Both the position numbers and the translations under genes were made by a program. From Nautilus pompilius (taxonomy: Eukaryota; Mollusca; Cephalopoda; Nautilida; Nautilidae): 64,000 nucleotides of DNA. This document shows positions 1 through 64,000 of this stretch, piece by piece (positions within the stretch are counted from its first letter, which is position 1; the number at the start of each line of letters is the position of its first letter). The stretch spans positions 62,001 through 126,000 of the forward strand of contig JACATO010000046.1 of the NCBI GenBank assembly GCA_018389105.1, written 5' to 3'. The notes under the pieces were generated by a model. The model ran no database searches. It was not told where the DNA came from and saw nothing but the letters and a program-made list of their open reading frames with translations.

Positions 1-704
1 TCTCTTCACTGAGGTCAGAAATCCAATCTTTGGATAGCATTATGCAGAAATTATCCCACAGTTATACTTCGAAGAGGATCTGAATTGTCAGGGTGCTGCA
101 CCCACAGTTTCCATTAGGTGAGTGGAAAAGCCCTGTCCAACTAAAGTTCTGGCGCTGCTTTGTGGGTAGTATATTAAAGCAAAGACATTCAGAAAACTAA
201 ACGGAAAAAAAGAAAACCCAATTTTATCCTCGTAACTAGTCTGCATATTTGCTTTACAAAGTGTTAGAAAATTAAAGTTGAACATTTTAAATTTGTACTT
301 AAATAATAAGTGCTGCTTGAATTTAGAATAACTGTGCTCCAAAAGATTCTAATAAAGATAGTATTTACCCGTTCTGTCACATAGGGAAGACCAAGGCTAG
401 TTGCTACAGCACTAGTAATTTATAATTAACCATATAAATGATGCTATAATTGATCTCACATGCTCTGACATTCAGTGACATTGATCATAATAGCCTCATC
501 TACATATTTAATTAGGAATTACTGGTGCTGTAACTCATCACTCCACTAAAACTAGCTCAGTGTTCTCTCCTATGTAATTTTTGAAGTTGAAAATATTTCA
601 CCTGGAATATCTGATACAACTTTTATAAAAACTGATGGCAGATTTTACAGGTTAATTTAAGGTTGACTATACATCTGGTATGTATGTACGTACGCAGTCC
701 TTAC

Positions 705-1168
705 CTCTTCTAGTATTGCAGGATCTACGCAGTCACCATTGTCATCAAAAAGCACATCCCATGAATCTTCATTATCAGTATCAATCTCAACAGAGGAATT
801 TCCCCCGGCTTCTTTCTGCTCACCTGAGTTTCCCATTTCTGAGTCTTTACTCTCCTCGCAGCTTTCCTCCACATCTTTGCTGCTGTTTGCTGTGGCAGTT
901 TCCTTTTGCACCTCATCACCAGAGAAGTTGCCGGGAACAGTCGCCAACTCCTCGTCGGGACCGACCAGTCTGCAAACAAAAGATGGACTGGGGATACATG
1001 AAGATTGCTGAGGCACAGACGAGACCACATGAGCCATGTTTTTTTTTGATATTTCACAATCTTTAACTGGGAGATGCTGGTTAAAGTCAGATACATACTG
1101 ACTCCTGTCAGCATCGCAGACCTCTGCCGCAGGACCCCCCTCTGCCATTTCAACTGACAAAACACTCA
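705..1168 (-). other. R3HCC1L: R3HCC1L-like acidic exon
   Basis: The proposed acceptor is GAGTCTAG and the donor GAAGAG|GTAAGG. It encodes a Ser/Glu-rich region ending in DTDNEDSWDVLFDDNGDC, the most diagnostic R3HCC1L-like block in the window. The following exon was not found in positions 1-704, where I see only AT-rich intron. Confidence 0.75.
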
Positions 1169-4100
1169 CTAGACTCGAGACAATGACTTCCTCACTATTT
1201 CCTCAACAATTTCTTCACTGTCCAACGACCCTCATTGCTTTCCCCAGTTCTAAATGTTCACTTTTACCTGGTAAAAAATTATTGTTTCCATTAACTGCTT
1301 CTATTAGCAGATCATTCAAATTGTTATCTTTTCTGCCCAATGATGAATCACAGATGATGTCATTTCTTTCCAGCAAAAATTCACCAAGGTTGTTATCATT
1401 ACTTTCCAATGAAAGATCTTGCGTTACAAACTTTCTTTCCACTGGAAGATCACTTTCTTTCTTCTTTTTTTGCATTAAAACATCCTTTGTACTTTCTTTC
1501 CTTTCCATTAAAAAATGTCTATGTTCATCATTCATTTTCGGTGCTAACTCTGTATCTCTCTGACTGAAGTTTGGATTAGCTGGAAAGCAGTTGTTCTTGT
1601 TACCTTTTGGCCATGGAGTTAAATTAAAATCTAGAATAAATGCTTTTGCTTCAGGTGACTTTTCTGACTCTCTATTCTTCAATGGAGAGCTTTGCAATGC
1701 AGAATCCGTATAATTTTCCAAATTTGTAGTCTGCGAAAATGTTCCATCTGATTGCAATATTGAATGGGAGTGCTCCAGTTGTCCAATGGTACTAACAGGG
1801 TCCATTCTACCATCAAACTGTTTGTCCGTAGACCAAGAGTTATCATACAGGCAAGAAAATGGTCTACTGTGATTAAATGAGTAAAGGTGCTCCAAGTTAC
1901 TGCTGCTCTGAGCTTTGGTCGTGTTACTGGAATCCACATCACATGAGTTTCTTTCTGCCATGTCTTCCATACTGCTGTCATTGAGATCATGCGAAACATG
2001 GGAATGGCTTGTGCACTGAGATGGAATCTTCTTGACATTGCTGCAGCTGGTCTTGGTGAGTTTTCCTGCAGATCTGCCTCCTTCAAACTTGGTTCCACTG
2101 TTTGGAAGCACATCCTGGAAACTCTCTTCTCTTTCTTGAACAAAATTGGATGAATGCTTATCTATCTTTTCAGTTTCCATCACATCTCTGGACAGACAGA
2201 GACTGTGCTCAATAATCTGGTCCAATGAAACACCAACAACAGCACTACATTCAGAGTTTGTTTCTGACATTTCTTCCGATTCACACGGATTAATTTTTAA
2301 ACTTTCACTAAAATATTCATTATTGCGTGCTTCTGATTCTAAGTTTGTGCGTGCTTCTGTAGTCCTTTCTTTAGTGTAAGTTCTTTTCATGCTGCTTCTT
2401 ATTTCTCCCTCTCCGATAAGTGGCTGCGCAGCTGCGGACAGTGTTTCACAAATGCCTGTGTTCTTCTCATGGGCCTTTTCAAGCAGGCCTGGGGGCTGGG
2501 CTTGAAGCAAACGCTTTGCCCGAGGAACGTAGATCTCCATTTCCTTTCTCACTTTCCGTCCGGCACTACCCAACTTTGGAGTCTCTCTCAGAGTCGGCTG
2601 GCTTCCACTTCGCACTCTAGACATCGTTGTATCTCTCTCCAACCTGCCATCCACACTTAGAACTGCATCACTCTGATCCCAGTCATTCCTCCTCTCTTGG
2701 TCCAGCTGGCGCCTTGCTCGAGGAACATACAGCTGTTGTTCTGGTTTCTTTGCCTTTGCTCTAAAACCACCAAGAAAAAAGAGGAATAGTTTTAATAGTC
2801 AGTATGGCTACATCAAAGAGCATTTCCGGTTTTTTGAAATTCACTTCACATTCTATGCCCATGACCCATGTTATAATCTCTATAAAGCTGAGACTTCATT
2901 TACTGATCTATCTCTTAAGCATTCAGAATTTTGTCACTATTTTTCAAGATTCCTACCAAAATACTTAGCTAACTAGACAGAATTTATCAATTTTTACCAG
3001 CCAAGGTATGAAAGATGGGGACACCAGGAACAGGAAGGAAACTTCCAAGTTTTCGCACCAGTAAATTTAATATCTGCTGACTTCTGGGTTTTTCTGGAAA
3101 AGATAGAGTCTAAAACCTCACTATTTCTGCTGGACTCAAACTGGAATAAGGAAGTATATATTTGAGTGCACAGAAGTTAAGACAATAGCTGTTTATAGTA
3201 ATTTAGAAAAAATCAAAACTAACCCAACAACCTATTTTAATATATAAATCAAAGTTCACAGGTTTTTGCTAAGCAGTTTGCAACAAATGTGCCCCCTACC
3301 TGTATTTTCAGCTTTTACGTGATAATCAGCCCATGATTCCAATAGCAAATGCATTTCATTGTACAACTTGCTTATTTTCACCAATCTGGTGACCAAATAG
3401 CAGTGAGAAGCTGCTCAGCCACTAACTGCTGATGAGGCAGAGAAGATCCAGTATTTATGCATTTCCTAATGTTGATTCAGTAATGTTACTTCTGTTAATC
3501 AGGCAAGGAACCAGAAAGAAAAAATCTTCCAGTTGTTGCAAGAATTTGACACAGCGAACTATCTTACAGAATATTTTGACTTAAAAAGATGGGAGGGTGC
3601 ATGGAGAGTTACGCCATCTAAAACTAGTTTATATCCATTGAAAATAAAAAAAAAACAACATTCCTACAATGCAAAGGGCGGTTTCCTATTTTACCGTCGT
3701 AAAATAATAAATATATTCGTATATTATTTTGGATTATGGCATATCCATGGCCCACATGTAAATAAATTGAATAAACTTAGGAAGTGACACGTGTGATGAT
3801 GTAAAAAAAGATCCTTGGCGAATGGATTGAGTAAAATTGCCACATGGACAACGCCAACATTTCAACATAAGAATTTATTCTTGATGGTTGTCCACACCGT
3901 TGACACTGAACTGAATTTCGTAATAATCCCCTTCGTGCAAGCCAAGATATTGCACTATCATTAGCATTCGTATCTATAATAAGTCTGTTTAATCGGTAAT
4001 CTTCATCAATAATTTGTTGATTATTAAGCAAAGTATTTGCTGGAACAACTTGCTGCTGGAGCTCGTGGACGATCACGAGGCATTTTAGATAAAATAGGAA

Positions 4101-7100
4101 ACCGTGTTTTAAGTAAAATTTAAACAAGTATTTTACGACGGTAAAATAGGAAACCACCATGCAAAGCTCCGATACCAAAAAATAAGCTTTACACTAACAG
4201 ATCTCAGTTTAAAAAGGTCTGAATAATAGTGATAACAACAACAACAACAAAAAATGCTAAAGTTTCTATACTCGTGATAAAAAAAAGAGAAAAGGATTGC
4301 AACTGTTTATTATGGGTTGGATGGTCTATGTATTGCTGCATTATGGGAAACTTTCTTCAGCTATCAGATTCCATTCAAAGATGTAATTATAATCTGGTCT
4401 CATAGGAATTTCAGTTTTTAATGTAGCTCAGAATGTTTTAAAAAAAATTATCTGTCCTGCACAGAAATTTGGCTTAAATATTCAGCACAGCATTAAATTG
4501 CTTCCAGAAAACTATAACTAGCCAGGGTTAGCATAGTTTACTCATTTACATGCAGTCCTCACAGTTAAGTGGTGTACTGCTTTCTGGTGGAAACCCTGCA
4601 GTTTCTAGAATGCTGATGGAGCTACGAAGGTTTAAACTCCTACCGTGAATGCAGCAGGCCATCTTTAGGGGAAGAGGAGCACTTGTTTCTGAAATACCCA
4701 GCCTCACTTTCTGAGCTGTGCCCTGAAGGGCTGTTAGAACTGGAGTGTGCTTCACCAACCACATCAATATGTCTTCCTCGGCTCTTGCCCCGTGGACCCA
4801 CAGGGGATGGGTTAGACATCAACTCTTCAGCAGCAGATCTGGAATGGGCAATGTAAAGCCTATTATATGGAAGGCAAGCAGATTTCTCAGACTAACTTTG
4901 TGGTCTCTGATCCCTACAGCCTTTGGAGAAGAAAAAAGGGAGAGTTATGAGAGAGAGAAAATACAAAAAGAGACTGGATCATACTGTCAACATGGCAGAT
5001 GAGCCACACTCTGTAGTCTGGTGTTCCCCTCCTCCTAGAGCTGAACCTCAATTCTCATAAGCTTATATCCCATTTTTTAGGTTCCAAAAAAGAAAACAGG
5101 GACCACAAAACATAAGGAGTAATTGTCTAGCTAGATAATCACTTTGAAAATTGACTGCCATTACAAATCTGAGTATAGATTTAAAATTCTCTTTTGAATA
5201 GCCTTGGACCAATTGTCGAGTCAAGTTCAATTTAGGAGAGGGAAATGTACAAGTGAGCAAATATGTCAGGGTTTTCTCCTAAAATATTTTTTTATTCATA
5301 ACAATGAGTTTTTAGGTTGGCATGAATTACATAAAACACAAGATAGTGATCTTAGACATACATGCCCATTTGAAAATATTTAATTATTTCTTATATGTGA
5401 CTGATGAATTGGCACTGAAACTAAATTAAAGGGAGTAGAATTATATGCTAAGATTATGTGAACTTCAGCTTTGTTTTAACAGAACCTGAAAGTTCTTTAA
5501 TTGTCTCAACACACAGAGAAAACTGCAAACTGGTACTAACAGTAACGTCAAGCTTTCTGATTAATTCTACGGAGGAGCATCTGATAAAGCCAGTGATTTA
5601 ACAGAGTGAAACAGATAAATACGAATACATCAGGGGGCCCCTTCCACCAGCAAATGAAAACACTTACAGGAGCAGAGCTTCCTTGAGACAAACTACAGTT
5701 CTCCGTTGATCTTCACAGCCAACAGAAAAAGTGCACAGCTGTTGGAATCCCTCTGCCACCACAGTGTGGATCAAAAGCCTGTGGTAGCTATCCAGGTGGG
5801 GAAACAGCAGCACCCTAAAACACAATAAGACCTCCCAGTACATTTTTAAGGAACTTTCTGTACTGACTAAATAAGCCAACAATGTCTCTCTGACATTTTG
5901 CATGGAAAATATTTACTCCAACAGTGGTCCTCAACTTTTGAACTATTAGCATCTAGCCACCATACACATTTTTACCTGAGCTGCTTATGATTCGCACACC
6001 ACCTTTGCTCCTGCTACGAAAAAAAAAGGGAGGTTGGCCAGGAGGTCTAGGTAAAGAGAGGTATGGTACAGTGGTAGGGATACTAGAGCTGACCTCACAC
6101 CTCTTGATAAAGCTTCTAGCTTCTTGCTATTAGTCTTTGGCTTTTCTTCTTGTAAAAACTGTTGTTGTTATTATAAGGAAACTTAACGGGAGAATAAAAT
6201 GCCAGCATCTTTTGACTAAAATGAAAATAACTCTACAGCTACTCCATTTGTAAAGGTAAAAACACAAATGGAAACCAAGTAATTCCAAACACACGTTGTA
6301 AGCCTAAGAGATAATGTTATCAAAGTCTCTTCAGCAAAATCCGGCAAATTTCCACCACCATGCTTTACAACAAAACAGGTGGGTTCTTTCTTCTATAGGC
6401 TGATACTGCAAAAACACTCAGCATGTGATTACAACATCCCAGGTCCATTAAATTTGAAGCACACAATCTCAGATGCAACATTTAGTTATCTAGTCAATCT
6501 ACATCAAATCACAGACTCATTTACTTCTTCATACAGATTTCCTTCAATGGTCTTTCCTAGAAATTTCTGAAACAATATTGCCATCTGACATGAGAGAGAG
6601 AGAGAGAGAGAGAGATTACAAACAACTACAGAAAACATGGCCGGAAGATGCAACTCTGAAAAGACCGTGGGAATAGAATTTTATTTCACTTTTCTTGTTA
6701 GCTAAATTTGAGCATTTTTCTAGTGTAGCATATATCACTATGTATTTCCTCACACATGAATGACCAGGGACCCTCCCATGTTACTTAAGGAACTTCTGGT
6801 TTGTAAAATCCATCCATTTCGTGTCAAACTTATTCCCATCTGAAAATATCTTACATCCTCATTCATCATGGACCCTAAACATCTCCTAGTAACACAAAGA
6901 AATATAGCCAAAGTAAATGCTGATAAAACCAATACTATCTTAATTATTTCTCAAAATCACAGAGACATTTAAATATCCTGTGGATTCCATATTAAATTAT
7001 TGGGAAAGATCCAGTATAGCATACCTAGACTATTTCCAGGTTTCAAGCATGTAAAAATGGGATCTCAGAAGATCCCAGTTTTTATAATAATTATTTTAAT

Positions 7101-8033
7101 ATTCTTTCTTTTATCTACACTTATCAATGTTTGAGACAATTACAAATCAGCTAAAATTTAAACAGGACTACATATTAGGAAAACTTCTCTCTCTTTTTTA
7201 TTTTTTGGTAGTAGAATAAATAAATTTTAAGTAATGGTGGATAACAGTAGTAATCAATTAAGGTGTGCACTGGACAAAAACAGAAAACTTTCACAAAATA
7301 AGCAGCTTAGTAGGAAACCCATCTTTATCCAAGACATTATTGAATTTTTTTTTACAGCAACTCACAAATGTCTGACAGAGTTGTCCGGTTCTCTTGGGCA
7401 GGGAGTAGTTTCACAAATTATAGGGTCCTGCCAATTTATGCAGGTGGACCACCAGTCATTCCACACAGGTCAGTCTACCAGCTAACAAATCACATCCCAT
7501 CCACAAATAGCTGTTATGTCCTACAAGGCTCACACGGCCTCTTCAAAACTTATCATTTGAAACTGGAATTGTCTGAATAAAAAAAAGGAGAGAGGGCCCC
7601 CCCCATTAAACAAGCTAAAACACCTAGGGAAACAAAGGTTTGCTTTCCCGTACCCATCTTTTTGGGCTGCCATCACCCTGAACAGAATTTAATTTGAGTT
7701 GTAAGACTCGGCCTTGCACTTTCTAGGTGGTGAGCATCCTCTTCGCTAGGCAATTAATGGCACCCTGACGACGGTGGCCTGACCATTATGAGATTGGATG
7801 CAGGCTATTTCTATGAGAACCTCTTTCTAAAATAGCACTCGACAACACACGGGTCTTTCAGGGTTAGGGTTACCTGTCCTAGAGCGTCAGAACAGCTGTA
7901 CACACCTGTCTACCGACACATCCTTCAGGTAGCTGGAAATGTCTTCCGTCACAAGCTCCACAAAACAGCTGTCTGAGGCGGTGAGGTAGCGGTTATCTAA
8001 ATACAAAGCCAGTCTGGTCCTGTCCGGTCGGGT
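705..8033 (-). CDS. R3HCC1L: R3HCC1/R3HCC1L-like protein, partial (five exons, 3' end off the left edge)
   Basis: Exons, in transcript order: 8033-7906, 5814-5668, 4838-4644, 2760-1268 and 1168-705. All junctions are GT-AG and phases agree (2,2,2,1, then phase 0 at the left-hand donor), giving 809 residues without a stop. The first two exons encode an R3H domain with the R-x3-H core (YHRLLIH), a fold that binds single-stranded nucleic acid. The large exon carries two copies of the family motif (LYVPRARR and IYVPRAKR) and a long Ser/Asn/Glu-rich, probably disordered stretch. The last exon ends in an acidic block, EDSWDVLFDDNGDCVDP, which closely matches vertebrate R3HCC1L. The C-terminal RRM-like region expected in this family is not in the window. 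The start codon and first exon were not located; they should lie between 8.04 and about 9.6 kb. The molecular role of the family is poorly known. The assignment to R3HCC1L rather than R3HCC1 rests on the acidic motif. Confidence 0.8.
1268..2760 (-). other. R3HCC1L: R3HCC1L-like large exon with two YVPRAR motifs
   Basis: The acceptor is GGTTTTAG. The proposed donor is CCAG|GTAAAAG at 1267. The exon is an open frame of about 497 codons. It begins RAKAKKPEQQLYVPRARR and repeats the motif as MEIYVPRAKR some 60 residues later. The rest is polar, rich in Ser, Asn and Glu, and has no recognised fold. Reading through the donor would meet a TGA at 1215-1217. Confidence 0.75.
3677..4158 (-). mobile_element. 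Merlin-like (IS1595/ISXO2-type) DNA transposon fragment, 482 bp
   Basis: Both ends read inward as GG(C/T)GGTTTCCTATTTTACC, continuing CGTCGTAAAATA, a 28-bp terminal inverted repeat with one mismatch. Direct repeats ATGCAAAG flank it at 3669-3676 and 4159-4166, giving an 8-bp target-site duplication. On the minus strand it carries AISWLARRGLLRNSVQCQRCG, like the N-terminal zinc ribbon of Merlin/IS1595 transposases; the rest is frameshifted or deleted. It lies in an intron of the R3HCC1L-like gene. Confidence 0.75.
4644..4838 (-). other. R3HCC1L: R3HCC1L-like exon: linker after R3H
   Basis: The acceptor is CATTCCAG and the donor CACG|GTAGGA, phase 2 on both sides. It encodes a Ser/Gly/Pro-rich linker (SNPSPVGPRGKSRGRH...). 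No domain is visible. It is accepted because phases and splice sites fit both neighbours. Confidence 0.65.
5668..5814 (-). other. R3HCC1L: R3HCC1L-like exon: R3H core
   Basis: The acceptor is TTTTAG and the donor CTCCT|GTAAGT. The translation includes FPHLDSYHRLLIHTV and FSVGCEDQRRTVVC, which carry the R-x3-H signature and the second half of an R3H domain. A 3.0-kb intron separates it from the neighbouring exon to the left after 4644-4838. Confidence 0.85.
6590..6614. repeat. (GA)n microsatellite
   Basis: A pure GA tract of about 12 repeats in an intron of the R3HCC1L-like gene. Confidence 0.95.
7906..8033 (-). other. R3HCC1L: R3HCC1L-like exon: start of R3H domain
   Basis: The acceptor reads TTCGCAG and the donor GACAG|GTGTGT. 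The exon begins in phase 0 and ends in phase 2. It encodes LALYLDNRYL...FVELVTEDISSYLKD, the N-terminal helices and strand of an R3H domain. The last two bases plus one base of the next exon make an Arg codon, which joins cleanly to VLLFPHLDSYHRLLIH. Confidence 0.75.
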
Positions 8034-8194
8034 CTGCGAAAAGAACGGATTGGCAGCAGGGAGTTAGGGGTTCTACAAGGAAAGCAGCAGCATCAACATC
8101 ACCAGGCTGAAAATGAGCCTCATCTTACATCGATATACACAGTTCTTTTTTTATAGGGGTGGGGTGAAAAGATGACAAAGACTTCTTTGAAGTG

Positions 8195-8905
8195 TCCCGG
8201 TCAGTAAATGGTTCCAGGCCGGTCACAAACCCGCAGGTGCAACTCCAGCCGGTCACCCGCAGGTGCAACTCCTCCCGGTCACCCACCCACCGGCAGGTGC
8301 AACTCCTCCCGGTCAGTAAATGTTTCCAGGCCGGTCACCCACCCCCAGGTGCAACTCCAGCCGGTCACCCGCAGGTGCAACTCCTCCCGGTCACCCACCC
8401 ACCGGCAGGTGCAACTCCTCCCGGTCAGTAAATGTTTCCAGGCCGGTCACCCACCCCCAGGTGCAACTCCAGCCGGTCACCCACCCCCAGGTGCAACTCC
8501 AGCCGGTCACCCACCCCCAGGTGCAACTCCAGCCGTCACCCCCCCCGGTGCAACTCCAGCCGGTCACCCACCCACCGGCAGGTGCAACTCCAGCCGGTCA
8601 CCCACCCACCGGCAGGTGCAACTCCTCCCGGTCACCCGCAGGTGCCTACCAGCTTCACCCACCCACCCGCAGGTGCAACTCCAGCCGGTCACCCGCAGGT
8701 GCAACTCCAGCCGGTCACCCGCAGGTGCAACTCCAGCCGGTCACCCACCCACCGGCAGGTGCAACTCCTCCCGGTCACCCGCAGGTGCAACTCCAGCCGG
8801 TCACCCACCCACCGGCAGGTGCAACTCCGCCCGGTCACCCGCAGGTGCAACTCCTCCCGGTCAGTAAATGGTTCCAGGCCGGTCACCCCAGGGGTTACTG
8901 GAGCA
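8195..8905. repeat. GC-rich minisatellite with 26- and about 35-bp units
   Basis: Units such as GGTCACCCGCAGGTGCAACT alternate with a longer form that inserts CACCCACCGG. A higher-order block (GTCAGTAAATG-TTCCAGGCC) recurs near 8200, 8310, 8425 and 8865. The array is C-rich on the plus strand and G-rich on the minus strand. It lies between the divergent R3HCC1L-like and TIR-SLOG genes. It leaves several frames open on both strands, but those are products of the repeat, not genes. Confidence 0.95.
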
Positions 8906-9303
8906 GGTAACTGTTTTTGCCTTAGGGTCTCCGCCAACAAACAACTGCACTGGTGCTGACCGCACCAGGCCGTCCCCTCCCCCCGGGGGGGGGCTGTTAG
9001 GGTGACTTGGCTAAAAGGAACGCAGCTGAGTCCCGGGGGTCGGTCGGTCACCCACCCTACCTACCTACCTCAGGCCCCACCCTGACCCTTAACGTGACGG
9101 CCGGGTGCCCACGATCCACCTGTTGGTCCGAATGACCAAGCGGTTCGAATCCCCGTCCTCCGTCGGTCCGGGTAAACCCAGCGCCCTCCCGCTGTCGGCC
9201 TTAAACAGACAGGCAACACACCTACCTCCTCCGTCCGCTACGGGGGGTGGGGGTATCCTCTCCTCTCTCCTCCTCCTCCTCCTCCTCTCCAGCAGCCAAA
9301 GGC

Positions 9304-9407
9304 TAAGGCAAAAAAAAAAACAAACAACAACAACAACAACAAACCTAAACGTCATCGATTCGGGAGCACAAACTTTTTTTTGTTGTTGTTGTTGTTTGTT
9401 GTTTTGT
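9304..9407. repeat. Facing (AAC)n and (TTG)n microsatellites
   Basis: An A-rich (CAA)n tract at about 9309-9340 is followed about 30 bases later by a complementary (TTG)n tract at about 9373-9407. The two could pair as a hairpin immediately upstream of the TIR-SLOG promoter. Confidence 0.8.
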
Positions 9408-9601
9408 TTCCGCATGGTCGCTCGTGTAAGCCCGCAGATATTAACTCCTTTTTAGGTTCCAGCCGGCCCCCCGACCGTCTCCCCGCCAAACAGGCCCGGC
9501 TGGTGGCGTCCCTGTCGAAAACCCCGACGATTGTTGAAGCAGCAACTCTCGCGTGGTGGGCGTCACGTGGGGCGGCGAGAGTTCACGCGCGGCGATGCAG
9601 C

Positions 9602-9611
9602 ATGGCGGAAG
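9602..9611 (+). other. Proposed first coding exon of the TIR-SLOG gene
   Basis: ATGGCGGAAG|GTGCGA gives Met-Ala-Glu and ends in phase 1, as exon 12065 requires. Splicing yields MAEDEGEDEK, a natural-looking acidic N terminus. It lies inside the GC-rich island. The donor is a weak GTGCGA, so the true start could be another upstream exon. Confidence 0.45.
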
Positions 9612-10185
9612 GTGCGAATCGCGAATGGCCTGTTGGGGGTCGATTGTTAGGGACCGGTATCTCTTTTCAGATTGGCTATCGCCGCTGCTGCTGCTGATAG
9701 GGGAGCGTGGATGCCGCTTTGCCTTTTTTCTTTCCTCTTCCTTTCACGTGCGAAACTTCCGAAAGTTTTGAAAAGTTTCTTCTTTCTATACACACACATA
9801 CATACACACTTACACATTTATATACACATATATATACAATACTTACACCACATATATATATACATACTTACACACATACATACACCCACCCACCCACACA
9901 CCACAATATAATAGATATATACTATATATATTATATATATATACAATACTTACAACATACATACACACACATGATTATATACACAATACTTACACATATA
10001 GCACAATACTTACACACATACATACACATATATAGAGGAGAGTGTGTGTATGTGTTTGGTTTTCTTTCTAACAGTCAAAAGAGGCGCTGACTTCTCGCTC
10101 ATCTTCGTGTACTGGAGGAGGGGGAGATTTCTGGAAATTCTTGTATTTCTTTCTTTCGAACTCAACGGATAATTTTAATTTTCCC

Positions 10186-10225
<40 letters not shown>

Positions 10226-13200
10226 CAAAAATATAAAATTGAAACGGGCGGACAATAAACGGTTAACAAATTTCCCGACCAATACAAAAAGACGTTTTTC
10301 TTTCTCTATCGTTGCCAACTTGCGAACGTCCAGTGTTTGTGTCTCTGTTCAGAATTTGCCCTGACGTTTAGAATTTTATTATATATATTATTGTCCATAT
10401 TATGGAGATTTTAGTATAATTTAACTTGAAGTATAAGTTACGTTTCCGAGTTTGAGCTGAGACAGTTTCGGTCCTGTCCTGCGAGTCATCTATATTGTTA
10501 ACGTTTGTTTGTGAAACAGCAGCCCTTTTTTTTCTTTTCTTTGTTGTTGTTGCTGCAAATAACGCATTTCGTTACTGTTATCGCCAACATTTTAATCCTC
10601 GTCAGTTTCTATCTTACCTTATACCATCTGCCCCAGCCTAGAGACACCGGTTAGTATTTGTGTTTGAACTGGATGTGCTTTTAGTCGGTACTTGAGACGG
10701 GGTTGGAGTGATGTACGGGTTCGGGTTTGTCGTTACAATGATCTATATGTTATTGAGTGTCACAGCCTCTGTTGCTCAACCTGTGCTGAGTAATACAGAT
10801 TTGAAGGGTAGTGGGGCATAGATTCATAGTAGGTGGTATACAGCAGGTTTAAATTCCTTTATGAGAGTGATTATTGAAAATACAAGATATTCTGCTTTTC
10901 TAATTGGCATCTGAAAAGATAATGGGCTTCTTAGCTTAACTTTGCACTCGTATCGAAAAGATCTGTTCCGAACAATTATGTAAAGATAATGGTAGGAAGA
11001 ATAACACATTTCTGGATAAAGTTTGGCAAAAAGTTAAAGATCTCGAACATCTTTCTTGGTGCTCAGATTCTAGCAAGAGGGTGCAGGAAATCTCAAAATT
11101 TATATAACTAAAAGTTTCTTTGCTGATTGAAACTTTTTCTACCACTAAGCACAATCAAGCATTCCAAACGTTTGTAACCCAAATGCAAAAACTTCTCTTT
11201 TTTTAAACTTTCTGGCACCTGCTCTAGTCTGACATTTATTTTGCATGACGACCATGAATTCTACACGGTCTGAGATTTGCATCAAAGAATGTTTTATAAC
11301 AATTTTGAATATTTTGATCACAACTCCCTACCACCCTCATAAACTGATAATATAAATATGCATTCTTAGCCTTGGGATGTTTCTTGTCAGAATTATGTAT
11401 ACCTCTGATTGTTCAAGTAAATTTCTTTTGAAAAATCAAACTAGCAACAGCCCTTTGGTAATGATTCCATGGTCGGTCTAAACTGCATACTCCAGGAGGA
11501 GTCAAACTAATGATTTCTACAATGGAGCTAGAACTTCGGTAAGCAATTATGCGACTTAACATAACTCACTCTGTGCTTGCTGTACCTTATGCACTTTCAT
11601 ATTGCTTAGTCATTTTAAGTTACTGCCTATAATCAGTATATTTTTTAAAAATTTATGATCAAATCTATTACCCAACTTATAAGAATTAGCAAAACTATTT
11701 TGCTTGAGACTAAGACTAACTTAACATTAAGTTGCATTCGTTGTTTGGATGACCAGCTTATCAATTTAAATCTGGTTTAACTATTTTCATCCCACATTCT
11801 ATGGTGTTAGATTTTATGAAGCTGTTGCAAATACTCCTGCCCATATTATTTATCTAGGCTGTAAAATAGGATTGGCCATTTCACCTCCAGTAATTGCAAT
11901 AGAGAAATTGGATTTAAAGTTTACTTTATACTCAAATCTTTATTACCTGGTTTATAGCACTCTGAAGAAAAATTATCCATTAAGGGTGATTTGTTTGTTT
12001 GTTTTTTTCATTCCCTGCTGGTGGCACATAAACAAAATCATTTTTAATATAGGTGTTATTGCAGATGAGGGTGAGGATGAGAAAATCATTGGTGTCAGCT
12101 TAGCGAGCAGAACGCAACCTGAGAGGAAAACATGCTTAGGTGTGGCTCTGGTTAATAAAAGAGAGTTACGTGACCTCCGAACATGTAATCTTCGGCTGCT
12201 TATGTATTCCCAGTTGTCTACACTCCCACCATCATTTATCTTCCAGACCAAACAAGGGTAAGTGACACTTTTTGACATACCTAAAGTATAGTGTATACAT
12301 TTTTTATAAAAAGGAAGATAGTGGTTATTGTTATCTCTATGGCTATTTGAAGGCAATTTGTCCAATAAACAAAATGGTGTTTGCATTGTTTCAGCAGCTG
12401 CATACTAACCTAAACAACCACAAAGATATCTGATTACTTCAGATGATTTAAGAGAATTTGAAATGGAGCTGTACAAAATAGGGTAGGTAGCTCAATGTTG
12501 GTAGGGTGGACTTGTATAACTGTTCTTGCTGGAGTCGTTTTTCAAGGTATGCTATGTGTTTGTATTGTTGGTAGATTAATTATTTTTTGTGTTACATTGT
12601 TATGTATATCTTAGAAAAACAACAGAAAAATTACAACTGTCAATGACACAGTGATCTATAGCGTTGATGAAATATTACATTAAAAACTTAACCAACAGGT
12701 TAAAGCTTTAAGACCAACTCAGGATACTTATACATAACAAACATATATATATATATGGCTGTTGCAGAATTAGCATCACTGAACTTTAAAGCATCAGGAA
12801 TAAACCCTGATGCAGGTACCAGGGAAAATGTGAAACATGATTATTTAGTTCAGTTATCACTAATAAGGTGAAGGGAAATGCCCTAACTAACCCTATATTT
12901 TATGGAAATTTTATTCTACAGAAAAGTCACAGACAAGTTGCATAAATAATTAGTACGGTAGGATCTCATTTGTCTGGAACTGTGAATAACCAAATTGTCC
13001 CAAGAATGGAAAAGTTTGATTCTTAGCTTATTTTTGATTTCTGGAAAATTCTGTATTTTGGTTGGGGGGAAAAGAGGTAGGTTCTAAAGTTGCCACTCCA
13101 TCATGTGGCAGTGCACTTTCTTTCTTACATTCTGCACCCACACTTGGTTGTATTTTTTCAGTTTATTTTGTTTTGTTTTTTTGTTGCCATTTTTAAATGA

Positions 13201-16200
13201 TGCTACAGGTGTTTTATTGTACTTTCAGTTATGATACAACCAAACCTATCTTTGCCTGGTGTGGGTGTGATGGTGCGAGAGTTAGCAAAGGTGCTATGTA
13301 ATGAATACAATGAAGAGATTGCCGCCTACCTCAAGTGGGTGGGGTGGGGCTAGTGTTGGAGTCTGATAGTAGAGGTTATGGCTTAGTGAAAAAGTGTTGG
13401 CGCTAGGCAAAGTGGATGTGGCAGTGCTGTTAAGCGTTATACAGAATGCCAAACTATTGAGAAAGGGTTAAACCATGGCATTAGTCTTTTCTCAACTGTG
13501 TCAGGAGTATGGGATAGGTCAGACAACTATTTATGATCTCAGGGCGTAGAAAGATAAAATTTTCAAAATTTTTTCTGACAGCAATTCCAATTATAGCAAA
13601 CCTTATCCAGCCCCAAGTGTAGCGATTTGGATGATATTCATTACAAGTGATTCCAGCAGACATGAAGTGAAGATGTTCCGGTGTTCAGTTCTATGTTGAT
13701 TAAGAAGGCAGGGCTATATCACATGAACGCAGAAGAAGATTGTGAATATTCTACTGGGCGGTTGCAGAAGTTCAAGGATCGTCATTGGATAATGCACCTT
13801 AAGGCTTCCAGGGAAAAGTTGTCTGCCGACAGTGAGGCTGTGGAGAAGCGTGTTGAAACATTTGCTGGGGAATGTTATAGTCTCAATGCAGAGAAAAACT
13901 TTATAATGCTGATGAGGCAGGACAAATGTGTGGCATCTGGGTGAAGGAGTCCCAGAAGACGCTGACCTGTGCTAATGCTGGTGGCACTCACAAATGTAAA
14001 CTGCTTATTGGGAAAAGAGCTCGACCTCATGCCTTCAAGGGGATGAAAGTTACATTATCATTCAGATAAGCAGGCATAGATTATGCTGGAGCTGACCAGT
14101 GACTGGTTATAAAAAAGTCTGCTTACCTGAAAACTGCAAGGTTGTGTTGTTACTGGACAATTGTTGTGCTCATTCAGATGCAGAGCAGTTGGTTTCCAGA
14201 AACATCTTAGCCACGTTTGCTACCTAATTGTACTTTCCTAATCCATTTTATTGGGGAATCATCAGAAGTATGACGCGTAATTATTGCAAAGGATTTATGC
14301 GCAAAGTAGCGAGCTATATGGGTCCCTGTGAATTCAACACTTTCAAAGTCGAAGATGTAGTATAGTGTGTTGCATGTGCTTGGGATTCTGTCATATCTGC
14401 TGCACTCGAAACCTTTGGCAGGATTTCTGTCCCAGGACAATTTTTGATGGTGATGGTGCTGAATTTGAAGGCTTCCATATTAATTAACAGGCCATTTAAT
14501 TTGGTTTCTTGAGCAAAAATAATGTGTAACTCAAAAATAATGCAACTTTGCTGCATTTGGGATAAACTCATCACAGAAAAATCTAACTAAACATTCCTGC
14601 AAGTTCTCTTTAAGAAAGCATCAAGATTGTGCCCAACAGTCTTTTGCTCCTCCAAGCTTTCTTTCCAGCCCATTACTTAATGTTCCAAGATGGAATTACT
14701 TCACTGTACATTAAGACAGATGGTGACCATCCTATGCCTACATTTGATGAAATGCCTTCCTTACAGTCTTGTGTAGCCTATCCTATACTTCTGCCACCCT
14801 GACTTTGCTATGTACTCTCATGTTGCCTCATTGTCTTTTGCCCTACGCACCATTGTTTAATTCTTGTCACTCATGTTTCTCTCTTTAAATTTGTAAAGGG
14901 AGACAAAAATTTTTTTTGCTAAGTAAAAATCTTATTTTCTTTTAAAGTTTTGATTTCATTGATTTTTATTTATGTAAAATATGTGAATTAATCTTGGTAC
15001 TTTAAAAATAAAATTCACTTTTATTTGTTGGTCCTTGTATAATATGTAAATGATTTGTTAAGTATAGGATTGAAAAACGAAAATTTACATTCCAACCTAA
15101 GCAATATCCAATTAATAGACACATCAATCATCTAAAATTCCCTTGGTCCCAAGCATTCTGGACAAACAGAATCTTTCTGTACTGTCAAACTGTTTCATTG
15201 TATTTTGCTTTAATTATCCAACCTTTCATACATCAGCATGCCTTCCAATATGAAAGATCCCAACTATAGTTTGAAATCATTGAAATCTAAGGAAAAAAAC
15301 GAAACACTTTATACAACTAGGAATGTGGTGCTTATCATGGATGTTATGAATGGAGAAGTAAAGAAACTATTGCTCATTTATTTCTCTCACGAAGCAAGCT
15401 GGAATTTTTGTAAGGAAAAACTGAAGAAAAAAATACAGTAGATTCTCTTTTATCTGGAATACTTGGAAATGAGGGTGGTCCAGATAAATGATATATCCAG
15501 TTAATAGATATCACAGTGGTCATATTACAAAGCATAATTTAACCCCCTAATAATGATTAATGAACATGTGTATTATACACCTATATGCATTCACTGTGTG
15601 TAGAAACAAACAAACCTAATAAATATGTTGTACTGATGTTTAGTTCATACCTCTGCCATTTTGCACCACTACTTGATTTCTCAGTATGCTTCTTTTTGGC
15701 CCCAACTCTTGATGGCATCGCCACCTCCATTAACACCCGTAGTAAGGGTAGAGGAACGCTTTTAATTGGCCATCACTGAAATGATCAGGAAAAATGTGCT
15801 GCTTGGCTCAGTTAACCAAGTTGCATCTACCAACTGCACCATTGCATGATGGAACGGCTGCTACTGGTGTCAGAATAAAAGGAGCACCAATCAGTAGAAC
15901 ATTGCCAACTTGTGTTTGATTAACTTCTCTGTTTGGATTTCTGGATGAGAGTTGTTCTACTGTATCAAGTTCCATACTAGAGCATATTTTCTTCCCAATT
16001 CAGTACTGACTTAAGAATTTTCTACAGAGATGAGAAAAACTTAGTACTATATTTTGAATTTTACATTTGTAAATGACAAATTTTGCTAAAAGTAATAAAA
16101 AGAACAAAATTGTTTTTTCTGAAATTCTTAGAACCAAGTATGATTAATTGAGGACTTAAATTGCAATTTTTCCAAAATTACAGTCAAAAACAGATGTATT

Positions 16201-19200
16201 AGAGTGTTTTGATAATTACTGAAATAAGAAGACTTTAGATGTCTTGCTACAAAACTCACTGCAGTATCTGTAACTGATTTAGTACTTTTTGTCACAAGGA
16301 ATGATGTGTTTTCAGCATCTCAAGATATTGTAGACAGCCAACGCTGACTCTGGGATTTGAACCAGGAATCTCCAGTTACTAACTCGTGTGCTACCAAGGG
16401 TCTTTAGATTTGAAAATGTTAATTATTCATTAAGTAAGCTGTTAGTAGATACCAATTTGGTAGAGCTGTTTATTATGTAACAGCTGATCACTACTACACA
16501 TACTATGGTGATGATTTTTGGTAGAATCTCCTCAGTGATTTGGTGCCTCAGCAGGTGTTTGGTTCAAGATCAGGAATGACATAGATCTCTGGCTTAACTT
16601 TTCAAAAAGTGACCTCAGGTTTGGTACAATTGTTAACTAATTGCTTAATGCAGTATTTCATCCTCATTATCTTAGTTAATGGTAGGAAATGTGCTCTCTG
16701 TTGGTTCAGTGTACTACTGCCCTTTGAACGATTGATTAGAATGCCCACATTCCAATTTCTTACCTGGTTAAGTAGTATGGACATTCATCACACCCTTGAC
16801 TTGTTGTTTACTGTGAATGTAGCAATCTTGGTCCCTGCAGATAACCCTTTACTATTCTGACCTGAAGCCTCATGGTTCCATCATACAAACTTCGAATGTG
16901 TCATCTTCATCTCTCCTCTTGGCACATGACTATGCAATCTACAAATCTGAATGTTTTTAATTTTACAGATGCTACATACTTTTCAAGATGGTTATTTGTT
17001 ACGTTGTTCTTTTGGTAGAGTACACCTGGATGTGCAAATAGTGCTTAATATTTCTACCTTTTTGCCTATGTGGATATATTCTATTTGTGAAAGGTTATAA
17101 TGTCAACAACAGCACTGTGGTTCTAACGTTCGTTCACTCTCATCAACTTCAGATGGCCTCTGCTGATCAGCCAGGAGAAAAGTGTCAAAGCGACTGAAGT
17201 GATATCAGACAATGGCAGTGTTATAATTGAGCGATGCTTTGGTAAGTCTCCTAAGGTTATTCATCGGCTAAAGGTGTAAAGAAAAAAAAAGGTATTATCT
17301 TATCTGAATTCACAGGCGTCAATTCTACCTGAAACTATGCCTCAGACTAGTTTTTGTGCTTATTGTTTGTTTCTGTGTTTTTCACAAATGTTTAAAAATA
17401 ATCATGTGTAGTTAACTCTTTCTAAATAATTTTTTTTTTTTTTTTTAAATTTTATTTTAACTACCGTATAGATAAACCAAGAATTGGTATCTTGGCCAAG
17501 ACTGGTCTGGCAATTGGGTTTGTTTTTTCTGAGCACTCAACGCCTGTTCACCATCTGAGACTTCTCATCAACTCTCAGGTGAGCATGACTGACTCTTCTA
17601 TATTTTGGGGATTGTTTGTCTCTCTCTCTCTCTTAAAATTTCCATCTTGTTTCAAGATATTTTGAGGAAGAATGTTTAAACCCGTAAAGACACACCAGAG
17701 GCCGGGTTGGATGTCAGAAACCGTTCTTTTAGCAGTCTGGTTGAAAACAGTTGGAAAACTTCACCTGGAAAAATGGCAGTCGCTAAGTGTGTTATCGGTT
17801 TTAAGAATCTGCTCGATGCTTATTTGATGGCAAAAAAAAAGAAGAGGCATCTATAAATTCTGATTATCTCTCTGTAGTTGGGTGTGTCCATATTATTTAA
17901 AACCAGACTTAAATGACTCCACAAACAGAAGGAACACTTGTAACTTTTTTTTTTTTTATATTATTGATTTCCAAGGAATTTTTAGTAAATTTAAACTTTT
18001 GGCATTTTCTTGAAACTGCATCAGTGAATCATTAACTCATTTGTCAAGAAAAAAAAAAAACTGTTTATAAATTACCTGTGTAATGCTTACAGCAAACATT
18101 TTGAAGCCAAATGTTTAAAGTGAGATTTGAAAGCTATATTTTTATCAGAATCACACATCGTAGCCATGCTTATTAAACACTAAGTGGTATGCACAAAGTG
18201 GTTGGAATGAACTAGTTTCAGTTATAGTGCACAGTCTGTAGTAGTAGATATGTTTTCTGTTGAAAGCAGCCAACATCCATTTGTCTTGACTCCATAATTC
18301 TGAGATCACTATCATCTCTAGTTCACTTCAATAAAACTTGCCATTGGTGGTCTGCAAGTAAGAGATCCCATTATTTCTTACATGCAACTGATGATTTGTT
18401 ACTAATACTTTTAGCATTGAAACTAAAGTGATTCATGCTATTTATCTTCTCATAATTCTGTAATTTCTAAATTACAAGTACAGTTATTTTTTGTACTCAG
18501 TCACTATCATGTGGAACCAGCACATTAAGCTTCTATTATGGTAAAATAATGGGTCTTTTTTTATAAAGCCATTCAAAAACAGCATTTTTCATGGCATCAC
18601 CATTTTCAGTGTTCTCCATGCATTCCTTTCTTCAGAGGAGTGAAGAGATGGAAGTTCAAGGGTGCCACGTCTGGGCTGCATGGAGCCACCTAAGACAAGA
18701 CTGTCCCTGACTTTTGTCATGCTGGTTTTTGATCTTTTAGGACAGCTCACCTCTCTCCTGAGTGTTGCCTTCCTTAGCAGCTGTTGCTGGCTGCCTGCAG
18801 CAAGAACCATCTTGGAATTCGTTTCATCACTTTTTCACATGATTAACCCAGCCTCTTATAGTACTTACATCAACACCTAAGCATCTGTATCTTGACAGTG
18901 GATCTGTATGTGCAGAATCCCCTCAGATGTGAGAGTTTAATTACTGCTCTCTGCATAAATGCTATATTTAACTGCTGTAGTGTGCTGGTGGGAATAAAAC
19001 AACTTTGAGAGCCTCAGCAGTCTATATAAAAGTGTCTTTTGTATTGTTTTCATTATTGTACCACTTGCGCTTCACAAAATAAATAGGGGCATTATTTTTG
19101 TGATGTCCCTCCTGTATCAGGATATCTGTAGTTTATCTGTACAGCTCTGCAAAATCGTCAGATTTACTTTCATGTTGAAATGCTTTAATCTGATAAAACT

Positions 19201-22200
19201 CAAGCTCAATAGAATGCAGTGATTTAAATTTAAAACCCAGAGATTATCTTCCCTTCTTGGAAGGAAAAACAAAACAAAAATGCTACATTTGCAATAGTGG
19301 AGACCATTATGAGTAAATAAACTACAGGCTTTAAATTGCTCATTTAGCGTAACCCTAATCCCCTTATTGACTGCCCTGAAATCAAGGCTGCTTGCCTCCC
19401 CCCACCCCAAAATCATCTATAATAATGATAATACAGGTCCAGGTATCCTTTATCTGTACATTCAAAAACCAAAAAAAGTCAAGATCCAAAGTTTTTTTTT
19501 CAATGCACCATCACTGCTAATTTGCACAGGAATTTGGAACTGAGCCGACAAGAACTGTGTTGATCCAGACACCTGACCTGTAGTGTGGGAAAATTTGTTT
19601 AGCAGCATGGTTCATAGTCACTGGTTCTTTTCTTGACTTTTGTGGTTATTTAGTGCATTTATGCTTTATAGTGAACGTGATGGGTAACAGTGAGAAAAGA
19701 AAGAGGAAGCTTAATTTATCATCAGTTACTAAGAAAGTTGAGATATTGCAAAGACTTGATCATGGTGCATCTGTGAAACAATTGAGCGAGGACTATGGGG
19801 CGGGCATCACCAGTGTATATCTGAAAACCGAAATTATCCAAATTCTGTGCACAATCGGCTCCAAGCTTTTTGGATAGAGAATACTTGACCTGTAGCTGAT
19901 TTTGGTGAGACTTCACTTAAGTCAGAAAGTATTATTGAACAGAGTATTTGTTTCTTTGTTTTTCCTTCCCATTTCACTGATTACATTGTACATCTTTGGT
20001 TTGCTTGTTTATAGCAAATCCTTTAAAACTGCCTTTCACTTTCTTAAATTTGCTTCATTCAGCTAAAGTTCTTCAACGACATGAATGAGCGATACCAGTT
20101 CCTGGATACAAACGGCTGGCCAGTCAGCCGCGAACAGGAGCACAATCTGGTTGTGATGGATATTCTTGCCAACTCGTGCGTGTGTGTATGTGCCGATGTG
20201 TGCAGCTACCAGACCTTGCAGAAGTACCATCAGGGCAGTGCCCATGAATTGGAAACACCACCCTGCAAAAAGTCCAAAGTGTATGTACTGAAACTTTTGG
20301 TGCCTGCAATCTTGATAAGGGGCAAGATAACTAGCGCTCTCCACATCCCTCATAATTTCTGTAGATTAGTCTTTGCTTGCATTTCTGAAACTTTCAGTTA
20401 TTTATTTTTCACAGGAAAAGGAAGATAATTATGAGGAAATATCCTCTTTCTTTTTTATTTGTGTAATTAGTTTTTAAATAATGTGTCTGATAATTACTTG
20501 CTGCTACATAGGTATGATTAGATTAATTTATTGAAATACTTTTTTAAGCAGGTGACAAATTTTTGTTGGTTAATTCTAAATTCTGGAGCCAAGTATCTTT
20601 TTAACATAGGCTTTACACCTGAAGGCAGAGAACTCCACATCTTATACATGGCCTCTGAAATTTAGTGTTGCACCAGGCTTAATAAATTAGAAATTAAAGC
20701 TTTTGTTCTTTCATTAAATTAAAATAAAATTATAAGTCATTCACTTTTTAATATCTAAAAGCTTTAATGATTTTAAATTTATGAATAAAATGTGCCATTT
20801 TTTAAACTTTTATAAAGCAAAAGAGATTTCAGTTTTTTAATATGCTTTGACTATTCCAGAGGTCTAAGAATCTGCTTGAGACCTGGTTGATTTATAAAAA
20901 TTAACTCTGCCTACATGGTTTTGGATGAGAAATCTGTTTTCCAAAAGGAATCCTTGTTATATTAAAAGAGGGCCTTTGCCAACAAACTAAAAGATAGGAT
21001 GCTGATTCCATTTAAGTTTTTTCCATGTCTCAATTCTGCTCATGACATTCTATTTTGATAAATTTCTAAAAGAGAATCTGTAGTTAGAAATGTTCACTGT
21101 TTCTTGTTTGTGTGTGTGTGTGTGGTTTTTTTTTTTAGTCAAAACGTTACTGCCTGGATTTTGTATGTTATGGTTGTTTCCAGGTTACATAGCCGACAAT
21201 TCTGCACAGTCTTACAGTGGATTTCTTCCATTCTGTTGCAGCACCCGTCAGTTGTCATTCCAGTCCAGTAAGGATTCAGACAGGAGCAGCCTGGAGAGCT
21301 CCTTGTCGCGCAGCAATAGGACTGCTAAGCAGATCCTGATCAGTTATGTTCATGCAGAATCTGCACAGCATGCAGTGACGCTGAAGGAGACACTATCCAT
21401 TTGTGGATTCAGCGTTTTCCTGGTGAGCAGTGGCATCTCTGCTCTCTCTCTCTCACTTTACTGACAGCTGGGGATACCTTTCCCATAAACTTGTTGTTCT
21501 ATTATTTTTACTAATTGGTAAATAACTCTAATATTGATTATTTAACCAAATTAGTTGACTGTTGTTTTTTTTTTTTTTATTCCACCATCCGCATCAACTA
21601 GTAATCATTTTGTTCCTTATTTACTTTAACTGGTGTAGCAATGGATACCAAACTGGATTCTACATGGGATTGAGTTTGTAGGGGCTATCTAGCAGTTTGT
21701 TAGGGCTTTTGAATAGGATCATTTCCCTCTTGGAATGAGATGAAGAAAATGTTCTCTGCTGGAGAAGATGGTTTTGCAAGCAAACCAAATTGGAATTTGT
21801 GGTGTATTGTGGCATAACTGGATATCATTTGAAACTGATACATTCACGGCATCTTAGGAAAATATTTTGATCTACATTTTAATTGAGCAGAGGTTATATA
21901 CCATATTACAGGAGTTTCCCATTTCCGTAAATTGTTTATCAGGTTGTTCTAGAAATGGCTGAGGGGACTTAAGTGCAAATGTTTACTACCGCCCTCTTTC
22001 CATATATCCTTGTCTAGTCTATGCTGATCTGTGTTGTACACGCCGGCACAGGTAGCCAAAAACTGGGGACCCAGCGATAGAATAATTAAAATGTAGAGGA
22101 AGATATTTCAGTGAAAAGTCTTTTGAGACAAAAGGTCAAAAGTATGCATTTTTCTTTATTGGTTGTCTTGCAGTAATGTATTTGTATGTACTGATAAACT

Positions 22201-25200
22201 GATCTACATATAATTTCATTGGTGATGCCACAATTGCTTGTATGTATCTATATGTGTCGATTTTCAAAGTTTGAATAAGAATCAGAATATGATGGAGAAG
22301 TCAGAATTACCAGAAATTTTAAAGGGTTTTTTTAAAAAAATTTGGTTTAGTGAGCAGTCTTTCTCTTTGGACACGTACACCCTTTACAGCCAGATATGGA
22401 AAGGACTATCGTGCCATAAAGTTCGACTATTTCCAGTGCCTGAATTTGTAATTTCTTCAGTAGCTTTTGTGATAAGTATCTTTTCTTAAGGTTGATGATA
22501 CACAGCTATTTCCTTTAACAGGATAATTAAAAAATTAGTCGTCATCAACTAACATGTTAATTATTCTACTAACCAGCCCAGACAAAAAAGCTGCAGTGAT
22601 TAGTAATTTAAAAACCAACTTGCCTGTGGCTATATTGAGCTTGAAGTTAATTTATCTACAATCCACTGTCCTTAGTTTCATTGTGCTCTGGTTCGCAATG
22701 TTTACAGTGGTTCTAGGACAAGGAGAGAGGCTTTTTTACTTATGAAATTTTTATATTTTATTTTGCTCCATTTCTTTTTTTTTTTTAAATTGTAGGATGT
22801 CCACGAAATCAAGAGCGGTGCTGACTGGCAGGACTCGTTGAACTATGCAGTCAGTAACTGTGAGGTGTTCGTGCCTCTCGTTACTCCGAGGTACGGATTG
22901 ACTCAGTGGACCAACCGGGAGGTAAGTCTGTACTTGGTTGTCTCTCCTAACATGCGGTTTTGTTTTTCTTTTCTTACCCGAACCATAGTGTATTTGACAG
23001 ATACATGACTGTTTAACTAAGTCCTTATACTAGGGCAGTTGGTGGAGGTGTTACTTCTCACTTCTATACATCTGCCGATCATGTGGGTTTTCTCCCACAT
23101 CTAAAAATGAAGATTTCTCATGGCACAGGACCTTAGGGAGTGCTCTCTAGCAGATAACTGAGTACTACACTTTCTTGCTGAGGTTGTCTCCAACATATTA
23201 GAGATTATCCTTATTATAAAGACTGGTATGGCAACAACACAAATTCTTACACTTACATGCTTAATCTAAAATACTGTTGGTGTGATGATGTTCAAGTCTG
23301 AATAAGGGCAGACCTGGCGGGAGAAACAAATTCGTGGACAGGCATTAAATTTTCTCCGGGAGAGCACAATGATTTTTCAACATAACATAAGAAAAATCAT
23401 AATAGAAAGCCATTGTCTCCCACGGCAGGTTCTCTCGGTTGCATCACAGCACCCCCCGCTGACAACTTCCTGTCACTCTGCCACCCGGATAGAAACACGG
23501 ACAATACACGCTGGCGACAGGGGCTGGAACTCGAACTGTTATTGCAGTAGGACTGATGTAATCAACCCGTGCTCCCGTTGGGGCCGACGGCTAAAAGACT
23601 TGGACCACGATGCCTGTGGTCAGAGCACGCTACAAGGACTGGACAGTGACTTAGGCCAGATGTACACTAGCCAGCTCAGCTTTAGGCCAGGTTGGGCACC
23701 AACAAATTGGTGTAGGGGGCTATAGGCCCAATGAGAGATTTACAAAGGCGGGCTGTGCCGCTTTGCATAAAATGAGGGGATTGTTACATTGAGGGCGGGT
23801 CCGGACCCACTATGGCCACCCATGCTGCCAAGACTGAATAAGGGTATATATCTGTTTTGAGTTCACTTTCTCCTTGTGATAATTCTTTACTGGTTGCCTC
23901 ACATAAGAGATCATTTGTTTTTCATTAGGGCATTAGTCTTTATTCAGGGTTTTGGGAGGTTTGATTTCCCATATCAGTCTGAAGATATTAATGAAAGTTT
24001 GGCATGAGCAGTAATTGTGTTGTTTTGGTTAACTTCCTTTTATATATATTTCCAAATTGTGAACCAAAGTACTCTAAGGCAGCTGAGTTAGTAATGTAAT
24101 AAATCTGTTATTTGAAACAATCTGTGTGTATCATTTTGAATCTCTCTTTAGGTGAAATTAGCAGACGTGCTAGGAAAATTTATCCTGCCTGTAAGTTTCA
24201 TAGAAGAATGGCCTCCACGGTGCCTGGCCATCCAGTTTGCCACTACTCAGTACATCTACTGGCGACCAGGTTCATTCGACTCTAAAGGTGAGAAGCATTC
24301 CTTCCATTTCATGCTCTGCTTTTACTGCAATCTCTCAACTTTGAATCTGGAATTGCATTAAGTGAATCTAGTGCCACTCTCCCCCTAGATTTTTCACAGT
24401 AACTGTTAGTTGTATTATTGTGGAGGGTTTTCCATTAGATTGCCCTTCTTCTGAATGAGTTGACTTTAAAGCCTCATCGTAAAATGGTTGGATATATCTG
24501 CTCATTTGAAAACAAGTCTTCATTTTGCAGCCATATTTAGTCAGCCATGTTGTGATAAAGGTGTGAGAGGTGGCTGGTGTGTTGATTCAAAAACTGCACT
24601 GATAGACATTTCTTTTGAGTCCTGAAAGTGAAGTTCCTTGCTTCCTAATGGAGCTCTGCTATCAAACCTTTTACTGCCATGCTAAAGTAAATGAACAACA
24701 GATATAATGACTTAATAGTAGTAAATCAATATTTAAAAACATCCTTGCACTGAGGTTTAAATTTAGCAAACAAATTCACTGTCAATTCAAGAGAAAAAAA
24801 AACACTTGTATTATTAATTTGCTTTAAAAAATGATTTGACACATTAATGCCTTTGTTCAAATACTGAGTTTATGATTTTAGTTTTTCTAAATTAAAGTAG
24901 TAATAGTAATCTGATTGATGAGGATAAGTAACAGTTTATGATGGTGTGTTCTTTATTTTGTTTATTCCCATGACCAGATTTACCTAATTCCTCCAACAAT
25001 AACCAAGAAATAGATTACCAAGTTTGGGAAAAATCTCATCTGCAGGATGTGGCCAAGGAAATTGGACAGAGACTGAAAGGTCTGTACAAGAAACCGAGCT
25101 TATGTCGAGAGTATTCGATAAATAGACGGGTGAGTTCATTAGGTTGATACCACACAACTAGTGAGCAATTTTTTACTCATGAATTAATATTCTGTAGCTG

Positions 25201-28200
25201 AAATATTTTTGGTAATCCCAATGTAACTAGTATGCTTGTGATACCTCTGTTATAACATCTGTGTTTATTTTAACACAGCTAACATATTTTTTTTAATATT
25301 TAGGCCTTGCAGTACTGTCAGTATTGTTTGTGACATAGAAACTGTGTTTTCATTGTGACACAGTTGTGACATAGTATAGGAGGTGATGGTGGGATGCAAT
25401 GCTGGTATTTTGTTTTAAGTGTCAGATTATGACAGAGCCAAGGTTGAGATATAATGACAATGTTATGGTGTGATGTTGGTTTGTGACAAAGGGCCAGTAT
25501 CCTAGGATTGTGAAGAAGTCCCCGTATTGTGGGCTTGTGATGTCAGTATTTTGAGTTGCCATCCAGCAAAACAGATCAACTGTTTCAGATTTCTGTCAGG
25601 GATGAGGATTTAATACATAATATTTTAATGATGGTAGTTGGAGAAACAAAGTTTAGAAATTTCTCACTTGAATAAAGCCACAAATATTAACTTTAAGAGA
25701 AATTTCTTTCTTTTAATTAAAAATCTCTTTATAAGGAAGTTAGCCAAAACTACACAATTACTGCTCTTGCCAAACTTTCATTAATATCTTCAGACTGATA
25801 TGGGAAGCCAAGATGTTTATCAAAGATTAATGTTAATATATAGTATTACAAAGAAATTATTTGTGTAAATTTTATCATTTTATGAGCAGTAACTTTGAAT
25901 TTAAAGATATGTAAATTAATAATCTCTGTTGATTTATTTTTTTATCTTATGAGAAGCACTTTGCTGAATTTCATTTTCTTTTTTGCTTTATGAAAAGGAA
26001 TTGGTAATTTTTAACTGTAAAATCTCAACATACATTTTTAACTTAGGCAACAAAAGTTTGGAGTTGTGCTGCCAAATTACCTTACGATCCAGATGGAATC
26101 CAAGCCGTGTCAGACGATCGACAAGGGAAGCCACTCATAGTAATCACCGTTCACTCCAAGCAAACAGAATTTGTGAGTATATCACAGCTGTAGAGAAATA
26201 TCCATTAGTGGTAGAGTAGGGATATTCTGTTTGAAAAGAATTACAGACAGACACTGGGCAAAATTGTTTTAACCCCTTGCTGCTCACATTGCTAACGGAA
26301 AATAAACTATTAAGATAAGCAGATTTGATTTGTGTGGAATGTTTTTTTTTTTCATGTATCCTTGGACAGTTTAGAAAAAGGGACTGAAATATTAATGGAT
26401 TGCATTTCTCAATTTCATATAAAATTTTGATTTTAATTTGCTGGCAATTAATTTTAAGGATCAGATTGCTTTTGATTTATTATACTTTTTTTTTTAAATT
26501 CAGTTAACGCATTCCAGGACCACTGCTGTTTTAAAGCTTTTTGTTTTGTGTTTCACAAATCAGCAAATGTGGAAGAAGCATTTACATAATATATATCTCA
26601 GTTGTGGACATCTGCTAAGGGTGGTAATTAGTAAAACCTCCCATGGCAAAAGCTTTCTGTGACAGCCAGTTATTCAAATGAATCCACGAAGATGTGCCTT
26701 CAGGCATGGCATTGGCGTTAGTCAGTGGCTGTTGTTTTCACTATAGTTGGTGGGGGGGGAGACAGAATGAATGTTAGTAAAAAAAAAAATAATTTGTTGA
26801 CTTGATAATTTCTAGTAAGGCAAGTTTTGCATTGAAGGTATGTTACTAAGGTAGTGAATATGGTCTAGTGTATTTATTATACATTTTAGTTGTACGTACG
26901 TCCAAGATCTATAGCTATGGCTCAGATTGTTTATTATGAAAATACTCTGTTCAATAAAGCGAATCAGTTTTCTTTTCATGAAAATTTGAGTTTTTGTTAT
27001 TTATTTAGTACCAAAATAAACTATTTTTAGAATCAATTTTCATTATCCAGTCTGATCTAAATTTTCTTTATAATGCTGCTAGTTTTTGCTGTAAGTGTAT
27101 GGATTCTAACTGTTTAAATGTATCTGGCTCATTTGTGAAACTTGTGCTATTTAAGGCAGCTGTTTCAGCATGTAAACCTATTATACAAAGCTGTTCATAG
27201 GCTTCTCTTTGGTTTCTTCTTCTTGTTTTTTTCCCTATTTTCTACTAACTCTTTAAATAAAATATATTCTTATCAATTGATCTTCTGTTGTACACAACCA
27301 TCAGCAGAGGCCAGGACCTAGAATACTAGCCAGACATGGGTGGGAGTTGCATGACACTGGAACCAATGGCTAGCATAAGCATGTGCGGTGCACACAGACT
27401 TGAGGCAGTCTAATGAGATAACCTGCTGGCGTTGTTTAGAAGTGGCAGGAAACCCAGATTGTATAGAAAAATGACAAGAGTCCATGCTGTGGAAGATTGC
27501 CAGAGTGAGCCCTCGACCTTGGCAGGCTGGCACACCACATATCCAGAGTTGAAGTTGTTTTATGGGGGGGCAGAAGTTTAATATATATTTTTTTAACATG
27601 TATGGATTTTTGTAACAATTATGTATGAAATCCATGATATTTTATTGGTGACTCCATGTTTGTTGGATTTTTTTCAATATAAAAAATTGTTTTGTTTTTT
27701 TTATTTTGGGTTTTAGAATAACATCTAGTCTCTAATTAGCTTCACACTATTCTGTTTATTATAAATTCTATTTGGACTTCATATAATTGTGACTGATCTA
27801 AAAAGTAGCAGGGATAGCATAATGCTTACTTAACAGAAAAGCTCCCAAATATCTTTTAAATGCAAAAGCAAAGATTTTTTATATACATCAAACTTTGTGA
27901 AGATGGAAAAATGTTGTTTGGTGTATTTGAATATTTCATGTGTTTATGCAGGAGAGTCTTGTAGCATGATAGATAGATACCATGCTTGCTTCGCAAGAGA
28001 GAAGGCCCAGTTTGGTTTCCAGACAGGAACCTTAGGCAATTCCTCTGTTTACCCAGCAGAGTGTGGGCACCAAGCTGATTGCTTTCTGGAGTAAGTGTTC
28101 TGCCAGTACAGATAGCAAGTTGTCTGGTCTTCTCCAGGTTATCCTGCTCACTGTGGCTGCTGTGTCTGTATGTAATATGTTAGTGGTCATCTTTGGTTAT

Positions 28201-31200
28201 GAAGGACAACCATTATTATTATCATGCTTATCCAAGTGCCCCAAGTGAGACATAGAACATTGGAGAAACAGAGACCCACCAAAATCAGGGCTAGACAACA
28301 TAGGATAGAGAAATCAGCCATAGCAGGTCATATTTGGTCCTGTAGTCAACACATACAATGGGCCAACCGTAAAATTGTAGATTGAGAGCAGTATTGACCA
28401 GAAGAGAAACTCTACACCTGGCCCAAACATCTACTTAGTACACCTGGTGCAGAGATCAACAAAAGGTGGCTACCCCAAACTCTGACATGTAGCTTAAATA
28501 TTTCATTTAATTCTGTCCTAGGATGACAACATGAAAGTGTTGCTGAAACATCAATAATCTTACAAAAACTAGTTGCCATAAATGCTAGCAAAGTACAACG
28601 ACTCAGGTATCTAAACTCCATCATCATCTGATAAATTGATGTGCCTTTCTATGTCTTTGTTGTAGAATGTATTAATATTAAAAACCTACTCTGATTTAAA
28701 TTGCCTTTTTTCAGTGCTGTGATTTGCAGTCGCTGTTGGAAGTTAGAGGATTTGAAGTGTGGTGCACAACCCAGCTCTCAGCGGCCGAGTTAGACTTACT
28801 GCCCACATCTGAGGAAAGTACGCACTGTTCTCATTCCGCAAAGCTGTAATTCCACCTTAGTAAAACCTTCCTGATGCAGAGGTTGATTTATTGATGTTTA
28901 TTTCATTGGGTTGAAATGACTGACATTTGCTTCACCCGACCTTCAGAAAGTTCAAAATAAGTTGCAAATACAGGCAGGCAGGAAGAGGGTTAAATTAAAT
29001 AAATAGATTTTTAAAAGTGATCTGTTGTGAAATTCCACTTCTATTTCTTATTTTAAGGGAGAGAGCTTTTGTTATCTCTAGCATCAGAATCATATTACTG
29101 TTCATCTGCCAGGTGTTCTGTGAACTAGTGACGGGCCTGATTTGTTGAAAAACTGAATGAAGGAATACAAATTTTGTTAACAGGGTTGGGATTTTGAATT
29201 GCATCTATTTTATTTTTTACATCACATTTTGTGATATGAAACCAGTTAATTCACACACCGCAGTTCTGTAAGTGGCCACCTGTTAAACCAGGAAGTTGTG
29301 ACTCATTTTGAAGAATCCCTGAAATTATAACAATAGGGATGTCTTAAGACTGACAAGTTATTTTCAGGTATGTTTTAAAAGTCTATTATCTTATACACAT
29401 TTGCAGTAATTTTAAAATTGAAACGGTGAGGGGATGGGGTATTCAATTTATTTTGTTTAAATTAATACTACCAAATTTTTCAGGATATAAGTTGGTGTGG
29501 GGTTCCATTGGCTTATTTCCCCATTTTTCTTTCTTTCATTCATAGATAAATTGGTTTTGAAGTTAGTCAAACTTCCAACAGGCCAGAGCTATGTTAAATC
29601 CTTGCTAACCCTGTCACACCACATCTCCATCTGCAGTACTTCCAAGCTCTCAAATATCAATGAGCTGCTTGTGCACATCATTGCATTAATTTATGGGATG
29701 ATTGTTTAGGTAAATGGGGTGTTGAAATTGTTTTTCAATACGTTTGCAATCATGGAGAGGGGTTAGAAACAAACTGCAAATGTCATTGTCGGTTCTGGTA
29801 TCAAAAGCTGACATCAGTGGTGATCTTGTGTCATTTTCACCATGTTGAATTGCCTACTTTAAAAAGCTGAATGTATCAGTTCTATCTTGTCTTCAGCACT
29901 CATTCGATTCTGGGATATTACAGCACATTCAAATTCAGAAATTCATCTCAGCCTCAAGTTGTCTGCCATTTGGGGTTCAAAACTAGGATAGGGAGAAATG
30001 TAAAGATGGTGATTATCAGTTGCAATTATTTTGGTCTTTAATTTCAGCTGTATAGTACTAAGTTCACAACATGATGTGTGCTGGGTTAGCAATGTTTTTC
30101 CATTTATCCTCAAAGTTAGTCCAACCAGCTTTGCATCCACAATTTGCCTTCTGGGCTTTCTTTGTAGTTCATAACATATCCTTTGCTTTACTCCAGACCC
30201 TATTGCATTCCTTGCTGACGGTATATTTCCCATGCATGGACATATTACCACTATCCTCTTCAGAAAACTTTACAACTCCCAGCTTAAAAGCTGCTGTGTA
30301 CAACTTAAGTGATTTACAGGAGGCATTTTGAGATGAGGTAGAGAATTTGTTAGTAGTATTTATACATATAAAGTGCACACCTGTCATTGATTAGATAATT
30401 TTGCATGTTTCATTGAGCACATTAAAAGTGAGTTAATCAGCAAACATTTTGGGCAGTAATTCCTGTAGCCTGTTTCAAATGAACAATTTTAGTTTATTTC
30501 AGAAAATAGCACTATCGTTTTTTTTGTTTTTCATTAAAGCAATTTCAGTGACTTTATCCATAGATAAGTTGATTTGGAGTATAAGTCTAGGGCTGGACTT
30601 CTGAGGGGAAAAGTATCAACTTATGCACTGAAAAATACAGAATAATGACTGGAGGGAAACCAGACTCAGGGGGTAAACTTTAGTAGTTCTACAATCAAGG
30701 TGGTTTTCTAAAGTGACTTCTGAAGTCTGTTTAAAACCTTTAACTAAATAACTTACCCATATTGTTAGGTTTTATATGCTCTTCAATCTAATGCCAGGGA
30801 GGCCACAAACAAAACTTTACAGTGCTTTATTGAGTTTACATGGGGTCTGATGGGGTTACTATTTCTACTCTTGCCTTCAAAAGAGCTGAAAAACTTGCAG
30901 CACAACATTCTTTGGAATATTTAACCCCCTTCCATATAAACAGGATCCTGCCCAAGTGTACATGGAATTCTATGATTGATCTTTATACATTGTTACTGAC
31001 ATTTTAGCTTCTCAACCATGGCAAAGTGAGGCATTAGCACTCTGTTTCTTAGTTAGGGTTCTGCATTAGTTTTGTCTTCTGAATACAAAAAAACCCATTT
31101 ATTCTGTTGTGTGTGGACAAATTTTGGGTTGAGCATCTTATATGATAAAAAAAATTGCCAATCTTTTCATTTTCTTGTCATACTCTTATCCACCAAAAAC

Positions 31201-34200
31201 TAAGTTTTCCTCTCTCATATGCTTTCAACACTAATTTTTCCTCCCCCTCTACAATTCAGTCAACAGCTTATCTCAGACAAGTGAAGTTGACAAGACGGCT
31301 CTGGAGGACAAGCGACTCTTCCAGGAGAAGGCTGATGAAGCAGGACTGGTCATTGTGGTGATGTCGCAGGCCTTTGTCCACAGCAAGACTTGTCAGCAGC
31401 AGGTGAGCAGCCATCTATTCCCCTCATTCTTGTCAGTGTTCACCAACAAGAAAACCAGTTGACCTGGTCCTCAGATGGGAAATACTAATTTAAAATTATT
31501 TTGTTGTCTGAATATCACCTTAACCCTCTCCATGCAGTAATCATCCAGTTTTAAAAAATAAAGATACTACTTGCTTGCTCAGAATGTAAGTATGGATGCA
31601 GAAATTCAGGGAGCTTTTAATATTTACATAAAAAGACCCTCTTGACAGAAAGGGGATTATTTTTGCTACCAAATAAACCAAACCTTACTAAAACTCTGCA
31701 TATTTGCAAACTTTATGCATTCCTTCCCAAATAGAATTTTAAAAACTTGAATTGTTACCAGAAAAGTACATGTTAGCCAAACTGGGTAGCCAAAGCCTCT
31801 TTACTATTTTTTTCATAACTGAGAAAAAAGCCAATTGAAGGCGACTAACACTCAGTATGGAGCATTCTGCATTAGCTAGGTTTCTGAGCTCACCAAGTGC
31901 TAGCAGTCAGTCCCTCAGCTGCAGTAGCCTTGCTCTCCTCACAAGATCATGCAATGAGGAAGAGAATTGGTGCCAAATAGTGTCTTCTGTGACCTCTAAC
32001 CAGTATTAAATATTAGATTACATCTATGTAATATTAATCATTTCAGTAAATTGTGTTTGTACTGGTTTTCCAAAGCCTCCATATCTTCAGCATAATTTGG
32101 AATTCATGCCTGCACCACATACTCCAAAAGGTGTTCTAAAGAATCAGACTTGCTGAGGTTTAGTCTTGTATAGTATGATTCAGCGTGCTTGATGATGTGT
32201 GCTCGCTCTTTACAGGTTTTTTATTGTGAGCATCGCAAAAGGATCATTCTGCTGAAGTTTGAAGATTTTGCCATGCCCTGCTGGATGAGCATGCTAATTG
32301 GAAACAGCAGAGTAGAGGTGAGTGCCATTACCTGTGCTATTTATCATCACACTTTGTTTAATCTATTAGTAATTGATAGAAAAACATAAGTGGTATGTAG
32401 AAGGGGAACCAGATCTAATGTCACTGACCTGTGCACTTTCAGGACATCAAACATGAGAACTTCTCTGAATCTCTATTATTCCACATCGATAAAGCTCTGG
32501 ATCCGACAACTAGAGAAAGTCCACGGGAAGAAATAAGTGAAGCAAAGATTAAATTTGCTGTGAGTATACATCTCCCCACAAAGAAAACGATTTTACTTTT
32601 TTATTTTCTGTGTTTTTGGTGGACGGTTTAATGTCTGAGTAACTGCTTGGTGTGGTAGCAAGGTTGGGGCTGCTTGCTTAAGTGGTCTCTTTCAAAATTC
32701 TGCTGTTCACAAACCAGCAGCAGAATTCAGCTGAAGTAGTATGACCATCATCCTTGCATCTGAATCTGGTAGAGCAGAAAGATGCATTTTCAGTACTTTT
32801 TCTATAAACGTCACCACAGATAAGCTGAAATTCTGGCTTGATTCTACTTGCAAGGGGAAATCATTTGTACTCTGCATCTCTTGGCAGATTTGATTCTTGT
32901 CCTTAATTTTGTCTGTGTTCAGAATACTCACCACTATGCATTGTGCATAAATCATGAGTTATGGAAAGGGTTAATCAGAGTAGGAATCATCTGTCTTGTT
33001 TTTTAAAGTGGCTGTGCTGCTGACAATTTACAAAAGAAGCGAATTAAATGTCTGCCAGCCTTCAAAAGCAGAGAGCTAATTTGTTGTAATTTTTCTCTCT
33101 CTGACTATCTTTAGTATAAATTTTCTCTGAAGTTTTTTTTTTTTTTCTCTCTTGCATTTTACTCTATCTTCCTTATTGATTTGATAGCTAAATACATTGA
33201 AGTGAACATCAGGACCTAACTGCAAGTGTAGTATTGCAGGAAGATTTTCTAACTTATCTGCCAAACAAAGTAAAACATTGCATACACAGCCATTTTAACC
33301 CTCTATACACCACATTGGTTTTTACCTCCTTTATCCCCCCACCTTGGCCTAAAAGCACCAATTACTGTTTATTTAGTCAACACATTTATAATGTAAGACG
33401 TGTGGGGTTGGGGTGACGGATGGATTTGTGTTACTAAGGGTTACATTAATAACGAAGGTACTGCACTTGTCAGCCCGTGCAGATTTGAATGGTAGTGGGT
33501 GTGAGTGGACCTCTGGTTGTATAGAGAGGGTCGGGGTTAGTGGAACATTTGATGATTCCCTTTTCTTGTTTCATACTTTGAAAAATTGTTTTTTTTTAGC
33601 AATGCAAAATCAGAAAATATCTTCCATTGGAAAGTTGCTTGTACATCTCTGGAATTTCTCAGAACCTGTGCAAGGAGACAGAAGCTGTGTGCAAGTAAGA
33701 CACTCAAAAACCTGGCCATCTCTCTCTCTCGTTGCTTTTTTAAACAAATTTAAAATATTTAAAAAAAATTTTTTTTTTAAATTTTTTTAAAGGGGCTTAG
33801 AACATTTTTATCTAAGTTTCCATGAGTCAAATGTCTGTTTGCTGCTGGGTTAAAAGAAATATATATATATATATATATAGCTCAAAATTTTATGATGGAT
33901 TTAATGTAAGCATTTTTAATTATATATTTATATATATATATTTTTTTAAATATCTGGATAAAGTCAGTCAGTTTTCTATCCGACATTTAGTGTTGTAAGT
34001 GAATTTGTTGCCAGAAATATGCACAAGAGTAATGTTTTATTTTGTCATGTCTGTATTTCAGACTTCCAGAGTTGTGTGCCACCGACAAGATGCCTTTAGT
34101 CTGTAATTTTCAGACAAATTCAGAATATCTTATACTTTTGCTATGATTTTTTTATTTTAGAATTTATTTGTAAAGTTGTTTTAAATTTAATAGAATTGTT

Positions 34201-37200
34201 GTATTGATTCTATAGTTGTAGACCTTTGAAAAGAATTAAATCAGCACATAGGCAGGTGGAATGAATTTGCTCACTTTCCCAGTATACACACTAAAGTGAA
34301 ACAATGCAGCGTTCATTTTTCTGACTGCATCTCAGTCAACAGAAGCTTTCTTTGGAAATTCTTGACAGACATCAGTGCAGGGCTGAGCAGCAACAAATCC
34401 AACTTGATCGGTGTTACTGTGTACTCGAATCTGGTGCATTCCAAATATAGAGTTTTGTTAGTTGAACATTGCAAATCTGGGATTGTAAACTGTGCTAACT
34501 CATCTCTGAAATAAGATAACGTGTCATTTACATTGTTGTTTCTTTTATTTTTAAGAGCAATTGGTCAACATCTTGCTGCCCTACAGCATTTAACCCTGGT
34601 CACTAATGGCTTCTTTGGTGTTGGAGAACTAGTTAGCCGAACATTCTTTGCAGAAACTCAACATCTTTGGAAGTCTAACCAAGTTTGGCACATCTTGCCT
34701 GAACATGACCCTCAGGTTGGTTGTCACATGTTTTGTGTTAATATTTATCTTTAGGATACAGAATTTTAAGAAAACATCAGATAATGTCAGCATCTGCTCA
34801 TATGTGTGTATATATATATATATATTGGGAGAGCCCTAAATGTTAACATAAATGTTATACCTCATTAGTTCTTTCAACCTCATGGCAATCCTTCTATTCT
34901 AGTTCTATTATGCAATTCTATCTTGACCACCAAAAAGGGGGCTTTTGTGTGCCATTATGTATCAAGCTTTTGTTTGCCGCAGTATTATTAAAAAGTATCC
35001 ATTTAGTTGAATTTTCTCTGAATTTAAGATATTCCTATCAGGATGATCTTTAGTGATATCTTTTATTTTGCTTCTTTCAGGATCAGAAATGGAGAGCTTG
35101 CCAGAACACAGATGGCACTTTTTGCAAGGTGTCCTTTGGAAAAACCATGTTCTTTGGGAGCAGTGTCTTGGAGCGAGAAACCATTGTAGCAAGAGTTTTT
35201 GATATCTGCATTCTTATTGAAGGTAAATACAATGAATGTCCACAAAGAAGCCCTCGTTTTTGTTTTATTTTGTTTTATGGAATGAATTAGGGATGCCACT
35301 GTCTGGTGGTGACTGTTTTGTTTTGTTTTGCTTTAAAATTTCTTTAAAGGAAAATTGTTTTGCTTTTGCTTACTTTAGAGAAGTAAAGAACCACTTATTA
35401 CTCCTCTCTATATGTAATTGAGAAAATAACACTGAGTGAGGGTTCTAGAGTTTTTATTGTATACTCTTTATGTAATTTGGTATTGCCATATGAGAACCAT
35501 TACTTGATGGGTACCCCCCAGTGAGTTAGCAGCACAATGCAAGTTGACTGATTATCATAGCATCAGTGATAGTAGAGGGTCATTCCATCCACATCATATC
35601 AACTTCCTGACCCCCTCAGATTTTAATGAAATTTCTTTTGAAAGTGCATTGGACTCTCAAAGGGAGGTTTGCAAATTTGTAGCCCCCAATTCATACTACA
35701 GTAAACCCCCCGTCATATCGTGGTTCAGTTTTCACGGTCCCGCTATTTCGCGGTTTTTTTCTGTAAGACCTATTAATTTTCATATCGCGTATGTTTTCGC
35801 AATTTCGCGGCATTCCATAGCATTGTTTATGAGTTTAAATCTCCGCTGATTGGCTGTTCTGTTTTAGAAGCATCTCGCAGGGAGAGAAGCTGTTCGCCTT
35901 GCTGTTTTATTGATAACCCCAAGGATGCCACCCAAACGCCCATCATCTAAGGCTTCTGGTGAGCCAAAGAAGAAGTGAAAGTTCTTGATGATTCAGGAGA
36001 AGGTGGAACTTCTCGATATGATAAAGGAAGGACAGAGTTACGCTGCCATAGCCCGCCATTACGGTATGAATGAGTCAATGGTTCGCTACATCAATAAAGA
36101 TGAGAAGAATATCAGGGCAACCGCTTCGCTTTGCATCAATGAAGGTGCAAAACGAGTTGTTTCTATCCGCAATAAAAACATCATCAGGATGGAAACTGCC
36201 TTGGCTTTTTGGATCCAAGATTGCCGAAAGAAAAACATCACTTTGGATGGTAACACCATCAGGACCAAGGCAAAGAAGCTGTACGACACTTTTGCCGATC
36301 AAAGAGGTTCCGAAGCCGAACTGTCAGACAGCGACAATCCTGATGATCCTCAGCCTTCTACATATTCATCAGGAGGCTTTTCTGCCAGTAAGGGATGGTT
36401 TGACAGCTTCCAGAAGCACTTTCAGTTGAAGAGCATTTCATTGCAAGGTGAAGCTGCATCTGCCGACAAAGAAGCTGCTGCAAGGTGTTTTCCATTGCTC
36501 TTGTTTTCTCTCAATATCTTTTATGTGTTTAAATGTGTTTCTATTGTTTTAAAAGTGTGTTTAAAGACCTTAAAATGCATTTAAAAGTACCGTAAAAGTT
36601 ATAAAAACATGCCTAGGGTGTATTTAAATAGGGTATTTCTATTTCGCGGATTTCCACTTATCGCGGGTTGGTCTGGAACGTAACCCCCGCGATGGAGGAG
36701 GGACTACTGTAGTTCCAAAGATTCAGAGCTTCAACTATAATGTTTCCTTTTATGCAAAAGACATAATCCACATTTCATTGATCAGTAGCCGCATTCACAA
36801 GTTAACTGTTACCATGAAACTTGAGTTCTTAAGGCAACTTTTCAAGCAAATCCAAAAATTGATCAGGTTACACAATACGTGAAGCAATAAGCTGAACACT
36901 TTCAAATCATGGTAATTGTATTCCTGTTATCTTGGTATGAAATACAACCAGAATATAGAGAATAAGAATCCCACCCGCTAGAGTTTTGTGCTTATGAAGA
37001 TGTCGTTGCTGAATGTATAACCAAAAAATACCTTGAATTCAGAAGCCAAAATGGCCCTAATGTGCTCTGAATAAACGTTTGTAAACTACATATATAATGT
37101 CCTCTGAGGTTTAAGAATCAGTGGACATGTTTGGTTATCTTGTTTCTGAGGGATGAAAACCTTCTAACATTGCATATTACTATTTGCGTTCGTAGATGTA

Positions 37201-40200
37201 TTTTGAATTTATCACTTTAGCCTGCTAATATTGGATGACTGTTGGCGCGACTGCATTAAATAACCACATTGTCAGTCGTCAGTGTGAGAACGATGAGTTA
37301 GAGTCTGCCCAGGGGAGGACTTTGTCTGTTGAAATCAATGGAGGAGAAAAAATTCAAATGCAAAAGTAAATGCTGCAGTGCAAATTGAAGGAACTTCATA
37401 CAATTTACAGAGACAAACAGGGACCAGAAATTGGTTTCTTACAATTTTGTGAACTTAAAACCAGAACAGTGTGTAACTGTCGGGTAATCTGAATGCATTC
37501 AGTGTGTATGCACCACTCATTGGAATGTGCAACTGATGGCAGGTGATGGTAGTGGAGATGACTACAGATCTCTCATCAGCATCAGTATAAACAGTGGGCA
37601 GGTTTGGAAGGTCTACTAGAGTTCCCACTGAACTGACTGACATGATCAAAATGCCTGATTTGGGTCTAATCTGTGATAAAAAATAAAACATCAACCATTT
37701 CTTACACTTTTTTGGCATCTTTATAAAATGTTATCTCGAGAACTCAAGTTTCATGGCAACAGTTGTCTTGTATTTGCTACTAGTGACCAACGAAATGTGG
37801 ATTTTGTCACATACATACAGTATAAGAAACATCAACCTTTGACATGTACTCTAGGGTTGAGGGCCGTATCTTTGGGACCAGTACGAACTCAGGGACACAA
37901 CTTTGCAAATCTTCCTTTGCGAACCCAATGCACCTTCAGTAGAAGTTTCATCAGATCTGGAAAGGGTTCAGTGGGATACTTTTGATGATTTGATGCAAAA
38001 TGACCCTAGAGCATACAAATTAAGAAAGAGAGAGAAAAATAAAAGTGAATAAATAAACCAGTTCTTTTATTTTTCAATTATTCATTTAGGTGGATCTGAG
38101 ACTCGACACGAGGCCCAACAGTTTGCCTGGAATGACAGAATAGTAATCCCTGTTCTGTGTAAGTCTGGTGCTAATGGCATGAGACTAGATGTGCCAGACA
38201 AGATCTTTGAGGTATGGTAGCTAAGTTACTGTTCTTTACATTTCTTATGTTGTTTTGATTTTAATGGATCTACATCAGCCCTTTTCACTTTTAGTGGCTT
38301 CCTCATTTAATTTCTATTGAAGGCATAAAACGTTTTATTTTGATTCCAGTATTTTGCTAAGTGTAAACAATGCCATCTATATTTAGCAAGTGCTACTAAA
38401 GAGGCAAATATCAGTCTGAGTTATGACTCCTTCCCCATTTGTTTTCGAAGGTTTCTCGCAGTGGAAGCAGAAGAAAGGGACATAAATGATATCACGTGTT
38501 AATTTTCATGACTGACTTACGACCCCTTTAAAGGGATTGTTACGATATCCAGACCAGCTGCCGAGGTTATCTCTCTTAGTGCTGTTAGACAGTGTTACGC
38601 GGACATTACTGGGGCTTCAATAAACTGAATTAAAATTTTTCTAAAAAAGAAAACATTTATAAACAATGCTTTCAAATTGACTGTTATTTAGCTTTATACA
38701 AATGTTTCATTTAGTTTGCTATAAAGCTTTTGTTTTTGCAAGGTGGCAATTTAATCACCAAAAGGCCATGTAACATTGTTGGTGAGAGAATTTTCTCATA
38801 AGTAGAATAGAACTCTGAGGTGGTTGGACAAAGAAAAAAAAAGACCTGCAGAAGAGGAGAATCATCAAAGTAGGCATCTTTTGTTGGTTTTCATCATGTT
38901 AAGTATAAAATAGGTTAGACTAGCTGGGGTACCTGGTGTTTTAGGGGGAAAATGGCTTTAGGCCTACATGTAGGTGCTACAGTTTGGCTGTGAAAGAGTA
39001 ACACACAAACACTTAAATAAAATGGGCTAGATGTGAACTATGATACAACTCAGCTTTTCTGATACAGGGTTGGTGACTGGTCATGGTGTTTAGCATTACT
39101 CAACATGTTTTAGTGGTCATCTGATGGAAAATCATCAAAATATTTATGAAATACTGAGAGGGACATCCAAAATAATGCCTCCTGTTTATTCGTAAAGAAT
39201 GGCAAGTAGGTACAATAATGAAAATTACACCCAAGATAGTTTTATCATTCCTCTCTTGCTTTGAAAGCTGAATTTTATTTTCCCACCAGGTGGGACGCTC
39301 CACAGCAGTTGAAAATGGTAGCTAGCATTGATACTCATTTAAGCAAAGAGCAGTAATTGAATTTGCCATCGGGGATTTATTGTCGCACGATAAATGTGTA
39401 TGGAAACTTAGGTGTTGATGCTAGTAGTACTGTAATACAGTGGTAAATCATGTAAAAAGTGGAGAAAATTAATTTTGACAGGACTTGCAATGGGTGGCTG
39501 GCAGCAACTGCTAATGAGGAAATACAGAAGGGAGATGGAACTGACTTGCAAAGATAGATGCATCAAACAGCATGACTTGAGGATGGTCTTGGTACTGGTC
39601 ATTGTATAATATGGAGATGATTACACTGGTCAACACAATATTTTTGGCAGGAAAAGTGAGACTGGTTTCTGGGGTTTTCAAGGGCGCTGAATCCGAATCT
39701 GACATTTGTTTTTCAAGTTGGCTCTAGTTTGGAGATATCACAGGGGGGTCGTTCGTCTGAAATCACCCATTCGCGACCATAACTAAACGTACAAAAAACG
39801 GCTAAATAGTGCAAAAATGTCAGATATTGATTTTTATGATAATCCAAAACCACAAAGACAGTGTAAAATCTCAATCTAACAAGTTAAGTTAGATATAACA
39901 TCATTTCATTTATTAATAAATGAACACTTTTCATATATTTCGAGAATATACAAAAAATTTGCTAAAAATTTGCTGAATTTTAATTCTCCAAGGGAAAAAA
40001 ACATTTACATAATCAGTTATATATCATAAATTAATGCAAAGCATTATTATACACTAGATTCTTAGTTACAATGAACACACAAAACAATATTTTATTCACA
40101 AAAGTGAAATTGACGTTTATACGATTTTCGCTTGTGAGCAACTTTCGGGCAGTCTCTCAAAAGGTTCCAGCAGTAGTCTGCCATCATGTGCTCATCCATT

Positions 40201-43200
40201 TGCCTTGATACCTCTCTTCCATTGTTTTGATGTCTTGATGGAATCTCTCTCCTTGCTCCTCACTGTAATCACCAAGATTACCAGGAAATCTGTCGAGGTG
40301 GCTAAACAAGAAATGAACTTTGATGCTCACATTTGCCCCTAGTTTTTCGTATGCAGTAAGCATCTTACGGACCAATTGCTTGTAATTGTCAGCTTTGTGA
40401 TTTCCCAAAAAGTTTGTCACTACATCTGTGAAGGACACCCAAGCATTTAACTCAACCATGTTCATATGATTAGTGAAGTCAGAATCCCTCATGAGCGTTC
40501 GAATCTGAGGTCCATCGAAGATGCCACCTTTAGCTTTTTCGATGGAAAGACCTGGAAATTGCCTGCATATGTACTTGAAGCAATCCCCATCTTTGTTCAA
40601 GCCTTAACAAACTGCTTCATGAGCCCTAGTTTTATGTGCAAACTGTTTTAAAAACACTACATACATAATAATTATTATGTATTTTCTGATATTATTGAAT
40701 CATTATAAGATTATAATCATTATAATGATTCAATAATATCAGAAAATATTATTACTGCTTCTATATTGAAGTATATTTCAGGGAGAATTTTAGCAGTTTA
40801 GGCTTATTTGAGGCTATCAATATCTTCTAAACTAGAGCCAATCAGACAAAACCAATGTTATATTCGTAATCAGCGACCTTCAAAACCCCAGAAAACACTC
40901 CTAGATGGTCTGCCAAAGAAAAAAAATAAAAATTTGTTGACCAGTGTTATTGATAACCTTGATTACCCTAAAGTTTGTACTTAGTAGGACCACAAACCTC
41001 AAAGCATCAGAGACAGTTGAACAAATCAGCTGTACTCGTCCTTCATACAGCCCAGACCTGGCACTTTCAGCTTTTCATCTATTCTGTTCTTTGAAGATTG
41101 TGCGGGATTCCTTAAAAAATCTTTAAATTATAGTAAAAAAAAAAAAAAACATTTGTGAAGCTTGCTGTTTGCCTTATTGACCTCATCCTTGTGAGCTTTA
41201 AATGATCTTAGCAGATTCGCAAACACAATTTGTTAGTTTCAGTGCTCTGTAAAGTCTCCTTCAGCACATGGACCGATGTTTGACCGGCTCCATTGTCACG
41301 AGAATTTCTGAGAGTCACTTCTACTCTTGATTTCACAAAGTCAGGACTATTCGCCTGGCCAACAACCACATCTACTACAAAGTTCGAGCCATTCATCCCG
41401 TGGTGTTGGCCTTCATGCAGCCTGCCTCGTTATCCTTCACTTCAAGCGACACCATTTTGGAGCAAAAAAAAGGGGGGAGAATTAGCAGAGCTCAAACTGG
41501 TAAAAAAACGTAGCAGTGATGGAGAGAAAAATCACAGTTGATGTTGAAATTTGAAAATTACCTCATATAATCTGGTTTGAGCTCAAATCTTTTTGAAACA
41601 CTTCTTGCATGGACAAACATTTAGAAAATGACAAAATGCCATGAAGAATTCTATTTTTCAATGGCTGCATAACAAAAAGCGCATCATTTTACCATAACAG
41701 AAACCTACTGGCACCGGTTCCACATTGGAGCAAGTGCATAGACTGTGATGGTGTGTGGAAAAATAACTGTATTGGTTATTTAAAAAAAACCTTATTTTGT
41801 GCATCTGGGTTTTGCAAGTTAACAATTACAGTTTTGAGAAAATAAATAATGATGCATTTGGGATGTCTTGCATTTTATTTTGTTAAAGCAAAAGACAGAA
41901 TGAAGTCAACTATAGAACTATAGCAACTTGGCCACTGCAGTACAGATGGAGAGGGGGGTATCATGAATATAACACTCTTCTTAATTGTTTTTTGTCTCAA
42001 TTTGAAAATTGAATCCTGATTGGTTCTCTTATTCTTGGATAATGATATAATTAAAGAGTTAATGCTAAATAATTTCTGTTTAAGAATTTCACATTTGTAT
42101 GGTTTGGGAAAATGGTTCTTCAAAATCAGTGACATTGACAATTTGGTGGTTTTTCTTTTTTCTGAATTTCTGAAAATTGCTCTATTTAAGTTGGGAAATG
42201 ACCCACATGTAACTAGATAAAGATGGTCTTGTTTTAGGGCTGTCTGTCGGCCTATCTCATCACGGGTGTGGCCATCAGAAGCTCCTGCCTGATCCTGTGG
42301 TACGTAGTAAGATGTGTAAATATCTACAACAAAATTATTCATCCATAAAGATACGCAATCTGTTTGATTCTGTGTAATTTTACAGTGGATTCCTATGAAG
42401 ATACTTGAAATAAATGCAGTAAATGTCATATTATACATTGATGTTTACAAAGGAGGCAACCCTGGTGAAGGAGAATAGTGCTTCCAGGGGTCAAACACTT
42501 TCAGCTTTCACAGGAAATTCCCTACAAGGACTCTTAGTTTTTTTCAGATGTGGGAGGAAGCCTACATGGCTGGATGGTGGAAATGAGTGAGAAGAATCCC
42601 TGCTAGGGAGGTATGCCAAATCAAGCCGGTCCTGCCTGGGAATTGAACTCTAGGCCCTCAACCTAGTGGTCTACCGCTGGACCGCTGCTGCCTGCCCTAA
42701 TACAGTAAACAAATATTTAACTGAAAGAAAAGATAAATTTGGAAAAAGTAGGATAACTTTAAAAATAAAAAAGCTGGAATATTTCAGCAGAGATCTTCAA
42801 TTGAGTAGAGAAAGAACAAAATAAAAGATCAACTTGTTAACTTTGTTGAGCAGAATAAACCTATTTTAAATTGAAAATACTTGCTTACAGTTTGTATCTG
42901 AAGCAATGTTTAAGTAATTTTGCTCAGCTTGAATTTTTCTTTTTTTTCTAAGATTAGTCTCTAAGGTAAGAAAAAAAAAACATTGTACAGTACTAACAAG
43001 TAGTACAAAACACTTTCACGTTTGATTTCAAGGTGGGCAATAGAAACTTTAATATTATATTTGTGTTCTGGGTTTCTAATTTAATGTTTTCATTGTATGT
43101 ATTGTAAAGCCAACCAGGCCAAAGTACTTTTTGTACCTGTGGGTGGCTCAACAGGGTGCATCGTTATTAAAGAAAACACCACAACTACAGTATCAGATGA

Positions 43201-43566
43201 TGTGGCCAACATCACAAACTGATGAGATAGATGATTGCACAGTCAGGTAGATGGAATTTTTCCTTTGCTAAATGTTTGCTCTTCATCACCCAGGTTCCAT
43301 CTGGAGTCTGCTTGGATGACTGGAGGATCTTGAACTCTGACACAGGAAATTCGGACCTGATTGGACAGGCTGTTGCTAAGATAGTGAGGGTTTTACTGCA
43401 GAAGCTGCTTTCAGAAACATCTGGGAGAGGAGGAGGGACCCAGATGGGGCCAGCTGACAAAGTTGAGCCAAAGATCAAAGAAGACAAGAAGAACTCCAAG
43501 AATGTCTCAACTCGCAGGAAGGATAGGCCGAATCTTACCTCAATGAAGACTGTGGTTCTAGGCTAA
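9602..43566 (+). CDS. TIR-TIR-SLOG fusion protein (864 residues, 19 coding exons)
   Basis: Coding exons: 9602-9611, 12065-12257, 17153-17241, 17472-17578, 20063-20280, 21242-21422, 22796-22921, 24152-24287, 24978-25129, 26047-26172, 28715-28817, 31260-31402, 32216-32317, 32443-32559, 33600-33694, 34556-34715, 35081-35222, 38090-38211, 43294-43566. All introns are GT-AG, every phase agrees, and the sum is 2,595 nt including TAA. Order: two copies of an unassigned module (about 25-90 and 107-172), TIR-1 (about 235-355), TIR-2 (about 433-600), SLOG/LOG-like domain (about 610-800), Lys-rich tail. No signal peptide or membrane segment is seen, so it is probably intracellular. TIR domains act as adaptors or NAD-cleaving enzymes, and SLOG domains bind nucleotide-derived ligands. 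A role in NAD-derived signalling or immunity is inference. I cannot match it to a named vertebrate gene. The 10-base first coding exon is the least certain part. Confidence 0.8.
9788..10035. repeat. Interrupted (CACATA)/(TATATA) microsatellite
   Basis: Imperfect CA, ATAC and TA repeats cover about 250 bases of intron 1 of the TIR-SLOG gene. The long open frames across it are low-complexity artefacts. Confidence 0.95.
10190..10220. repeat. (ATT)n microsatellite
   Basis: About ten ATT repeats in intron 1 of the TIR-SLOG gene. Confidence 0.95.
10221..12052. other. Intron 1 of TIR-SLOG, no further feature seen
   Basis: AT-rich sequence without a recognisable gene, RNA or complete repeat. An open frame runs from 11872 through exon 2, but the part upstream of 12052 looks like intron and has a pyrimidine tract. 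Confidence 0.5.
12956..15184 (+). mobile_element. Decayed Tigger/pogo transposon, about 2.2 kb
   Basis: The left end (CGGTAGGATCTCATTTGTCTGGA after TA) is mirrored by a diverged right end near 15140-15184. Inside, in different frames, are a psq helix-turn-helix (CQEYGIGQTTIYDLR, about 13500-13550), a CENP-B-type second DNA-binding region (ASREKLSADSEAVEKR) and DDE-domain remnants such as CANAGGTHK and LLLDNCCAHS (about 13970-14190). Frameshifts and stops make it dead. It lies in intron 2 of TIR-SLOG. Confidence 0.75.
15436..15962. mobile_element. Non-autonomous Tigger-like MITE, 527 bp
   Basis: It starts TA-CAGTAGATTCTC and ends CTACTG-TA. The inverted ends are related to those of the element at 12956-15184. 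No transposase frame is visible. Confidence 0.65.
16325..16415 (-). repeat. tRNA-related repeat (SINE or tRNA pseudogene)
   Basis: On the minus strand there is a TRGYNNANNNG-like A box and a GGTTCAAATCC B box at tRNA-like spacing. No clean seven-base acceptor stem can be drawn, so it is not called as a tRNA. Confidence 0.4.
18530..19115 (-). mobile_element. mariner-like relic with internal deletion
   Basis: The 5' end (minus strand) starts near GGAGGGACATCAC-AAAAATAATG, the same family as the copy at 39165. A helix-turn-helix remnant with GVDVS-like and W-x-N-H-V text is followed directly by a C-terminal remnant (PPCSPDVAPLNFHLF, LKKGMHG). Most of the catalytic domain is missing, and stops are common. 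Confidence 0.6.
19434..19892 (+). mobile_element. Tigger MITE with a psq-domain remnant, 459 bp
   Basis: TA flanks an element beginning CAGGTCCAGGTATCCTTTAT and ending with the complement of CAGGTCAAGTATTCTCTATC, the typical Tigger1-type terminus. Inside is KRKLNLSSVTKKVEILQRLD plus KQLSEDYG, an N-terminal psq helix-turn-helix, cut off before any catalytic region. Confidence 0.85.
23035..23290 (+). repeat. SINE-like repeat sharing a TCTCCCACATCTAAAA core
   Basis: The core TTTTCTCCCACATCTAAAAA also occurs near 57669 (plus) and in reverse near 42545. This marks a dispersed family in the window. Full boundaries are not clear for this copy. Confidence 0.5.
23395..23835 (-). repeat. GC-rich tRNA-derived repeat block in intron 7
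   Basis: The block is sharply GC-richer than the surrounding intron. On the minus strand it contains GTTCGAGTTCCAGCC, a good B-box match, with A-box-like text upstream. No coding potential is seen. It is probably one or two adjacent SINEs. Confidence 0.5.
27955..28235 (+). repeat. tRNA-derived SINE
   Basis: The 5' part has A-box-like TAGCATGATAGATAG and B-box-like GTTTGGTTTCC. It ends in a short ATT-rich tail (CCATTATTATTATC). It lies in intron 10 of TIR-SLOG. Confidence 0.6.
29950..30345 (-). mobile_element. pogo-like DNA-binding-domain relic
   Basis: The minus strand encodes KLYTAAFKLGVVKFSEE, then VWSKAKDML and an Arg-rich segment. This fits the N-terminal helix-turn-helix of pogo/POGK-type transposases. 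No ends or catalytic region were found. Confidence 0.5.
33858..33960. repeat. (AT)n microsatellites
   Basis: TA tracts at about 33860-33881 and 33922-33942 in intron 15. Another lies at 34809-34826. Confidence 0.9.
35573..38012. mobile_element. Long-TIR DNA element (about 2.4 kb) split by a Tigger insertion
   Basis: The left arm (35573-35698 plus 36712-36850) is an imperfect inverted copy of the right arm (about 37735-38012). Shared blocks include AGGGTCATT, GAAAGTGCATTGG, TTTGCAAA and CCATGAAACTTGAGTTCT. The inverted repeats are about 250 bp once the Tigger is removed. No transposase was recognised in the middle. It lies in intron 17 of TIR-SLOG. Confidence 0.7.
35699..36709 (+). mobile_element. 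Tigger/pogo element with truncated transposase, 1,011 bp
   Basis: TA duplications flank termini CAGTAAACCCCCCGT and the complement of CAGTAGTCCCTCCTCC. The open frame 35985-36584 (199 codons) has a psq helix-turn-helix (ELLDMIKEGQSYAAIARHYG) and a CENP-B-type domain ending GEAASADKEAA. It stops where the DDE domain should begin. The AT-rich tail and intact ends make this a deletion derivative that kept only the DNA-binding half. Confidence 0.9.
39624..40946 (-). mobile_element. CACTGG-ended long-TIR transposon with an unnamed ORF family, 1,323 bp
   Basis: Termini CACTGGTCAACA are inverted, extend about 115 bp with gaps, and are flanked by TTA on both sides. The minus-strand frame 40600-40184 (138 codons) contains IKVHFLFSHLDRFPGNLGDY and EEQGERFHQDIKTMEERYQG, a protein family I know only as unnamed repeated proteins in arthropods, Hydra and other invertebrates. 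A one-base loss after GKW breaks the frame; MMADYCWNLL continues in the next frame. CACTG ends with a 3-bp duplication would suit the CACTA superfamily, but the protein is not a recognised CACTA transposase. Confidence 0.75.
40661..40748. repeat. Perfect palindrome plus 29-bp hairpin
   Basis: A 22-bp palindrome (40661-40682) overlaps a perfect 29-bp inverted repeat: arms 40680-40708 and 40720-40748, loop 11 bases. It lies inside the CACTGG-ended element, downstream of its right inner region. Confidence 0.95.
41875..42438 (-). other. 187-codon open frame in intron 18, unassigned
   Basis: This is an uninterrupted minus-strand frame in AT-rich DNA. It is Ile/Lys/Ser-rich and no domain is recognised. 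The part near 42240-42300 (SDGHTRDEIGRQTALKQD) looks more protein-like than the rest. It is probably a repeat-derived or chance frame. Confidence 0.15.
42475..42700 (-). repeat. tRNA-derived SINE
   Basis: On the minus strand, A-box-like GGTCCAGCGGTAGACC is followed by B-box-like GAGTTCAATTCCC. It also has the TCTAAAA/CTCCCACAT core seen at 23090 and 57670. It lies in intron 18 of TIR-SLOG. Confidence 0.7.
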
Positions 43567-43572
43567 AATAAG
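43294..43572 (+). other. Last coding exon of TIR-SLOG, Lys-rich tail and stop
   Basis: The acceptor is TCACCCAG. The exon encodes a short helix (IVRVLLQKLLSE) and then a Gly/Lys-rich tail ending in KTVVLG and TAA at 43564-43566. The exon probably ends six bases later at AATAAG|GTTTGT. The 3'UTR would continue at 43977 after a TTTTGTAG acceptor. A 5.1-kb transposon-filled intron precedes it. Confidence 0.8.
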
Positions 43573-43976
43573 GTTTGTGACACATGTTTGTTTTTTTCCT
43601 TATTTTCAAGAATTGCAGAAAAAAAACTTTAAATTCCACCCACCCCCATTACTACACAATTGTGGAGCTGCTTTTAATACTCGAGGCATAACTAGCCTTG
43701 TAACCAATCCCCACATCTGCTAAGTTGTGTGTTAAATCTGTGCAGACTTCAGTGTTTGTTAAGGGAATTAGAATAAAATCTAGATGATGGTGTTGTCATA
43801 AAGTTTTATGTATTATTTTAATTTATCAGCTGTTCACCTGTTTGATTGCTTTCTTTTTTTTTCCTTGTTCTGTCAAAACAATTAAGTTTTGTAGTTTAGT
43901 AGATTTTCTTTTAAAACACTCCCTTTTCATTCTAATGGAGTGTTTAACAGCCTACATTCATGTTTTTGTTTTGTAG

Positions 43977-44325
43977 GACATCTTTCCTCTGAACTTCACA
44001 GCAGCTGACTGCTTCCAAGAGTGAAAATCTAAGGCGTTCAAAAGCAAAGACGGCTTCGTGTTTCCACTTTAATGATTGCCTTGTTGTTGTCTTTTGCATG
44101 GTTGTAAATACTATGAAAAGGTCTCTGTCAAATTAACCGGGGACCAATTTCAGTCCGCTTGTTTAGCACTGATTTCCTGGTTGTATTTTTGAATGATGTT
44201 AATGACCCCTTTTAAAGTCTTAAATATCCAATAGGCTCAGGAAACCTACAACTCTTTTCTGATTCCCTGATTGGTCACCTCTGAAGTTTAAAAGACAATT
44301 TGGCAGTTCCTCCCCACTTACATAC
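43977..44325 (+). other. Probable 3'UTR exon of the TIR-SLOG gene
   Basis: The sequence after TTTTGTAG is non-coding, with several stops. No poly(A) signal is obvious before the Tc1-like element at about 44326. An AATAAA-type hexamer near 44443 lies inside that element, so the transcript end is uncertain. Confidence 0.4.
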
Positions 44326-45605
44326 AAACAGTATTGGAAATAATTATGAAAACACATAGTGTATGCACAATTAATGAACTGAGAGACATGTATAATACTT
44401 ACACAATCCATTATTACAGAAAAATATAAAAATAAAATCAATATGTTGTAGTGCTTTAGCATTTGGTACATGAACCCTCTGTATAAGGCATGACACCTTG
44501 TTTTCACACTCCCTTATAGGTTGTTATTGTTTGACTGGAATGATGTTCCAAATGTCCTGTAGCACTTTCCACAATTCATCCAAAGTGTTTGGTTGCTGCT
44601 TAACTATCAAAGTAGCCATATAGCCTCATTGATGTTCATATCAGGACTTTGTGCAGCCAAGGCATCTTTGTGAGTGTTTCATCAGTCCCTTTACATTGCA
44701 GATAGATTTTCATCACATTGGCTGTATGCTTGGAGTCATTGTCATGTTAGAAGATGAATCTCCATCCAATAAGATGTCTTCCTGAGGGAATGGCATGATA
44801 CATGAGATGCTCGTACCTATTGACAGTCAGTAAACCTTCAATATTATGCAAACTTGGCTGATGTATAGTCCCACACTTGTATTGATCTACCTCCATGCTC
44901 TGCTGTAGTTAATGCATACTGACTGTTATACTGCTTCTTCCTAGTCTGCCTTCAAACAAACTGCCACTGATTATTGTCAAACAGTTCAAACTTGGTCTCG
45001 TCTATAAAGAGCACTTTCTTTCAGGTTTGATCATCCCACTTTTATTTTTGTCACCCATTTAAACCTGTCTTTAGCACAGCCATTGAGACCACTTCACACT
45101 AATGTGTATCTTACTGTTCTTGAAGAAACATTAACACCCATACTTGCAGCTAGATCATTGGCAAGATCTCTACTGGATCTATCACATAGAAACATACCCT
45201 GAGGTAATTAACATCTCTTTTGGAGAGTTTGGGCTTTTTTTTTTTTTTTTTTTTTTTGTTGATGCATCTATTGTCAGCAGTACCATTTTTACATCTCTTC
45301 CTCAGAGTCTTGCATACAGCTGCTGCATGAAATAACCTTCACTAGCTGGGACTTTGATTTGTACACGCCTGTCATTGGATAGGAGCCACCACACTACAAT
45401 GATATCACTGCCTATGCTTTTATAGTCGTTTTGTAGGTGTGGCACCTTCTGATCGCTTGAATGGCAACCAGTCTCAGCGCACCATCGACACACAACTGTG
45501 CTGTGAAGCATTTCATTTTAACACACGAGATGTGATTCTGTCACGTGTGATTTGTATTTATACCTGGTTTTTCCTGTTCCCATAATTATTTCCAATGTAT
45601 ATGTG
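44326..45605 (-). mobile_element. Tc1-like transposon relic
   Basis: The ends share inverted ATTGGAAATAATTATG. The minus strand reads KKVLFIDETKFELFDNNQWQ near 44960-45030, the first catalytic region of a Tc1-type DDE transposase, plus helix-turn-helix text upstream. Stops and frameshifts are common. Confidence 0.65.
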
Positions 45606-48024
45606 TGTGTATATATATTTTTTTCATATTTTGTGAGTAAAAAAAAAATTTTTTAATTGATGAATTTCTTGGATGTTATGAGTCAGGGTTGTAAGACCAG
45701 GTGATATAGTTCCACTAATGTCTTTTTTTTCCTCTCTATAAATCATTCCTGAGGTATTTTGGGGCTGATCCTTTTTATAAAATTCAATTATCTTAAACAT
45801 ATCAGGAATTGTCCACTCTGCTAGCAGTTTAGTGGGAGGGCCCCATCGCTCTTCACATTTAGGTTTGCATTCTGGCTCTTACAAGAATGATTACTTAAAC
45901 CTTTGTTCTCCACAGAGTTCAATTTTGCATTTTTGTTGAAAACTTGGTGTTGAACAAACTAAAATAACCAATTTAAAAATATATATGTAGAATAAATAAA
46001 TAACAGGAGAAGACTGTTTTCAGTCTTTTATGGTTGCTAAAACCTGTTGTTTATATATATTGGCAACCAGACAAAAATGGTAGGTCTGAGGATGTTTGTC
46101 TCATTTCAGCTATTCACCTGTGATTTGCATCAGACAGGAGCTACCTCCTTGGTGTGTGGTGTCAGTTGGTAAGTAGTTATGTATGGCAGTGATTAGAGCC
46201 CATATCTGACATTTTGTTATTCCTTCATTAGTTTTTACTATTTTGAACAAATGTACCAAATTCCACATACAAAAAAAAAGAAAAAAATCAAATGTTTTGC
46301 AATTCTCTTTTACATTCTGATTCTTCCTCATCTTCTCAATTCATTCTTTGTTAAAATGTAGCTATGAATACAGTATGAGACATCAGTTGGTACTGGTTGG
46401 TGTGTTGTTTGTTAGTCCTCAGAATCTTTAGTGGCTGCAGAGCAGTTAACTCATTTTCTGTTCTTCCTCAATGACGACGATTTAAAATAATGATGCACAG
46501 TCCAATTGGGACCTTAGGTTCTCAGGAAGCAATGTCTCTCTCTCTCTACACATGGTGAGATAATGGTTGGTATACAGAGACTGTGCTGTTTGAGTTTTCA
46601 GACCTATTTTAACAAAACTTTAGCTGAAACTTTATTACCTTTGTTTTTGGTGGCACTTTTTTCTTTTAAATGCTTTTGTTTTGTTTTTTTTTTTCTTTTT
46701 TGTTAATGGATAAGTTCATTGTCCTCTTACATCAGAAAACTATAACAGCCTGCAACACGCTCACTAAATCGTAGTATAATCTGTACTTAGTGGCTTTGGG
46801 TTTTTAGGGTTTTTCTTTGTATGAAAATTGCTGATTACCACTTAGAGTCTGTAGGTCTGAGAGAGAGAGAACCAGGGTGCTGACAGACACGACCATGTTG
46901 TAGAGAAAACCTTGTCTTGCTGCATAATATCAGCTACATGTTTTGATTTAACTGAAATAGTTGTTAGTACCCAACTTAAGTGAAAAGTGAGTGAGAGAGA
47001 CTGTTCCTGGTGGTGAGTGATGAAAACAGAAAAAATACTAACCTCATTACAGAGCCAATGAAAAACTAACATCTAGATCCCATCCCCATTGTCATTGATT
47101 TATCGCCAGGTAAGTGAAATATGTCAAGGCTAACCGAAAGGTGCTCTGACCAAGTGAGATATCAGGAAGTTTTGATTGGGTGTGATTTGTTTATTGCAAA
47201 GTTTTAAAAAAACTATCCTTAAGAAGGTTTTGTTTACATTTTTCTTTTTGTGGGGCGGGATCTGTTTTCCCAGCCCCCCCCTCAGCCTAACTATGGGGCT
47301 TTTCTTCTTTCTTTTCCTGGTTTACATTTATTCGTGTTTAATTGTAACCAATAATGTTTTTTCTTATCTTTTATTTTCCTTTCATATTTTGTAGTTAGTT
47401 GTACAAAGTTTTAATATAAACTTTATTGTTGTTTTTTTTTTTTCAAATGTACATTTTTGAATACATTTTTTACATGTTAATGAATTTTTATGCATCACTT
47501 AATTACTATGCACTGTTGCATTGTTGTTAGTTGTTGTTGTGTTGTTGATTTATCTGTTGATGCTTTAGAATCTGACTTAGTTACATGTAGAACTTTACAC
47601 CAACGAGGCAGGCTTTTTTTTATGTATTAACCATATAAATCAGCTGGGTACATACAAGTGTTAAGTGCTATTACACTTCATTTAATTCCATATTCGTTTG
47701 AACTACTTGTAAGTGATTTTCACCAGTATCTTTTGTCTGTGCACAGTAACAGGTATTCCGTCTGTCTGTCTGTCTGCACGAGGCAGAGCGGGTGACCAAT
47801 CTGGACAGACGGCGTACTAACACGGAGCCTTTTATATCCAGTTTTGGCAACAATATATGAATTGAATTCCACTCCTAGTAACCCCCCCCAAATAATTTGA
47901 TTTGTTTTCTTTTCTCGATTTAAGAGAGATTGACATCCTTTACACACATTCAGAGTTTCTGAACACGTGCAGTTCTAAACAATGCAAAAAGCTAGCTTAG
48001 AAACTGGGCTGCCCAATTTTTACC
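45606..48024. other. Spacer without recognised features
   Basis: AT-rich sequence with short T-runs and microsatellites. No coding frame with family motifs was seen. It could be intergenic or a very long 3'UTR. Confidence 0.4.
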
Positions 48025-48032
48025 CTTTAACC

Positions 48033-49955
48033 TATTTCGTGGTAGGAGCCATATAGATGTTCATCGAAATACTCACGGGCCGCAGGCTACATTAGAAATA
48101 GAAAAATAAAAGAATATATATAAATAAAAAATAACCACAACTGACCTGCATTTCGGTGCAACAGTTTAGATTGTTTTGCCTTGACTAGCTGTGGGATATC
48201 GGGTGGCTGTGACAACTTTGCCACTCGCAGCTGGTTCTCTAAGTTCACATCTGTCAGTCTGGAATGGAGAAAGTTTTGAAAACCGCTGATGGTGGTATGT
48301 GGTTCCAGATAGTGATGCCATTTTCAAGGCATACTTTCTCACATTTGGGTACTTGCCTGTGTTCACGTTTTGTTTGTGGAATTCGAGAAGATCCCATGTT
48401 GGTGCGTCTGGCCATGAGTGAAGTGTTCTGCAGCTCAGTGATTTCTAACTGCTTGCCCTCTGGCACCTTGGCTGTATCAATGTTGAATGGCATTGCAAAG
48501 ATGTTCAGATCCTGTTTTTTCGTTTTGATGTCTGAAACCGCTTGTCAAATTTCTCCAGCAAGTATGCACATTCTGCTGCATACTCTGCTGTTGAGGCAGG
48601 ATTCTGTTTGCGAAGTTTGGGGAAATGCCCTGTGTTCCCCTTCTGAAGTTGTCCTTGCCACAGATTCAGTTTTACTTCAAATTATTTCACATGTGAAAGG
48701 AGTGAAAACATGAGCTGGTTGGCCCCTTGCAGCTTCACATTGAGCTCAGAGAGATGGTGCATAATGTCAACCATGAGTGCCAGGTCACAGAGCCACTTAT
48801 TTTCAGTTAACTCAGCCACTGGTTTCTCCTTTGTGTGCATGAAACTTTTCATTGCCTCCCTGAGTTCATAAAACCTCATAGGCATGTTGCCCTTGCTCAG
48901 CCAACGCACTTCACAGTAGTACACCAGATCTCTGTGGTCAGTTTCCAGGCCTTTCAGTAACTCTTTGAACTGTCGGCTGTTCAACCCTCGAGACTTAACA
49001 AAGTTGATGCAGTATACGACGGTTGTCATCACGTGGTGGATTATACAGTAGCAAATAACCAAATTACTTGGATCAAGATGGAGACGTGTTTCTTTTTTTA
49101 GTAGTGCTACCAAATCCCTCTGTGAGCCAACCACGGCTGGGGCACTGTCAGTTGTCACAACTCAGTTTTTCGAAAGACAAATCATAATTTTGTATTGCTG
49201 TCAAAACCACATCAAAAATGTCCTCACCTCTAGTAGTGTCGTGCATGGCAACCAAGGCAAGCAGGTCATCTCGTGTCTCAAAGTCGCATGAAATTCCACG
49301 AATGAAAATGGCCAGCTGGCTTGTGTTAGTTATATCGGCTATCTCATCCATGGCTAGTGAGTAAAATTCGAACTTGGAAGCAGACTGTTTCAGAGACTGC
49401 TCAACTTCTTGTGCCATATCACTGATTCGATCCGACAGTCCTGTGAGACAAGCTAACGTTCTGGAATAACTTCAGCTTTTCTGGGGCTATTAACTCTGCA
49501 ATAGCAACCATGCACTCCTTCACAAATTCTCCTTCAGAATGCGGCCTCAGCCTTTTAGCGATGAATTCGCTAACCACGTGACTGACCTGTGTGACACCAT
49601 CCATCTCCTTTCGGGGCTTGGAAAACGTGGCTTGCTGGGCATTCAGATTTCTTCTGAACGCTAGGATTTTCTGAGTTCTCACTGGTCCTCAAAAGGCTTC
49701 ATACCAGGGCTGTTTGGTAGCATGATGTTTTTTTGAAAACAGTAAGAGCTTCGTTGCAGATCAAACACACCGGCTTGTCTTTCACCTCAACGAAAAAATA
49801 ATCCTCTGTCCATTTGTCTTGAAACACATGACACTAATCATCGACTTTCCTTCACTTTGCCATTTTCAAAGATAGCTGACCTTAGTTGTTAGAGTCACTG
49901 TCACATACATAAAAATTGCGAGAAATTGTGCCAGGCCAGAGGTTCTCCACCCCTA
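48033..49955 (-). mobile_element. hAT (Charlie/GTF2IRD2-SCAND3-like) transposon relic
   Basis: Minus-strand pieces in successive frames: BED-finger remnant DYFFVEVKDKPVCLICNEAL (about 49800-49735), then 49682-49419, 49417-49148 (FYSLAMDEIADITNTSQLAI), 49158-48682 (VRWLSKGNMPMRFYELREAM) and a C-terminal dimerisation-type piece near 48360-48260. At least four frameshifts or stops. The right end resembles CAGGGGTGGAGAACC. CTTTAACC flanks at 48025-48032 and 49956-49963, a possible 8-bp duplication, but the left terminus is degraded and could lie about 30 bases further left. Confidence 0.75.
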
Positions 49956-49963
49956 CTTTAACC

Positions 49964-52900
49964 CAAGGCAGTGGGCAGCTAGCCATTTGCACAGGCAAAC
50001 AGTGCGTGTCCCTTTTTTCCAGTTATACTTGGCCTAATTCATTCACAAGAAACCCCCATCTTCCCCCCCAAAATTGTTGTATTTCCCCAGAACCACAGTC
50101 TTCCTATCCTTTGTTTGTATTCTTTTAAGGTTGGTCTGTATTTTGTAAGCTTAAAACCATTGGTGAATATTTCATTGTACATCATGTGTTATCTTTTGGG
50201 ATTTTAAAAAATGCTCGTTTCTGGATCTTTCCACAAAGAACTTTCGGTGGTTGTTATTTAGAATGTAAAATAGTTGGACTGACATTGAAGTAGCAAAAGG
50301 TATATTCTCTTAGGGCCGCTATTGGGGGAAGTGTACTGGCTAGATCAAACAAAATAAGATTGTTTATCCTTTACACACAATGTCAATCTCTTTTAAGTAT
50401 TGTATTTATCAACAAAACCACACACACCCTTGAGTAAGTTAGAGCAAAATATTAATTAATATAGGTTCCTTTTTAATGAGTGTATTTTAATAGTTATCTC
50501 CTTTTGAGTGATACAGTCAGCAAAAGCAAACGTCATCTGCTTATATTTCCACCAGTTCTTGCAGGGATACAGATCCCACAACCAATGAATCAGCTAAGGC
50601 CCCTGTGAGAAACCCTTTGTAGAAGGAAAGCCATGCCACAGGTACCTTAGCCAGTGTTGTAACAATCGCTGCATCACCAGGTTGCTTTACATTATAGCTG
50701 ACAGAGTTTTTAAAATTAAATTGATAGTAAACGACGCGGGGTTAAAATGAAGCTTAGGATTTTTGATCTCTCTCATTTTAAAGCGCTCTGGCCAGTTACT
50801 CATCTGGGGTTAGGTAATGGGAGGACTCCAAGCATTAATTGGATGGAAACTGGTTTGTGCTGGTGAGATAACAGCCTGATGAACCCGCACATGCATGCGC
50901 TGATCTTTGGCTAGCCTCTATCTTGAGCACAAAATAGCCCAGGCTACAACCATGACCAGTGAAATATGCTAATCAGCAGCCTAAAGTCTAGGGCTACTGC
51001 TGTGGTCCGTCCTCCCTTTCAGTATCTAGTAAATGTACCAAAAAAAGCAATTATCCGTGTCACTGACCTGTCCTTTTACTGTAGCGATGTGTCTAGGCTG
51101 TGTTAGTACGTACCCAGGTTTTACTAGATGTCTGCCTAGCATTAGTTTAGTTCAGTAAATGGTGGCCTAAAGCAAAGGGCTGAAGAGTACACCATTAATG
51201 GCACTTTAATAATTTGTCCTTGTCCACTCGCTCAAAGTTTCCTAATTATTTTGAAGACCTCTGTAGATCTAATATTTCTAATTACTCAATGACTACGATG
51301 CAGAGAAAGGGAGAGCTATTTGCTGTCACATCCTTATATATATAATCAAATGAATTGTCAATAAAGGCCTCGTTTCATTTTTACTTTTGGAGCTCTGATC
51401 TGTTAGAAACAGTAAACAAGAACAATAGAAATTTTACACTGTCTATTTTTGTTTTTAATGGTTACTTTTGCAGAAATAGTGTGAAAGGCTACAAAAACCT
51501 CTCTTATCAGATAAGGCGATGGTTACTATTATGATGTACAGCAAACTCTCTCATTTTTTTTTAGTAGTGTTAAGTAGGGAACTCCAAATAGGGGATCTCT
51601 CGGACTGTAAATGGTTTCCCCTCACACGCACAGCGCCAGGCTGAGTAATATAACTCGTATCTCAAATGACGCACAAAGTATCAATCAGCCAGGTGCAGAG
51701 TGGAGGTACGCACATCTCGACTCTTCTTAACTCTGGTGTAGCCCGCTGGTTTGTTATATGAAGTGAATTGGCAGCAAAGCCATGGTTGAAACCACTATCA
51801 TATTAAAAATTTCTTGCTTTTATTTTTATGGTTTAACCAACATTTTACACCTTTAAAAAAAAAAAAAAGAGGAAAAACATTTACAAGTTAGTGAACATTA
51901 ACAACATCAAATCTTATGGAAGCAGTGCCCTTTCTTCTTATGTCACTTTAAATCTGTTGTTATTCCACTTGCTACACTTTAATGCATCTTAAAGTGTTTT
52001 TTCTTTTCTTTTTAACAGTTGTATTTTTTACGTTAGGAAATAAATTTTTACTTTCTCAAATGGATATCACAGAAGTTTGATTTATTCCAATTTATTAAAT
52101 ATTTTGTTCCTTTTTAACCATGGTATCTGGAGCAAAGAAGGAATGCATTATAAAAGTGACAAATTTAATATTCTCCCATGCAAGGGGGGGATAATCTTAT
52201 TTTTAAAGCAAAATTAAATTTTTGATTATATTTTTTTTAAAACTGATCTCTTTGATAGCCAATTAGTGGCATTCAGAACATCAGGATATCCACTGCAAAG
52301 GGGCTGCCAACAAATTATTAATTTTTGTTTGTTTAGAAGAAATATCTGTGTACTTCAAAAATTGTTTTGTATGTAAAGTTTTATGTTCCCTCCACAGGTG
52401 ATTGATTTAAGTTAAAACTATTAGAATGTATATGTTATGTTATGTACTATTATGTACACTTGTCAAGACAATGCAATGGATAGGTGCTACAATTAAGGGA
52501 GAGAAACAGCTTGTAACTCAAGAGAGAGATAATCAGATATGATAGGGAGAAAATATAATAATTGTGTTTATAAAATGTACATGTTAGAAAGACGGGCATG
52601 TAATTGGTCATTGTGTGATGTGTGTAATTGTCCAATAGATTGCTGACTGATAGTGATGAGCAAAGTTTAGACTGAACCACAGTCACCCCATGTAGATTTG
52701 TCTAGTGCTGCTCTTGATGAACACATTCAGGATTCTTGGGAGAACAGTTCTAACAGTGCAAGCCAGTGTTTATTTGAGGAGCACTGTGAACTGGCTTCAG
52801 ATGAAGAACAATCTTCCAATCCACATTCTATCCAGTTTTAGCATTGATCATGGCACCGATCACTGTAGAGATATCGATTTTGATCTTGTGCCAAAGGTGA

Positions 52901-53652
52901 GTTTTTGGAAGATTTAGAGAAGAAGCGCATGGTTCTTGACGCCTTTCTGTTTGAGGCTAAGTTGTTGTCATCCTGCAACACCGACAGTTGCAAGGTCGTC
53001 CTCCAAGCTGAAGATAATTAAAAGCTGCCTTCATTCATCCACAGCACAACAAGGTTTGCCAGGTAGTTGAGAATTGTGAAGCAAAGCAAATGCAACATAG
53101 ACAGATTTACAAACCAGCAAGAACATTGAGATCTGTGTTGTAGGTGTGTCCCACGTTTGATGGCGCTGGTTGTACTTATGCATTTACATGGATACTAAAC
53201 GATGCAGAAAATTTGACCACAAAAAGATGCCTGCCCGCCCACAGTTATGCTGCAAAAGGGCCCTGCTACGCTCAACGGCCCTGTGCCATTGGAGGGGGGT
53301 GGGGGAGTTGAAAATATACTAGAAAATTCCATCATACATCTTGAACAATTTAGTGCCGCTGCCAGTAACAGATTTATATTCAAGCTTTTTGACTTTATAG
53401 CACCAATCAACTATAAATGAGATAATTGAAGACTACATTTGGTTTAATCCAAAAAAAAAAATTTTTCAGATGATTGATTATTGACATGATGACAGCTGGA
53501 TGAGATCACTTGTATGGTTTAGCCATACACTATAAATATGGATAATGTGGTCAAATTTTAAAAGCTAAAAGCAGCATTAATGATTTGTTTTGTAACCAGA
53601 TACCTTGTGCATTATTGAACTTGGTGGACTCTGCCTGTACTTAAAATATATA
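49964..53652. other. Spacer, no recognised gene
   Basis: A mostly AT-rich stretch. A coding-like patch near 52700-52960 (plus strand, several frames) is broken and unassigned. Two AATAAA-type signals near 51840 and 52036 are on the plus strand, but no gene can be tied to them. Confidence 0.35.
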
Positions 53653-55216
53653 CAGGTGCATCTCATAAAGTTAGAATATTGTGGAAGAGTTCATTTTTTC
53701 CCGTAATTTAATTCAAACAGTGAAACTTTCATATATTATAGATTCATTACACATAAAGTGAAATATTTCAAGCCTTTTTTTGTTTTAATTTTGATGATTA
53801 TGGCTTACAGCTCATGAAAATCAAAAATCCACTATCTCAAAATATTAGAATATTTCATAAGATCAATAAAGAAAAAAAGGATCTATAACATAGAAATGTC
53901 GAACTTCTGAAAAGTATGTTCATTTATGCACTCAATACTTGGTCAGGGCTCCTTTTGCACAAATCACTGCATCAATGCAGCGTGTCATGGAGGCGATCAG
54001 CCTGTGGCACTGCTGAGGTGTTATGGAAGCCCAGGTTGCTTTGATAGCGGCTTTCAGTTCATCTGTATTGTTGGGTCTGGTGTCTCTCATCTTCCTCCTG
54101 ACAATACCCCATAGATTCTTTATTGGGTTCAGGTCAGGCGAGTTGACTGGCCAATCAAGCACAGTAATACCTTGGTCAGCAAACCAGTTACTAGTAGTAT
54201 TGGCACTGTGGGCAGGTGCCAAGTCCTGCTGGAAAAGGAAATCAGCATCTCCATAAAGCTTGTCAGCAGACGGAAGCATGAAGTGCTCTAAAATCTCCTG
54301 GTAGACAGGCTGCGTTGACTTTGGACTTGATAAAACAGTGGACCATCAGCAGCAGATGACATGGCACCCCAAATCATCACTGACTGTGGAAACTTCACAC
54401 TGGACTTCAAGCAACTTGGATTCTGTGCCCCTCCACTCTTCCTCCAGACTGTGGGACCTTGATTTCCAAATGAAATGCAAAATTTACTTTCATTTGAAAA
54501 GAGGACTTTGGACCACTGAGCAACGGTCCAGTTCTTTTTCTCCTTAGCCCAGATAAGATGCTTCTGACATTGTCTCTGGTTCAGGAGTGGGTTGACACTA
54601 GGAATGCAACACTTGTAGCCCATTTCCTGGACACGTCTGTGGTGGTGGCTCTTGATGCATTGACTCCAGCCTCAGTCCACTCCTTGTGAAGCTCCCCCAA
54701 GTTCTTGAGTTGGTTTTGCTTGACAATCCTCTAAAGGCTGCGACCATCCCTCTTGCTTGTGCACCTTCTCCTACCACACTTTTCCCTTCCAGTCAACTTC
54801 CAATGAATATGCTTTGATACAGCACACTGTGAACAGCCAGCCCTTTCAGCAATGACCTTCTGTGGCTTACCCTCCTTGTGGGGTAGGTGTGTGTCAATGA
54901 GTGTCTTCTGGACAACTGTCAAGTCAGCAGTCTTCCCCATGATTGTGGTTGTGTGTACTGAAGCAGACTGAGAGATTCATGGTATTTATACTGCATAAAT
55001 AGTGATTTACTTAAACTTGAAATGGAATATTCTAATATTTTGAGATACGTTTTTTTCTATTTTTTGAGCTGTAGGCCGTAATTATTAAAATTAAATGCTT
55101 GAAACATTTTAGTTTACATGTAATGAGTCTAGAATATATACAATTTTCACTTTCTGAAATAACTGACAAAAATATTGAACTCTTCCACGATATTCTAATT
55201 TTTTGAGATGCACCTG
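53653..55216 (-). mobile_element. Tc1-like transposon, nearly full length (1,564 bp)
   Basis: TA flanks both ends. Termini are CAGGTGCATCTCA..., and the inverted repeats extend about 200 bp with inner repeats of TCTCAAAATATTAGAATAT, an IR/DR arrangement. Transposase pieces on the minus strand: 54940-54731 (helix-turn-helix), 54623-54288 and 54279-53932 (DDE domain). The first catalytic Asp is Asn (FSNESKF), the middle Asp is kept (FQQDLAPAHS), and the last Glu is Lys (NPIKNLW). Frameshifts also break it. It closely resembles Tc1 elements common in fish genomes. Confidence 0.92.
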
Positions 55217-56299
55217 TATATTATTTAAATCACGTTTAACAAAATTCCTTCAGAGTTAGATACTGCAGTTTAAAATTCTCAATTTATATAGGTTTTTTTT
55301 TCATGCTCCATAACATTTTAAAATGCTGAATCATTAAACCTCATCACTAAAATCAGACAAATTTTGCATGCACACACCGCTGATAATGTAGCTCCAGCAG
55401 CTGTATTACCCCAGATACATCCATCCTCTCGGGAGCCTTGAATTCTGGTTGTTACAGACATTTAATGTTTTATTTAGCAGAACTGGGTTCCATCATCAGT
55501 ATATATACAAACTAGGAATGTTTGTGTCTTAGGTCCTTCATGCATCTGGCAATGAACAAGTCTGGTACATCCTGATGAACAGCCACAGGAAGCAAGCACT
55601 GCAGCAGAGAAAGCTGCAAGTAGCTTACAATAGTTCAAGAGAAAGTGGAGTAAAATACCAGAGTTGCTTGCACTTGGAAGGAAAGACAGATAAAACGTGA
55701 AACTGGTAATGTCTTTTATTTTCAACCAAATCTGAACAAAATATTTAATCTTGTCTAAACATACAAGATGTGGTTAGTAAACTGTATATTTGATGTGTAA
55801 ATCCCCAGTGGGTTAGAAGAACGGCAGCCACATGTTTGGTGGTTTTTAACTTTTAATTTGGAATGCAGATGAGTTATTTTTGAAAAGGTAAACAAAGGGA
55901 GGAACTCAGAGTTACTTGCATGTTAACCCTTTGCCAGATCAAATATGAGAATACAAATCAAAGGTCTAATTATCATATTAATATACATTCAATTAAAGAT
56001 TAGCAAGGGTTAAATTTAATGTGAATCTGTGCTTTTTAAAAACTAATCATCTACAACTAAAAGAGCCAAATGAGAGAAATGAGTGGATTTTTATATGCAA
56101 GCATACATAATGAAAATAATCCAGCATGTTTCTCATGTAAATAGAACTTAGTTGACCAGTTCAGAAAGTTTCTTAGGTGCAAGAGTTTCAAAGTGCACAT
56201 AGAGGGCAGATGGTCTCCTACAGGGGATGAAGTATTACCTTTGTGTGTACCCATGGAATGCTGGTGTCTAAGGCACGTGTGCGATGTTTATTAGTAGTA
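55217..56299. other. Region downstream of MORN4, possible 3'UTR
   Basis: No coding frame is supported. A minus-strand AATAAA lies at 55474-55469, followed by a GT-rich stretch, and could be the MORN4 poly(A) signal. A nearer AATAAA lies just after the stop, near 56290. Confidence 0.35.
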
Positions 56300-59248
<2,949 letters not shown>

Positions 59249-59559
59249 TACAAACCTGAAATCAAATAAAATCACAATAATGAAAGAAGTTTCATTTCAC
59301 TATAACAATGAATCTGGTATTTTGTTTTTTTCGTGTCGCAGACATCGTTCATCTATCTCCACCTTCCAATTCCTCTAAAAGGAATCTCAACTTTAAAGCC
59401 TTCACCTGAAAAAAGGATGGTTAATAGAACTGCAGCAACTGGCTTTTTTCCCCCCCTCTCATAAATATGCAAATGTATGCATGAATCGTCTTAACCAAAG
59501 GGGCCATTGTGTTACACCATTTCTGTTCAGGTGCCATTTAATAAAACAGAACAAGTTCA

Positions 59560-59830
59560 GTTGCTTCCATCTGATGTGTCGCTGTGCAAGTCTGGCAGGC
59601 CCAAGTTCAAACCCCAGTCGGGGCTGGCTCAGTTTGTTGTGCTACCCCCACACCCCGGGAGGGGTTCCTTCTCACACCACTTTCCCAGCTATCCATCTGG
59701 GTTCTAAAAGTTAACAAGCTCCAGTAATAGGGACTCCCCTTCTAAGGCAGGCACATCTCTTCCAATCCAGATTAGGCCCTATAACGTGTCTCAAGGGAGG
59801 TGTGTGAACAGGCGATCGATCGATCGACCA
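59560..59830 (+). repeat. tRNA-derived SINE-like repeat
   Basis: B-box-like AGTTCAAACCCCAG follows an A-box-like stretch. The body includes GGTTCCTTCTCACACCA. It is followed by a short (GATC)n run at about 59814-59826. It lies in the 5' intron of MORN4. Confidence 0.5.
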
Positions 59831-60039
59831 CAGACCTACCATCTTCACTAACCTAATCTGTACAGCACTGACAACATCACTGGGAATATAAAAAGAAACA
59901 ACAAAACTAATTCCAGAACTCTAATCTTAAATCTCCAACAACGTAATCACAAAGTTCTATGTACCAGAATGGGAAATGAGTCAAGTGGAAAGTTAACTCT
60001 CATGAATTTTGTATTTAATCTTTAGGCTGTGTCGTGATT

Positions 60040-60560
60040 TGTGATTGATGTTTTTCAGCCGCCGATGGCCCAACTGGTGCTACAGAATTCTTACAAACAG
60101 GCTGAGGAGAGCTGCAAATAGTGGACAAAGGGACAGCCAGCATCACTGCTCTTACAAATATTGTGGAGAGGGTCTGAAGATGGTTGCCACACTGAAAAAG
60201 TATCTCAGGAAAATGATGGAGATAATGGACAAGAGAGTTAATTTCAGGTAAATTAAGGTAGTAGAAGCACATAGAGAGAGAGAGAGAGCACGAAAGCATG
60301 ACAAAAGGTATAGCCAGAGAACCGGCAGACACTGCGAGTAACTGTGTTAGCAGATCTGTCTCAACATCACCCTTGTCAAGATATTTAAAAAACATTGGAA
60401 AAGTGAATGAGCTGCTGAAAATATAAATCATTATTTGTGGATAATGCGATGAGACTAATTGCCAAAGAATCTGAAGACTGGAGCCATGTGATGCAGAGTG
60501 ACAAATACAGGTTTTTGTTCAGTACAAGGTGAATGTGAAGGGGTCCAAAGATGACTGACA
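60040..60560 (+). mobile_element. Degraded Tc1-like fragment
   Basis: Plus-strand text RLIAKESEDWSHVMQSDKYR FLFS resembles the Trp-to-first-Asp region of Tc1 transposases, with preceding helix-turn-helix-like remnants. Many stops. Boundaries are unknown. Confidence 0.35.
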
Positions 60561-60829
60561 GCAAAGCATGAAGAATGACGGTATTATATAGCATTTGTAT
60601 GCATTTAATGTTTCTATTTTTTCTACTTTGACTTCAAAAGAACACATGATGTCTCTGAAGTAGCAATGGATCTAATGCAAAACAAGCAGCACCAAATCAG
60701 AAGCAAGAATGAATTCTACCATAAAACTGTAAACAAAAAGGAATTAGGGGATGTCAGTAGGGTATGTGATTCCCTCCTGATATGGCAGTATACTATTCAC
60801 AGCAGATTTGCATGTTGCCTGCAACCTAG

Positions 60830-61450
60830 TCAGTGAGGACAGTGTGAAATAAAGTCCATGGTGTCATCAGAGACATCTGTAGTTCTTGGAGTAATCTTAG
60901 ATGGAAGCGTCATGTCTTCCTAGAGCATCTCAAACATTCTCAACAGAATTTAGATCAGAATATGCTGGCAATACCATATGGGTAATTGAAGATAGTGGTC
61001 AATTACACATGCCCTATGTAGATGAGCATTATCATCCATTAAAATGAAGTTATCTCCAATTACACCTGCATATTGCTTGATATAGGAATCCAAAATCTTG
61101 TCTGTATACCTCATTCCAACCACTCCCTGTTTATGGCACCAGGTGAAGGGGGAAATAAGACTCCACAGGTCATCTCACATAGAGCCCCCTCTCATGCAGC
61201 CTCCTACATGTTTGAGACTGATACCACCACCCGTGGTTGCACAGATCAGAAGCAAGTTGGGTCAGTTTTGAAGTTCTGCTTTGCTGAGTCAAAGGTGACA
61301 TACAGTAATCATCTGCTGGGTTCTGGTCTGTGGCTGACTTTGAACTGGTTGTCGGACAATATTTCCATGTGCTTGAAATTTTCTTTACAGCTAAGACACC
61401 TCACTTCTGTTCCCATTTAGCCATTCCATCCACCCGGGTCTGTGACTGTC
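60830..61450 (-). mobile_element. Tc1-like relic
   Basis: The minus strand reads GDNFILMDDNAHLHRACV, the second catalytic Asp region, preceded by RLHERGLYVR-like helix-turn-helix text. The middle of the transposase is deleted and stops are present. Confidence 0.6.
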
Positions 61451-62399
61451 CTACCTCTAACCTAACACAGGCCTCTACACCCTGAGAGAACTTTCCAAAC
61501 AAGTACGGCTGCCTTTTCATGTCTCTATACCAAAAACCCATTCACACATTTCTCTGATAAAAGTTGTGTTTGAGTTTTTTAGAAATATTTTTGCTTAATA
61601 AACAAACATTTTAAAAATGAGATTTGTTACTTCATGTGAAAATTGTATTGAGGAGGTTGGAGATCACTGGAATGGTATGGCCAGGTTTGATGCTAATGCC
61701 ATCTCTCTCTCTCTCTCTCTTTTTTTGAACTTGATAAACTTATTTGCTTATTTTTGCCATTTATCAATGAAATACAACCCAGTAAGTCTACAAGGAGGTA
61801 TGTAGAAATATAAATTGCTTGTACAGCATTTAGAATGCATCAGCTATGAATTTCTTATACTTAATTTAGCCATTCTGTAAATGTCTCCCTGAACAGATGA
61901 GCCAACAACAGCAATTATAAATAATTTGCTGTGTCAGAATCCGGGGCAAAGACAGAAATCTGAAACAACATGTAATTGTTTTTCCAAGTGTGAGAGAATT
62001 TACCTTGTAAATAACTCAGGGCTGCTATTTTCTGAATCAGGCCGATTGCTGTAGCTAAGAGTCTGGAGGTCCTGGAGTTAATGCTGCTGCAACAACAACA
62101 AAAAAAAAAAACAGAAAGCCCCATAAAGGTCAGTGCTTTGGGTGTGGTGCATGATTCATAACAATAATAATAATAATCCAGCTGGGATGGATGAAAGCTG
62201 CCTGATGTGGATGAGGCCAGGGAGGGAGAGGGGGAGGAGAGGCCGACCTTCATCATCTCTCGGAAAGTTCTCATTAAATTGAAAGACTTTCTTCCGTCTG
62301 TTACCTTTTCCTGTGTAGTCACCATTTGTTCCATTCATATGAGAGGGGAGAGAGTTGGGGCTTGTGTGTGTGTGGTGTGGGGGGGGGTCATAGGAAACT

Positions 62400-63990
62400 A
62401 GGGTTAGGGTAATTTTAGGGACGAGGATTCTTTCTCTCGGTGCCGCCACCACCACCACCAGTATCGATTGCCAGTGATCGATAGATATACACATCCGATC
62501 GGCTCCACCACCACCAGTTCTTCTCTCCTGGTTGAGAGGAGGAGGAGGAGGATTGGGGGGGGTCGGTACCCTAGATAAGGAAGCAGCTATCTGCAGCGGT
62601 ACTTGGCAGGCGCCACCCCGGTTCCGGCCACCGAACGACGGAGGAGGAGGAGGAGGAGGAGGACACTGGGGGGGGGGGAGGTCCCGCCCGCCCGCCTGGC
62701 CTTTCCCTCTCACCTGTGGGGCTTACGTCATCAATATCGGACAACAACAAAAGATGACGTTAATTCGAGCTCGGTCAACATGGTAGATTGTGGTAGTCTA
62801 CGGTGTGTTCAGGAGAGACGGGGCTTGAGGAAGGAGCTGCTTTCGTGGGGCAAGAAGATCCCCGTCTTAATAGGTAAGGATTCGACCGGCGCCGCTGGGG
62901 TCGGCGGGGGCGGGGCTCGGGTCGGGGTCGGTTTCCCTGCGCGGCGCGGCTTCGTTATTGTTGTCAAAAAAACCCCCTGTTCCGATGGCGCTCTTCTGCC
63001 AGCCACCCTCACCCCCTCCCCCCCCTCATACTGCCCCCTCCCCCTCGCCTCGCGGGTTCCGCCGCTGGAGGCCCGGCCCGGCCCCTCCCCCTCCCCCGGA
63101 CTTCGCTTTATTCCGCCCCGTCCTCGGTGGGGGGTGGGGGGAGTCGCGGCGGCGGCGCCCGTACGATCCACGTCGGAGTTCGTCGCACCTTAATTATAAT
63201 TGACTCATCGCCGCCTAATTGCCAAAACCATATTGATGCTGCTGCTGCTGCTGGCCGAGTGATGGATGGATGTGACGGACGGACGGACGGACCGCCATAT
63301 TTTCGGTGCTCGACCCCTGCCGCCAGTCCTGTCCTTTATCGATTCTTTGTCTCCTCCCTCCCTCCCTCCCTCCCGATACACGGCCCCCCCCCGCTCTCTG
63401 TGGGGTCCCAGTCCTCGCGGGGGGGGGGGGGGTAACACGGCCACCCTGACCCCGCCCTCGCCGCCGATGGATTCGGGGAAATCGATATCGTGCCGTTTTC
63501 CCACCCGTGACCTGCCGCTTACTGTGCGTATGTTAATTAGGGGCCCTCCCCCTCCCCCCCGATACTCAAACAAAACAAGACCCTGTCCCCTTTACCCAGC
63601 GCGCGCAGCATCAGCATCTAATCACTCACCCCCCCCCCCACACACACACACCACACGCACCAAATGCTGCTGTTCTCGAAATCGGAGTCACGCTCCGGTG
63701 CGTAATCGAACCCCTCCCCTCCCCCTCCCCTCCCCCCTGTCCGGTCGGTCGGTCGGCGGCTGGTTTTTTAAATAATCGAACGTTTGATCGCCCGTCCCTC
63801 CCCCGGGGCCGGGTCCCGTCGGTGTTCAGCCTGCACGGAAGCAGGTGCGAATCAGGAAAATAAATACCACGGCAGGGAATGGAATTAAATCTGATTTTAT
63901 TTACTTCTAAATCGATTACGGTTAAGGGGAGGGGAGGGGGATAATTTTGCTGACTCCCCCTTCTGCTACAAGACAGATTATTCGGTGTCT
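62400..63990. promoter_or_regulatory. GC-rich island, promoter for the rightmost gene and perhaps MORN4
   Basis: High GC and CpG density with many G and C runs (for example 63420-63432) and GGA/GCT short repeats. It sits upstream of MORN4 on the minus strand and contains the first coding exon of a plus-strand gene. It therefore looks like a shared divergent promoter. Most open frames inside it are composition artefacts. Confidence 0.55.
62780..62873 (+). CDS. First coding exon of an unidentified gene (partial)
   Basis: ATG opens MVDCGSLRCVQERRGLRKEL followed by LSWGKKIPVLI, and the exon ends at a strong donor, AATAG|GTAAGG, in phase 1. The polar, helical, Arg/Leu-rich sequence looks protein-coding, but I do not recognise the family. 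The next exon is not in the window. The 5' edge of the exon is unknown. Confidence 0.45.
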
Positions 63991-64000
63991 GCTCGGACCC

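Follow-up and report, generated by a model that had tools for sequence, protein, structure and literature searches.

A putative Nautilus pompilius gene joining two TIR domains and a probable SLOG domain on one chain

Bacteria place TIR and SLOG parts on separate proteins of their anti-virus defenses; could an animal carry them on a single chain, and what would such a chain do? The question is raised by a locus of the cephalopod Nautilus pompilius within a window of 64,000 nucleotides (the whole stretch of DNA analyzed here), for which an earlier note claimed an 864-residue protein with two TIR domains and a SLOG domain, likening it to Thoeris-type signaling and, in its SLOG part, to TRPM channels. 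To our knowledge, SARM1 is the NAD-cleaving TIR of animals, and we know of no animal SLOG that reads a TIR product. If a catalytic-type TIR and a SLOG are indeed fixed in cis here, the persistence of bacterial-kind, cyclic-ADPR-type signaling in animals becomes directly testable, and the first TIR and the SLOG would form a natural enzyme-plus-sensor fusion. A limited literature search found no description of the TIR-TIR-SLOG architecture, and one may already be in print; Burroughs 2015 reportedly treats animal SLOGs.

An independent rebuild of the exon chain joined 14 plus-strand exons with canonical GT-AG borders and consistent phases into a core of 658 stop-free residues (21242..43566; Table 1), along which the first TIR (TIR1), the second TIR (TIR2) and the SLOG follow in that order. 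The core closes with a TAA stop codon ending at 43566, an end taken over from the earlier note. Codon scores were slightly negative (-0.1 to -2.1) in 4 of the 14 exons. When five candidate 5' exons were added, the phase-consistent full chain came to 853 residues, about 195 of them before TIR1; at the level of sequence, the core of the protein proposed earlier was confirmed but its length of 864 residues was not. In outline the gene is real and appears to encode a single protein across many exons, and the many introns suggest a long-resident gene rather than contamination.

Table 1. Exons of the putative TIR-TIR-SLOG gene (positions in the window) and the predicted features that they encode.
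Feature	Position	Strand	Content and evidence
Candidate 5' exons	9602-9656, 13229-13343, 17153-17241, 17472-17578, 20063-20280	+	Phase fit; weak splice scores
Core exon 1	21242..21422	+	TIR1 start; TIR_2 at 1.8e-15 across TIR1
Core exon 2	22796..22921	+	TIR1 WTNRE; Trp codon 22907-22909, Glu codon 22919-22921; aligned to SARM1 W638, E642
Core exon 3	24152..24287	+	TIR1 end
Core exon 4	24978..25129	+	TIR1 C-terminal extension
Core exon 5	26047..26172	+	Linker, then TIR2 first strand
Core exon 6	28715..28817	+	TIR2
Core exon 7	31260..31402	+	TIR2 TCQQQ replacing WxxxE; Thr codon 31388-31390, Gln codon 31400-31402; best TIR_2 stretch (1.9e-4) here
Core exon 8	32216..32317	+	TIR2
Core exon 9	32443..32559	+	TIR2 end and linker
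Core exon 10	33600..33694	+	SLOG first strand and helix; weakest core exon; phase and protein sense
Core exon 11	34556..34715	+	SLOG NGFFGVGE replacing GGxxGxM motif; LDcluster4 at 1.4e-4
Core exon 12	35081..35222	+	SLOG LER; Arg codon 35174-35176; aligned to Arg of cluster-4 proteins
Core exon 13	38090..38211	+	SLOG GGSETRHE; Glu codon 38110-38112; aligned to GGxGTxxE
Core exon 14	43294..43566	+	SLOG C-terminus, basic tail, stop codon; AATAAA at 43772

At the level of sequence, the assignment of TIR1 is secure, the Pfam family TIR_2 (PF13676) matching it with 57.9 bits against a cut-off of 28. SARM1 was the closest TIR in a PDB sequence search (5.8e-7), and the WTNRE motif of TIR1 aligned with WVHKE of SARM1, so that the Trp and Glu of W638 and E642 (counted along the 724-residue chain) are kept. 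We take the latter residue to be catalytic in SARM1. An E642A mutant is the one employed in PMC11025887. With its SARM1-type Trp and Glu, TIR1 is likely to be catalytic. The motif is necessary rather than sufficient and no proof of activity, because WxxxE is also found in the TIRs of Toll-like receptors. The genome searched here (727.6 Mb, 2558 contigs) contains frames that combine LRR and TIR, as in those receptors; its size and these frames speak for an animal. WxxxE recurs in its other TIRs, for example in locus L094 and the LRR-TIR frame L097. In a search for paralogs, eight loci were fetched from its 28 TIR_2 matches, and among them only L093 was similar, at 29% over 96 residues. SARM1 is built as ARM-SAM-SAM-TIR, in place of which the Nautilus chain has another TIR together with a SLOG; Pfam recognized neither ARM nor SAM in the core or in a 221-residue modeled N-terminus, itself a candidate.

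Its second TIR domain scored 22.3 bits with TIR_2, below the cut-off of 28. The Thr and Gln of its TCQQQ stand at the places of the SARM1 Trp and Glu, as judged from the position of the motif and the Pfam-matched region. With these residues at the two places, TIR2 is degenerate and probably no enzyme, and TIR1, with WTNRE where TIR2 has TCQQQ, is the sole plausible TIR enzyme of the two. Five shuffles each of TIR2 and the SLOG served as controls; they gave no match better than 0.11, and none to TIR_2 from the TIR2 shuffles.

The third domain is probably, if not provably, a SLOG. Its sole Pfam match was to LDcluster4 (SLOG cluster 4, PF18306), a LOG-like family, at 21.9 bits against a cut-off of 26.3 (14.3 bits in an earlier, provisional chain); in NCBIfam it matched TIGR00725 at 0.004, far below the cut-off of that family. 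Aligned with the best four cluster-4 proteins from 27 bacterial-genome loci, the region was collinear through the glycine motif, an ILP strand, an Arg and GGxxTxxE. The hhalign score was 21.1, which none of 40 shuffles equaled in either of two runs; the probability given by hhalign was nonetheless low, at 2.4%. The animal domain differs from cluster 4 in its below-cut-off score, its altered glycine motifs (EGGSET for PGGxGT and NGFFGVGE for GGGxxGxM), its animal host and its fusion to TIRs. No relatives were detected in plasmids at an E value of 1 or, with the provisional chain as the query, in viral contigs; a phage match (MW735835.1, E value of 0.02) was rejected, as it lay antisense to an annotated gene. 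Nor did PF18306 match any single frame of the Nautilus genome, in a search that is also blind to the split exons of this gene itself. The proposal of two TIRs and a probable SLOG on one chain has the support of the sequence, TIR1 scoring above its Pfam cut-off but TIR2 and the SLOG below theirs.

TRPM channels, with their SLOG-like MHR1/2 region, are a precedent for a SLOG-type domain in an animal. The GG-rich motif of the Nautilus SLOG presumably resembles that of TRPM. No sequence match to TRPM was found: there was no TRPM family among the Pfam matches, and the PDB sequence search returned neither a SLOG nor a TRPM chain. Unlike TRPM proteins, this one has no channel that we could find. Derivatives of ADPR are bound by the SLOG-like domains of TRPM, while the bacterial protein ThsA has a SLOG that binds a cyclic ADPR isomer made by a TIR and changes its oligomeric state (PMC11025887). 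SLOG domains are more broadly described as sensing nucleotide ligands or acting as N-glycosidases (PMC9503650).

Pfam recognized no effector domain in the core or the modeled N-terminus, and the simplest scheme is therefore one in which the SLOG of the chain controls the TIR1 enzyme and TIR2 aids assembly. In such a protein TIR1 would cleave or cyclize NAD+, TIR2 would serve assembly, and the SLOG would bind a nucleotide ligand such as NAD, NMN, ADP-ribose or a cyclic ADP-ribose isomer. Ligand binding to the SLOG would then turn the assembly of the TIRs on or turn it off, in much the way that SARM1 is gated by its ARM domain. We infer that a ligand may be both produced and sensed in cis and that the protein may have an immune role. 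The full reading, of one intact animal gene whose likely catalytic TIR1, degenerate TIR2 and SLOG act in cis and whose SLOG ligand controls TIR assembly, is the one we tentatively favor, at a confidence somewhat short of even.

The chain may work like Thoeris or like SARM1, although by the tests of membership it belonged to neither. A new element is that TIR1 resembles ThcB4, a component of Thoeris type III operons, in which ThcA is the SLOG protein. The best NCBIfam family of TIR1 was ThcB4 (NF058526; 9.2e-20 over the TIR region), with 70.8 bits against the 220 required of the equivalog, and the best PADLOC model was ThsB1|ThsB (2.1e-14). Against 85 ThcB4 frames, hhalign returned 9e-16 and a score of 104.3 (all 40 shuffles at or below 21.3), and identity to ten ThcB4 TIRs was 31-35%. 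In plasmids, tblastn with TIR1 gave 32 records, led by a match of 3e-12 and 32.8% identity; phages gave none at an E value of 0.01. A tree was built from 74 TIRs: a random draw of 28 from the 91 ThcB4 frames, 38 of the 39 other locus frames, 6 of the 8 Nautilus loci, a SARM1 fragment and TIR1. In it, TIR1 fell outside the ThcB4 clade, with support of 94/93, and had no resolved placement near SARM1 and ThcB4.

We examined the bacterial neighborhoods of such TIRs in 91 loci, 80 of them kept from the 208 confirmed by a ThcB4-pattern scan of one genome per species and 11 fetched from the 32 plasmid records. In all three plasmid operons tested, ThcB4 was followed by ThcA (NF058525 in NCBIfam), a SLOG of cluster 3, and preceded by a gene that matched ThsB_TIR in Pfam. 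A ThcA-like frame accompanied the TIR1-like frame in 87 of the 91 loci, a share that is biased by how the pattern was chosen, with models built from ten of these same loci; three of the other four (L025, L036 and L081) end within or soon after the TIR frame, and L069, with its flanks complete, gave no ThcA match. The two frames were separate in all 87, so that the search for a bacterial single-chain TIR-SLOG fusion turned up none among them. For the Nautilus protein, a TIR of a type related to Thoeris III alongside a SLOG is supported, and the likeness of TIR1 to a system with an adjoining SLOG gene points to TIR and SLOG being paired repeatedly, in different domains of life.

Type III Thoeris (ThcB4, ThcA and the small TIR of PF08937) is made up of comparable parts (two TIRs and a SLOG) but spreads over several genes what Nautilus pompilius carries on one chain. 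We found no convincing relation beyond TIR1. No relative of the animal SLOG turned up in the 91 loci; BLASTP of the SLOG against ThcA gave nothing, a first hhalign score of 13.5 compared with up to 15.9 in five shuffles, and a score of 21.1 against 81 ThcA frames spanned 56 non-collinear columns and was equaled by 2 of 40 shuffles. The family of ThcA-type SLOGs (LD_cluster3, PF18180) had no Pfam or NCBIfam match in the chain. Nor did TIR2 match the small-TIR family in Pfam, and its hhalign score was reached by 14 of 40 shuffles. With no demonstrable counterpart for either domain and TIR1 placed outside the ThcB4 clade, the results do not support the view that the whole chain descends from a fused Thoeris III operon. 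Type I Thoeris (ThsA with SIR2 and SLOG, ThsB with TIR) likewise holds a TIR and a SLOG within one pathway, but neither its SIR2 nor its STALD-type SLOG was matched in the core or the modeled N-terminus. The comparison with Thoeris drawn in the earlier note gains some support from the family of TIR1 and from the SLOG carried by ThcB4 operons but not from the animal SLOG itself, which matched cluster 4 rather than cluster 3 or STALD.

These results bear directly on a Thoeris-like circuit in cis, in which TIR1 would make a cyclic ADP-ribose-type signal received by a SLOG, either that of its own chain or that of a neighboring one. The ThcB4 family assignment and the SLOG protein of ThcB4 operons speak for such a circuit, but the Nautilus SLOG is not detectably ThcA, TIR1 is outside the ThcB4 clade and the chain has no recognized output domain for the signal to switch. 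We regard it as unlikely, and are as skeptical of the idea that an animal lineage keeps a self-contained cyclic-ADPR-type immune switch, with the signal of a ThcB4-like TIR read by the SLOG of the same chain.

Still less likely is a two-step enzyme, in which TIR1 would make an NAD-derived product and the SLOG would hydrolyze its N-glycosidic bond. LOG-like SLOGs are N-glycosidases (PMC9503650), and in the alignments with LOG and cluster-4 proteins the Arg of LER and the Glu of GGSETRHE fall on the Arg and the GGxGTxxE motif of those proteins. Yet the canonical glycine motifs are the very ones altered in this domain, and its alignment with 26 LOG-type frames scored 17.7, inside the shuffle range.

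A scaffold with no enzyme in either domain, the TIRs assembling as in a Toll-pathway adaptor and the SLOG acting as a ligand-free binding module, would be compatible with the loss of Trp and Glu in TIR2. It would also fit the Toll-like receptor TIRs of the same genome, which retain WxxxE even though animal TIRs of this class are said to be non-enzymatic (PMC11249213). The nearest relations of TIR1 that we found are, however, SARM1 and ThcB4, and we consider a pure scaffold quite improbable.

Equally improbable are two genes or an error in the model that would place the TIR and SLOG exons in separate transcripts, for despite the weak, slightly negative score of the joining exon (33600-33694), its phases match at both the TIR2 and the SLOG joints, and AATAAA is absent between 32560 and 33600 but present 3' of the SLOG stop, at 43772. 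Two candidates with a common donor scored best in the gap of the joining exon, and the longer, which provides the SLOG with its first strand, was taken for that reason.

Upstream of the core, the roughly 195 residues before TIR1 are no more than a candidate, as several splice scores are weak among their five exons and no Pfam family matched them. A regulator or effector could reside in this N-terminus. Compared with the small-TIR family, its pieces reached an hhalign score of 22.6, above 40 shuffles, in one of 12 comparisons (E value of 0.01, 4% probability), and we draw no inference from it. The ATG at 9602 sits within CpG-rich sequence, and promoter sequence rich in CpG, around 9.5 kb, may serve both this gene and its left neighbor on the minus strand, which we take for R3HCC1L and for which Pfam gave no match. 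One intron of the TIR-TIR-SLOG gene holds the remnant of a Tc5/CENP-B-type transposase (35979-36581).

Residues 103-167 of the 853-residue chain, within the N-terminus modelled from weakly supported candidate 5' exons, matched the small ThsB-type TIR family of bacterial Thoeris type III operons weakly in hhalign (score 22.6, E 0.01), a score that exceeded those of 40 shuffles. Elsewhere in the genome, one frame of a TIR_2-matching locus (L100) carries LRRs together with a tandem pair of TIR_2 stretches.

Features accompanying the TIR gene (window positions, except L100)
Feature	Position	Strand	Basis
LRR + tandem TIR_2 frame	L100:1342-3285		N. pompilius genome
R3HCC1L-like long frames	657-1202 + 1215-2798 (span 657-2798)	-	repeated YVPRARR-like motif
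Minisatellite-like array	8168-8959		open frames in + frames
Tc5/CENP-B-type transposase N-terminus	35979-36581	+	Pfam HTH_Tnp_Tc5, 1.9e-10
Tc1/mariner-like transposase remnant	53935-54976	-	DDE_3 match + inspection by eye
Second CpG-rich stretch	62401-63900		base composition

The long frames arranged head-to-head with the TIR gene returned no match in a Pfam search; we take them to resemble vertebrate R3HCC1L in their repeated YVPRARR-like motif (SWDVLFDDNGDC). Throughout the array, all three plus-strand frames stay open over long runs and share one peptide repeat. The Tc5/CENP-B-type sequence lies in an intron of the TIR gene. In the Tc1/mariner-like remnant, DDE_3 matched 53935-54345 (Pfam, 6.9e-10), past which frames were assigned by eye. 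The second CpG-rich stretch (GC 0.57-0.67; CpG observed/expected 0.64-1.09) may serve as promoter for the gene that follows.
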